NCBI GenBank assembly: GCA_963920705.1
Contig: OY987234.1
Location: 18,991,794 to 19,055,793, forward strand
DNA length: 64,000 nt
Direction: 5' to 3'
Source: Odiellus spinosus
Lineage: Eukaryota; Arthropoda; Arachnida; Opiliones; Phalangiidae
Positions 1-64,000 of the stretch are shown here, piece by piece. The notes under the pieces are model-generated. The model was not told the DNA's origin, searched no databases, and saw only the letters and a program-made list of their open reading frames with translations. The stretch's first letter is position 1; each line of letters starts with the position of its first letter. The translations under genes and the position numbers were made by a program.

Positions 1-488
1 AGCCTCGTCCCGTGTCTATAATTTAAACCGCGAAAATATTAAATTCCGAGTAATTTTCGTATCGTTGTCCATCTTCAATTACTCTGAATCGTATCGAATC
101 AATAATCGCGATTGCCATAATATTTCGTCGAGACTACGAGGTTCTAATTTTCGACGGGAGACGTAAGAATACCCTCCACCACTCTTTTGGATTTTGTGCT
201 ACCCCCAACGCGGCCTTTAGCCCCCCCAAGTGCAAGATTTTGGTGTCAAAAACCGGAAAGGGGCTCGATAGTTGAATAGTTGAACGTATAACAATTTTTG
301 AACGTCTGAAGTTTTTCGAGTCGGTTTTTACGCGCCACGTTAATTTTAAATCTGAAGACAACGACGGAAATCGTTAAAAAAAATTGTTTAAGGTTTTGTT
401 GTGAAAAACCGGTGTTTCGCCGCCGCCGCGTTTTCGCGTGGAGCCGGACTTTGGGGAAAGAAATTCGGCCAAAATATCTATTCATCGG
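1..488 (+). promoter_or_regulatory. 5' flank / possible 5' UTR of the exon at 489
   Basis: Sequence upstream of the candidate first exon. It is richer in CpG than most of the window, especially 410-470. A TGA in the exon's frame at 402-404 closes that frame upstream, so the coding start must lie after it. I see no clear TATA box or initiator. The role as promoter or UTR is inferred from position only. Confidence 0.3.
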
Positions 489-672
489 ATGTTAATGGCG
501 AAGCGGCTCCCCGAATCACCCAGACATCGTCTGCAATCGAAACCACGTTCTAAGAAGATCATTCGTTTCGCAAGATGGAAAGCTCATCATTTACTAAATT
601 CACCTACTAGCACCGTCCGATTATGGCACCTAACGACCTTCCTTCTATCATGGTTTCTGGTTCATCAAACCG
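489..672 (+). CDS. Putative first coding exon with signal-peptide/anchor-like segment (partial gene)
   Basis: An open frame has ATGs at 489 and 495 and an upstream in-frame stop at 402. It reads 61 codons plus one base up to a donor, CCG|GTGAGT, at 672/673. The first 44 residues are strongly basic (for example KPRSKKIIRFARWK). They are followed by a hydrophobic core, LWHLTTFLLSWFLV, at about residues 45-58. A phase 1 intron just after a signal sequence is a well-known pattern in genes for secreted and membrane proteins. The N-region is long for a cleaved signal peptide, so a type II signal anchor is equally possible. No family is recognised. No downstream exon in matching phase was found, so the gene would continue beyond the window or in exons I could not see. 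A chance open frame remains possible. Confidence 0.45.
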
Positions 673-678
673 GTGAGT
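670..678 (+). other. Candidate 5' splice site
   Basis: CCG|GTGAGT matches the metazoan donor consensus at +1 to +6. It cuts the frame after the first base of a codon (phase 1). Confidence 0.5.
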
Positions 679-1703
679 CATAAGTTTACGTTATTTTGTT
701 TCGTCTTGTTAAGATTGTCAACCAGCGTGTCAGTGAGTAATAAGGGGGTTTAAAATTCAATGCTCTTTAATACCAGTGCTACAAAAAGTGGGCAATGAAA
801 AGTGTTTTACTAAATAATTTAGGTTCCTGTGATCAAACGAACAATTTTGGAGAAATTCTTATTTCTCACCATTTAGTAGACACGTTTTTCTTAAGCCTTG
901 GAAGCCATATTGGCCTATGTCTATTACCTACGGGCATAGAAATGTAGTAGGCTTAAATTTTGGGGGGCGTTTTTTAATGACAACCATGAGGTCGATGTGT
1001 TAGTTTCGTAAATCGTATTTAATCATCGTATATTAGCAATAATTATGCCGCTAAATAATGCGAAAAGCTAAACCGCAATCGTAACATTTATACGCAATAA
1101 ATTTTGAACCTTCAAGGTTAAAGATCCCATCTCATTTTGTAAAAAAAAAAAATCCCCTCTGGGAAGGAGGAGGGGGGGGGGGCGGATTAATATACGTGAG
1201 GAACCTTTGCTCTGCTTTCACGAGGCAGAGGCTCGTAGCAATAATTAATCGCCATTATTTTTTTTTTACGCTTTCTTTATTTAGTATGACAAATTATTAT
1301 TATTATTATTTTTTTAAGTTTAAAGGGCGATGGGACAAGGTTCGAAAAATCTAGAAGGGATTGAAAATTTCGTTTTGGGGAAAAATATTTTTGGGTCGAT
1401 TTTTGTTTAGAATTTTTTCGTTATTCAACCCTTTTTTGGACGAATTCCAAAATCGTAGGGGGTAGTAGGGGTATGGTCGTTCTGGTCTTCGGGATGACAA
1501 CTGAATGACTTAGGGTAATTTTTCCTCTCAAAACGATCTGGGTAGTCTTAGCTTTTATCCACCCTGTGGATTTTGTTCGGTAATTGAACCTGTTAACTTT
1601 AAACGGCTCCTGGTAGGAAATTTACCAATCTTTTAAATTATAAATTCGCTCATTAAATCTTTTCTTTAAGAAATAACTAGTTTCGGCAAATAGTTTTTTA
1701 TTT

Positions 1704-1706
<3 letters not shown>

Positions 1707-1736
<30 letters not shown>
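1707..1736 (+). repeat. Poly-T tract, 30 bp
   Basis: Uninterrupted run of 30 T. It could be a retroposon tail on the - strand, but I see no target duplication or body that supports that. Confidence 0.9.
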
Positions 1737-3251
1737 CCGAGCCCTACCTTTTTAAGTGAAGTTGTAAGATTGTAAATTTTTTAGCCCACTTGAACTGATG
1801 GGAGTGGTAACAAAAAAACATATTAGGTTGCCCTGGTTACGACCAGGTTTTGCCAAAGGGAACCAAGCCCCTTCCCATAGAAGGGGGTCGTGAACTATGA
1901 CGCGCATTCACTAAAGTCAGACAAATATTAAATAAATGGCGTTTTCTTCTGAAGGATAGTCTAATTATGTAAATGATGAGATTTCATAACACCTTTAAAA
2001 CATGCACGCATTGATGCATATTTTGGCGCTTGCCTAACCAACCCGTTAAAAAGGAACGGGCTTTTTTTTTCTTAAGAAGCCCTGTTTTTTTGGAATACTT
2101 AATTTTTTTCTTATTTCTATACGCGTTGAGCATTATTTTATTCGGTTCCCAAAACTTTGTTTCAAGGTTTTTTGCCCCTGTTATTTGTTTGCAACTAAAA
2201 TTCTAATGGTTTGGTATAATTAATACCATTGTCAATTAGGCTAATAACCATACACCTACATTTCCGCTTAAAACTTAAAATTTAAATCGTATTTAAATTT
2301 AATTAGACACCGCCGTAAACCATTTCATAGTTTAATATCTATATAATAACCTTTGAACTTTCCTATAAAGTAATGGCAGGCTTAATAGTTAAATATTGTT
2401 AGACAGTAGGGGAAAAATATACTTATTGTCGAGGTTGGGTTGTAATAAATGACCTTGAATGATATTCTTTGGCCCACATTGACGTGGGATTTTTTAGACA
2501 ATGCAACAGTGGTGAAAAAATCAATTAAATAAGCCCCCCATTGTCTTTCGTTTAATGCCCATTTTATTTTAGACTTATTAAATGAAGTTAGCTAGCAATG
2601 TCGTTTTTTCAGACATCTTTTGACGAGCTTTTTAATCAAGGGATTCTCTTTAGATGTGACAATTGTTTGAATCTGTTTTTAGGTTTTAATTTTGTAAACC
2701 AAAGGCTGTAATCAGTTGCGTAATAGGATTGTGTAGCGATTTTTAGGGGGTAAACATAATTTGAATTTTTGTATTCTTCCAAATTTCCCAATTCACTGCA
2801 AAAAAGTCCCACTGATATAGAAGCTAGGATGGTCATCGTTTTTAATTAATTTTTATAAAATATTTCTCATTATCTTTATCGTAATTAAGGATTTTTATAA
2901 GAGGGGAAAAAATGGAGAGGCCCTAATTCTTGTAATTACAGCAATGGCTTTTAAGAGATTTTAATTATAAGTGAAGAATAATTAATATAATTAAAACTAT
3001 GGGATAAAAGCTTTTGTTTTATAATTACAGGCGGGGAATTAATTTAATTATTTGTTATTAAATTATATTTTCAAAGTTGACGTCTAGAATAGGGACTTTG
3101 ACTGTAACTTTTGAAGTCTTTGGGATAGAAGGGACAGAAATTTGCCTAAAAATATTTGCCCTCTATTTTAAACCGAATTTTAATCTGGGGTTGTTTAACT
3201 TTCAAGTTTTCTTTTGACATTTGACATTTTTAAAGCATATTTTTTTGTGGA

Positions 3252-3264
3252 GGGGGGGGGGGGG
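3252..3264 (+). repeat. Poly-G tract, 13 bp
   Basis: Thirteen consecutive G in otherwise AT-rich DNA. Shorter G runs occur near 1168-1183 and 3720-3729. Confidence 0.85.
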
Positions 3265-4213
3265 TTTGACAACTAATTTCATTACAAGGCAAGGTAAAGG
3301 GAAAGTGAAATATTTCAATCCAACCCTTTGCTAAAACGCAAAACCGTACAAATCGATTCTTTGCAAACTTTAAGAATGAACAACATCACGCCCCTTAATA
3401 TTTTTTCCAATAATTTTGGACCTTGGTGTGCTTATTATTATTCCCTTTTTTGTTGCAGTGAGGTTTGCTTTTAACTAGCTCTATAAGAATTTTCATATTA
3501 TAATTAAAGAGGTTTATAACTACGTAAAGCTGATGTGATTTTTAGCGTAGCTTTTAGGAATTAAATTAATTATGGATAATTAAAAAAGAAGTTTGACCCT
3601 CCCTTTATATTTTTTGTATCTTATGTAACTTCGAGCCGGAACTTTGGCTGTAACTTTTTTTCCCCCTGCTATATGTGATGACATCAAATTATATAGATTT
3701 AAGAAATTATTAGAAGAATGGGGGGGGGATAATTCTTTTAATATCTCAGTACACGATAGGGAAAGTATTTTCGTGTCATCATTTTATATTTTCGTGTGCC
3801 AGTCATTTTTTTATCGTTAATAATTTTCGACCCCCTAGAACTTTTATTTTCACCGAATTTACTGTTTTTTTTTCTCGGCTATTATGAAGGGAAAATTTTC
3901 AATTATACGTTCGTTATTTTTACGACGTTAAATTATTTTTTGTTAGTTTATTTTAGGTCAAAAGAAATGAGATAAATTTCTTAGTTTAACCGTAAAGTTT
4001 TCATGGAGGTCTATATTATAATTAAATTTGGGAAAACATGTTTTATAACATTGAATTCAGTACCTTTCAAGATTCTAACAAAGTATAAAATTCTTACTTT
4101 GTTTTATCTGCTTTTAAAAAGGAATTAGAAATATTTTTAGCTAAATTTTATGCACGATCGTAAAAAATAAAGCTTTAATATTATCATAAGTAATATAATA
4201 GAGATAAGTGTGA

Positions 4214-4250
4214 ATCAGCTTAGGTAAATATCAGCTTAGGTAAATATCAG
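4214..4250 (+). repeat. 16 bp tandem duplication, about 2.3 copies
   Basis: The unit ATCAGCTTAGGTAAAT is repeated exactly twice and followed by ATCAG. A simple local duplication. Confidence 0.85.
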
Positions 4251-6743
4251 GAAAACTCTTTAAAGATTTGGGATTCCATGGAAATTTATGGAATTACAAA
4301 GGTTGCATAAACCCTGCTTATGGCAAACGTCGTCTGCTAAGCAAGAAATGAAAGGCGTTATATAATGGGCGCTACAAATTTCAGATAGTACCCTTTAAAA
4401 GAGCCAATGGTGATAGATGAAAGATTTATCTATCACAGTGAAATGAACCTTGACCAAAAAATTTAAGATTTAAACAATTGTCATGCTTATATCTTTATCG
4501 TGTTACTTATGATCATATTAATTGTTATTTTATAGTATTATTCCCGGAAATACACGTGTTTTTAACGCCTCTATTGTTTTGACATCCCCCTCAATTTTTT
4601 TGTGTATTCATATCGCTGGGGAAAAAAATAGTATATATAAATATAATTCTAGTAATTGTTTTAGGTTGATAGAGAGGTTGGTGGTCTTTCAAACGTCTAC
4701 CCCATTTTGTTTATTGCCTAAAATTGGCACGGAATATTTTTATTATTGGCAATTTTTAAAGAAAACTAGATCGAAATGTTTTATTGAAATTATACCTATT
4801 TTCACTACAGATATATATTGAACTCTAAAGGTTATAAATAGTCCACAAACTAGATAAATATATGCAAGTTTATTGGTCTTATTTTGTTATAAAAAAGGGG
4901 TTTGGCTAACTTCCTGTTAATGTTGAAAGATTATGGATAACAAACACTTTTCCAATACCCTCTCGTTTTTGCTTATGGGTCTTATTCTGGAAAATTGTAG
5001 CTTTTGACAGTTGACCTTTTACTGTGGGATAACCCGAGGGAAACCCCTTCTATTCCTTTCATTATTTGGGTTCATGGTTATTCAGGATTCTATAAAATGC
5101 CCCAAAAAATTTTTATTTTACTTTTTTAAGGGAAATATGTATCTAATCTCCGTTTTATTTTTGTTATTCAAGTATTTGACACATTAGAATTACTTCGTCT
5201 TCGGTGTTAAGAATGTATTCTTTAATTAGGTCTAGTACCTGGTATTTCGTCTATACTCCCGCCAAATATTCGCGCCATTTGACGCGTGTCTCGCACGTGA
5301 AGGAGCTTAAGTTTCGGTATTGGCTAGACCTATAAATTATACAATTTTTTTTTTCCGGCGACATTTGCCGCGCACCTTGCTTCTTAAAGGTAATGTCTCG
5401 TGAAAATTATAATATATGCAGAGAAAACTTGAAATTTCTCATTTTTATAGTTTATGACTTGGATTTTGAGGGATTTCGATTGCTTTAGATCAGATATGCA
5501 AACTTTTTTTGAATGTTTATTTGGGAAAATTCATAATTTGAATTTTTATTTTTGAGGATGACTGTTAATCTCTTGTTCTGACAATTGTTTTAAGGTTAAT
5601 TATGTTGACCATTACCTCAACTACCTTTAAATACTAGTATATCATAACAAACTATCCAAAAAACTACTACACTTTTGGTTTTTCCTGCCCAAAAAACATA
5701 ATCAGACGAACGGAAGTAGGGTATATTGACACACTGCCTTCCACTTCTTGTATTTAACTCGTTTAAAACCTTCGGCGATCTGTATCTGATCCATAATCTG
5801 AGATAGTTTTCATAAGGCTTGTCCTTCATCGTTTAACAATCTCTGGCGCGCTCCGTGTACCCAATTCCCCTCCAAATTCCTGCTTTCCAGCATTTTTTTG
5901 TAGCCCTCCCATCTTTTCGCGGCCCCTATAACTTCCAGTTTTCTCATTTTTTTTAGTTTTTGCCCAACAACTTCTTCCCCCTTTAAAGGAATTCGCGACT
6001 AATAATATTTAAATCCACGTCTCGCGACACTGTGACGTAATCTTGTAGCTTAGATTATACGTTATAGGATTAGGGAATTTCCCCTAAATTTCAATCTTAT
6101 TTTTATAATATCGATAAATTTTTAAATTGAAAGGGAACCTCTACAAATCTTTGATACTCTATTGGGTTATATTTCATTTCCCCTTAAAATTCTTTGGATA
6201 ACTTTTATACCCTCTTTACTCGACTTCAGGCTTGATTAAATTTGAAGAAAAATATTAAATCAACCGATACTTAATCGGTCACTGACTCAGTAACTTTTTG
6301 GGGAGAAAATCCGTGATTTAGGGGAGAAAAAAAATATATATTTCTTAATTCATCGCGCTCTAACCCCTTTAAAAGACTTCCTATAAGGTTGGTGACCTTT
6401 AACCTGATCCCTATACCTAGTCCTAACCCCTTTTAAGTGAATTTTGAAAGCTGGTATAAAAATCTACTCTTTTTTTTATGAAGTTATGATTCTTTTCTTT
6501 CTTTTTCGCAAAGTGGTGATAGAAATAGCTGAATCATCTCTTTCTTAAAAAAATCTCATGGCGAACTTTTTCTGATTCAGTGAGGTTAGGATTTTTTTTA
6601 TCCCAAAGAGAATGGTGGCCGAAAAAGGTGGTCTCTTGTTCTTCTACAAGTGATGCCCAAAAGGGACTTGGCCCTATTATCTGATCTTCTTTTATTCGAA
6701 TTCAAACTTATAAATGCTGCGTGTGTTTTTTTTATCTACTTCC

Positions 6744-7140
6744 TTAAAGGGAGAATGCAACCTAACAAGTGATTTTTTTATCGATTCCTTATTGTTTAAA
6801 TAGGCCTAATCCACTACTGAAAATATTTACAAACAAATATTAAACTAGAAATAAATTTAAAACTTACCCTGAAAATAGGCTTAGCGGGATTCATGGAGGT
6901 CCTGTTTTCCTCGTGGAGATCTCGCTTGAACGACGGGCCTTTGCTCATTGGTCGCTAGACCTTACACGGACGCGATTCAGGATCTCCATGAATCCCGCTA
7001 AGCCTATTTTCAGGGTAAGTTTTAAATTTATTTCTAGTTTAACATTTGTATTGTAAACTTTTTATCGGTGGATTAGGCCTATTTAAACGATAAGGAATCG
7101 ATAAAAAATCACTTGTAATTAGGTTGCATTCTCCCTTTAA
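6744..7140. mobile_element. Family D foldback MITE, copy D1 (TTAA target)
   Basis: Both ends are TTAA-AGGGAGAATGCAACC in inverted orientation, and TTAA is present once at each end as the apparent target duplication. The inverted repeat runs about 170 bp from each end, through blocks including AATAGGCTTAGCGGGATTC, so the element folds into one long hairpin with a short loop. There is no coding capacity. TTAA targets are typical of piggyBac and Kolobok transposons; which one moves this family is unknown. Confidence 0.88.
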
Positions 7141-7801
7141 GAAAAATTAGGCTCAAATTCGGGAAAGATTCAGATTTTAGTTTCAGTCGTAGACTAAGAA
7201 AAGGTGTCTGTATCAAAATGAAAGTTTATTTTGGTTTCTAATGTACTTTATCACGCGTAGCTTTGATTTCTAATTGGCTTGAAATTTAGCATTTCGATTT
7301 TAAAATCTAATTGATGGAAAATTACCAATTTTCCTAAAATATTTGGGGTTTTCATTTTGCTCACTGGAGTGCTAGAAATGAAACATTCGTTAGTACGAAA
7401 TGCAATAACATTGCGTCCAAAATCTACTTTTATAAACGAATCCAAGAAAAACAAAATATCTTTTCATCATGCACCGTTGCTTTATTGGGAATGGGAATTC
7501 TATTTTCTGTTATTTGAATGTTTGGGAAATCTTTAGGGATGCTTGAGCCGAAAATATTTACGTATCCGCGAGTTGTTGTTTTGGTTTCTTTCTCGCTGCC
7601 GTTATTTGTGCCACGTTTTAATATTTATTTCTCGAATCGCATAGCAAAGAAATCGTGCAATCTCGTGGGAATTTTGAGTTTAAAAAATAACTTTCTATAT
7701 ATAGCTTCGTATTCTGTTATTTTCAAAATATTTATATTTTACCTGAAGTGTTATTAGTCAATCTCCTAAATTATAGGCCATTTATATTGTTATTGAAGCA
7801 A
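7141..7801. other. Non-coding interval between D1 and B1
   Basis: AT-rich, only short open frames (for example 7518-7757), no inverted repeat or RNA gene recognised. Confidence 0.5.
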
Positions 7802-7808
7802 GTGTTAT

Positions 7809-8222
7809 CAGAGGTATATAATAACCCCCTTCGGGTGAAGTATGAAAGCCCCTATACTACCAATGCTAAAAATCACGAACAAGAGCCCGCTGCTGACTAT
7901 CTAGGCCACTAGCTCGCGCTGGACTTCTCAATGTCGCTACTCTAGTAAATGGTCTTTGTATAAACAAGACGGCTCGATTTGTGTTTAGAACTTCCTGTCT
8001 CAGGAGTCAGGCTGTCTATTAAAATGGAGTCGAAGGTTGACTTCAGCTCGCGAGTTCCGGAAGTGTGCGTAGGGAAAATTTAGTGAGGTTCAAAATGGTG
8101 TAACTATTTTTTGGGAGTAAAGCGGTGTGTCGATCCGCCGCGATTTACGCCGGGCACTCGTTGTTCGTCGATTTTGCCTACCTTTCATACTTCCCCCCGA
8201 AGGGGGTTATTATATACCTCTG
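7809..8222. mobile_element. Family B MITE, copy B1 (7 bp target duplication GTGTTAT)
   Basis: Inverted termini CAGAGGTATATAATAACC / GGTTATTATATACCTCTG continue for about 40 bp and include a small palindrome near each end. The GTGTTAT at 7802-7808 is repeated at 8223-8229. The interior is unique to family B and shared with the copies at 35417 and 56797. No protein is encoded. Confidence 0.93.
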
Positions 8223-8229
8223 GTGTTAT

Positions 8230-9089
8230 TGAATTTCTAACGCCGTTTGAATCCTAAATTCAAAAGGAGCCCTTATACCTTCAACAAAAATATGGACCGT
8301 AGCACTTGAATATGAATATAAATTATGGAAATTCTAATTTAATCAAAAAAAAAAAAAAAAAATCCACATACTTAAGAGTTCATTTAAAACACGATTAACA
8401 GACGATCCAATACACTCGAATAAATAGTCGTTAGCCTTAGCTAAATAGTTGTAGTAGTATTTCTAATGCGTTTACCGATAAATCGTGGATACTAATGACT
8501 AAAAATATATTGGATATATAAATAGAAACCTATTTTATTTCCAAGCAAATTCGAGTCTTCAAATTGATCTATATAAAAACCTAAAAAGACCAATTTTTAA
8601 AATTCACCTTCTTACGTAACGTTATAGAATTGAATATATCTACCAGAAAAAAAAATATTCGAGAAAACAGTATAGGAGCAGAAGAAATAGAAAAGAAATA
8701 GCATAAAAGCCGAGAAGGAAGAGAAAAAAAAAAAAATCTATAAGAGTGGGTGAAAAACGTAGACATTTCGTTTCAAGTATTCGACTCAATACTGCCAAAC
8801 ATAGTACCTAGTTTCAGTAGGCTTTTTAATTTATTAGAGATAGCTGAATACCTAGGATTATACACGTTACATCGTTCGAAACGAATGTAAAGATAAAAAA
8901 AAAATAAGAAAAAAGAAATGCAGGGAAGTCCGGGCGCAGTGAGGATCATTTATTATTCTTGCCGCTATAATCGTAAAGCTATTTTGTTCCGAGATGTCTA
9001 TGGGTAATAGATCGACATTACAATCCCCTCTCTTTTTCTATACCTATACCTATAGTGAATCTTTGTACCATTTGGAGGTTGCAATGTAG
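8230..9089. other. Non-coding interval with A-rich tracts
   Basis: Contains an A run of about 18 bp at 8345-8362 and a purine-rich stretch around 8640-8740. No gene or element ends recognised. Confidence 0.5.
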
Positions 9090-9209
9090 ACTGGTACCCT
9101 GATTTGGCACCACGCGCGAAGCTGGTTTAAAATATTTCTTAATAATCAAATCTTCGTAGATTTGGGTTGTTTAACTTTGTACTTACTGCCAATTCAAGGT
9201 GAAATATTA
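9090..9209. repeat. Family N foldback repeat, copy N5
   Basis: About 118 bp. The right end reads AATTCAAGGTGAAATAT, and the left end carries the inverted counterpart, CCTGATTTGGCACCACGCG. The same terminal pattern (TTTCACCTTGAATT, then an ACGCG-like block, then AAAGCT) occurs in at least six other places. Degenerate, so probably old. Confidence 0.55.
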
Positions 9210-9312
9210 TATATGTTAAACCCATCATGAATATTTATATATTGATTGCGGAAGTGTTCATGTTGTAGGTTGTGGTTATTGTATGAAATATGATTCATCT
9301 TACCGTATGGGG

Positions 9313-9347
9313 TATATAAGTTTTAAAGGCGTGCGATTCATTCAGTC
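9313..9347 (+). promoter_or_regulatory. TATA box plus initiator at canonical spacing
   Basis: TATATAAG begins at 9313. An initiator-like TTCAGTC at 9341-9347 has its A at 9344, so the TATA box starts at -31. TCAGT is the arthropod-type initiator. No coding exon is visible downstream, so this may be an orphan or chance match. Confidence 0.3.
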
Positions 9348-11172
9348 AAAGATTATAGGTTAAAGTGAAATTAACTGTATTTCAGCCCCATACCTTTTTT
9401 CTGTTGAATTTTACGGGTGGAGAGACTTTATTCCACCCTCCAATAGCGTTTAATTTGCAGTGTTGCCAATGAGAAGTCGCTATATAATTGTTTTCCGGGT
9501 AGAAGGTGAACTTAAGTTTCTTATTAATCCTTGTAATTTAACCTATATACTTTTGTGAGTACGTTTAAGCTCGTATCTGGGATCATACGCGCGTAGAATA
9601 TTCTAGGTGATAATTACCATACATATGTTATTATTAATTACCTGAGTAATCTAAGAAATTATAGTAATTTGCGTTCTTTGATGGGTTAGCCACAAGACAG
9701 AGAAACCTCGAAAGTCGGTAAATTTCAAAATTATGCCAGAAGGTCAGGGAATTTGAAAATTATGCCCAATGTGTTAATTAAACCCCCAGATTAGTTAGAA
9801 TGCTTTATGGGATCCCCTATCTAACAAATGCTCTTTAAAATACACCAATTTAGGACTCTTAATCACCAAAGTTATATTAATCTATATATCAAATTCTAAT
9901 GCCTTGTTTTTGATCTCCAATTCAACAAGAAGTGACTTTCAAAATATAACTAACTTTATTTACTAAATCCTTTTTGCGGACCCAAAATCCACCAAGCAAA
10001 GCTCGAAACGTTATTGAATCCACAAGTTCTAAAAATATTGCCTACTTTTGGTTTCCCCAATCCAAAAGTGATCTTAAATATGAAACAAAACCGTATTAAT
10101 GCCTCCTTGTGGATTCTTAATCTATCACGTATAGCAGTACGAATAGATTTAGTTAATCTAACCTTAAAAATAGAATGCCTTCTTTTTGGATAAACTTCAA
10201 TAACATCAAGCTAAATTCATAGTTTTTATTAGGGTTTTGCAAATCATTTGGGATGCCTGGCAATATCAGGGAAAATTTACTGGTAAAACCGGGAAAAATA
10301 AGTGAAATAGATTTTTCAAATGTAGTATGAACCCTGATCACGAAATTCAATACAGTCATTGAGGGAATTTGAAATACGAATTATGATAAAATCGTTATTG
10401 CACTCTCTTTGTGAAATAGGATATTTCCCGCGCCTAAACTACCATTCGTCAGATAGACGTCCAAATCCGAACATTCTATATCAAGCTAAAATATTACGGG
10501 GATGGGAGAATATCCATAATGTTTTTCTCCACTTTTCTTTATATTTTTATTTTTCGTAGAGAGTTTCGAGAGAGATACAAAAAAAGAAAAAATATCTGTC
10601 TATACGCAAACAATAAACATTAGGTTGTTACGGGCGCTGGCCCAATATTAGGGATCATATTTTACTCCTGGTCTAATCTTCTTTTCAGCCTTTCTCTTTC
10701 TTCCAGCCAGTCATTTCCATTCCTAAGGGTGTGTTTTCATGTCGAATTTAGATCAGTAAACTCTCGCCTCGAACGATATCTATAACATTATATTATTTTT
10801 CTATTTAATTAGAATGAAAGGTTTTTAATCTCTTAAATTAACCAATAATTGAGTTTTCTTCCAATTAACGACATGTCTGCAGGAAATAACCTTGCACCTT
10901 ACGCTCAAGGACACCTGGAGGTATTGCTACTAGCCCGCGATTGGTGGGGTAATTTTTTTCAATGTTAGTTTTATTTTTAAAAATATGCCGATTATTAATA
11001 TCGCAAAATAATAGCTTAGAAATAGGAAAAAAAATAGATGAAATGAGTATAGAATAATAAGATAGATGATAAATTGGAACCAGTTGCCAGAAAATAGACT
11101 AAAATAGGTTAAAAAAAATATTTAGAGATGTTTCAAAAACCAAGATTATCAGATAATTCAATGTTAAGCTTA
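9348..11172. other. Non-coding interval
   Basis: AT-rich; only short open frames (for example 10153-10359 and 10359-10559). No element ends recognised. Confidence 0.5.
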
Positions 11173-11770
11173 GTTCCCACTTGACCGAAAACACGACCGA
11201 AACACTGCGTTAACACCTCTGCGGTAAAAAAGTTTCTGCACAAGATGACCGAAAACGATTTCGGTCGGACAGAATCTGTGTTCTATTTTTACCGCACAAG
11301 TCGATCGAAAGATAATTCTCTTGAAATCCTTGAGCACGCCTTCTTTTAAAAATATCTCTCATCCAAAACCGTCTTCGTTTAATATTGGAAATCTTTTTGT
11401 ACATAAGATACGAAAGCATTGTATAATTAAATAAGCATAGTGTATTAATTATTTCAACAGAAAAACTCGTATCTGGCAGGTCTTCCGTCAGAGATGGCGC
11501 TGCAGCCTAGTTTTTTAAAAAATATTTGGCGGTAAATTCAAAAACAGACTTTAAGCAAACGACGTGTCAAGAACTCTAGTGTCTCGTTATTTTCGCGATT
11601 ATACGAGACACTTACGTCACACCACGTGATTACTCGAATCTCCTTTCGGTCGCGGTTTTCGGTCGTATGTGTGAACCAATGGAAAATTATACCGTCGGGG
11701 CTCTGCGTTAATAGACATTTTTTGCCGCAGCGACAACTTTTTCGGTCGTTATTTTCGGTCAAGTGGGAAC
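11173..11770. mobile_element. Element H, about 598 bp foldback with repeated GACCGAAA motifs
   Basis: The left end GTTCCCACTTGACCGAAAA is matched in inverse at the right end, TTTTCGGTCAAGTGGGAAC. Further CGGTC/GACCG motifs recur inside both arms (about 11190, 11240, 11645, 11740), giving a subterminal repeat array such as transposases often bind. The flanks AAGCTTA and TAGCTTT are similar, but I cannot define a clear target duplication. No protein is encoded. Confidence 0.75.
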
Positions 11771-12412
11771 CTAGCTTTAGTTGTTTCCAGACCCGAAAAT
11801 GTGGTCAATTCTCGACAATTTCAGTTAATGGAAACTCGTCTTTCCCCGAAATTCTCGGAGCTCGGTCCAAACTCTTTCGTTTTTCAGTCTTTCCCTCCTA
11901 GTTGCTGCAGTATCCGAAATACTAGAAATCCAAGAAAATATATTCTCTGTAAATTCTTTTTCCGCGCTCCGTATTTTCTTGATTTCTTTTTTTGGTAATG
12001 GCCTAATCGGATCTGAGCAACGCTTCTCCGATGAATCTTGGAGGGTGGCGGGGAAGACCAGAAAGACTGGGAAATGGAATGGGATATGGTGCGTGTAGGG
12101 GTTAAAATCATAACTCTTTTGGCAATCTGGTTATACGTGAGATGATTATAGGATCGTATTGCTAATATCAAGAATAAATAGATTGTATACTTTTTTAGAG
12201 AAGATATTTATCAGTCTATCGATTTTCATTTGGGGTTTCAATTATTTTCTTAAATTTTACCATTTCAAAGCTAAGTTCTCCTTTGAATAAATAGGTCAAA
12301 TACACAAACTAATGTTAGACTATGCCAAGAAAGTTTAGGATTAGGCTATTATGTCATATAATGTCAAATTTTCATCCAACTAATAGCTCTGATTTAAAAG
12401 GGGAGCTTATAC
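11771..12412. other. Non-coding interval between H and A1
   Basis: Nothing recognised beyond short open frames that overlap one another on both strands. Confidence 0.5.
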
Positions 12413-12419
12413 CTTGTTC

Positions 12420-12756
12420 CAGAAGCCGATGAAACCCTCCTTTGAAGTCTACTACTCCAATGTTCCATATAGCGCTCCTCTCTGTATGGGTAAAATTCCC
12501 AATTTTACGAGTTAGAAGGGGTCCTACTTCATCCCCCCTGTCTACGGAAAATTGGAAATTCTCTCTCTCCACAAACGACGACGTTTTTTTGACGAACTCC
12601 AAGGCTGCTAGAGATATTCGCTCGACGAACTCCCGCTCCGAAAATATCTACCGTTAGGAGGCGTACGAATCGCGCCTTTTGAGAATAACCCATACAGAGA
12701 GGCGTAGACAAGACCAGGGAGTAATAGACTTCAAAGGAGGGTTTCATTGGCTTCTG
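12420..12756 (-). mobile_element. Family A MITE, copy A1 (target duplication CTTGTTC)
   Basis: Begins CAGAAGCCGATGAAACCC and ends with its near-complement. The inverted repeat is about 32-38 bp, and a second inverted block CCTCTCTGTATGGGT lies about 65-75 bp inside each end. CTTGTTC at 12413-12419 is repeated at 12757-12763. Strand is set relative to the majority orientation. Subfamily I interior. Confidence 0.95.
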
Positions 12757-12763
12757 CTTGTTC

Positions 12764-14469
12764 TAATATTCAAGAACTATTACTGTACAGCTATCTATTT
12801 TCGGCCTAGTAACTTCTATTTTATTATTGATTAACCATTATTTTTGTGAGTATGTTTCATTTAATGATAGTAAACTTCTCAGATAATGGATTTGCCCGAG
12901 TGATACGGGGTCAGCTCAGAGTTTCACGTTAGTATCATTTACTTCTTTTATTACAGTTTAAAAGTAACTGTATAAAAATTTTACTAGAAAAGCTTTTAAT
13001 ATAGCCCCCTCCCTTTTATTTTTTTTTTATGAACAAGAGGGTAAAATAAATCTTTATTTACGTGTAAATCTAAATTAATCTTTTACTAAAACTGTATAAG
13101 TAAGCTTTTTTTTTTTTTTAATTTTATTTACCGTTAAACGAGCGTTTATTGTTAAAAGATTAATTTAGCCCGGATGGTCGGTTCCTATGCTTGTCTATAA
13201 AATCAGTCCCTTGATGGGTAAACCTTTTGTTCTCCCACGTTTTAAAAGAGGCACGTCTTTACCTTACCTAACTAGAGTAGACTTCATCACTACCCCTATA
13301 CCACGCGGTAGATTTTCTAAGCTCTTTTTGTTACCCAAGAAAGAGAAATTAAGCCTTGCCGGAATGTTTCCGAATATCGGAGATCCGACCGCTGCATCAA
13401 CTAGAAAAGGGATAGTTTGTCGATAGTTAAAGGTTGAAAGAAAAGGATGATTAAATTTTTTAATAGATAAATTTATTTAAAATACTCCTTTTAGCTTGAT
13501 CTACTTGTTTATTTAGCTGAAAGGTCACTGTAGAGGTTATGTAAGATTAACTTCCATATAAGAATCTTCTACCAATCAGGAGTGGCTTACTAAATTTCAA
13601 ACCCGCGTCTATAATCCCAGTTCCGTCTATTTTTAGTTTTAAAATTTCAAACCCTGCTAAGCCTAATTTAAGATGCAGTAATTAAAAACACACGAACTCG
13701 TTTGATTAAGATCCTTCGACCAATCGGCGCTAACCTCTTCTAAATTTTAAACCAGCCTAAATAACTATAAGATAAATTTCCGGCCCTTTTAGTGTCCCTG
13801 ATAAGTCTAATTCTAGATAATTAATAAGCCGAGATATTTTTTAGTAAGTTTCAGAAATTTAAAAGTTATCATTTTCTCAATCCCTTTATTTTCGGGTTTT
13901 TATATATTTTTTTATCAGTCTGAACCTGAGGTCGATTTTTTCGTTAATTTCCCAAACGGCCTTACCGGAAATACCTTAGAGAATAGACCATATGGTTTTT
14001 GTCTAATAGAAGATCCTAAGTAGACTTAATGCTCTTCATCCCTTTGGTTTTACAGTCTATATCATTTCTAGTATACAATGCCTGATAAAGATACGCTCTT
14101 AACTCTTACTGATCATCTTGCTTATACAGTTACAGCTTTGAAAGGAACTTTAATTTATATTTAAAAATCACGTTTTCCAATCGGAGTTTGGTCCCTTCTA
14201 AATCTGTGATAGAATCCATTTGATCTTTGAGAATGTATACAAAGTTATTAAGACTTGAAATCAATTGGCAAGTAGGCTTAACACGGATCTATGGAGAGTT
14301 TAGTATCTTACCTGTAATGAGTTTCCGACCATGGAGCGAATGCTCTTCACTTTTAACCTTTTTACTGTCTGTAATGATATTTAATTTATGTTTGTGTTAC
14401 GATAAGGAAACAAAATATAATTCTCTAGGGATACGTTTGACTGTTTTGACGACCCGATAGCTAGTCAGT
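12764..14469. other. Non-coding interval
   Basis: Contains T runs (13022-13028, 13107-13120). A 79-codon ATG frame at 13187-13426 is richer in G+C than its surroundings (basic product, ends ...STRKGIVCR) but matches no family I know and has no clear splice sites. I treat it as unproven. Confidence 0.4.
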
Positions 14470-14509
14470 AAGATAAATCACTTGTTATCACTCTTCATTC
14501 TCCCTTTAA
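14470..14509 (-). mobile_element. Family D right end, solo fragment D7
   Basis: About 40 bp resembling the D right end: ATAAATCACTTGTTATCA then CATTCTCCCTTTAA. No matching left end was found within several hundred bases upstream. Confidence 0.5.
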
Positions 14510-15263
14510 AACGAAAATAAGTCTTCCGCAATGAAGTAAAGATGTGGGAAATGATTCAAACGGTATGCTAGTGTTATTGTGGAATTCATCGTTGTTTAGG
14601 CTTAACTTCCTTCTGAATGATACCAGAACATATTTTTTTCTATCTACCAATATTTTCCTCGAAAGGAAATTAGTCGCGCCTCCTTTGTTCGAATATAATC
14701 TTATAGTCTGAGATACAAAGGAATGATATTCGGGACAACCTCTAGACGCATCAATCGTTCGAACCGCTGGCGCTCCTCTATTTCGATATGTTGATACGAG
14801 AAACAACTGAACGGATATGGGAAAAAAATAAAAAAAATAATAATACTGTGACGTATCTAAGTTCAAAAATGTAATATCTCCGTCACTGTATTCTTATTGA
14901 ATTATCGTAAAGAATATCTGTAGATTATATAAGGGACTCTTCACAACCGCCACATATCAAAGCATTTCATTGGCTTTTGAATCTTATTTCCAAAATGTGC
15001 CTGGGCCCCCAAAGTTTAACCTCTGAACCAAAGATTGAAACTGATCTACAGATATCAAGAACAATATAATATAAACTTTATTATCGTTCGAAAAATCGTC
15101 TGCTTCTCCAAATTAATTCGCTACCGAAACTGAAACCCTCTTCCAACACCTGAGGTTTTTGACTTCAACAGCACTGTGATAGTTTTGGGTCGTTAATAAT
15201 TCCTTAGCAGACTGTTTTGATCGAGAATATTCTCCTTGTCTAAAAAAATTACTGATATAACAT
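14510..15263. other. Non-coding interval
   Basis: A 123-codon - strand frame at 14495-14866 begins in AT-rich low-complexity sequence and overlaps the D7 end. It is not credible as a gene. Nothing else recognised. Confidence 0.5.
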
Positions 15264-15271
15264 GTTTTAAG

Positions 15272-15510
15272 CAGGGACGGAAATAAGAAATTTTTCTTAT
15301 TGGACAAATGTCCAGTAACCCCCCTTTAAAATTCAGAAGTTACCGGACATTTAACAAAATTACCAGACAATGCTACATTTCCTGTATTGAAAAGTACTTT
15401 TTTTTATCGGACATTTGTCCAGTGACCCCCTCTTAAAAATAAAAAGTTATCGGACATTTGGAAAATTTATCGGACAAATGACCAGTGACTTGTGCTTATT
15501 TCCGTCCCTG
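15272..15510. mobile_element. hAT-like MITE K (8 bp target duplication GTTTTAAG)
   Basis: Termini CAGGGACGGAAATAAG and CTTATTTCCGTCCCTG. GTTTTAAG at 15264-15271 is repeated at 15511-15518. CAGGG termini with an 8 bp duplication are diagnostic of the hAT superfamily. Inside, a block of about 130 bp containing the palindrome GGACAAATGTCC is present twice in degenerate form (about 15300-15355 and 15407-15462), as an internal tandem duplication. Confidence 0.92.
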
Positions 15511-15518
15511 GTTTTAAG

Positions 15519-16520
15519 CTTTCTACGTGTGTAAAGTTATTCGTTTATAACGAAATTAGGTCAGTCATAATAACGTGGTAGTTAGAATAGTTAGTAATTG
15601 AAAATATCTTTTAATTAGACGTGAATAATCATTTTGGGCATCAGACTGAGTAAATTTAAGTTTTGTAGTTAATACATTTATGCACATATGTGCAAGATTT
15701 GCCATTCTCTTCGGTCGCATCTTGGGCTTCTTCGTAAGTTCGTATCGAGGGACACTTGCGGCGAAGCGTTTTCGTGTTTGTCGCGTAAAAGGTTTCACTC
15801 GCCGTGCGTGTGTATACATATAAATCTATAGTATTTTCGTGGCGAATCTACTGCGGTTTGTGCTCCTAGTTTTATAGTAAGACAATATAGATCTCAGGTA
15901 TACTACCATCTATAGTGATTGGTCGTTTTTTTTTTTTTTTTTTTGTTTCCCGACTGTCGCGCTGATTTCCGAGTTATTTTTCCTTGTTTTTCTTAGGTTG
16001 GGGAAGATTTCTCCTCCTTATCCTAGAATACGAGGGATTTTATTACATCAATCTATGACAAATAATGCGCTGGTACTTTACGTATATCTTCTATAGTGTT
16101 TTCGATAGTTCTATGTCCTCTATCTCGGTTTATTTTCTACTTTTGGGATGTTTTTACACATTTTTTTTATCATTCTTCTTTCCCTGAATCAATATATTTG
16201 GTAACAATAGCTTATTTTGTTGGGTTGGAACGTCTTATTTTTTATATGAATATTTAGATAAAAAGGTATTTAGACAATACGGCTCGCAAGTTCCTACACT
16301 CTTGTTCAAGAATCAAAATATATTATTCTCCATGCATGTAACAAGTCTGTTATTAAGGTTAAAATTTTTAACTCGACATTAACCAAATTAGAAAAGCTGT
16401 AGCGAATTAATACACAATTTGGGAAAAAGTAGTCCTTTAGAAGCTCGAGTTATAATTTTGTTTAAGCTTGATGATTTAGGCTTACCGTTTTAAGAGAGGT
16501 TATGGGCATTTGGGTAACTG
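15519..16520. other. Non-coding interval with a CpG-rich patch
   Basis: The patch 15700-15800 is CpG rich and falls within an 84-codon - strand frame at 15565-15819 with a very basic N-terminus. No family recognised. A T run of about 16 bp lies at 15928-15943. Confidence 0.4.
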
Positions 16521-16527
16521 ATACTGA

Positions 16528-16866
16528 CAGAAGCCGATGAAACCCTTCTTTGAAGTCTATTACTCCCGGGTCTTGTCTACCCCTCTCTGTATGGGTTATT
16601 CTCAAAAGGCGCGATTCGTACGCCTCCTAACGGTAGATATTTTCGGAGCGGGAGCTCGTCGAGCGAATATCTCTAGCAGCCTTGGAGTTCGGCCAAAAAA
16701 CGTCGTAGTTTGTGGAGAGAGAGAATTTCCAATTTTCCGTAGACAGGGGGGGATGAAGTAGGACCCCTTCTAACTCGTAAAATTGGGAATTTTACCCATA
16801 CAGAGAGGAGCGCTATATGGAACATTGGAGTAGTAGACTTCAAAGGAGGGTTTTCATCGGCTTCTG
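16528..16866 (+). mobile_element. Family A MITE, copy A2 (target duplication ATACTGA)
   Basis: Full length, 339 bp. ATACTGA at 16521-16527 is repeated at 16867-16873. Subfamily I. Keeps an open frame of about 74 codons from the ATG inside the left terminal repeat. Confidence 0.95.
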
Positions 16867-16873
16867 ATACTGA

Positions 16874-17509
16874 GTATATTTGAAGCCACGTACCACCAGA
16901 TTTTTCTTAATTATAATATATATTCAAAATATGTTGATTGGTCTTTTTTTATTCCAATCTTAGTTTATGATCGTAGCTTTAGAATATGATTTCCCTAATG
17001 TATAAACGCTAATTATAATTAAATGTTCTTAGTACCTTTCTCTTTTTATTCATTTTTTATACGGCGTCAAAGATAATTTTGAATACCTAATTACCCACTT
17101 CTTCGCGCGAATTCCCTATTCGCCGTAATACAATCCTGTTTTTTTTTTTTTTTTTTTTGGTTGTTACTGGGTCATACTTCCAATCGATTCCCTTAACCTG
17201 GCTCTTCTTCTTTTTCTTATCCTATTTGTTTATTCATATATTCGGATTTTTTTTGGCCCCCTTTTTATTTTTCTTCAAAACCTCAAGTCTGAGAAAAATG
17301 GGGAAATTTAAAATATGAACATGGTTCCCACCATAAAAACCGAGCACTAATCAAGATAATATTTTATAATTAAATTTTAATTATAATTAATATTTTATAA
17401 TTTACTGTGAGACCATAAATTACCGCGTAATTTAACAATTTCCAAAGTAATTGTAATTTTGGAACTGCAATTAATCTTTAGACATACCGAAGACGAGTGC
17501 AGGGCTCCC
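16874..17509. other. Non-coding interval
   Basis: T run at about 17142-17158. A 14 bp AT direct repeat, AATATTTTATAATT, lies near 17368 and 17390. No gene recognised. Confidence 0.5.
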
Positions 17510-17743
17510 ACCAGGTCCCTAAAATACCTAAAACCCCCTAATTTTTTTTAGGTCCCTAAACCACCATAAAATCGTGATTTGGTCCGTAAATCACAGTAAA
17601 ATCGTGTTTTTTGGTCCCAAAATCACCATATTTCTAGTCAATTTGGTTAAAAGTAGTGGCGTCCTATAATATTGAACCCAAATTTTTTCCGAAGTCGAAA
17701 AACTGACAGCGAGAAAAACTAACTAAGTTTGGTGGGAGCCCTG
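17510..17743. mobile_element. hAT-like MITE L
   Basis: Termini CAGGGCTCCCACCA and TGGTGGGAGCCCTG are perfect inverse complements. CGAGTG flanks both sides directly (6 bp, shorter than the 8 expected for hAT). The left half holds two to three degenerate copies of a 32 bp unit starting GGTCC(C/G)(T/A)AAA with AAAATCGTG inside (17530-17625). Confidence 0.75.
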
Positions 17744-18555
17744 CGAGTGTCATTACAACCACTATAGGGTTGCGCTCACGTGTCTTAACCTAAATGCTAA
17801 CACCGAAATATGTACACCTCCTTTCAAATAACTTGACCCGCCTTACCGATTATGCCCGTCTCGAAAATTACTTTCCAATTTGTCCGTGATGGTAGACCAT
17901 TTATATATTTTTTTACGCGAGGTTATACTATAAAAGAGTGATCAGTTAGAAGAAGTAAATGCCCTTTACCCACTCCTTTACTCCTCCTACACGGTTCCTA
18001 GGTTTAATTCTTTTTTTTTTTTTTTCCACGCTCTGGATACCACCCCTCACTGAGGCTCGACTAGTTCGACCATTTCCACGCTAGACAGCTCCTTACTTTG
18101 ACGCGGATGGTGGATAATGTTAGAAAACAAGTTAAGTTTGCTGTACCTGTAAACCTGGGATACCTTATTTCTCGATGTTAATTGATTTCTTTGAGATATA
18201 AGGTACCTCTAAGCCTTGGACACGCTGTAGACTTGAATTTATTTTAACTATTGGGTGGAACGGTGCGCCGACTAATTAAAAGTGACCTCTGGCTTTCCAG
18301 TAGTTCCCTAATTCGTTTAATGTTCTCGCAGGCTGACGCCACGTATACTACTTACTTTGTAACTAATAAAAGATCACTCTGAAATGTTATTTTGGTTAGG
18401 GTATGGCGGAGGGATACGCGATGTTAAACTACATAGAGAAAAAAAGTTGAACCTTTTTTTGCTAGTACGTACCTATATAGTTTTGTTATCCACACTGCGC
18501 TTTAGTAACCTTTAAATGGAGTTTCCTCAAATGAAACGTTTTTTTAGATATATAG
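17744..18555. other. Non-coding interval
   Basis: T run at about 18009-18025. Only chance-length frames. Nothing recognised. Confidence 0.5.
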
Positions 18556-18660
18556 TTTATTTCACCATGATTTGACAGCGCGTACAAAGCTAGGGTATTG
18601 GTTTTTATGGTTTGATTTATATGGAGATAAAGTACGTGTAGCTTTGCATGTATTGAAAAT
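18556..18660. repeat. Family N foldback repeat, copy N2
   Basis: Left arm TTTCACCATGATTTGACAGC then CGTACAAAGCT. The right arm carries the inverse, GTGTAGCTTTGCATG...TTGAAAA. Overlaps a 125-codon - strand frame (18486-18863) that I regard as chance. Confidence 0.5.
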
Positions 18661-19279
18661 CTAAATTGGTTATTGATGTAGCTGCATCTTCGAAAAGAGA
18701 TCAATGAGACTCTAACATCCTCCCAAAATAATGAAATTTTGGAATTAAAACAACGTATTAGATGCGTTTTATTAACTCTAATAAATATCACGAATCTTAA
18801 ATAAATCTTGGCAGACCATAAATTAGCCAAGCATACACTTATATAGCTAATTATAATTTTCAAGGTTATAATGTCTCTATTTTAATAAATTATATTAATA
18901 TTAAATTTAAAATTATTTTATATTGAATTAAAATCTTTATCACTCTCAGTTTTGGAAGAGTACAATATAGTTAAACACCTGTTTTAAAATTTAATCCTTA
19001 GCTGTTCTATTTTTATCTCTAAGTTTCCCTTTAAATGTTATTTATATCTTGTTTTATTGAGTAGTTTATAAGCGCTGTCAACTTCATAATTCAAACAATT
19101 TATTTTACTTGCGCATATCTTTGCGTTGGAGTCTGTCTCAATTTGTTCTTTTTCCCACGCTTATGACAATGATTTTTTGATGCAATAGTAATTTTATTGA
19201 AATAGCTTTGGTTATAGTGATAAATTGGGTTGTTGTTGGATATTTGCGATGGTATAACTTTTCCTTTTTTTTTTTTTGT

Positions 19280-19311
<32 letters not shown>

Positions 19312-19397
19312 CTATTTTACTTCTATAACGATTTCCCGTATACACGTAAAATCCTTTTGTTTACAAATGCCCAGCTGACTCGAGTGGGATTATTGCG
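18661..19397. other. Non-coding interval with long T tracts
   Basis: T-rich sequence at about 19264-19311, including a run of about 30 T. No gene. Confidence 0.55.
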
Positions 19398-19514
19398 AAT
19401 TCCAACTTGAATTTGCCACGTTTAGGAAGCTGGGACTACACGGTCTGTTTCTGTTACTTATCTTTGAGATAAAGGGGCCTTTAGCTTTGATTGTGTTGAC
19501 CATTCTAGGTGGAA
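19398..19514. repeat. Family N foldback repeat, copy N4
   Basis: Left arm TTCCAACTTGAATTTGCCAC then AAGCT. The right arm in inverse reads TTCCACCTAGAATGGTCAAC then AAAGCTA. Same layout and size as the other N copies. Confidence 0.5.
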
Positions 19515-20141
19515 TTAGTTGTAGCTTAGTTTGAACCGTTTGGAAATATGTAAACAGGATTTTTTTCAGAGATGTCTATCTCTTCTATAAGTTTCCAAGT
19601 TTTCACGAATATCAAATATTTTCAATTTATTTATATCAGAAAATACAATTATGATTTCACCATGAACTGCTTCTTCTACTTTATTCAAAAAATATATACT
19701 TTTATGCTACTATTAAAGAGTTGTTCGCAAAATTTCAAAACCGGAGGAGTATTAACATAAGTATAATTAAATATATGTATGCTATAGAGCTCATTTCCCC
19801 TTAATAATCAATTTCAAGAGAATTTTTCCACTATCGTCTTAGAGTTCAAAAATTATCCTCCGTCAATCCTGTTAAAAAGCAGTGTATTTATTTACCCTAG
19901 CCTTCGCTATTTTGAAAACTGTTCGAGGGAAAAGGGGCCCAAAGAGGGCTGAACCATGCCAAATATTATAGCGACGTAATATCGTGAGCTTCCGAAATAT
20001 ACCAATTTATTTTAAAGGTGAAATAATAACGTAGATAATCATACGTCAACATCCTATGGAGATAAACTTGTAAATAGGGTGAAAAATGTCAAATATAATT
20101 TTAATCCATTTAAAATTATTATGTCAAAAATAATCAGACGT
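19515..20141. other. Non-coding interval
   Basis: AT-rich, no element ends or gene recognised. Confidence 0.5.
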
Positions 20142-20258
20142 CTTGAAGGTGCTAAGCCTAATCTCTATGACAGCGAAAAACGTAAACGAAATGATTCTAT
20201 TGATTGGCAGAAGGGGAACTGAGACTGTTTTAAAAGAATTAGGCTTAGCACCTTTCAA
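20142..20258. repeat. Inverted repeat with GGTGCTAAGCCTAAT arms
   Basis: Left arm CTTGAAGGTGCTAAGCCTAA; right arm in inverse nearly identical, about 22 bp. The arms share the AGGCTTAGC core seen in the D and E hairpins, so this may be a relative that lost its TTAA-type ends. Confidence 0.6.
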
Positions 20259-21012
20259 ATTAAAGGAAGAGTTTAAACGATCTGTCGAATTTAGGTCGAT
20301 TAAAAATTTTTAAAATTATTGTAGATCGCTTAGTTTTAAAATAATAATTAATGTCAATTTTAAGTACTTATTACAACGTTTTAAGATCTGTATATAACCA
20401 GACCGTCCTCTGGTCATTAATATATTAATTTGAACAACTTTTAAGGTAACTCCCAGGAGCAGAATCTATTTAAAATTTAAATATAATTTAACAGAACTCT
20501 AAAATTAGTGAAAGTTTAATTTCAATAATAATAATGATACCCGATAATGCATTCGTACATTACAGCTATACTGCAAGTTTAGATTACTAGTTTTAGTCTT
20601 TATTCTAAAATTAGAATGATATCCTAGCTAGAATTTAAAATAATTCTTGTTTATATCACCAGGGGGAAGCTCCGTACAAAAATAACTTATCACGCTATTC
20701 TCTTATTACCCTTTTGAAAAATACCCCCTGGATATATGGGGTTAAAAATGTCATCCTTCAGGGCCTAACCATCCAGAAAATCTTAAAGGACATGTCTCGT
20801 GAAATTTATTGACTATTTTAGTCGATAATTAAACAAAAGAATGTCAAACTCTGTTTCAATTGAATTGATTTTCACGTCGGCTGCTTATACTTTCGCTCTC
20901 TCCTCTGCGCGTGAACCAATTTGGCATCCTTTTTTTTAGCCTAATTTCGAAACATAGATAATTAACCGGGAAATTGCCAATAAATATTTGGCAAGTTTTA
21001 ATAATGTTATAG
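20259..21012. other. Non-coding interval with a short hairpin
   Basis: CCAGGGGG at 20659-20666 is mirrored by CCCCCTGG at 20724-20731, bounding a 73 bp segment. No gene recognised. Confidence 0.45.
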
Positions 21013-21019
21013 GCCTATT

Positions 21020-21357
21020 CAGAAGCCGATGAAACCCTCCTTTGAAGTCTATTACTCCCGGGTCTTGTCTACCACTCTCTGTATGGGTTATTCTCAAAAG
21101 GCGCGATCCGTACGCCTCCTAACGGTAGATATTTTCGGAGCGGGAGTTCGTCGAGCGAATATCTCTAGCAGCCTTGGAGTTCGTCCAAAAAACGTCGTCG
21201 TTTGTGGAGAGAGAGAATTTCCAATTTTCCGTAGACAGGGGGGGATGAAGTAGGACCCCTTCTAACTCGTAAAATTGGGAATTTTACCCATACAGAGAGG
21301 AGCGCTATATGGAACATTGGAGTAGTAGACTTCAAAGGAGGGTTTCATCGGCTTCTG
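21020..21357 (+). mobile_element. Family A MITE, copy A3 (target duplication GCCTATT)
   Basis: Full length, 338 bp, subfamily I. GCCTATT at 21013-21019 is repeated at 21358-21364. Open frame of about 74 codons retained. Confidence 0.95.
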
Positions 21358-21364
21358 GCCTATT

Positions 21365-22146
21365 TTACAATCGTTATAAAAATTAGACAGTTGATGTAAA
21401 CGAGGCTTAGCGTGTGAAGCTAGGCTTTCTACAGTAAGTTGATCACGTGATCACTATTGTCTGCTAAATCTCTAGCCATGTTTACTCAATGAAAAACTAA
21501 ATTTTTTTTATTTAGACTTGCCCTTTAATAAATACATAGTACTTATAGCTAGGTTCACTCTTAGTTTTCATTACGTACAGATCTTATTTACCCGTCTACT
21601 CTTTATAGATGAGGTGGTTTAGATTCGTAAAAGCTGAAACCTCAAGCTCTATTCTGAATACGTTTAAGTTTCCCCTGTAGTAACGAGTTTCGTTGACCTA
21701 TTTCGTCTTTTTGAAAAGGAAATACCATTGCTCGTTTCATAATAGTTATAAGTTAGAAAGGATCCCTAGACGTCATTTAACGTATTCCAAGAAGGGGAAG
21801 CCAAAAGGGGAATTTCAAGGACGAATTGAACTTTTTTTTTTTTTTTTTTTTTTATTAAACTTTTCCTACTTTGAATTTTTAATTTCCAAGTTCTTAAGAG
21901 TACTTGGTCGGTTCTAATACAGGTTTTTGGTTTTTAAAAAAATCGACACCTGTGTATTGGGAGATTATATCGCGTCTCACGTAGTAATACCTTGTTTTGG
22001 GTCGCCCTAATTTAGGAATATTGCACAGTTATTTCTAAGAAAAATAAATATCTGATTTGGATTTATTTTACTGAACAATTTAACTAAAATTGTTTTTATT
22101 GCCGTATCGAACGATTGCCAAATGTTTGCAGCATTCTTCTTTAAAG
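21365..22146. other. Non-coding interval with a 14 bp palindrome
   Basis: TGATCACGTGATCA at 21440-21453 is a perfect palindrome centred on an E-box (CACGTG). A T run of about 21 bp lies at 21833-21853. Confidence 0.5.
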
Positions 22147-22437
22147 CCACGTTCATACTAAATCTTGGAATCGATTAAAACTATTTCTAAACGTTTCGCT
22201 TGAGTCGTGTGAACGGAAAACCATCTTTTCTCGAATCGATTTGATTCGATTTCTCGAAACTGCTTCGGGAACCAGTTTTTTTACCGATTCGGTTTCAACA
22301 ACCGATGAATGAAGCTACAATAAATCGATTTATACAGATAATGCTTGAACACGTAACGCTTAAATCGATTCCTGGCGATTTCAATATCGGTTTGATTTTA
22401 GTTATTCAAACCGAGTAAGAAATGCTAGTGTGACTCT
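22147..22437. repeat. Possible family I element, copy I2 (degenerate)
   Basis: The left boundary AAGCCACGTTCATACTAA resembles the I1 end (AAGCTACGTTCACACTAG). The right boundary in inverse reads AGAGTCACACTAGCA. The interior repeats AATCGATT-type words several times. Weak. Confidence 0.35.
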
Positions 22438-22560
22438 ATCTTATGTGGTTTAGTTTTAATACTTTTTTGTATATTTTAATATTATAATTTATTCATTTTT
22501 GTTTAAATAGCGTAAAATACAATTAACTGTCGAAATTTCTATTTAGTATCTCAATTCGTT

Positions 22561-22880
22561 CCCAGGGGGCGCGTTTGTTAATTGACGTTGTTTATTGTAA
22601 AAGCGCGGGAAGGCTGGATTGGGTGTCAATTATTGTTGGTTCTCGCGTGACACACGTTCTGGCGCGCGCGCGCCCGTTCCGGAAATTGGGTTTTTCCTTT
22701 TCATATCGCCTTCCTCTTCCTTCTCTTGTTTTGGCGCGCAATCTTCGCGCCATTGCCTTCTCATCTCTTCGGCTCTTTGCCTCCCTCTTTTTTCTTCTTC
22801 TTTTCTGACGGCTAATACCCGATTCGTAGGAATCCATGCGTGATCTCCTGGCCGACAGATTTTCTATACTATAACGCGAG
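22561..22880 (+). promoter_or_regulatory. CpG-rich islet, candidate promoter
   Basis: I count about 25 CpG in 300 bp, including GGCGCGCGCGCGCCCG near 22661-22676. TTTTGGCGCG at 22729-22738 matches the E2F consensus TTTSSCGC, and TTCGCGCC follows about 8 bp later in the opposite sense. Pyrimidine-rich sequence follows. Open frames here are overlapping and unconvincing. Could be an internal or alternative promoter. Confidence 0.4.
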
Positions 22881-23074
22881 GATAAACCTATACCATAACT
22901 TTACCTCATCACCCCCTTCTTGGCTCCCACCCGTCACACTTATACCCTTATCTTCGGTACGTGTGCATTGTTTTTATTTCTCTGTAAGGTAACCAAAAGT
23001 ATATAACTTAAACGCAAGTATGGTTGAATTCGCGTGAATTAGTTTTGGGCAACAGCGCTATTTTTTTTATCGAA
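22881..23074. other. Non-coding interval
   Basis: Nothing recognised. Confidence 0.4.
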
Positions 23075-23076
23075 TA

Positions 23077-23226
23077 CCCTCTTCAGACGAGGCGTAATTA
23101 GCCGTGGTTTAATCAGATTTAACCGAGGTTTACGTAGCCTTTTCAGTTCAATAAACCTCGGTTAATTTTGAATAAACCATGGTTAAATCTGATTAAACCG
23201 GCTAGTTACGCCTCGTCTGAAAAGGG
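23077..23226. mobile_element. Family F MITE, copy F1 (TA target)
   Basis: 150 bp. Arms CCCTCTTCAGACGAGGCGTA and inverse of TACGCCTCGTCTGAAAAGGG, flanked by TA on both sides (23075-23076 and 23227-23228). The arms pair for about 55 bp. TA targets indicate the Tc1/mariner superfamily. Confidence 0.85.
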
Positions 23227-23228
23227 TA

Positions 23229-23991
23229 TAAGGGTTGTCTGAATTATAAGGTAGTATTATTTTTCTAGCTTTAAGTGTTTCAGAAGGGCTATTTATGTAA
23301 GGATAGAGTATAGGCCTTGCTAGAAAATTGTTGAATCTGGGAGCGGAAAGCAGGAAATTTACAATGTATACCTTTTCGCTCCTTTGCGTAGGTGGCTCAT
23401 CTCTTAAAAAACACTTTGGACTCCGAATAACCCATAGAATACGTAAAATTTCACTTCTACCATCATTTTTAGAACCCCCCCTGTATAGTTGCAAACTTCT
23501 AAACGTTGCGCTACTAATGTAAATGCTTATATTAGGCATCGCTCGTGTTGATACAAAATACCAGGTTCATATTTTTTTGTATATATCAAAGGATAAACCG
23601 AGAATGAAATTGATGATATAGCGAAACTTCGGCGTTAATCCAGGCGTAAAATCATAATTAGGTGCGCGTAACGCTATTCAACCCAAACCTCGTTTGTACC
23701 CTCCCTTCTCGAGCCGCCCAATAAATCGTTAGTTTTCTTTTTTATTATCTGTTAAATAAATATTTAATTTATTTAGGGAACGAAAGCGAAAGAAACGCGT
23801 ACACTTTATGCTTCCTCGCTTTAGTTAATGTAAATTGTTTGTTTATAATTGAGCAATGGCGTTATTTTAGGCTTTATATAAATTCACTTGCCTTGACATA
23901 TATATATTTATCTTTGCTACTCAATTAGAGTTTGGCAGATAAAAAGGTTTAATTTTTCCCAATATCGCCTAAAAGTGAGTTTATTTTGTAT
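23229..23991. other. Non-coding interval
   Basis: A 118-codon - strand frame (23183-23539) partly covers F1 and is dismissed as chance. Nothing else recognised. Confidence 0.5.
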
Positions 23992-23998
23992 ATTCAGT

Positions 23999-24290
23999 CA
24001 AGAAGGATCAGATAAGGAGAGGAAAAGTGGGGCTGCGTTGAGTTAGAGAGAGAAGAGCCAACCTCCCACTCGGGTGGAAAGGGGGGATAGGAAATTCTCG
24101 AGGTAAACTGTTGTCACGTGGTCGCTAGCTAGCGCGTCTCATAAAGGATTCGTTTTACCCACGCGACAACAATTTACCACGAAGCATCTCTACCCCCGTC
24201 TGTCCCCCGTTCTCCCAGAGTGGGAGTTTAGGCCGACGCAGTAGGAGCCGCGCCGTTCCCACTTTTCCTCTCCTTATCTGATCCTTCTTG
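23999..24290 (+). mobile_element. Family C MITE, copy C1 (target duplication ATTCAGT)
   Basis: Termini CAAGAAGGATCAGATAAGG / inverse, about 33 bp. ATTCAGT at 23992-23998 is repeated at 24291-24297. The inner arms also pair (ACTCCCACTC- and GGTAAA(C/A)TGTTGTC-type blocks), so the whole element is a foldback around GCTAGCTAGC. Confidence 0.93.
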
Positions 24291-24297
24291 ATTCAGT

Positions 24298-27200
24298 ATA
24301 TTCAAACTTATTATTATATTGATTTTAGGTACTTGAAGGTTAATTATTTATTTATATCATTAATTATCTCTGACCCGGCGACAATCTTTCGGTCATTTTT
24401 CATTTACAAACCGTGATGTATACTTTCTTTGTTCACTCTATACTGAAACTCTTCCTGAATCTCTTCCTTTTCATATTTTCTCTTGTTTCGATCGTTATTA
24501 TCGTTTGTAATGAATATGTCGTTAGTTTGTCGCCTTCGTTTTTCTCTAGAATTAGGATCTTTCGCTAATTAGTTATTAATTCCCTCAGGGTTGTCAGTGC
24601 ACTCTTATACCTTCTATAACCCCTAGATGTTTCTCTTTCCCTGGAGAGTTAAAGAGTTTCCTCTCGGGGTGATGGTCATTAGTTCTAGATTGGTCATCCT
24701 TTCCCATCCACACGCGTTCATTCGGGGGCGTAGTTTTGATCAAATACAACAAATATAATTTGTCATTTAGCAAAGAAGGTCCGTTCATTTTTTTAATTGG
24801 ATAATTGCTAGTTATTTTTCTCTAATTCTACTTGAACAATCTGCCGAATCGTAGAATTTTTAGATCTTGTTTGAGGCCGCGGTTTTTAGTTACCACAATC
24901 TATTTCAATATCAATTTTTCAAGGATTTAAAGGGATACTGATATATTTAAAATTTAATATTTAATTTTATTAATCATAGTTTTTTATAAAAAAAACTAGC
25001 AACTTAGTTTAAATGGGGGTTTCCGGTTTCTCTGTAGTATCTGGGGTACCTCGGTAATCGAGACGACAGCCATGTCGATGAGATCTAACTAATTTCAGTT
25101 GCAGAGAGGCTGCCCCAGATGCTATAGAACATTCGTTTAGCTTCTTAATATCCGTTGTTTTGTAGTCACTGAGACCATGATTTCATCTAAATTCGAGTAT
25201 ACCAAACACATAAGATTTGCCCAAAGTAAAATAGATTTTTCATTTTTATTTCGGGCTCCCTTTCACGTTTTCCACCTTTATTTTATTACATGTTAAGTTG
25301 TATGAAGTAAAAACGGAATTTGAACCTCATTATAATTTATATTTATAGAGGTTAATTATACTATCCCTTTATTCCTTTTAAAAGTCCAATTATAATAATG
25401 TACATATTTTTATTATAAGTGTGGGCGTATAATCATTTTCATCTACTTTTTACAAAACTAATGATGGTTCTACTTGACGTTTTAAAGACCCCATAATGTA
25501 TCAAATTCGACCCGGGTATATTTTATATGGTATATAAGTTTATCGCTTATAAATTTCGAGAGATGTAAGGTTACGTCGTTACGCAATTATGATTTCCTTA
25601 TAGTGGGTAGAGGTTTATCTGATTTTAAACTCAAATTTATTATTTAGACGTTAATAGGCTCGTACGCGGCAATCTTTTATCACTCCAAGCATCTGCATTC
25701 AAGGGACTTTCACACTAAGTTAATAGATTTTAATCTAAGTATCGCAAAAAAATGTAAAACCAAAAATATATTGATCTAGACAACCGTTTCCTTGTCGAAA
25801 TCAATTTCGGTAAATTATTCAGATATCATATATGCTTCTCGATCGAAATCTATTTACAGATAACAATCATTTAAGTTTTCGATAAATCGGGAGATTTCGA
25901 TCGAAAACAGCGATCGTATTCTTCCAGAAATCCCCTCCCCCTTCCGAGACCGCCCTTCCTGTCTTTCTAGAATTATAAATTGAAAATCGGGCCAATCAGG
26001 GAAATATGATTTAAAAATTAGGACCATCAAAACTTAGTCTGTTGGAAACCCAAAAATTGAGCGTACATATCTCTAGTTTATAATCAGCCAAATGTTTCTA
26101 TATTTCAAACATTATTTTTGCTATTAAAGACCCCTTTAACATAAAATTATACACAGGGAAATTATTTTACAATCTTATCACAATTGAGACAATTTTGGCG
26201 GGAAATATTGTATGCGTGTGTGAAAGAGCCTTTACTTATTATATCTTAATTAAAATAGTTTTAAGTTTACGGGGCTAGCGCGGAACTTTTTATGAAAATA
26301 CGAGAGATAAACGAACCGTCGAAAATGGACCTTTTTGTCTCTCGAGGTTACTCGGAGAATCTTTAGTTTAGCAACTTTAGGAACATCTTTATTTGCGCAA
26401 GGTCGATTAATTTTTCGATTTTATTTTTTTTTTAGCGAGGGAATTTTTTTTTAAATGAAAAAGAAAAATATATATTTCTATATCCTCTTGGCTATATTGC
26501 CGAGTATTTCCAACGTGTTTTATTTTTTTGTCCTAAATAAGTGTATCCGCTCTTTTTCAGAATTGCTCAGTGATTCGTAGAAATGTATTTCAAATATTTT
26601 CATTGCGCGAAATGGGATTTTTATTTTCTTACATCGCTTAATTTACATTTCTGATGGAGAAAGCTTGACTTATAGGGGCATTACAGCGCTATAAGTATTT
26701 GTAAAATTTTTTTCAGACGCGAAATGAAATAATATTGACGTAGAACTTATTTTTAGTTGTTAAGAAAGTTCTCGAAACTATTTATTCCTCTAATGGAATT
26801 TTAGAAATTTCGTTTAGATCATGATTATAAATCTCATAAAAGCTTAATTTAATACTTAAGGTTAAAGGTCGACTATAAAAATAATATAATTATGGATTAA
26901 AATTAAAAAATATTTTAGAAACTTTAAATTTTATAAAACCACTTTCTGAAAAGGATCGCAACCCCCCGCCCCCGTGACGTTTCTTAAATTGAACGAGCTG
27001 ATTGGCTGGAGGTTTTTAGCTGTATTGTTTCTCTATGGTAAATGGGAAAACAACGTTCATTCGTTTAAAAAAAATCATAATGACCCCAAACGTGTATATC
27101 ACGCTATTTTCTAATTTAAACCAGACACGCAGGAGGTTTTGTTAAATTTATATTTGAATGCCTAATAATAAATTTAATATTAAAGATTTAAAGTACTTTT

Positions 27201-27781
27201 ATCTAATTTTGGGTTGTAATAAAACCTTGAATTTTGCACCCAAAGAATTAATAAGATTAATTTTGGCGGAAATGCGTGACTTTAACTTGAAAATAAACTT
27301 ATTGTTTTCCTTATATAAATATAAATTACGTAGGCTTATAGTAGCACGCACGTATTCACACAATTTTGTGGTATAATATTTGCATATGTATTACAATAAT
27401 TGCCATTTGGCTCTTCAACGTAAAATATATTTACCTCTATATCGTTGACGAGTTTCCAAAGGAAATTTAACCATTATTTTTCAGTCTTAAATGGATAATT
27501 AAACGCTTTAATAAGTATTTTTAATTTTAGCCGTATTACCTAAAAACTATAAAATAACTCTTGTTCTAATGAAGGTAGGAATTTTTAGAATTTCAAATTT
27601 GAAGAATTGAAATAAAGATGAAATTCTGAAAAATTTGAAATTTTTAAAAACAATTTTCCCATGATATTTTTTAACTGAATCTTTTTTAAATCGTTTTAAA
27701 TTGCCCACATTTTCCCACGAAATTAAATTCAAAAACGCCCTGATTGTTCATGGAATTTAGTCTCAAATTTATTAAATAAAA
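24298..27781. other. Non-coding stretch, 3.5 kb
   Basis: AT-rich. A weak inverted pair (GTAGTATCTGGGGTACCTC at about 25035 and its degenerate inverse at about 25110) and a family-I-like motif TTTCACACTAAG near 25708 are the only structures seen. No gene. Confidence 0.5.
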
Positions 27782-27788
27782 ATGAGAG

Positions 27789-28126
27789 CAGAAGCCGATG
27801 AAACCCTCCTTTGAAGTCTATTACTCCCGGGTCTTGTCTACCCCTCTCTGTATGGGTTAGTTTCAAAAAGCGCGATTCGTACGCCTCCTAACGGTAGATA
27901 TTTTCGGAGCGGGAGTTCTTCGAGCGAATATCTCTAGCAGCCTTGGAGTTCGTCAAAAAAACGTCGTCGTTTGTCGAGAGAGAGAATTTCCAATTTTCCG
28001 TAGACAGATGGGTATGAAGTAGGACCCCTACGATCTCGTAAAATTGTGAATTTTACCCACACAGAGAGGAGCGCTATATGGAACATTAGAGTAGTAGACT
28101 TCAAAGGAGGGTTTCATTGACTTCTG
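27789..28126 (+). mobile_element. Family A MITE, copy A4 (target duplication ATGAGAG)
   Basis: 338 bp, subfamily II (markers GTTTCAAAAAGCGCG and AAAATTGTGAATTTT). ATGAGAG at 27782-27788 is repeated at 28127-28133. Forms an inverted pair with A5, 610 bp away. Confidence 0.95.
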
Positions 28127-28133
28127 ATGAGAG

Positions 28134-28729
28134 GTATAAAAATACATTTTAATTTCAACAGAATTGATAGTTTTATGCTACAAAGCTTAAAGTAAAAATG
28201 TTTTTTGCATATTTTAATATCTCTTTAAAACGTATATCCTAAAGTAAACCCACAACCACGTGATTAAACTTCATTTTCGCCTCCAGGGTGTAATTGTTAT
28301 TTTTTTTCTTAAGCTTAAAATTCTTTATGATCTATTCGAAAAACGTGAAGGCGTTCTCGTATATATATATTTTTTTTACTATTTTTCTTAGCTAATCAGT
28401 TAAAAATAACCGTTAGTAATCATCATTTGGTCGTTTAAGCTTCAAAAAAAAAAAAAAAAAATCTTAGAATTATGATTACTCTCTCGAGAAGGCAAGAACT
28501 TCTCTCTCGACGCCAGCAACACTTAGTTTTCTTTCTTAAATTTACTTTTTCTCCCTCAAAAACTCGTTGGTCATTTATAAGTCGATAAAATAAAAGAATA
28601 AGAAAGGAGAAAGCTATTTTTATCTCGCAAAGGGATAGTCTCATCGTGATTTTAAAGTAATTAAAATTTCCAGTAACAAGACTGCAAATATTTGTGTACA
28701 GATTCGTTTCCTATATATTTTAAATACAA
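28134..28729. other. Non-coding spacer between A4 and A5
   Basis: A short TTTCAACAGAATTGATAG then CTACAAAGCT at about 28155-28190 looks like one arm of family N. An A run lies at 28443-28460. No gene. Confidence 0.4.
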
Positions 28730-28736
28730 GCCTAAC

Positions 28737-29075
28737 CAGAAGCCGATGAAACCCTCCTTTGAAGTCTACTACTCCAATGTTCCATATAGCGCTCCTCTCT
28801 GTATGGGTAAAATTCCCAATTTTACGAGTTAGAAGGGGTCCTACTTCATCCCCCCTGTCTACGGAAAATTGGAAATTCTCTCTCTCTCCACAAACAACGA
28901 CGTTTTTTGGACGAACTCCAAGGCTGCTAGGGATATTCGCTCGACGAGCTCCCGCTCCGAAAACATCTACCGTTAGGAGGCGTACGAATCGCGCCTTTTG
29001 AGAATAACCCATTCAGAGAGGGGTAGACAAGACCCGGGAGTAATAGACTTCAAAGGAGGGTTTCATCGGCTTCTG
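28737..29075 (-). mobile_element. Family A MITE, copy A5 (target duplication GCCTAAC)
   Basis: 339 bp, subfamily I, opposite orientation to A4. GCCTAAC at 28730-28736 is repeated at 29076-29082. The long - strand frame 28641-29012 is mostly this element. Confidence 0.95.
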
Positions 29076-29082
29076 GCCTAAC

Positions 29083-29465
29083 TTATTTCTAAAATTAAGT
29101 GGCCAAATCTTAATCTAATCTGATTTATATTTACGTGAAATTTATGATACTTTTCCTTTAACGACTAGACTAAGGCTTAAATTCGCCCCAGGAGTATGGA
29201 GTTTATTGAAAAATCGAAGTCTGGCGTGTCTACTCAGTATAGGAGAGAGAGCATCAAGGTTGGGTGCCGTGTTGTGTTAAGGCGCGCGGGAGAGATTTCT
29301 CTGAATATAAAATTAGTTCTTTTTTCGTGTCTCCCTAAAGCAAAATTCTGGCGACATTCTCTTATTTTCCTCTTCAAGAGAAGTTTGCAAAATTGTGAAG
29401 ACTAAATGTTAGATCGAAAGTTTTAATTTAAAAGTAGAAATTCACCGTGTTGCTTGTCTTCCATT
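29083..29465. other. Non-coding interval
   Basis: A 69-codon frame at 29196-29405 only. Nothing recognised. Confidence 0.45.
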
Positions 29466-29720
29466 ATAAAGGGAGAATGCAACCTAATAACAAGTGATTT
29501 TGATCGATTACTTATCCTTAAATAGGCCTAATCCACTAGTGAAAAAAATTACAAACCATTATTAAACTAGAAATACAATTAAAACGTACCTTGAAAATAG
29601 GCTTAGCTGGAATCATGGTGATACAAAATTTCTAGCGTTGATAGGTTAGCGATCAATCGAATTTTATTGGAAATCCCATGGAGATCTCGTCTTAACGACG
29701 GGCCTTTAATCATTGGTCGA
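29466..29720 (+). mobile_element. Family D fragment D2 (left half)
   Basis: Starts ATAAAGGGAGAATGCAACC (TTAA target mutated) and follows the D sequence through AATAGGCTTAGC to GGGCCTTTAATCATTGGTCG. The right arm is missing, so it cannot fold like D1. Confidence 0.8.
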
Positions 29721-30885
29721 TATTTCTTTACTCTATACTACGGTATATTGCTTGTTAAAACTATTTCGCCCCTTTTAAGAATAACGTCTCTTTGATAACG
29801 ACGAAAACCTTAATACCCTCGAGGTCTAATTTTGCGGTTTACATAAAGCCTTCTCAGCTGGTAAAATTTAAATACGGTTTAACACTTTAAATTAAAACGT
29901 GTCACTTAAGTTCAAGCGTAGATCCAAACTAACCAAAGTTAAGTGTTAGTTCAGACAAAATTTGACTTTTGCAATTTCAATACTAGTCTATTATTAAAAT
30001 GTTAATTTTTTATTTATCGCGATGATGATAGTAATTTAAACTTGAATATTTAATTAAAGAAACTTTATGGTACCATTTTAATTCATAATTAAAATGTTAT
30101 GGAGTCGATTATTAAAGTTTTCTTTAATTAATTTATGTAAAATATATTTTATATTTTAAAATTGAATCGTTTTTCGTCTCTGAAACTTTCAAACCATCTT
30201 GTTTCATTTTAAAACTCCACGTCGAGGGGGAAAAAAAACCATATAGTTTAGGATTCCGGTCAAGATCTGTGGTCCCCAACCATTGAGCCATTTTGGAAAA
30301 AAAATCAATGTCATATTTCTATACAATATATCTAGCTTTTTTGACATTTTTTTCGAAATACGCCTATCATTCCGTCCTCGGGGTTGTTGAAAATATCTGT
30401 ACAGTCAGTCAACTCCTTCCTTTTCTATCCTATGTATATTTCTGACTGGCACACAGCCTCTCCGAATCTCATCTCTCTATTGGCAGTGCCTGGCAGCCAG
30501 AATCCCTTTCTTTTTCTCGAGTTTTTCATTTTTTTTGGCCGAACATTTCGTCAACTATTTCCCCATCGACCTATTTTTCGCGCTTATGGACACCGAGATG
30601 TACTTTCTATATAAATATTTTTTGACAAGCGAACGGTATGAAAGTTTCGAGCCAAGTTTGCGCATTTAGATGAGCGTAAGACCAAACCCCTCCCCTCTCC
30701 CCTCCACACCACACTTTCCACTTACAGTTTGCCTTTCGGCATCCTCTGTATTTATTTTTTCTATCTGAGACTCTACCACGGCAAAAAAAAGATGGAAAAT
30801 GTAAAGTTCTACACCTAAAAGCGAAAACCATGTAAACACGAATTTTCACCAGGCTGTTTTCGCGGCAAAGCTAGAGAAAATTATC
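29721..30885. other. Non-coding interval
   Basis: AT-rich; short frames only. Nothing recognised. Confidence 0.5.
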
Positions 30886-31124
30886 CTAGAAATAAATTTA
30901 AAACTTACCCCGAAAATAGGCTTAGCAGGATTCATGAAGAACCTGAATTTCTACGCATTGATGGGTATTGGAAGTCTCGTGGAGATCTCGGCCATTTGCT
31001 CATTGGTTGCGAAGAAATTCAGAAAATCCAGCTAAGCCTATTTTCCTTGTTTTAGTTTTTTAATTAATTTTTTAACTGGTTGATTAGACCTATTCAAAAC
31101 GATAAGGTTACATTATCCCTTTAA
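30886..31124 (+). mobile_element. Family D copy D3a, left-truncated, abutting D3b
   Basis: Begins inside the left arm (CTAGAAATAAATTTAAAAC), continues through the central hairpin and ends TTACATTATCCCTTTAA. The final TTAA at 31121-31124 is also the first TTAA of D3b. More diverged than D3b. Confidence 0.8.
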
Positions 31125-31561
31125 AGGGAGGATGCAACCTAAAAACAAGTGATTTTTTATCGATTCCTTATTGTTTAAATAGGTCTAATCCACTACTGAA
31201 AATATTTACAAACAAATATTAAACTAGAAATAAATTTAAAACTTACCCTGAAAATAGGCTTAGTGGGATTCTTGGAGGTCCTGTTTTCCTCGCGTGTAAG
31301 GTCTAGCGACCAATCGCGCGCGACGTAAGTCTCGTGGAGATCTCGCGTAAACGACGGGCCTTTGCTCATTGGTCGCTAGACCTTACACGGACGCGATTCA
31401 GGATCTCCATGAATCCCGCTAAGCCTATTTTCAGGGTAAGTTTTAAATTTATTTCTAGTTTAATATTTGTATTGTAAACTTTTTATCGATGGATTAGGCC
31501 TATTTAAACGATAAGGAATCGATAAAAAATCACTTGTAATTAGGTTGCATTCTCCCTTTAA
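31121..31561. mobile_element. Family D copy D3b, full length
   Basis: TTAA-AGGGAGGATGCAACC at left and GGTTGCATTCTCCCT-TTAA at right (31558-31561). It is longer than D1 because the central loop keeps a segment containing GACCAATCGCGCGCGACG. Fully foldback. Confidence 0.9.
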
Positions 31562-32636
31562 GATAAATAAGGTTAGTTTCGTGAGATATATTTAAATTAA
31601 GCCACCGTTTAGTTAGTTATTAATATATTTTCTTGAAAGTTATGACCCTTTTGCATCCACTTGACACCTTGAACGGTTTTCCTGCGCACATTGGCCTCTA
31701 GTTTATTCTCAACTTGGAAATTCTACGTTCCTCGTCCTTTTCGGAATAAGCAATCTTCCAGATCGAATCCTTTTCTTTAAATTTTTGATGCCTTCTTTTT
31801 AACGTCAAAGAAATCTTTCTTTTTAAACATCGCGCGCGGGCGAGAAAAATCTGAAGAAGTAAAGGGAAAGACGACGTAGAGAGAAAGTTTTTGAATCGAT
31901 TCAATTTCTTTTTTATATTTCATTTGAGCAAACCTCTTATCAATTGATAATTTTTTCTTTTTCTTCTTCTTCCTAAGAACTTTCTTGTAATATTAGCCCC
32001 TCAGCCAAATGGTTTTAGACATTTCTTTTTCAAACTAGAATGATAGCGTAGGCGTCTTTGAATTAAAGTTCGAAGAGCCCGATTAAGGAACACCGTTAGG
32101 CTTAACTCTAAAGTAATTGGATCTAAATAGCTTCATTCTAGATCTGTAATTGCAGTGCATCCTTGTGATGTATAAATTAGTAATAAAATTAAGTCCTATT
32201 CACATTATCAGATTTTGGAGCGTTGCGTCGTGCGCAGCTTACGCAACGCTTCGAAATGGATGGCTTTGCTAACTACATCAACTTGAAATTATAAATCCCA
32301 TAGGAAACTGGTTTTAATATTTTTAATAAATATCAGAGTGTAATTATATTTCGCCCCACCTTTAGAAAGGAGGGGGGGGCTAAAGGATGATTTTTGGTTT
32401 AATCATTGAAGGTTTAAATCCGGATGGGTGAGCAAACTATCGGAAATCCTTTGTGGACGTCGGCCGAGCTCTGTACTCCTGATTTATTCCCCTTTGGCGT
32501 ATAGTTATTTATTTGTCAATTTAATGGCAGAACAAATCTCGGCAATAATCCGTATAACGAGCCGTGGAATGCGGGCTTCCGAGTAAATGAACCCGTTTTG
32601 TAATTTAGAATACAACCATTCCCTATATGTATTGTT
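31562..32636. other. Non-coding interval with a perfect 10 bp stem
   Basis: AGCGTTGCGT at 32219-32228 and ACGCAACGCT at 32241-32250 form a hairpin with a 12 nt loop. Otherwise nothing recognised. Confidence 0.5.
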
Positions 32637-32755
32637 TATTTCACTTTAATTTTGCAACGAGCGTAAATTTATGTTCCCTTTATCCTTAAGTAAAGAAATT
32701 ACGGATATAAAGGGTAGTTTAGATTTCTATTTATATTCAATTCAAGGTGAAATTA
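32637..32755. repeat. Family N foldback repeat, copy N3
   Basis: Left arm TATTTCACTTTAATTTTGC; right end AATTCAAGGTGAAATT, about 118 bp apart. Degenerate. Confidence 0.5.
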
Positions 32756-32845
32756 TAATATCTAGTCCGTACCTAGTCGTATATGCTATAAATCAATAAC
32801 GTACTGCATGCGAAACATACAGAATATTTGGAAAAAGGCACGAAC

Positions 32846-33183
32846 CAGAAGCCGATGAAACCCTCCTTTGAAGTCTATTACTCCCGGGTCTTGTCTACCC
32901 CTCTCTGTATGGGTTAGTTTCAAAAAGCGCGATTCGTACGCCTCCTAACGGTAGATATTTTCGGAGCGGGAGTTCGTCGAGCGAATATCTCTAGCAGCCT
33001 TGGAGTTTGTCAAAAAAACGTCGTCGTTTGTGGAGAGAGAGTTTTTCCAATTTTCCGTAGACAGGGGGGTATGAAGTAGGACCCCTCCGATCTCGTAAAA
33101 TTGTGAATTTTACCCATACAGAGAGGAGCGCTATGTGGAACATTAGAGTAGTAGACTTCAAAGGAGGGTTTCATCGGCTTCTG
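32846..33183 (+). mobile_element. Family A MITE, copy A6 (no target duplication)
   Basis: 338 bp, subfamily II throughout. The flanks are CACGAAC at left and GTTCTAT at right, which do not match. Loss of the duplication points to later rearrangement or exchange between copies. Confidence 0.93.
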
Positions 33184-33735
33184 GTTCTATGCCGACGTTA
33201 ACTTAACTCCTCCCTAGAGTTAAAGTTAACAGTGTCCTCTGTTGGGTCACGATAAAAAAGTATTAGTTCCTGGAAACGTAATATTCATACGGTTCTCTCA
33301 TTAATTAGTTCTTGGTGACTCTAATATAAATATATATAGCTTTTGTTTCCAATTGCCCGGATGTACCTTCGCGTTTAATCGTTAGCTAATTGTTGTAGAA
33401 GTTAATCGGCCGTTATGCTCGATGCTTTCCTCTCCCTCCATCTCTTTTCATCACGCTGCTCTAAACAAAATGTTTTCAAATTTACGAGCTTGCACGCCGC
33501 CGAAGAGTCTTCTCTACCGCGTTACCTTTAAAGTCTCTGTCTCAAACCCTATACATTCTCTTTTATATATAATAGAAACCAAAATAAAGCGAATTTCCCG
33601 AGAATTTTCCACAAATGATTTCAACGGAATTACGGAATTTTAGGTTTCCGTTTTAAATTTACGTCAAACTAAAGAGTTTTAAATGGAAAGTGAAATGAGA
33701 AAATAATGTTTTTGGGGTCATTATTGTTTGCCAAT
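33184..33735. other. Non-coding interval
   Basis: A 73-codon frame at 33422-33643 only. Nothing recognised. Confidence 0.45.
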
Positions 33736-33852
33736 TTTTTTTTATCGATTCTTTGTCGTTTAAATACATCTAATCCACCAGTAAAAATAAATTAAAGTTA
33801 ATTTTAAACTAGAAATAAGTTTAAAACTTACCCAGAAAATAGGATATTGTTC
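33736..33852 (+). mobile_element. Family D fragment D5
   Basis: Internal left-arm segment only (TTTATCGATTCTTTGTCGTT ... AAACTTACCCAGAAAATAGG). Lacks both ends. Confidence 0.75.
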
Positions 33853-33907
33853 AATTTGAGAAAATTGGTGCATTCAACCTCTCTTGAATTTGGTTTAAAG
33901 ATAAAGA

Positions 33908-34242
33908 CAGAAGCCGATGAAACCCTCCTTTGAAGTCTATTACTCCCGGGTCTTGTCTATCCCTCTCTGTATGGGTTATTCTCAAAAGGCGCGATTCGTA
34001 CGCCTCCTAACGGTAGATGTTTTCGGAGCGGGAGCTCGTCGAGCGAATATCTCTAGCAGCCTTGGAGATCATCCAAAAAACGTCGTCGTTTGTGGAGAGA
34101 GAATTTCCAATTTTCCGTAGACAGGGGGGATGAAGTAGGACCCCTTCTAACTTGTAAAATTGATAATTTTACCCATACAGAGAGGAGCGCTATATGGAAC
34201 ATTGGAGTAGTAGACTTCAAAGGAGGGTTTCATCTACTTCTG
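33908..34242 (+). mobile_element. Family A MITE, copy A7 (target duplication ATAAAGA)
   Basis: 335 bp, subfamily I. ATAAAGA at 33901-33907 is repeated at 34243-34249. The right terminus is the variant CTACTTCTG instead of CGGCTTCTG. Confidence 0.95.
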
Positions 34243-34249
34243 ATAAAGA

Positions 34250-34900
34250 CAATATAGTCTATTCCACTTGGAATTGGTACTAGCGCAGACGATGATATCG
34301 ACTATCCAAATTGTCCCTCTCTCTGTTTATTTAGTAATTAAGAAAGCCTAAATTTGTCCCTTCTGCAAGTTCGAAGTAGAATATATAATAATTAAGAAAT
34401 AAATGGTCCCGAGGTGGAGTTAGATGAGTATCAAATATAGGGAAATGTGGATCTTTCTTAAATTATATTTCATTTATACCTACCCGTATCTAGTCTCTCC
34501 CTCTCTCGCTTTATTGAAAAGACATCAATCGAATTATATATATAAAATAGTATATATATAACTGTTTAATTAGCGACGCTGATTGGTTTAGTTCATTTAT
34601 TGGCCAATCTAGTCAATTTAATTAGATACGCTCATGCCTCTTTCCGCAACCGATTTCGATGGTGGTATATTGTATTTCCCTTTCGGCCGTTCGCTTTTCG
34701 TATAAATTTCCTATCAAATTCCTATTTACTTTAATATTATAATTAATTATATTTCTCCTTTGTGTATTCTCAATTTACCGCTGCTCCAATATTCCTTATT
34801 AATTTAGCTTCCCTCCAGTATTTTATACTACAATCTACCTTAATATTTCGGTACGCGCAAACCTGTACGATCGCATTATCTCTCAAGTAAACAATACCAA
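34250..34900. other. Non-coding interval
   Basis: CCAAT/ATTGG words at about 34581 and 34601. No gene recognised. Confidence 0.45.
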
Positions 34901-34907
34901 GAAGGAT

Positions 34908-35189
34908 CAGATAAGGAGAGGAAAAGTGGGAACGGCGCGGCTCCTACTGCGTCGGCCTAAACTCCCACTCTGGGAGAACGGGGGACAGACGGGGGTAGAG
35001 ATGCTTCGTGGTAAATTGTTGTCACGTGGGTAAAACGAATCCTTAATGAGACTCGCTAGCTAGCGACCACGTGACGACAGTTTACCTCGAGAATTTCCTA
35101 TCCCCCCTTTCCACCCGAGTGGGAGGTTGGCTCTTCTCTCTCTAACTCAACGCAGCCCCACTTTTCCTCTCCTTATCTGATCCTTCTTG
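34908..35189 (-). mobile_element. Family C MITE, copy C2 (target duplication ACAATAC)
   Basis: Same termini as C1 with the interior inverted relative to C1. ACAATAC at 34901-34907 is repeated at 35190-35196. Some 10 bp shorter than C1. Confidence 0.93.
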
Positions 35190-35416
35190 ACAATACTTGC
35201 GCAAATTCCTATATATTAACCAACAAATCAAGATTGAATTGATTATATTATTATAAAGCCTACGTGTTATTCCAAAGGAATTTTCCCGCGTACAAACGCT
35301 TTAATTTGGGTATAATTATTTTTAATAAACCGTAAACTAACTGATGAGTTCGAAAATTAATATTTAAACCTAATATCCCGATTAAAATTATCTGCAGATA
35401 AGGATATAACTAAAAC

Positions 35417-35838
35417 CAGAGGTATATAATAACCCCCTTCGAGGGGGAAGTATGAAAGCCCCTATACTACCAATGCTAAAAATCACGAACAACAAGAGCC
35501 CGCTGCTGACTATCTAGGCCACTAGCTCGCGCTGGACTTCTCAATGTCGCTACTCTATAGTAAATGGTCTTTGTATAAACAAGACGGCTCGATTTGTGTT
35601 TAGAACTTCCTGTCTCAGGAGTCGGGGTGTCTGTTAAAATAGAGTCGAAGGTTGACTTCAGCTCGCGAGTTCCGAAAGTGTGCGTAGGGAAAATTTAGTG
35701 AGGTTCAAAATGGTGTAACTATTTTTTGGGAGTAAAGCGGTGTGTCGATCCGCCGCGATTTACGTCGGGTACTTGTTGTTCGTCGATTTTGCCTACCTTT
35801 CATACTTCCCCCCCGAAGGGGGTTATTATATACCTCTG
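35417..35838. mobile_element. Family B MITE, copy B2 (target duplication CTAAAAC)
   Basis: 422 bp, very similar to B1. CTAAAAC at 35410-35416 is repeated at 35839-35845. The near-terminal palindrome varies slightly between the two ends. Confidence 0.93.
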
Positions 35839-35879
35839 CTAAAACTGAATGTAGATTTATATAAGTTGATGGTATTCTA

Positions 35880-36190
35880 TTAAAGGGAGAATGAAAGGCC
35901 AAAACAACCTATTTTTAATCGATTAAGAATGCTAAAATAACGAGAAAAATAATATAACTCACCAAACATATTTCGTTATTTTATAATCAATTTCCAAAGT
36001 TCCGAGGCTGCCTAGCTCGGTGAACTAGGCTAGCACGACCAAGGCTTAGCATCTGCAAGTTTCGGAACTTTGGAAATTGATTATAAAATAACGAAATATT
36101 TTTGGTGAGTTATATTATTGTTTTTCTCATTATTTTAGCATTCTTAATCGATTAAAAATCGGTTGTTTTGGCCTTTCATTCTCCCTTTAA
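35880..36190. mobile_element. Family E foldback MITE, copy E1 (TTAA target)
   Basis: Termini TTAA-AGGGAGAATGAAAGGCC and inverse. The first 10 bp match family D but the interior does not. The arms pair for about 140 bp, including AATTGATTATAAAATAACG, around a small loop with AAGGCTTAGC. It sits only 41 bp from B2. Confidence 0.9.
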
Positions 36191-37235
36191 ATTCTACTCT
36201 TCTGACTAAATGCACACTTTTTTTGAAAATAGTAAACTAAATTCTAAAAATGTGACGTCGACCCGTTAAATATAAAATAACTAGGTTTCACTATTGACAT
36301 TCTTGGCGCGTAATTATGTAGTATTTATCGTCTAAAATTCATTAATCACGTGACAAGATTTGTTCTTTTAAACGTAGCTGATAATAATTATGGTCATGTA
36401 GTATTAGGAGTCCTTATTTTTCTTTTCACATTCCCTTTAATATTATTTATTATGGTTATGCTTTTAAACCAAAAAGGCTTAAGCTTTTATTACCGGTATT
36501 TCATATTAATAAAACTCTCTCTATTTATATACTTTATCCAAAACAAGATTATCTCGATTATAGCAGAAAGCGATAAAACCATAGGCTTTTAGAGATACTA
36601 CAAGTAATCCGTTGTATAGTATACTTTTAAATATATAGAGAGTGTGTGTTTAGAGGATTTATCGAGGCGGCTAACGAGATTTCCAGACTTTTTAAGCCGC
36701 GAACTTCTCCGAAACACACTTTCCGTCTCTTTTCACCACCTAAAGGTGCCTTTTCACGAGTATATACGCGAGAAATGGTGAAAAGACGAAGCTGAAAGCC
36801 GATAACTTGTGATTTTGGATGGGTAAAGAGGGTGAGCCATGATTGGCCGTGTATTTTATTCAAGATTCACTCGACTATCCCAGAATTAATCTTTTGGCTT
36901 CGCATTTTCTCGTTTTTTTTGTGTTTATGGAAACGCGCCTTTATATAAGGTCTCTCTCCAATTTAAAAAGAGAACCCCTGTTCACAGTTACATAATCTCT
37001 TTTCAGCAAATACAAAAGTTCTTTTTATATCTGATTTAATTTGTTTGAGAGGAGCCTTGTTATCCCCCGTTTCTATTAGAATAGGTTCACGTTGTTTCTT
37101 ATAATTAAATGAAACCGGGAAAATTTGGAAAAAGTTCTTTAGAGACCTGAGCTTAATCTCTATCAAGTTTTCCTATCCAAACAGACATTTATAAACCTCT
37201 GAATCCCTTTTATTTTTCATTCTACAAAAAAAAAA
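36191..37235. other. Non-coding interval with a hairpin
   Basis: CGTCTCTTTTCACCA at about 36724 is mirrored near 36775-36787 (TGGTGAAAAGACG). No gene; a 78-codon - strand frame overlaps this hairpin. Confidence 0.45.
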
Positions 37236-37346
37236 TATACATTGATTTGTTAATACAATTAAAGCTTGGCTCCTTCTATTTGTATTTAAATAAATAACGG
37301 ATATTATGGGTGAAATAGCTTTCTACGTGGTGCAAATTCAAGGTGA
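37236..37346. repeat. Family N foldback repeat, copy N8
   Basis: Right end GTGCAAATTCAAGGTGAAAT with the upstream AGCTTT block. The left arm, TTGTTAATACAATTAAAGCT, is only loosely conserved. Confidence 0.45.
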
Positions 37347-38530
37347 AATATACTTTGGCAAGTGGTTGAAAGTTGGATTCGGACTTTTAAAATGTAGATG
37401 CAACCAATTAGTAGGGATTTGACCGCCTTTAATATAACCATATTCGTATTCGCGAACTATCAAGGAATATATATTTCTCTCTGTTGTAATGTTTTTGAAA
37501 CTGGCTTATTTTGATCCTTTTTCCCGTAGATTTGTTCATTAATCTGGTCGCGTCGTATTACTGGTTTAACTTAGACCCTGGCTTTCCCTTATCTAGAACT
37601 TAGGTTTTATTCGACTTGTTTGAATTAACGCTCTCGAAACTATAATAGTTGTGGTTTTAGCCGAACTCTTAGGTACAATTTTCTCTATCCCCTAGAGATA
37701 CCTTCATTGGCTCAGATAAGTCGAATATACTTTGTAAAGTCATTGTTATGGCCTGGATCAACTCTTGTTAACGAGTCGATAGCGTAAAAGGATTAATAAA
37801 AGTGGCTATTGTCTATTCCACAATGAGTTTACAACGTGTTTGAAGCTACACCCCCCTTTCTATTTGTAAGAATCAGGATCGTAGAGATTTAGCTAAGCCT
37901 AACTTGATAAATGTTGCGGGTTAAGGCTGGATTATGACAGTCTAGGATCCTGGCTCTCCTGGCTAAGGGCCAAATACATGGGCACGTGCCTCTTGTTCGT
38001 AAAATTGAGGTCCCCGCTTTGTCCCTCTTGGCGACCTGGGACGTAATGTTGCGTAGGGTGGGCTTTATCTTTAGGGACGCCCAAACTCTGTTAGGCCTAT
38101 ATAGTTAAGGGTCAGTACTTTAACAGGCGAGCGAAAAGTTTTATCTGATATAACTTGAGCGAAACGAGGTTAAAACAAATGGTAATTTTTGGAGGGATAT
38201 TACGCTTAATCTTTCTCCCGGCTTGTTATAGGTAATTCGTTTTGAGTTGTTGTAGTCTACTCGTATACATGGGTGTGGCAGTTATAGAATTTAAAGGTCG
38301 GCGTGCCTTACTGTAGATATAAGTATTATGCTAATGTTTCTGATATTTTATAACATGGGGACGTTTCCTTCCGTTAAAAATAATTTGTAGATATTTATTA
38401 CCATCGTTAAAATGCTTGTGAGGTATAAAAAAAAAATTAAAATGATGTAGATTTATATCACGAATGATTTTTATTGGAAGGGTCGATTAAAAATAACAGA
38501 TTAACACACAACGATCGGTGTACCGTAATA
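37347..38530. other. Non-coding interval
   Basis: A somewhat G+C-richer part (about 37920-38100) has no long frame. Nothing recognised. Confidence 0.45.
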
Positions 38531-38628
38531 CCCTTTTCAGACGAGGCGTAATTAGCTCCGGTTTAACCGAGGTTTATAGACACGAGAAGGCTATCGTAAA
38601 CTGGCTAATTACGCCTCGTATGAAGAGA
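38531..38628. mobile_element. Family F MITE, copy F2 (shortened)
   Basis: Left arm CCCTTTTCAGACGAGGCGTA preceded by TA; right arm in inverse (C/T)TCTTCATACGAGGCGTA. About 50 bp shorter than F1 in the middle; the right TA is not clear. Confidence 0.75.
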
Positions 38629-39311
38629 TTATTACGTATAGTAATTATAATAATAATTGGAGGACCTCATTTTAAGTAATTTAAAACGATTTTTAATTAA
38701 TTGGTTTTAAGTTTATTAATTATATTAAGTTTCTCACTGCAAAATATTTCACAATTATGGTACTTTCAAGAGTGTAACTTTAGGGGGAGGCTTTCATATA
38801 ACTTTGTTTCAATCAATAACCAAATAAAATCTTAAACAGCTGTTCCCTGTGCGGATATAATATCCAGGAAAAAATCTAAAAGGTGCTTAAAAAGCTCTTA
38901 ATTAATGAAAGCTATTTAATTTTTACTAGTTCTAGCTGATTTGATCGAAAGTTGATAAAAAATACTCTCCTATACTTGTTAGTTCAGATAAATAGCCGTT
39001 ATAGTTCACAAGGATAAGTTATATCTGTTTCGTTGAAAGTTAGAAAGTGAAAAAAAATAGATCAGTCCCAGATTTCACCTTTTTTTCCCACCTCACCTCT
39101 ATCACCACGGAATTCTAAAAAAAAAAAGCTGTTGGCGATCCTATATGGATTGGGAAGGAGGCTTCTTTTCATTCCTTTTCAATTTCGTCTGCCTAGTAAC
39201 CTATTTGTTGCAGTTGCGTCAATAAGAAAATTCCAAAATACTTTCAAGTGAAAAAAGGGGAGGAATTTATCTCGCTGGTTGCTATATAGCTAAAGAGAAA
39301 TAATAAAACCG
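38629..39311. other. Non-coding interval
   Basis: AT-rich; nothing recognised. Confidence 0.45.
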
Positions 39312-39486
39312 AAAGCTACGTTCACACTAGAGACTTTAAGACCGTTTTCAATCAAAAAATCAACTTTTCAAGATAATAATTATATATTTTGAAAAGTTAT
39401 CTTTACAGTTGACCTCAAAATTTTACAAATTGACCTTTCTAAAACGGCTAAAAACGGTTTCAAAGTATCTAGTGTGAAGGTGGATT
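39312..39486. mobile_element. Family I foldback element, copy I1
   Basis: Left arm AAAGCTACGTTCACACTAGA and right arm in inverse AATCCACCTTCACACTAGAT, pairing through a GTTTT block. About 175 bp. No certain target duplication. Confidence 0.65.
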
Positions 39487-41214
39487 GACCGAGGAAAGAA
39501 AGCCCGGAGACTTTTCGATCGCTTAATGCGTTTATCTTTTCTTTCTCCATCTCTTCCTCCCTCTATTCTTCATTCTTTTTTCTAGCATCCTTGCTCTTGG
39601 GCCTCTGCTTATTCCATACTTACTCCCCCTTTATCTCTAAAGGGGATAGTTTCATCCTAATTTTCAAAAATCAATGTTAGACGTTTAGGCTAATCTATTA
39701 ACTTATAGGAGTTCGTAGTCTACTCAATTGTTTAATTTGGTGAGGATTTCCCGTGAATTTACATGGATTAAGAAGAATCTTTAGCTAGTTTTATTAACGC
39801 TCTTAATCAATTAATAAACAACTTGTTAAGTCATCTTCGTAATCCATTTAGAATATTTCATTACATATCTTATTTATCCCAAAATGGCTTGAGGATATTT
39901 AGTAAAGTATAGTTTTAAATTTATGCTATATGAGATTATCATCTGTGGCAATTAATCTTTAATAATGGAAATTCTTAAGATAGGTTGGATTAAAATTATA
40001 TTTTCTATAAAAATCGCGAAACTGTCTCTTTTAAAATAAAGAAATATTTTTATTTATTTTTTATCAAGATATTCAAGCCACGAGCACAGGATAGGTGTAG
40101 CCATATAGGGTTGGTTTTCTGGGTACCCTGCCACCTGCTTGTCTTTGTCAACCCTCTTACTTCGGTGCCCTTTAGACACTGACAACCCTGATGCCAGAGA
40201 TCTTTTTTTATATAGATATATATATATACATTTTATTTTTACGAAATGGCTTTATTTTATCCCGCCAAATTTTATATTTTCTAGGGTTTAAGACTTTTCC
40301 CTTCAGAAATTTATGAACTTATATATTACGGAGCTTGTCTTGTGTTAACTTTGCGGATTTTTACCTTTTCTTATATCGAACAGGGGTAGGGAGGTCATGG
40401 GTCGGAAGGTCAGGATTATATGACTTAACTTTTACTGTATAGATGGACGGGGTGAAAATTGTCGTAAAAATCTCTTATCCTTTTTATTTTATCCTAGGAT
40501 ACGTTATTGAGTAACAGGCTAGGTATAAACTTTGTGACTACCTTGAAAAGAACCTTGATATATATCCGTTTTTATAGGAATATTGGTTCGTTTCAAGGTT
40601 ACAACAAAATATTGATCGGAATCTCTTTCGATGTCTTCAGTAAAAAGGTATCCATAAAATAAGATAGTGTCCCAGATAGATTGAATAGGATTTTAGAAAT
40701 GTTAAGTTTATAGGACTATTTTCAACCTCTATGAAGTTTAACATTGTGTATAAATTCGCCTCGGGTTTCTCTATTCTACGAACTCTTTCTTGGTAATAGG
40801 GGGACACTTGTATCTTAATAATGATTTAGTTGCGTGTTGAATTCTGGTAAAATTGTTTGTAAAAAGTCTGTTTTCCTGGTGAGACCGAAATAGATTACGC
40901 AGGAGTAGTTTTCTGAATTTCGGGAAACGTAATGAACGTTAATAATCCTTCCAACAGTTTAAAATATTATTAAGGAGCCACGGAAAATTTATTTGAGAGC
41001 TGAAACAAAGGTTAAATTTAATTAGGTTTATTTTAACTTACAATTGCGCAAGTGGTAAATACAATAAAAAGTTGCTTCTTGAACTTTTCCCAAGCTTTAA
41101 AGGTACAGACCGGGATAAAAAAAAGTGTGTCTTAAATTATAGAGCGTATATTAAAACGACTAATATCATATCGCAAGAAATTTAATAGTTAGTAGATATT
41201 AAGATATTTACGTT
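39487..41214. other. Non-coding interval
   Basis: ATATATATATA at about 40219-40229. No gene or element ends recognised. Confidence 0.45.
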
Positions 41215-41490
41215 TATTATAAGCAAAAAGTGATCTCTAGTGAACGCCATTTTAGTTTTTTCATACCCTTTCGATGCCTGCTGAGGATCGGCTTCGCCGA
41301 TTGGTTTATTTCTCACCTAAAGTCACTTGACTCTAGCTGAAAATAGATGCGGGTATAAGCGCGCTCAATTTCTTTAGAGTCAAATAAGATATGCCGGGCC
41401 GAAACATAGGCTACTTCCGAAGGATCCCGCGCGCGAACACTAACCCGAAGGTCGGTCTGCCAGCTGAGCTAGTAGTAGTCAGTACTAGGT
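41215..41490 (-). mobile_element. Possible tRNA-derived SINE (degenerate)
   Basis: On the - strand, TAGCTCAGCTGG near 41470 matches the pol III A box (TRGYNNARNNGG) exactly. A partial B-box-like GTTCGCGCGCGGGATCC follows some 35 bases further on. A body with a local CCAATCGGCGAAGCCGAT palindrome follows. The B box is poor and no poly-A tail or target duplication is clear. Confidence 0.4.
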
Positions 41491-44400
41491 ATTAAGTTTA
41501 TTAACCGAGTCTTAAGTTGATTTGAAGAATTAGAAGGTAAGAACTAAACTGCATTCATTAATTACGCCATTAGGCATGTTTTCGTAGAAAGTTAGAAATC
41601 ACAAAATTACGGGTCTTCTTACGAAGTTACGAACAGACGATTCGACTGCAGGCGACTCGAATGGCCTTCGTTTCGCGAATCTTTATTGGGTGACTTAAAG
41701 GCCAATCATTGAAGCGGATCCTTATTTTTAAAACTCGAAATGCCGGGAAGCAAATATGGCGTTCTTCTAGGAACGTAAATTTCGGTTTTAAAATGATATT
41801 TATAAATTAACCAAGACTTAAATCACTATAATGTGTTTTGATTTGTAGGTTTTTAAGCATGCTCTTTCCAATGGAAGTACTTTTAAAGTTGGGTTGCCTT
41901 TCCCTTTAAATATAATGAAAGGCAGGGTACCTCATAATAACGTCATCACCCAATTTCTCCCTCCGCGTATCTTTCTCTCTATTGCTTCAAAGTTATAGAT
42001 TTATAGATTTAAAGCTTTGAAGCCCCTTGGAGTTAGTCTTAACCCTAACGTCGATTTGTTCAGGGGAGAAACCAACATTTAAGGGCGAGGCGAAACTTTC
42101 TAGAAACGGTATAATTTAATATTCAACGTTATAAATTGTTTTAAAATGGTCTAAACCAACTCAACCCTTTATGAAATACTGTCATCAATTTTAGGACGCT
42201 AGTAGAGGGAGAGAGGTTATTACAAGGGAAAGAAGCGATTTTTTTTTTCTTCAAGAATATCTTTTAACTTTTCCCAGAACTTTATCTTGGCCCTCTAAAA
42301 TTTTTCTGCGCGATAAGATAGAAGAAATTCTCGGCTCATTTATTTCTTAGAAGGAAGAATGGGTTAGTGAAAGAGAGAGTGAGAGACGGAGAGAGAGAGA
42401 GACGTCCTATAAGATTCTCATCTGCTTGCGATATCCATCTATAGTCGTATATCAAAACCATAAAAATATATATAAATACATATGTATATAAAATCTTAAC
42501 TCTTATAGTTTCCTTCTTGTTATACTAGTGTCAAAAAAGCTTTTCATTAACTACTTTTATGTGAGGGAGATTTTTACTTGCGCATTAATCCACTTCAGCT
42601 TTCGCTTCTATGCAAACTGATTCAGCACAAAAATATAGAAAAAAGGGTTAAAAATATGCCGTCGTTTTTTAGACTTTACTGTTCTACTTTCTTAGATTTT
42701 TTATTTTGTTTTTTTTGGGATGGATTATTTGTGATGCTTTATTCTTTATATAGAGACATATTTTACATATTTTCTGTATTACCAGAAGGGAATATTAGTT
42801 GAAGCGAGACTCAGTAAAGGTGGGAAATCACAGTTCATTCATTAATTTTTGCAGAAGATTTTTATCTTTGTTTCTGGGTGCTCCTAAATCATAATTTAAA
42901 TCGAGTTATAGTAAAGGTGAGGGGTAAAAAGATCAATTACTTTTTTATTAAGAAGGTGTTACCTAATAGAAAAGATAGCCAACAATGCAGGGAAATTGGG
43001 AAGACTCCGATTACACTACTCTGTACAACACAAACGCTGTGTATTCCGCCTCCTTTTTAATATCCCCATCTGACAATTTAAACAAAGAAATATATCCTCA
43101 GAAGGCCATGATTTCCAGAAACGTTCCCATGTAAGTCAATTCAACATTTGTCTATTTGAACAAAGCCATGGTTTCCTTGAATAACCTCGTTTTGTACGCG
43201 CTGCAAACCTTTGGTGTATTATAGACTATATAGAAAATAAGGACAAATAATTACTTGGGTCAGTATAACTCTTTTACTCTGCTGGCCCTGAAACATTTTG
43301 ATATGTGAAACCATTAATACAAATAATGCGCGATGTGCTCGGTAATGGCATTCTTCGCTTTCTTTATCTTCTATAAAAACGTAACACTCTTGAAATGAAC
43401 CAATATTTGCAGGAAAATGTGCTTTTTGTGAACGAACTAACGTACTAAGTAAGGTTAAAATTAATGCTATTGATGATCTTACTCTAATCTTCAAACCATA
43501 TTTTAGTAAAAGGAAAAAAATTGTTGAAAAACGTAAGAGTGTATATGACCTTGCCCTCGGCCCTCGTGGTATAAACCCTGTTTCGTTTCCTTTTTCTTCG
43601 GGTTCCACACATAGTTGAGGTTCAAGGAGATCTACTTTTATCTCTACCAGGTTTAACATTGTGTATTACTGTGCGGCAGCATTCCTTATAGTTTAAAAAC
43701 CTCTTCTTGGCCAAGTATTGTTTAGAATCAGTTAGAATCTTCAATATCAAAATGTTATATATCGCCTTCTATCTCCGTTGTTTATTTTCTTTGAAATAAA
43801 CGGTGCCTCTATCTTTGTACTCGCTGAAAATCTTAACTGATTCGTAATGATCGATGATAGGTCGGATCAACGCGAGAGGACGCTGCTTAGTCGAAGGGCA
43901 ATCTTTCGGGGACATCCTAGATAGCTTGTTTATTTGCCGCAACGTGCATTAGAGAAAGTATACCCCCGCGCTATGGCTATTGCAATAGATAGGTTTTGTA
44001 GTTCCATTCCGATATCCGACATCTACGATATCATATATAGTTTAGACACTCTGGATGTGGATATATGGTTGATCAGTGTCACTCGGGAATTCGAGAATGA
44101 ACGGAAAAGAGTCTTACCACATCTGGATGTGGTTTGGAATGAATTTGATCCGCTGATATTGGAAAGGGGTTGAATAAAGTCGCTAATATTAAGAACTATA
44201 TATTCTTTTACAAATGTGTATAGTCTTCTTGTTCGATGTATACTGTGTTATCAATACTCACGAAGCTGTTGTACATCTCTAACACAGTTTAATATAGTTC
44301 GAATAATGGCTAGATATTTTTTAAGTTATGTAAAATTAAATTCAAAACTTAATTATGGCATTAAAAAGGTTTCAAGACGTTCAAAATTAGACAGGCCTCT

Positions 44401-44759
44401 TCTATCTTTATGATTTCTTGTTTTAAGGTTTAGAGAGGGGAGTCTAACTTTTTACGCGCTGATAAAGAAGGGATTTATTTTAAGCCACGAGGGAGTTGTG
44501 GGAGCGGAAAGCGACCAAAAATGGGGACGTAATACTTTACTTATACATTTTGTTTCCTTTTTGAAATCGCGAGTTTTTGTTGCTTTGCTATTATATGATA
44601 CGTCCCGCGTATAAAATTTTCATTCTCTTAAACGATTTTTTTCTCTTTTCCCCCCGAGAAATAAATGATGTCGCGCACTTTATTTAGATAATGACCGAGG
44701 ATATTTAAAAATATTTTTTTGGGACCTTGAAAAAATTACCATGACACATTAACTAATAT
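41491..44759. other. Non-coding stretch, 3.3 kb
   Basis: Holds a perfect 9 bp stem GCTTCAAAG/CTTTGAAGC (41984-42023), a GA-rich tract (about 42370-42403) and AT-alternating sequence (about 42462-42492). Frames at 43219-43659 (-, 146 codons) and 43934-44173 (+, 79 codons, contains LDTLDVDIWLISV) are unrecognised. The second begins at TTG rather than ATG and is slightly G+C richer than its surroundings. Confidence 0.4.
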
Positions 44760-44830
44760 CAGGAGTTTATAAGAAACCCCTTTTTGGCGGAGTATGAACG
44801 AGTTCATGCTAGCAACGTTTAGAATTATAG
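44760..44830 (+). mobile_element. Relic of a family B left end (B4)
   Basis: CAGGAGTTTATAAGAAACCCC then GGAGTATGAA and ATGCTAGCAA follow the order of the B left end (CAGAGGTATATAATAACC, GAAGTATGAA, ATGCTAAAAA) with many changes. The rest of the element is not recognisable. Confidence 0.35.
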
Positions 44831-44931
44831 CTAACTAACATATAGCGGTGGACTTAATATTAATAACTCGCTGACAACGAGAGGGAAATATCAGGGAATC
44901 TAAAATTTGACATAATTCTTTATTATATTAC

Positions 44932-45270
44932 CAGAAGTAGATGAAACCCTCCTTTGAAGTCTACTACTCTAATGTTCGATATAGCGCTCCTCTCTGTATG
45001 GGTAAAATTCCCAATTTTACGTGATCGGAGGGGTCCTACTTCATACCCCCAGTCTACGGAAAATTGGAAATTCTCTCTCTCCACAAACGACGACGTTTTT
45101 TTTTGACGAACTCCAAGGCTGCTAGAGATATTCGCTCGACGAACTCCCGCTCCGAAAATATAAACCGTTAGGAGGCGTACGAATCGCGCTTTTTGAAACT
45201 AACCCATACAGAGAGGGGTAGACAAGACCAGGGAGTAATAGACTTCAAAGGAGGGTTTCATCGGCTTCTG
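44932..45270 (-). mobile_element. Family A MITE, copy A8 (target duplication ATATTAC)
   Basis: 339 bp. ATATTAC at 44925-44931 is repeated at 45271-45277. The left terminus is the variant CAGAAGTAG. Mixed subfamily I/II markers. Confidence 0.95.
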
Positions 45271-45277
45271 ATATTAC

Positions 45278-46360
45278 CCTAATTAACTGAAAGAAAAATC
45301 TACAACAGTATTACTGTATAATGGCCACATCTGCCGTAGAAATAGTACTTTGTTAGGTTTCTACACTCCTGGTTTGTAAATTAACGTCGTCTGCTTGTTT
45401 GTTCTATCCTTCTATTCGTCTATTGATGCCAAGAACCAAAATAGATTCAAACTAATTGTTCAGTTTCAAGTCTTTGGCATCTTAGATGAATGGAAGACGA
45501 AATAAGATAAACGATCTTGACCTAGTGGCTCATTCTTAAACAGTTCCTTTGAACCCATCTGTTCACTTTGGTGAGCGACGGGCTTAAATAATAATACTGG
45601 AAATAAAAGGAGCCGTTTTGGCCCTCTCGTTGATACCGTAAAAATGTTTTTAAAGGCGTAATTTTGTTTCTTTTTGGTCTCCTTTTTTTTCCCCCTTCTT
45701 TTCTGAAGTGTAATTTTATCGGACACTTTAATGCTTTTATGGATTTTTTTTCTTTTCTTTATTTTATTATTTTTTTTTGCTTCTCTTTTTCTTTTAAAAC
45801 TTCCGCCGTATCTTTGTAGGATTTTTAGGTTTTTCTTACAATTCACCCTCTATTCTTTCCACCCTCATCTGGCGAGATTTATCTTGTTTTTGAAACATTA
45901 CATTAGTGAATGATGGTATTGATTTCATCCACTAGAAAAATAAAGAAAAATTTAGGCTTAGTGAAAAATTGCTATTAAAATAGCTAGTAATAACCCTTAG
46001 TGTTTATTTGATTAAAAAAAGATAAAATATTATTGCAAAAAGAATTTTATTCTTGCTCTTATAATCAAGTTAGATTTAGTTGAAAGTAGAGCGCGCAGTT
46101 TAAACATTGAGAAAGAGAAAAAAATTGGTAGCTTGACAAATATACCTGTAGTGAAAAATAAATTTCTTTGGTAAACTTTGGTTTTTTTTTTTACTCTTTT
46201 TCGTACTCGGCTAAGAGCTTAAGCTTTTTCTTAGAAAGGAGAAGTCTCAGGGACATTATTGACGAGAAAGGAAAGTTTTAAATTAGGTAATTTCTGACCC
46301 CATCCAAAAATTAGGGGGAAATTAATTAGATCTATAAGATCTTTTATAACTGAACACGAT
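45278..46360. other. Non-coding interval
   Basis: Low-complexity T-rich sequence at 45660-45790 gives spurious lysine- or phenylalanine-rich frames on the two strands. No gene. Confidence 0.5.
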
Positions 46361-46696
46361 GATGAAAAAATTTACGAGCAAATATTAAACTAGAAATAAA
46401 TTTAAAACTTACCCGGAAAATAGGCTTAGCGGGATTCATGGAGATCCTTGCGACCAATCGAAAGCGATTGTAAGTCTCGTGAACGACGGGCCTTTGCTTA
46501 TTGGTCACTAGACCCTTATACGGAGGCAATTCATGATCTCCATGAAATTCCCGCTAAGCCTATTTTCCGGTTAAGTTTTAAATTTATTTCTAGTTTAATA
46601 TTTGTTTTGTAAACTTTTTATAGGTGGATTAGGCTTATTTAAACAATAAGGAATCGATAAAAATTCACTTGTTGTTAGGTTGCATCCTCCCTTTAA
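46361..46696. mobile_element. Family D copy D4a, left-truncated
   Basis: Begins in the left arm (ACGAGCAAATATTAAACTAG), keeps the central hairpin and right arm, and ends CATCCTCCCTTTAA. Its last TTAA (46693-46696) is the first TTAA of D4b. Confidence 0.85.
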
Positions 46697-46783
46697 AGGG
46701 ATAATGTAACCTTATCGTTTGAATAGGTCTAATCAACCAGTTAAATCAATAAAAATCACTATTAGGTTGCATTCTACCTTTAA
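46693..46783. mobile_element. Family D internal-deletion copy D4b (91 bp)
   Basis: TTAA-AGGGATAATGTAACC at left and GGTTGCATTCTACCT-TTAA at right, with almost all of the interior deleted. Complete ends in only 91 bp. Confidence 0.8.
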
Positions 46784-47502
46784 CCTTTAAGGTTACATTT
46801 AATATCAGAGAGTATAAGTTGGAGACAAGTTATCAGCACTTTTCAGTAAACCTTAAATTGAATCTGAGAGAATCTACTGTAATCTGTAGTATTACGCGGA
46901 CCATTTTTTTTTTTTTCGTGATGTTTGACAAAGGCTTAGTTGATAAAAAGAACAAAAGGATGTACAAAGACATCCACATCTTAGATATCTCTAATCCCTA
47001 GAAAAAAATGTAACAAAAGACGGGGTTCGGCGCGCGATGTAATAGGAAATGAAAAGGAAACGTTCGCTCTGTTTGATCTCGCGTCATCACCTTTAGATTG
47101 TGATTGGCTAGTAATTGGTTCTGGCAAACTCCGGTTGGTCACACGATCATCTCTTTTTGCCGCCTACATCCTCGTATATCCATCCACCTCTTCTACTCTC
47201 TCCCAAAAAGAAGAAAAAGAGTCTTCGGAAGTTTCTTGTCTCGTAACTCTCGTTTCTTTGCGGGTGAGCTCCAAGCTCACGTTAAAGATCGACTCTTGAT
47301 TACTCTTAGCCCAACACCCTTTACTCTTAGACTTCTGATAAGAAGAAAAGAAACAAACTGCGCCTTGGTCTAGTCGGGACCTTCTATATTATCTACTGAA
47401 AGAGAAATAGCCTATAATAAGAATCTGTTCGAGATTTCAGTACGAAAAGACTTGCCTATACACTATATATATATATATATATAACTCAATGGTTTCATCT
47501 TG
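46784..47502. other. Non-coding interval
   Basis: Contains the promoter-like patch described separately and a (TA)n run at about 47464-47482. No convincing gene. Confidence 0.45.
47020..47270 (+). promoter_or_regulatory. Promoter-like patch with ATTGG boxes and a donor-like site
   Basis: GGCGCGCG at about 47029, a CRE-like GCGTCATCAC at 47081-47090, and ATTGG/GTTGG words at 47103, 47115 and 47133 (reverse CCAAT). Downstream, GCG|GGTGAGCT near 47262 resembles a splice donor. Would suit a non-coding first exon, but all of these motifs are short. Confidence 0.25.
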
Positions 47503-47968
47503 CCAAGCCTAGTTTACACTAATAGCAAGTTTCGAATGTGGAATACTTAAGCAAGGACCAAGAAGTTCCCAAGTTATAATTAACTGGCTGAACTTGATTG
47601 AAAATGCTTTAGAACCAGTATTCTTGATCCAAACGAGTCTATTCTTTAAATGCCTCGAGCACTACTACATTGCTTTATATTAAAGTGCACTGATTAGTCC
47701 TTGAATTTAAACTAAAAATTTCCAGGATGAAATTTCCAAACTTGTTTTAGCATTTTTGAAACCACTAACCCTTTCAATAAGTTCAAGAACTATTCTGACG
47801 TGAAATTTCATTTTCATTTACTGAAAAGATTAGTAATCAATCCAAAATTAAATATAAAATGTATAATTTTGCTAAATATATTAACTTTAAGTATTGTTTA
47901 AATATTGCACTAAAAATATGGCTTAACTTTTGAAAACGAATAAAAACTTGGTAGTGTAAACTTGGCTT
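47503..47968. mobile_element. Foldback element M1, about 466 bp
   Basis: Left arm AAGCCTAGTTTACACTAATA; right arm in inverse AAGCCAAGTTTACACTACC, both followed by an AAGTTT block. Resembles family I in the TTNACACTA core. No certain target duplication. Confidence 0.65.
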
Positions 47969-47974
47969 AATAAT

Positions 47975-48091
47975 ATATTCCACCATGATTTTATATCGCG
48001 TGTAGAGATAGGCTACCTTTATCTCTTACTAAATAAATCATAGAGAAAACAGGTTGCGTAGCTTTGTATTTGATGCTAATTTCAGGTGGGA
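47975..48091. repeat. Family N foldback repeat, copy N1
   Basis: Left arm TTCCACCATGATTTTATATC, then GCGTGTAG. The right arm has GTAGCTTTGTATTTGATGCT and TTTCAGGTGGGA. Shares AAATCATAGA and GTAGCTT with N7, including order. Confidence 0.6.
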
Positions 48092-49920
48092 TATACTTCT
48101 TGTGTAGAATTGGTTTTGTACCTACTGAAATCTCAGTATGATTTCCACTACTCACTAGAAGTTAAACTGAAATGTAATTTACTAAACCTTTGTTTTAGGG
48201 CGGAGTGCTACCTAATATTAAACTCCTTAGAAGGAAAAATAGTGCGCATGTTTTCATACTGTTTCAAGTTTATATCTAACTTTTGGTAGACATACTAGAC
48301 TAGGCTTCCACGCTTTTTTTTCTTCTTTCCCCTTTTGGGAACCAGAAAGGGACCCTATTGGGGCTTTTACTCTATAAGGACAAGAGTTGCCATTGGATAA
48401 CTCTAACCCCGTAGTCTTGGGAAAAGATTAGGAAAAAGGAAAAATCCCCCACGTTTTTTTTTTCCTTATTTTTTTTTTTTTCGCTAGTTCTCTTTCTCTC
48501 GCTTGCTTTCTTACTCTCTGGTGGATTCATTGTTTATAATGTTGTTTTTATTGAGTAAGACTGCAAAGAAGGAAAGAAACTACGACTGGGTTAGGGTTAG
48601 GGGCGAGAGGACGGTGTAGGAGGGTTAAACGAAGAAAGAAAAAAATAAAAATGTCAGTAGACCGTGTAGTTTAGTCGAAGCCTCATTAGTTCCATCGTTT
48701 ACTTTTCTCTCTCTCTCTCTCTCTCTCCATTCTTTTACGTAATTTTTATTTTATTTTGTTTCAAACGTATCTCTTATTGTTTAGTTAACGGTTTTTTGCG
48801 AATGACCTCCTTTAATATTTGACCTTCATGAAGATATTGTAATATTTCTCAAATTAAAATTTAAGTTGGCAGACGGCTAGGCTACAGTTTTCATGGCCAT
48901 TTCGTCTTAAAGGGGTGCTACGTGGTCAGGGTACACCAGCATATGTCCTTGTGCGGGTCATGGGAGGTTAGACCGAGGATGTCGGCCAAAGAGCTGTCAA
49001 AATGTTTTTCCCGCCAATTTTAAATTAATCGCCCCTATAAGATAGCTTCCTCAAAAACACCAATGCTGCGTGGCTGGAACACTTCTACAGGGGTTAAATG
49101 AGACTCGGGTACACTTGATAGAAATAATTGTTTAAAACTTCTTTGTGCTTGCGCGTTTTGAGTTATTTACCGACATAAGGTAGCAAACAAATAGAATATA
49201 AAGTTTGACCTTGAAAATGCGAATGTTGGCGAGTAAAATTTTCTGTTCTAGGCTACACATCATCTATGATTTGAGTTCTAAAATATTCCTATCTAACTTC
49301 AATGGGAGTGGGTATACCGGTAGTCCAAAGTGCTTTTAATCTAATTTTTACCATCTAAAATTTTATATTAAGAGAATAGCCTAATATTTAGGGTTGATAA
49401 GTTATAGACACGCTGCTGTATAGCGGGTTAGTTGACGGGCTTTCTGGTATATAGCTTTTGAAGCCGTATTAACCGAGGGACTTGATTATATTAAGTGAAA
49501 ACTAGATTACGGCGGAGTCGTCGCCCAAAGTGCTTCGTAATTAGAGGGATGTAGCGCCTTTAATCGAGATAAAACGGCCGCCGAAAGCTCCCTACCTTTG
49601 TACCCTTTCCATCGATACAAACTGTTCTATTCCTCCGTGTTAATCCGTACAGATCTTGAGTGGATGGGTTTTCATTGCTCCCACTTACCCCATTTTATCT
49701 CATTCCCCAAGATAACTTCATTATCTCAAATAATCGAACACGTATTAAGATAACTTTATTCAAAGGGGATCATATGTTTCCATGAAGTCATTCTTTTTGA
49801 CGGGAGGTAACCCATGCTTTTTGAAAAACACTTTCTAGGAAAAATTCTAAATCGAGCTTTGAAATTGTCGATATGAGTTTTTAAATAATATTATTTTATT
49901 ATTTTAGAAGATTAAATTCA
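48092..49920. other. Non-coding interval
   Basis: (CT)n at 48707-48727 and T runs at about 48455-48481. Nothing else recognised. Confidence 0.5.
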
Positions 49921-50068
49921 TTATAAACTATTAATTAACAAGGAGACACCGTACTCTGTTTAATCAAATTATTTATTTTCAAAGCAATCCTAGTCAAATA
50001 CCCGATATTAAATATTTAAATTATTAAACAGAGCGCAGTGTCTCTTTATGAATTAATAGTATAATAAT
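49921..50068. repeat. Foldback element G, about 148 bp
   Basis: Arms (left: AGGAGACACCGTACTCTGTT; right in inverse: AAGAGACACTGCGCTCTGTT) pair for about 45 bp at roughly 80 percent. Single copy in the window, so a MITE is inferred only from the shape. Confidence 0.65.
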
Positions 50069-52624
50069 ATTAATGTTTTGTTAAGCTTTAAAGTGAAGAT
50101 TTTTGATGAGTTCCAAAAGAAATTTGATGTTGATAAAAGCAAAATTCCCTGCAAAATTACGTCATCACTATGATTACGTGGCTATTATAGATCTTATAGC
50201 TCATTCTTGCACAGAATATATATTGACACTTCATTTAAATTTAACATCTACTAGTTTAAGTCCCCTTTTGTAACTATAAATACAACCCGTATTAAGGAAT
50301 AGGAAGTTTGGACATTTTTCAGTTTGATCCCGAAGTATTAAGGGGTTCCCGGAATAGCCCCTTTGACCGACGATTTGTACGACTGGTCAGTTAACGATCG
50401 GTATTCCGAAATTGTAGGATCTATCCCATCTCTCTCTCTCTCTCTCTTTCTTCCTTCGAATTTTCACTGAAACCAAAGCTATACGCGCAGGGATATCTAA
50501 TGATATTAACCCAATGAAATGTAAGTAGTTGTCGCAAACTGTCACACGAGGAAAAACGGGGAAAAGAGTGAAGGGATGGGGATAAATGCGGCAATAAACC
50601 GAAAAGATGGAGGGCTATAAGAGTACAATGCGGGACCTCTATTTCTTTTTTTGTCATAAACATTCCCTTTTCCGTCTGTCCACCGTTACATCCTCCGAGT
50701 CTTCGTATCCCTTACAGACTATTGGGACGATTATATCCCAAGACTTAAATGCAATTTTATCTTTCCTATTTTCTCTTGTTTTATATTAGGCTATAGTCCG
50801 TTCACTGCTTAGAACCAATAGAGTGAAATGTATGGGAGATACTTATGTTAAAAGTAGACCTGTATTCGATTCGGGCCTTGGCAAATTGATCTCGGATCAA
50901 GTTCGCGAATTTAATCATTAAAATTTATTGAAAGCATTCCCATGTTATATAAGCTCGAGGTCAGTTGAATAACAAATAAATCGGCTTACTCCATGAGGAA
51001 AAATGGTTAAATTTGGAATATCCCTTCTTAATTCGACCAAATAGACCAAGTGAAAACAACCTGAACTCAAAAAAAATTGCGTTTATTTAAACCAATTTTT
51101 GGTGAATTGGAATATAATATTTAGACAACGCCAGTAAAAGACGAACTCTTGGAAAAGCAATACTCTTCAGATTATTATCTCTTGCCACAAACTAGCCAAA
51201 CTTTTTGCGAATCTTGTAATCATTTCCGAAATGGTACATTTGTACTGCGCAGTAAATTTGTCATGAAATCGACTTTTGTTCGTTTTGATGTTTGTCCACT
51301 CGTTTCCAACGAATACCGTTAAAGCGAAGAATACGATTTAAGTTAACCCCGTTATTCGTATTTGACTTTATTCATTGTCTTTCGACGGACGGTCTTTATA
51401 GTCCTTAATGGTAAGAAGGGGCAGCTGGTGGTCGTAAAAAATGTCTTCCCCGTTGAAATCCTCCTCTCCTCCCCGTATCAAACGACCCTATTGTTTTAGT
51501 TTAAGCTCCTCGAGACCCGAGTCACCCCTCTTGAATTTTTCGAGCGTGTTCTCTACTAGACCTCGTTTTTAGACGAGTGGCGTAAGTGTCAAAATCAACT
51601 TTTGTGAAATAGCAGATGGCAATGATAAATATATAGAGACGACCATGGTCTTTCCCGGCCATGTCGTACAATTTAGGGTTTTCGGGCGTGACTGGTCTAG
51701 GGGCCAAGTGTTTCGAAGCGTATGCTACCAGGATGGTAGTATACGTGGTTGGACATGATTTTTTGGGTGCGGCCCAGTATTATTTTGCTATTTTGTTCCG
51801 GTGTATATTATTCTAATTTTAGAATACCCCCTCATCCCTTTTGTTTTGAAATTTCAATTAGATCACGTGATCTTGCGTAGTTAAGCTCGTTCCTAAATAG
51901 ATTAGAAACTCCTATTGGTTGCGCCTTAGCTCGTTGATTATGCTTAAGGGAATACTCTGAAATTTAATCGTAAGTCTGTGTTAATAGGAAATCATGGGGT
52001 CTTTTATGGACAACCCCTTGTCAGTTTCATTAAATTATACCTTTGTAATTCAACACGTAGATAGTTTAATCTTAATTTCGTATTTTTTAACTTTTTAATA
52101 AAGAAAGATACGTAGATATTCCTCTAAGATGAAGACTTTAACAATAGGATCGATTAACGTTTCGATGCTCTCTCGTTCTTTATTTTCTTTTGTTTTAGAG
52201 TGGAATTGTACCCCTTTTCCCATCCTCTTTATTCTTTTTAGAGTGGGGAGGGCGACCCATTCTTTTCTGGCCCTGACTGACTCAGCCCTTTCGCCTGAAC
52301 CCCCAAAAAGCTTCATTTGAGAGTGTTTTCCCCATCCTCAGTGTTTACGGTCTCTCTTTTCTCTTGCCCCGTCTTTAAATGACCCTCCTTCGATCGAATT
52401 GAATGGGATCTCCCTTTCTATACGGATTGATTTAAGCCTTTTTAGATCAATGGATGTAACTTCTTTTTGTTCCCATCCTCATTTTCGTCCTCTTTTCTAA
52501 AGTTAATTGTTTAACGCGGAAATGAAAAGGTAATGCGAGTGATGCGGGGATCAAATGATGAGGTACGAAATATTTTTTTTTCACGAAATTTTCATGGATG
52601 TAGATTTATCTCTTTAAGTTATAA
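50069..52624. other. Non-coding stretch with one coding-like patch
   Basis: (TC)n at about 50429-50448. The patch 51522-51782 is described separately. No other gene recognised. Confidence 0.45.
51522..51782 (-). other. Coding-like open frame, unclassified
   Basis: A frame of about 86 codons is bounded by a stop just upstream (near 51785) and one at 51522. It is G+C-richer than its surroundings, and many codons end in C or G. The product includes LVAYASKHLAPRPVTPENP and RLYIFIIAICYFTKVDFD; the second faintly recalls the YFTK of retroelement integrases, but the DDE residues cannot be placed. It has no good ATG start and no clear acceptor. Could be an exon, a dead element fragment or chance. 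Confidence 0.2.
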
Positions 52625-52961
52625 CAGAAGTAGATGAAACCCTCCTTTGAAGTCTATTACTCCCGGGTCTTGTCTACCCCTCTCTGTATGGGTTATTCTC
52701 AAAAGGCGCGATCCGTACGCCTCCTAACGGTAGATGTTTTCGGAGCGGGAGCTCGTCCAGCGAATATCTCTAGCAGCCTTGGTGTTCGTCCAAAAAACGT
52801 CGTCGTTTGTGGAGAGAGAGAATTTCCAATTTTCCGTAGACAGGGGGGATGAAGTAGGACCCCTCCGATCTCGTAAAATTGTGAATTTTACCCATACAGA
52901 GAGGAGCGCTATATCGAACATTAGAGTAGTAGACTTCAAAGGAGGGTTTCATCGGCTTCTG
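52625..52961 (+). mobile_element. Family A MITE, copy A9: subfamily chimera, no target duplication
   Basis: 337 bp. Left part has subfamily I markers (GTTATTCTCAAAAGGCGCG, GGGGGATGAAG). Right part has subfamily II markers (CCGATCTCGTAAAATTGTG, AACATTAGAG). The switch falls in the shared block around 52848-52864. Flanks GTTATAA and AAAATAA differ. The left terminus is the CAGAAGTAG variant. Confidence 0.93.
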
Positions 52962-53976
52962 AAAATAATTATAATTTTGGGTTGCACTCTTTCTCGTTAA
53001 ATATTTTTTTGGAATTACATAATTTAAACGGGCGCAGTTTTATTAGTATACGGTCAGTTAAAATATTTTCTCTTAGTGGAAAATATTTTATGTAGGAAGA
53101 ACTAATATTTCAATTTACCTCGCGTTTTGGAACTTTCCGCGTTAAATGTTGTTCGTTTCTATTTTCGGTTTTAAATTTAAGTTTTGCCTGAAGGTTGTAA
53201 TTTCCCTTCTTCTCTTTAAATAAAATTCTCGTTTCCCAACTCATCCCACTGACACTTAAACTTAGCTCAACGCGCTTGTAAAGTGTTTTCTAGCGTTTTC
53301 TCTCGCGCTTTCTCCATCTCATCTTCATACTCTTCTTGAAGAGTTAAAAGACCAATTCACACGTACTCCGAGTTTATACATAGTTCAGCTAAATTGAGTG
53401 GTAACCATAGCAACTATACCTTTCGCAAGGACTGTAATATTTCTCAGCCTTGGAACCACCTAAACTAATTTAGGAAGCCATTCAAATTGAAAATATATTA
53501 GATTCGTACTAAAAATACACAGCCACTATTTCAAAATTCAAGCCGCGAAAACTGTCAGGGATGCATCAGGAAGAATTATATATTATTTTTATGTTTATTT
53601 AAAAAAAGTTCAGGAAAAACCCGAATATTTTCGTTTCTTTTGTCGAAGAGAGCTTTATTTTCTTTCAGAATAGGGTAAAGGAGATCATTCAAATAGACAA
53701 CGGTATATCCCACCTTGATTTGAAACCACTTACCCCCTTTTTTTTAGCGAAAAATTGGGAATACCCAAGCGCCTTTTGGTAAATGATGCAAATCACACGA
53801 CACTAGCGGAACGTTTTCAAACGTTTTTGGAACGGTTTAAATCGATTACAAGGCCTAATATGATCGATTTGAATACTATAGTGTGAACGTAGCTTTTGAA
53901 TATTTAAGAATTTAGAGTGTGAATGGTTCTTTTAGAGATTCTAATGGTTCCACGAAATAAAGTATACACAAGCGGA

Positions 53977-53978
<2 letters not shown>

Positions 53979-54022
<44 letters not shown>
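53979..54022 (+). repeat. (AG)22 microsatellite
   Basis: Perfect AG repeat of about 44 bp, followed by an imperfect GA-rich tail. Confidence 0.95.
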
Positions 54023-54024
<2 letters not shown>

Positions 54025-54929
54025 GGGAGAGAAAGAGAGCCGTTTGCTTCGTTTCCTTAATAACTAACAGAGCCGATGTGTAAAGCGTATATAGAAGCTA
54101 AAGCTCTGGATATAGTTCAACCCAACGTAGTACTAACCTTAAATTAAATATAGTTGAAAGTCAAAGAATAAGTGATAAGAGGTAATAATGATTCTACTCG
54201 TATCTCTTTCTCCCTGCCTCTGAACTCTATTGATTCTAAGTCATGAACGTACTCTCAGTTTAAATTTCTGTTGCGAAAAGAGAAGTTTCATTTTACTTTT
54301 ATCACCCTCCCTCCATTCCTCGCCCTTTCAAAGTCAAACTAGGCGCAATTTTATACTTCGAGAGTGAAGTGTTTGAGACGTTTTCAATTTCTTTTTTTCG
54401 TTTTATTGAGAACCTTTAAAATGTGATAAGAAACGTTTGTGAATGTCTTTTCTTCATTATACCTCAATTTTTTTCTCTTTCTTCAAACGAACGGAATTGG
54501 GTTACTTTATAACGTTGAAGACTTGAAGAAGGAACTTGTAAATTATACTGACGTTTAGCTATTTAAAGTGTTGTCATCTTTAGGAACTTTATATCTTCGT
54601 TTTTCTTGGCGTTGAATATAAATTTTGTCTTACATTATTTGAACCATTAGAAAAAGAATTCTAGTAGACAATGAACATATTTTCACTCTAGTTAATTTTA
54701 ATCTTAGATGAGAGACTAATTACTTAACCAAAATAACTTTGTAAAATACCGCAGTTTTTTTCATTAAGGAAAACTTTTAAGCCTTAGTCAGAATTTTACT
54801 ACGAAGTGTGTTTAGTCTAGTCACAAATGCTTACATTTTCTCGATAATAAAACGTTTCCCTCAAAACTTCTCCGGTTCAGCTGTTACCCGAAATTGGGAT
54901 AAAGTTTTGTGTCTATTTTGAGTCGTAGA

Positions 54930-55140
54930 CTCTGTCGTCGTTGGACGGATCCCCCCTCCTGGCTTGGATGGCATGGGGTACACCCTTATGGTCGTTATCG
55001 AACGTACGCTCGCCGGCCTGGCCATGTGTTCCACTCTGAGCTTCGAGGATCGAGTGTGTAGGAGCATCCTCCCGCGACGCGATCCACCCTCCTCGCGTGC
55101 TTAGCCTGGTATATAAGGCGTACAGGCTTAATTCCCCTTT
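54930..55140. other. Sharp G+C-rich islet with TATA box
   Basis: About 200 bp clearly richer in G+C and CpG than both flanks. TATATAAGGCG at about 55111-55121 is a strong TATA-like sequence on the + strand at its right edge. - strand frames (54861-55067, 54913-55146) are unrecognised. Could be a promoter, an exon or the end of a retroelement. Confidence 0.3.
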
Positions 55141-55951
55141 CGGCAAATGTTTGCTTCGCTCTTCTCTATGCCTAGTTGTCCTATAGTTTCTAGTACTTAA
55201 AGAGATAGTCTCGCGATAGTTGGTTTTGATTAATGTATCAAAAAAATCTTCATATTTCGAGGTATGGGTAACTGGGAAAACATGAAAATGTTAGAGACTG
55301 ATTTTGAGTCCAAAAATCGTGGGAAATCTAAGGGAAAATCGTGGAAATTCATATGATAAACAAATTTTAATTGTCTATCATCGAAATTATCCATAATACT
55401 TACCCTTTAAAAAAGTTTAGGAAACTACACCCTCTGATTTTCTTCTAAATTGTTTAATATTCGATATAATACAGCGGAATGGTTCATGTCGTTAAACCCG
55501 ATAGAAATAAAAGTAGTTCATGTTTTCGAAATAGTTCTTTTGAATATATAGTATCTTTGTTTTCCTAAGCTTTTACCCCGGCACGGTTATTTTCCAATAA
55601 AATTGTACTAGTGTAGTTGATGAACTAGCGGAACTTTAAGCGGAATAATATACAATATTAAATCTCATAGAGAATAAAAGTAGTTCTAGCAAACTTCTAG
55701 AGAATTTGGAATATCTCGTTTTTTGTTTTTCTTGCTTGAAGCGAGTGAGAGACCATCTGAAACATTTCATTCCCGATCGTGACAAGCCCTAGTTCTGTTT
55801 CAAATGGAATATCCAATGTGTAGAAGAAAAATAAATATCCTATATCTCTAATAGTTTTAAGGTAAACCTGATGGTAACCTTTCAACGAATTGCATTTTCA
55901 TTTGGGATACATTGAGCTGGGTTCTATTTTATATTCTAAATAGGCCAGACT

Positions 55952-56059
55952 ATAGTCAACTCCAACTCTTGTTTGCAGCACACGCAAACTATCTCTCTGG
56001 GTCACCAAATCATAGATGATAAGCAATGGGTAGCTTATGATTGCGTTGCTGCCAACTTA
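55952..56059. repeat. Family N foldback repeat, copy N7
   Basis: Left arm ACTCCAACTCTTGTTTGCAG, then CACACGCAAACTA. The right arm has GTAGCTTATGATTGCGTTGCT and CCAACTTAAGGTGGAATT. The AAATCATAGATGAT interior matches N1. Confidence 0.55.
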
Positions 56060-56789
56060 AGGTGGAATTGGTCATATCTTGGTTTTGCCCTCCTCCTTGT
56101 TTTTAATGATACAAAAAGGTATGAAGTACGAGCCATTTTTAGCCTTTGCCTTTGGTATCGAGTGAGGTGTGATAAACTTTTGTATTTGCTTGAAGTTTTG
56201 AACTTTTAGTTAGGAATAAATATTGGGTAAAAAGGTTAGGATAGTTCAGGGGTTATTTTTTGTTATTTTTAAGACACTTTCTATATATAATTTTCTGAAA
56301 AGGTTTTTGGAGGATTTTCAGCTGACTCGTTTCTACTTCAGACTTAAACTTCAAACCGCCGCTGGCCTTGATATGTTTTTCTTTCGCAAAGTTTTGAATA
56401 CACTGCGAAACTAGAATTTGGGATGTTTTTTTTAGTTCGCTTTAGGTTTAAGGCAAGTTAACATAATGTTTTTTAACTAAGATCTAGTTTCAACCGGTAG
56501 CTATGATGATTAAATCAATCCCTGTCTGTGAAAGAAGCTGTATTACCAAAGAAAAACTAGTTTTCTTGGGTCACGTGGGCATGGGTGCTCTTATTGGTCA
56601 CTTTCAATTATGTAAATTCTAACACAGGCGGTCCATAGTTCCATACTCTTTCATAGCAGAAAGTTATAGACCATTTTTATCATATTTTTTGAATAACGTA
56701 TATTTATAAACACGCAAAACCAAGTTCGTTTCTTCATTTATACTTTTATACTTCACTTGCGTTAATTAATGAAAATTTGCTACTATTTG
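56060..56789. other. Non-coding interval
   Basis: Nothing recognised apart from short frames. Confidence 0.45.
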
Positions 56790-56796
56790 ATAATAT

Positions 56797-57223
56797 CAGA
56801 GGTATATAATAACCCCCTTCGGGGGGAAGTATGAAAGCCCCTATACTACCAATGCTAAAAATCACGAACAACAAGAGCCCGCTGCTGACTATCTAGGTCA
56901 CTAGCTCGCGCTGGACTTCTCAATGTCGCTACTCTAGTAAATGGTCTTTGTATAAACAAGACGGCTCGATTTGTGTTTAGAACTTCTTGTCTCAGGAGTC
57001 AGACTGTCTGTTAAATTGGAGTCGAAGGTTGACTTCAGCTCGCGAGTTCCGGAAGTGTGCGTAGGGAAAATTTAGTGAGGTTCAAAATGGTGTAACTATT
57101 TTTTGGGAGTAAAGCGGTGTGTCGATGCGCCGCGATTTACGCCGGGCACTTGTGGTTCGTCGATTTTGCCTACCTTTCATACTTCCCCCCGAAGGGGGTT
57201 ATTATATACCTCTGCTACTTCTG
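56797..57223. mobile_element. Family B MITE, copy B3, with an extra A-type terminus (target duplication ATAATAT)
   Basis: The normal B sequence runs 56797-57214 and is followed by CTACTTCTG (57215-57223). ATAATAT at 56790-56796 is repeated at 57224-57230, outside the extra 9 bp, so the mobilised unit included them. CTACTTCTG is the inverse of CAGAAGTAG, the variant terminus of A7, A8 and A9. Confidence 0.92.
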
Positions 57224-57230
57224 ATAATAT

Positions 57231-59561
57231 ACAAATTTGAACGCTTATAATACGCTTGACCTCTTAACCCCTGCGTATGATTTTGACCCCCTGCTCCATT
57301 TCCGATCCATTCTAAGATTGAAATCAAATATAGTCATCCTACATCGTCTTGTTTCTTTTAGTTTCTTTTTAAGGAAAGTTCTAAATTTTGCCTGTGGCAT
57401 GATCGAGCAGCTGTGGTTAAAAGCTCCAACTTTACCTTTCTCACCGTACTATTTTCCCACGCGCCGCACGCCGTAAATGAGATAAAATAATACGTCCCAT
57501 TCTTCCACTACATCCCCGCATCCTACAGCTCTTCATCCACTCTGATGTAACTTTTCTTTTCACCTTGGTAGTCATTTTAATCCCCGCGGGAGTTTGGCAC
57601 GGACTCTGTTCTTAAAAATGCATTGCACCAACAAACCGCGGCAAGAACAATATTAGTTAACAGGGTGAGCTACAGGGAAAATACTAGATTATGGGATGGA
57701 TAGAACGTAGACCGATAGCTGAAGGAATGAACGAGAGGGAGGAAAGGGGGGTAGAAAGTCATTAGGCTTTTATCCTTTATTGAAGACTTTATAATGTCCC
57801 CCCCCCTCCCCGAATCATAATTAGTATTCTCCGTTCGCCTCGAATCCCTATATTAGCTATATGTGTTTAATTTCCTCGTTCGTCTAGAGTCTGTTAATAA
57901 ATGGGTTTACGGGGAATGATGGATGATTGGGTTTAAGGTATCTAATCCGTTTCCAGTTTAATCTGGATTAATTTGTTCGATTCGTATTTTAAAATTAATC
58001 AGTTATTTTTCGCGCGGAACAATGTAATGTCGTCATTAAATTTAGATAAAATTTGTAAATTACGAAGTCGATTTTTGGCGGAAATTTTCTTTTAGAGGGG
58101 CTGTCAGGGATTTTTTCAAATCGTTTACTGAGGTTTAAAATTTTGATTATGAGGTTTTAAAATATGCATAGACGGTCTAAAAACATGATAACATCATTTT
58201 AAATAAAACAAACTTATCCAAAATGATATATAGAGCTTTATCTTTGAGGATTTGTTTCTATTGAACGCGAGTCCTTAGTTACACTCGTGACTATCGAGCG
58301 TGTTTTGCTCCCCGACTTCAATGATCATCCCTAATTGATTATCTTGCCTAATTATCGAACGGTATACACGGTAAACTCCCGCTTTCTCGCGATCGGCACT
58401 TAGGTAATATACAAGTATATATAATCACAATCTCGAGAATATGATGTTTGATTTTTCAAAATCTTAATTAAATTTCATTTACTGTTTACCAATCTCGGTT
58501 GTCGTTTTGACAAGCGCTGGTCGCATCGTGGACTGACACGAAGTTACAAAAGTATTTACCGAACGTTGTTAACGACGGAAAAATAAGAAATTAATCGCTT
58601 TTGATTGAAATTAGTTCGAGAGAGCGGAAAGTGACGTCTAATACATCATAAACAGCAATTAAGCCGTGTTTGCTATTTGCTTCGCTTCTCCCTCCGTTCA
58701 CGTTAAGCCTTGGCCAGTGTTTCAATCTAAATTTTCGCCACGTATAAAACGTGGTTAGGGTTTTATTTTACGATATATTTTGATTTTGACGCGAGCTTGG
58801 ATTATATATATTTATCTATATGGTATTTGTGAATACTCTGGGTGATACGGGATCGTAATTCCTCGTCGGAATCGAGTCTGGTGATGGTGAGATACCACGC
58901 GTGCACCTATATACTAATACTCTCTCTGGAATTAGAATGTCTGCCACTCTCTGACAAATGAAACTGCAATGTATATGGTATAGAGTCTTTACTAAACTAA
59001 TAGAGCCGAGGCTTTCTAGTAAGAGATTTTACTAAGAATACCAAGACCTTTATTCGCCTACCGCCCTCCTTTTGGTCAATAGAGTTTAAAAGTTGGAGGA
59101 CAGAATGCTTTTATACCAGACGCGACTCTACTATCTGTTCAACTTAATTCAGACAATGAAGTGATGTTAAAGGATACGAAACATTCCTGATTAATTGTAG
59201 GGTGTATATAAAATATTCCCGTAGCTTTGTATTCGTTGATTCAAATAATATGCGAATGGACACAACGTCTCTCCTGGTATTAGCGCGAAAGCGGGATGGG
59301 TGGCTCGCGTCGTTGTGGGTCCGTGGGATGAAATTCTATGAATATAAATGAAGCCAACAACTCCTTCTAGTCTTCTTAATTATAATTACGACACAACGAG
59401 AGGGGAAACTAGGAGGGATTTTTACAGAAGAGAAAGGGTTATATATAATATAACTTAGTTAAATATTTAATAAGTTATTGATTTTATTCCACGTCTGTCT
59501 AATTTTATTTTGGGATGTAAGAATTTCTTCAAACTGATCCAGTTAACCTTTGAACTCTAGA
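57231..59561. other. Non-coding stretch, 2.3 kb
   Basis: Interrupted C run at about 57797-57811. A GTAGCTTTGTATTCG at 59221-59235 resembles a family N arm. No gene recognised. Confidence 0.45.
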
Positions 59562-59568
59562 GTAGTTA

Positions 59569-59905
59569 CAGAAGCCGATGAAACCCTCCTTTGAAGTCTA
59601 TTACTCCCGGGTCTTGTCTACCCTTCTCTGTATGGGTTATTCTCAAAAGGCGCGATTCGTACGCCTCCTAACGGTAGATGTTTTCGGAGCGGGAGTTAGT
59701 CGAGCGAATATCTCTAGCAGCCTTGGAGTTCGTCAAAAAAACGTCGTCGTTTGTGGAGAGAGAGAATTTCCAATTTTCCGTAGACAGGGGGGATGAAGTA
59801 GGACCCCTTCTAACTCGTAAAATTGGGAATTTTACCCATACAGAGAGGAGCGCTATATGGAACATTGGAGTAGTAGACTTCAAAGGAGGGTTTCATCGGC
59901 TTCTG
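59569..59905 (+). mobile_element. Family A MITE, copy A10 (target duplication GTWGTTA)
   Basis: 337 bp, subfamily I. Flanks GTAGTTA (59562-59568) and GTTGTTA (59906-59912) differ by one base, the only imperfect duplication in this family. Confidence 0.94.
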
Positions 59906-59912
59906 GTTGTTA

Positions 59913-61814
59913 TATTATTATTATTAATATATAAATTGCTTGACTCTATCATTTGAATTCCCTTATTTTACTACTAATTTCAATTTTTAAACTTAACTGA
60001 TTTAGTCCATGACATTCTTTTGAAATCGCCAGTCTGATTTATTATACCAATGTTTTGAAATTTTTTATTCATCTATAAATCATTTCAATCACCGTTGAAT
60101 AGAAAGTTTTAGCTGGATCTGGGTTTATATTTAGGAAGTCGAGATGTTTCGTTATTTTTTTTTGAAGTTCGGTAAAAGCTTTAGTTCTAATGAATTCGAA
60201 AGATTTATTTTTTGATACCAAGTTCGTTTCAATTTGTACCTTCTACGTATAAGGTACCTAATTAAGTATTGAAAAGGCCATACTACAACTTGCCTTGAAT
60301 AATGATAATACTATATTTTGTTGCTCTCGTTTCGATATGAAATGGAGTACTGTGGGATAAAAAGGGTTTCTCGTTTCGCCATTAATTGTAAGGGGAGGAG
60401 TGGCTTCATTTGGTAGAAATGGGGAAGGATACGATGTCGACATGGATGGGAAGGCCCGGAAGAAGAAAACACCAAAACGGAAGCACTTCCTCAAACGGTA
60501 TTCCGGTTTGGCGCAACCGTTGTTTTCTATACTTTTACCCTCTCCACCCCGGCTTCTAATCTTTCTCTGTCTATGACTCCGTAACTGTGGGGGATATTTC
60601 CTTTTTACCAATTTTTTTCCTACGTTTTTCACCCCAAAAAGAATATCAAGCATAAAGGGAAGATAAAAGGCTTCGTAGTAACGAAACGTACAATTTTAAA
60701 CTATTTTTAATTGACTATATATTTTCTAAAATTAATAAGATGTTAATATATTATATAGAGAGCCAGCAGAGGAGTAATGAAAGCCCACGTCAGAAATAAA
60801 TAGGGTTAATTAGGTATCCTTTACTATATTTAGGGAGGCAACACCCCAATATATTATTTTTGCGTTTTGGCGGGAAACCGCGGATGAAGACACGAAATCT
60901 CGAGACTGACGTAATTATTTTTGTTTTAACGCAAAATCTCGATTCTTTTTCAAATATTGTTTTGATTGCACATTGTTTTTACACTCTGGTACCATTTTCT
61001 CATACTTTGTAGTTAAAATTCGTCTGTTTTTGGTATGCCCACTCTTGTGATTAATTTTAAGGCTATTTACGGTGTTCACTTCGCTATATTTTATTAAAAA
61101 GTTTCACTAATCCTTGTCAAGTATGCCAGGATGGTTCATAATATTTTTGCACAACTTTTCTTAGCTACATAAATAAGTTCTTGGTGTTATTTATGCAATC
61201 GTGATGAAATCGCATGTCTTTAAAACGTCTTTCATAGCTTTGATATAACTTCTCTTTCGATTTATACCTTGACCAATGTGTTTTTGTCAAGCTTTTCTTT
61301 TTTTGACGGATTTTTCCCAAACATTGAGGCTTCCGAAAAGAAATCATTGACGCGAATACTGGACCAATATTCCCACTCCGCGCTACGAGGGAATGATTTT
61401 TTTCGGCGAGATTTTCTTTTGAGGAAACAGAAAGAGAAGCGGGAGCCAAAAAAATGTAGGAAAATCGATTTTGGAGGGTGCTTTGCTTTGGGGGAAAAAA
61501 AAAGCCCACCAAAGAAAAAAATCGTACTAAAAAAAACCGTAATCGCCCCCCCCCCCCCTTTTGGCAAGGTCAAATCGATTAATCGGTTAATCGATTAGAA
61601 ACGTATGGTAGCGACTTAGTAACGGTAGTACTCTCATGCTGCTGGATTTAACCCTAAATCCTCTAAAACCATCCATTGCTAGTTTGAAATGAATGCAAAT
61701 TATTTTTGAAAAACTCTTTTTGGGATTGAAGGTAACACAAACTCAAATTAGTTTTTGTTCCCTTACATGAGCAGATTTAATTAGAACAAGGCTCTTCTGG
61801 GGAATGTACGACCA
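59913..61814. other. Non-coding stretch with motif clusters
   Basis: GGAA/TTCC words cluster at about 60420-60510 (CCCGGAAGAAG, CGGAAGCACTTCC), as ETS factors would bind. A C run lies at about 61546-61558. A near-perfect 24 bp palindrome of AATCGATTAA words lies at 61573-61596. The 131- and 115-codon - strand frames here are unrecognised. Confidence 0.35.
61573..61596. repeat. 24 bp near-perfect palindrome
   Basis: AATCGATTAATCGGTTAATCGATT reads the same on both strands except at its centre. Contains repeated TAATCG/ATCGAT words of the kind bound by homeodomain factors; function unknown. Confidence 0.6.
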
Positions 61815-62210
61815 TGTTATATCTAATCCACCTTAGTTGTTAATTACAAATAATTATTAAACTGGTAATCAATATTAACTTACTCGGGACATGGTAGGCT
61901 TAACAGGGATCAATGGATGGTAAAGGAATCATATTTATCGATTCTACGATTATAAATTAAATATTCTTTCCGTTTTAAAACATTCGGGAAATGTCTTTAA
62001 ATTGGAATTGGCGTTGAAATTAAATGAATACCTCAAACAAATTAAGACTCCCCTACTTTGGCTTAGTAAACTCTCCATGGATCCTTGTTAAGCCTACTTC
62101 CCTAGTAAGTTGAAAATACATTTCTGGCATAATTTGTTTCGAGAATGTTGGGTATATTCAAACGGATAAGAATAGATAGAATAACACTAGTTATAGGTAC
62201 TCCCTTTCAA
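61815..62210. mobile_element. Old family D relative, copy D6
   Basis: Order of blocks follows D: TCTAATCCACC, AATTATTAAACTGG, AACTTACTCGGG, TAGGCTTAACAGGGATCAATGG, then the inverse arm, ending TACTCCCTTTCAA (TTAA target mutated). Much more diverged than D1 or D3b. Confidence 0.65.
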
Positions 62211-63130
62211 ATGAAACTATTTTCTTGAAATCCCAAATTTCGAAATATGTGATTTTATTGCACGAAGTTCTATTTGGGGGAGGGGAGTTGAAGTGTAATA
62301 ATGCTCGAGGACAAAAACATATTTGTTAATATATCCTCCTTCGCACTCAAAAACTAAAAAAAAAAAAAAAAAAACTTGTGGATCCATTATCGGAAGAGAA
62401 TCCTTTTTGGAATTTAAAGAAGTTTCCAATCTAATGGATCCATATTTGTATAGTATTCCAAACTCTATCCCTGATCTTATTCTAAATATTAATATAAGAT
62501 TCGGGTACCCGGTATGAGTAAGGTTTTTCGCTAAAATGTTTTTTTTTTCTTTTGTTTTACTCTTCATTCCGTCTAATCCTATTAAAAGTATTTTTTATAT
62601 TCATCATCAAGTTACGTTTGTTGAACTACTTTTATATCCTATGAGGTTTACTATGATTTATTAATCCACCTCAACTGAGACTTAAAAGCGAACCAAAATA
62701 TATAACTGAGGCAGGGTCTTCATATTTATATAGTTTTTAGCTAGACCCAACCCTAGTGGGGTCTAGGTACTGTATTCACTGCGGCGTTCGCGTTCGCGTT
62801 CTCGTTCGCGTTGGCTTTGTGCAAGAAGACGAAATACGTCATCGAATCGAAAAAACTTCGTCTTTTACATACCAGACGTCACGACATGATGTCCGATACA
62901 AATTTAAAATATATACTTGTATTTAATATATATGCTTTTTCTCCAGGTGGTCTCCCTCCCAGTACCGCGTAGCGCTCGCCGCTTCACGCTATACGATCGA
63001 GTGTCGGACGTTGATCCCCGTAACCACGGGCTACTAGTAACATATGAGAGAAAAATCCCTTATATCTTCAGAGGTATACGATACAGAAAACCAATCGATA
63101 CAGAAAACAAATCGTCGTTATTAAGGGGTT
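62211..63130. other. Non-coding interval before the minisatellites
   Basis: A run of about 18-20 A at 62357-62374, a hairpin CTAGACCC/GGGGTCTAG (62741-62766), a (GTTCGC)n-like array at 62785-62812 and a CpG-rich piece near 62940-63020. A 111-codon frame (62917-63252) runs into the minisatellite and is not supported. Confidence 0.45.
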
Positions 63131-63501
63131 GTCGCGAACGAGATAAAAAGGTAGCTTATGAATGTTTCGGTTCTAGTCTGTCATTAATGAAAACTCAAAA
63201 ACAACAAACAAGTCGTCGCGAACGAGATAATAAGGGACCTTATGCTTGTTGAGTTCTAGTCTGTCAGTAATGAAAACTCGAAAACAATAAACAAGTCGTC
63301 GCGAGCGAGATAGTAAGGGAGCTTATGCTTGTTGAGTTCTAGTCTGTCAGTAATGAAAACTCGAAAACAATAAACAAGTTGTCGCTAACGAGATAGTAAG
63401 AGAGCTTATGCTTGTTGACTTCTAGTCTGTCAGTAATGAAAACTCGAAAACAATAAAGGGAGCTTATGCGTGTTGAGTTCTAGTCTGTCAGTAATGAAAA
63501 A
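63131..63501 (+). repeat. 83 bp minisatellite, about 4.5 units
   Basis: Units start GTCGCGAACGAGATA at 63131, 63215, 63298 and 63381 (spacing 84, 83, 83). The last unit lacks its first part and begins GGGAGCTTATGCG near 63459. Units 2-4 are very similar; unit 1 is the most diverged. Confidence 0.93.
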
Positions 63502-64000
63502 CATGTTTTGAAAAACTTGTTTTGAAAAACTTGTTTTGAAAAACTTGTTTTGAAAAACTTGTTTTGAAAAACTTGTTTTGAAAAACTTGTTTTGAAAAAC
63601 TTGTTTTGAAAAACTTGTTTTGAAAAACTTGTTTTGAAAAACTTGTTTTGAAAAACTTGTTTTGAAAAACTTGTTTTGAAAAACTTGTTTTGAAAAACTT
63701 GTTTTGAAAAACTTGTTTTGAAAAACTTGTTTTGAAAAACTTGTTTTGAAAAACTTGTTTTGAAAAACTTGTTTTGAAAAACTTGTTTTGAAAAACCTGT
63801 TTTGAAAAACCTGTTTTGAAAAACCTGTTTTGAAAAACCTGTTTTGAAAAACCTGTTTTGAAAAACCTGTTTTGAAAAACCTGTTTTGAAAAACCTGTTT
63901 TGAAAAACCTGTTTTGAAAAACCTGTTTTGAAAAACCTGTTTTGAAAAACCTGTTTTGAAAAACCTGTTTTGAAAAACCTGTTTTGAAAAACCTGTTTTG
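63495..64000 (+). repeat. 14 bp minisatellite, about 36 units, running off the window
   Basis: Unit TTTTGAAAAACTTG. After about 21 units the unit switches near 63796 to TTTTGAAAAACCTG and stays so to the end. Each unit contains GTTTTGAAAAAC, an inverted repeat (GTTTT/AAAAC). The array contains in-frame TGA, so it is not coding. Its first unit grows out of the GTAATGAAAA end of the 83 bp unit. Confidence 0.97.

Follow-up and report, generated by a model that had tools for sequence, protein, structure and literature searches.

Which transposase moved the MITE families A, B and C, which share one 7-bp insertion signature in a 64,000-nucleotide stretch of the Odiellus spinosus genome (the window; contig OY987234.1) and encode no transposase of their own? 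All 15 full-length copies listed by an earlier reading of the letters (the sequence-only reading) are present in the window, and each starts CA and ends TG, as it had stated. Ten belong to family A. Those in duplications of the target (TSDs) lie at 12420..12756 (+, CTTGTTC), 16528..16866 (-, ATACTGA), 21020..21357 (-, GCCTATT), 27789..28126 (-, ATGAGAG), 28737..29075 (+, GCCTAAC), 33908..34242 (-, ATAAAGA, with an CAGAAGTAG subtype tip at the right), 44932..45270 (+, ATATTAC, with the same subtype tip, CAGAAGTAG, at the left) and, with one mismatch, 59569..59905 (-, GTAGTTA/GTTGTTA). The A copies without a TSD are 32846..33183 (-, flanks CACGAAC / GTTCTAT, mismatched at 6/7 positions) and 52625..52961 (-, flanks GTTATAA / AAAATAA, mismatched at 3/7). 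Family B is represented by 7809..8222 (+, GTGTTAT), 35417..35838 (+, CTAAAAC) and 56797..57223 (+), and family C by 23999..24290 (+, ATTCAGT) and 34898..35189 (-, ACAATAC). The third B copy consists of B proper (56797-57214) followed by nine extra right-end bases, CTACTTCTG, with the TSD ATAATAT outside both; the reverse complement of the nine bases is CAGAAGTAG, and this copy, with its A-type tip inside the TSD, is the one cited for cross-mobilisation between families.

The perfect TIRs measure about 32 bp in A, 41 bp in B and 33 bp in C, all with CA...TG tips. The families had been called unrelated, which is true of their interiors and not of the tips of A and B, which by eye agree at 15 of their first 24 bp. 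Three families with different interiors and one 7-bp dyad-symmetric signature are most naturally read as the work of one transposase lineage.

An exact 7-bp repeat directly abuts the ends of 11/15 window copies; the 12 exact and one near repeat reported earlier are obtained if the third B copy, whose exact repeat is reached only past nine extra bases on the right, counts as exact. For a larger sample we joined the window and L009-L028 to 264 kb and added seven small loci (L001-L004 and L006-L008), leaving out L005, which overlaps L004. With copies that lack more than 3 bp at either end excluded, this sample held 52 full-length copies: 38 of A, five of B, seven of C and two of a fourth family, D. 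Exact 7-bp repeats flanked 42/52 (A 30/38, B 3/5, C 7/7, D 2/2), five copies had one mismatch and five had two or more, and no copy (0/52) had an exact repeat longer than 7 bp; shuffled flanks, the control for the 42 exact repeats, gave a mean of 0.85 and a maximum of 5. A family-blind scan, which paired flank repeats of successive lengths with a 16-bp TIR of two or fewer mismatches, returned 29 matches at length 7, every one with CA at the start. At lengths 4, 5, 6, 8 and 10 it returned 283, 13, 84, 17 and 4 matches with mixed termini, and at length 9 none. The claim of one 7-bp signature common to three families thus survives in the larger sample (42/52 exact), and the observations named beforehand as telling against it, duplications of 8 bp, of variable length or of family-specific length, did not appear among the 52 copies.

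The targets of A-C are varied and AT-rich, and in the larger sample they form the palindrome T-NN-R-T-NNN-A-Y-NN-A. RYNNNRY, the dyad-symmetric target proposed earlier, is borne out at 23/42 exact sites, compared with 4.8% of random sites, and the narrower RTNNNAY occurs at 16/42 against a background of 1.9%. T occupies target position 2 at 37/42 exact sites (background 35%) and A occupies position 6 at 29/42 (background 30%), and the T/A preference is seen again at -2/+10 of the target.

We conclude that A, B and C are very probably non-autonomous cut-and-paste elements moved by one or more P-superfamily transposases that make 7-bp duplications, as in 1360 and Galileo. This conclusion draws on the 42/52 exact 7-bp TSDs, with none longer, at a palindromic target; on the 7-bp palindromic RT...AY targets published for 1360 and Galileo, both of the P superfamily; on the abundance of P-transposase matches in this genome, including elements with 7-bp TSDs; and on scar-sized units of A, B and C for which reversed controls gave zero. 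The features expected of the superfamily were found: a TSD of 7 or 8 bp (7 bp exactly in 42/52), a palindromic target that extends past the TSD around an RT..AY core, and, in A-C, TIRs of about 30 bp with the CA...TG tips of canonical P. In the published account of 1360 (hoppel/ProtoP) in Drosophila, the modal TSD is 7 in 274/279 insertions and the motif is GTTNAAC; 1360 shares with A-C the 7-bp TSD and a palindromic motif with T2/A6, whereas its host differs, A-C have no known autonomous partner, and the likeness drawn here is one of TSD and motif. Galileo, also from Drosophila, is described with a 7-bp TSD (GTATTAC/GTANTAC) inside a 15-bp palindrome and with many non-autonomous copies, some lacking matching TSDs, as here, which in Galileo is attributed to recombination. 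Its TIRs, as described, are long and internally repetitive and a few of its TSDs are 8 bp, whereas the TIRs of A-C are perfect and about 32, 41 and 33 bp long, and A-D show no 8-bp TSD (0/52). The P element MITEs described from Anopheles gambiae resemble A-C as high-copy, P-linked MITEs with TIRs of about 27-31 bp, but have 8-bp TSDs and known P relatives with the same ends.

A P-superfamily element or its autonomous partner is expected to encode a DDE transposase with THAP, RNase H and GTP-binding insertion domains, and the O. spinosus genome itself encodes P transposases. PF21787, the TNP-like RNase H family that is the catalytic domain family of P transposase, gave 150 scored matches out of 386 candidates in this genome and was found in 0/14 control genomes. 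Of eight P-transposase loci that we fetched, two proved to be bounded elements flanked by 7-bp TSDs: L030 (3,777 bp, 31-bp perfect TIR, TSD TTTGAAG) and L034 (4,581 bp, 35-bp perfect TIR, TSD GTTTATA). Both proteins contain PF21787 and PF21788, and their matches to the solved P transposase 6p5a are at 3.3e-21 (L030) and 1.2e-19 (L034). A THAP domain lies inside the ORF of L030; that of L034 is in an upstream ORF of its own. The other six loci (L029, L031-L033, L035, L036) gave no clean TIR and TSD boundary within about 6 kb, and a Pfam scan of the long ORFs beside the P genes in L031-L033 returned no family in any of the three.

Several observations count against the P-superfamily reading. L030 and L034 start CG rather than CA and have no tip sequence in common with A-C; 9-mers shared between their ends and the MITE ends are too short to mean kinship. 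A 7-bp TSD had been predicted, wrongly, for a CA-ended P element (C4; L049/L038): this, the only P element found with CA ends, has the 8-bp TSD GTTATAAC. The search for autonomous relatives that the sequence-only reading had proposed yielded no element combining A, B or C tips with a transposase gene, either in genome tip searches for A and B or in P-locus slices for A-C. Non-MITE sequence flanked 9 B tips and 92 A tips, with no inward-facing pairs among them; 12 slices on the 3' side of P genes held no A, B, C or D tip, and inspection by eye of the 75 ORFs of at least 110 aa in the 264-kb sample revealed no evident transposase.

By analogy with the P mechanism, the enzyme would bind the MITE ends and make staggered cuts, at the CA/TG tip in the transferred strand and 17 nt within the TIR in the opposite one, and the 3' ends would be joined 7 bp apart at the palindromic RT...AY target, where fill-in would produce the 7-bp TSD that we observe. 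After excision the donor site would retain overhangs of up to 17 nt from each TIR, and end joining, at times after short repair synthesis, could leave scars of 28-57 bp within the old TSD. Published work describes 17-nt overhangs at P transposase cleavage and Drosophila P excision junctions to which each end contributes at most 17 nt, beside the TSD and filler. Because P transposase cuts 17 nt inside the ends, the expected scar is a duplication that encloses filler and 17 nt or less from each TIR. Patterns run across the genome required 14 nt from both tips with a gap of 0-30 between them, which units with less than 14 nt of a tip escape; they matched 39 scar-sized units of 28-57 bp (A 14, B 13, C 12), and the reversed-pattern control gave 0 for each family. 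Exact 7-bp repeats flank 9/14 A units (four of the other five lie within copies of one other repeat) and 11/13 B units (2/13 have one mismatch); among the four C units fetched of 12, two are exact and two have one mismatch.

We infer that these units are excision scars, and the families fit the 17-nt limit unequally. C units fit it fully, with 14-16 nt retained at every end (12/12), although the 12 sites comprise six distinct sequences and identical joints may not be independent. A units fit in part: they include 17+14, 14+17 and 16+17 junctions, and among 12 distinct units, set against a crude null of uniform deletion ends, five keep 17 nt or less at both ends, another five are 24+15 junctions and a single unit retains 31+28 nt. 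B units fit poorly, with 18-30 nt retained at most ends and no 17-nt limit; they, the 24+15 A class and the 31+28 A unit also count against the P-superfamily reading. The 31-bp units of L029, intended as a positive control, were of little use for it: 4/6 of their genome matches share a single position within copies of one repeat, which implies few independent events. Junctions described for Drosophila P{wa} excision resemble the present units in combining a TSD and templated filler with terminal remnants of at most 17 nt, but they are experimental and have an 8-bp TSD, whereas ours are fossil-like, come from a reference genome and have 7-bp TSDs.

It is improbable that the 28-57-bp units are instead ultra-short mobile elements or ordinary transposed internal-deletion derivatives. 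Recurrence at sites with different TSDs (a C 28-mer at five, a B 45-mer at four) and the retention of more than 17 nt in B units and the 24+15 A class favour such an origin; against it stand the sharp end of the size class (gaps of 31-60, run for A and C, gave 0 for both), the 2-nt self-complementary overlaps that recurrent C joints appear, in our reading of the alignment, to have near the end of the 17-nt overhang, and the fillers CTTCTTG and CAAG, which repeat tip sequence in the manner of published P junctions. Known P elements are also described as requiring internal transposase-binding sites for movement. A hAT-type transposase that makes its staggered cut over an atypical 7 bp is, in our judgement, extremely unlikely to be the mover. 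CA..TG ends that start CAGAG are hAT-like and favour it, but hAT excision is not known to leave 14-17-nt TIR remnants, and 39 scar-like units here retain 14 nt or more of each tip. The target nTnnnAn does resemble the hAT motif nTnnnnAn described for hobo (GTNCGNAC / NTNNNNAN), but hobo TSDs are reported as 8 bp in 1,196/1,198 cases, whereas here the TSD is 7 bp in 42/52 copies and never 8.

The sequence-only reading had left the transposase unassigned and perhaps new, holding that known superfamilies did not fit. We regard a new superfamily with a fixed 7-bp TSD as very unlikely, and have rejected it as unnecessary. That no autonomous partner carrying the tips of A, B or C was found speaks for one, but the 7-bp TSD, the RT..AY palindrome, the CA ends, the TIRs of about 32-41 bp and the 14-17-nt scars (C and part of A) are all known for the P superfamily, and the same genome has P transposases with 7-bp TSDs. 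That reading had itself named P (7-8) as a near superfamily, which 1360, Galileo, L030 and L034 bear out, and Dada (6-7) as another. Dada is ruled out because, as described, it lacks TIRs and inserts into multicopy RNA genes with a 6-7-bp TSD; the TIRs of A-C are perfect and their targets varied and AT-rich, and ARAGORN found no tRNA gene in the window. Mutator, piggyBac and Tc1-mariner, whose expected TSDs are 8-11, TTAA and TA, do not agree with 42/52 exact 7-bp repeats, and the misfit in duplication length pointed out earlier for them and for hAT stands (0/52 exact 8-bp repeats).

More speculatively, a single 7-bp P-type enzyme, now without an intact partner of the same tips, may have cross-mobilised at least three MITE families, leaving an excision record that can be read from sequence, with some of the 28-45-bp units re-mobilised; this fuller scenario we think doubtful, although such units, if re-mobilised, would be among the smallest eukaryotic transposable units. 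Assigning A-C to the P superfamily gives what looked like an orphan signature a place in a known superfamily, and suggests a general test in which excision scars in a reference genome report the cut site of an unseen transposase and the repair of the break. DNA searches with the consensus sequences of A and B returned nothing, since such searches pass over common words, and carry no weight on how rare the families are. The tip CAGAAGCC has about 10,700 more forward matches in the genome than its reversed control; on this assignment, the 7-bp branch of the P superfamily can drive a MITE family of about ten thousand copies beyond the Drosophila elements considered here.

Fifteen full-length miniature inverted-repeat elements were found in the window, which covers 64 kb of a 443 Mb genome: 10 copies of family A (335-339 bp, with terminal inverted repeats (TIRs) of about 32 bp), 3 of family B (414-422 bp, TIRs of about 41 bp) and 2 of family C (292 bp, TIRs of about 33 bp). 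The TIRs are perfect or near-perfect, the tips are CA...TG in all, and exact 7-bp repeats abut the ends of 11 copies. Of the other four, one differs from an exact repeat by a single mismatch, and matching flanks are absent from two A copies (32846-33183 and 52625-52961), which could reflect recombination between copies, as published for Galileo. The fourth, a B copy at 56797-57223, carries nine extra bases, CTACTTCTG, between its end and an exact repeat; their reverse complement, CAGAAGTAG, is an A-type tip. This copy is thus hybrid-ended, a hint that a single enzyme can use tips of both the A and the B type.

Also found in the window were a fold-back repeat (31107-31565 and 6744-7142, with partial copies elsewhere) and tandem arrays of an 83-bp unit and then a 14-bp unit that runs to the window end (63170-64000). 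By eye, the fold-back repeat begins with AGGGAGAATGCAACC and ends with GGTTGCATTCTCCCT, directly flanked by TTAA on both sides, and is perhaps a TTAA-target MITE, piggyBac- or Kolobok-like.

A larger sample, comprising the window joined to 200 kb of neighbouring sequence and seven other loci (picked by an A tip and so not random), held 52 complete copies (38 A, 5 B, 7 C and 2 of a fourth family, D, recognised by a blind scan). The target site duplication (TSD) was an exact 7-bp repeat in 42 copies, had one mismatch in five and two or more in five, and in none of the 52 was the exact repeat longer than 7 bp; shuffled flanks gave a mean of 0.85 and a maximum of 5 exact repeats, versus the 42 observed. 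A family-blind scan agrees, with a CA start in 29/29 matches at repeat length 7. Both D copies have exact 7-bp TSDs, including the 304-bp element with CAAGAATCC... tips and TSD GTACAAT at 45456-45759 of the joined 264-kb sample (C12, about 18.937 Mb). At the 42 exact sites T occupies position 2 in 37, A position 6 in 29, R position 1 in 35 and Y position 7 in 32, and the T/A preference recurs at -2/+10. The RYNNNRY target proposed in the sequence-only reading was right in kind, and these sites sharpen it to RTNNNAY inside a 13-bp palindrome.

That reading treated the signature as an orphan whose transposase may be new. In print, 1360 has a 7-bp TSD in 274/279 cases, with motif GTTNAAC, and the TSD is 8 bp for both the P element and the hAT element hobo (PMC3276498); Galileo TSDs are mostly 7 bp, GTATTAC within a 15-bp palindrome, with 8 bp reported in three copies (PMC4168063); and Dada, with TSDs of 6-7 bp, is described as having no TIRs and RNA genes as its target (PMC3706591). 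The signature is therefore that of the P superfamily's 7-bp branch, as in 1360 and Galileo.

A search with PF21787, the RNase H catalytic domain family of P transposases, gave 386 candidates, 150 of them scored matches (best 1.9e-39); several lie in copies whose open frames span 600-900 codons, and 14 control genomes yielded no match. When TIR and TSD boundaries were sought at eight fetched P-transposase loci, two proved complete: L030 (3,777 bp, perfect 31-bp TIR, TSD TTTGAAG) and L034 (4,581 bp, perfect 35-bp TIR, TSD GTTTATA); the other six gave no clean element boundary. Both proteins have RNase H and GTP-binding domains and match the solved P transposase, with THAP within the frame of L030 and in a separate upstream frame in L034. 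For another P element, with CA ends, a predicted 7-bp TSD was ruled out by comparing two fetched ends (L049 and L038, not joined), which share the 8-bp TSD GTTATAAC; 7-bp and 8-bp P elements therefore coexist in this genome. At three loci (L031, L032 and L033) no TIRs were detected around the P-transposase genes, which encode 626-672 aa and occur in multiple copies; each gene is accompanied by another long frame, on the opposite strand, that lacks a Pfam match. At L029, a P transposase frame of 856 aa has two adjacent 31-bp tip-to-tip units downstream of it (3877-3946; 7-bp repeats CTTCTTA and TTCTTAC), and these are copied together with the frame at four genome places.

According to published work, the cut that P transposase makes on one strand lies 17 nt within the TIR (PMC7776569), and P excision in Drosophila leaves junctions made up of the TSD, as much as 17 nt of each end, and filler that is often templated (PMC2895639). 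Scars of this kind would be expected here if a P mechanism moved A, B and C; the idea was prompted by a scan of about 361 kb, in which four units of 31-43 bp had exact 7-bp repeats. Patterns of 14 nt of each tip with a gap of 0-30 matched 14 A, 13 B and 12 C sites; reversed-pattern controls matched none for any of the three families, and a gap of 31-60, run for A and C, gave no sites for either. Exact 7-bp repeats flank 9/14 A sites, with two mismatches in one more and the four lacking a repeat all in copies of one other repeat; B flanks are exact in 11/13 with one mismatch in 2/13, and of four C sites fetched (from the 12), two have exact flanks and the other two a single mismatch. Two units of 40 and 43 bp, separated by 422 bp (16730-16769 and 17152-17194 of the 264-kb sample), have CAGGAGTA tips as well as exact 7-bp repeats and are probable scars of another P-like family.

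The C junctions match the 17-nt cut cleanly, keeping 14-16 nt at each end at 12/12 sites (6 distinct sequences), with joints of 2-nt self-complementary overlaps or fillers copying the tip. After three sites sharing one sequence were merged, 12 A cases comprised five in which neither end exceeds 17 nt (17+14, 16+17 and 14+17 among them), five of 24+15 with a TTT overlap, one of 19+17 and one of 31+28. Most B cases retain about 18-21 nt at one end with 21-30 nt at the opposite one, inside a C/G run. For the 24+15 A class and for B, a short stretch of repair synthesis would have to precede joining, a step described for P breaks (PMC2895639) and presumed here.

Genome-wide patterns for A and B tips, together with slices near P genes, yielded no transposase-bearing element bounded by the tips of A, B or C. 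Tips have non-MITE neighbours at 9 places for B and 92 for A; no two of the A places form an inward-facing pair at 15 kb or less, and no such pair is visible among the B places. One A place is no more than 10 kb from a P match (63 of 150 P positions compared), and 12 slices downstream of other P genes contained no A, B or C tip. Six A-like tips at C17, about 9.13-9.28 Mb, spaced mostly 31-32 kb apart, look like a segmental tandem duplication. The partner of A, B and C may have been lost or have diverged, or it may be one of the P genes outside the fetched loci. From TSD length, target, TIRs and scars, together with the P genes present, we infer that A, B and C belong to the P superfamily, and likewise the link to its transposase; the claim that they work like a 7-bp P element is better supported than the claim that this P element has been shown to mobilise them. 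We class the families as additions to a kind already known.
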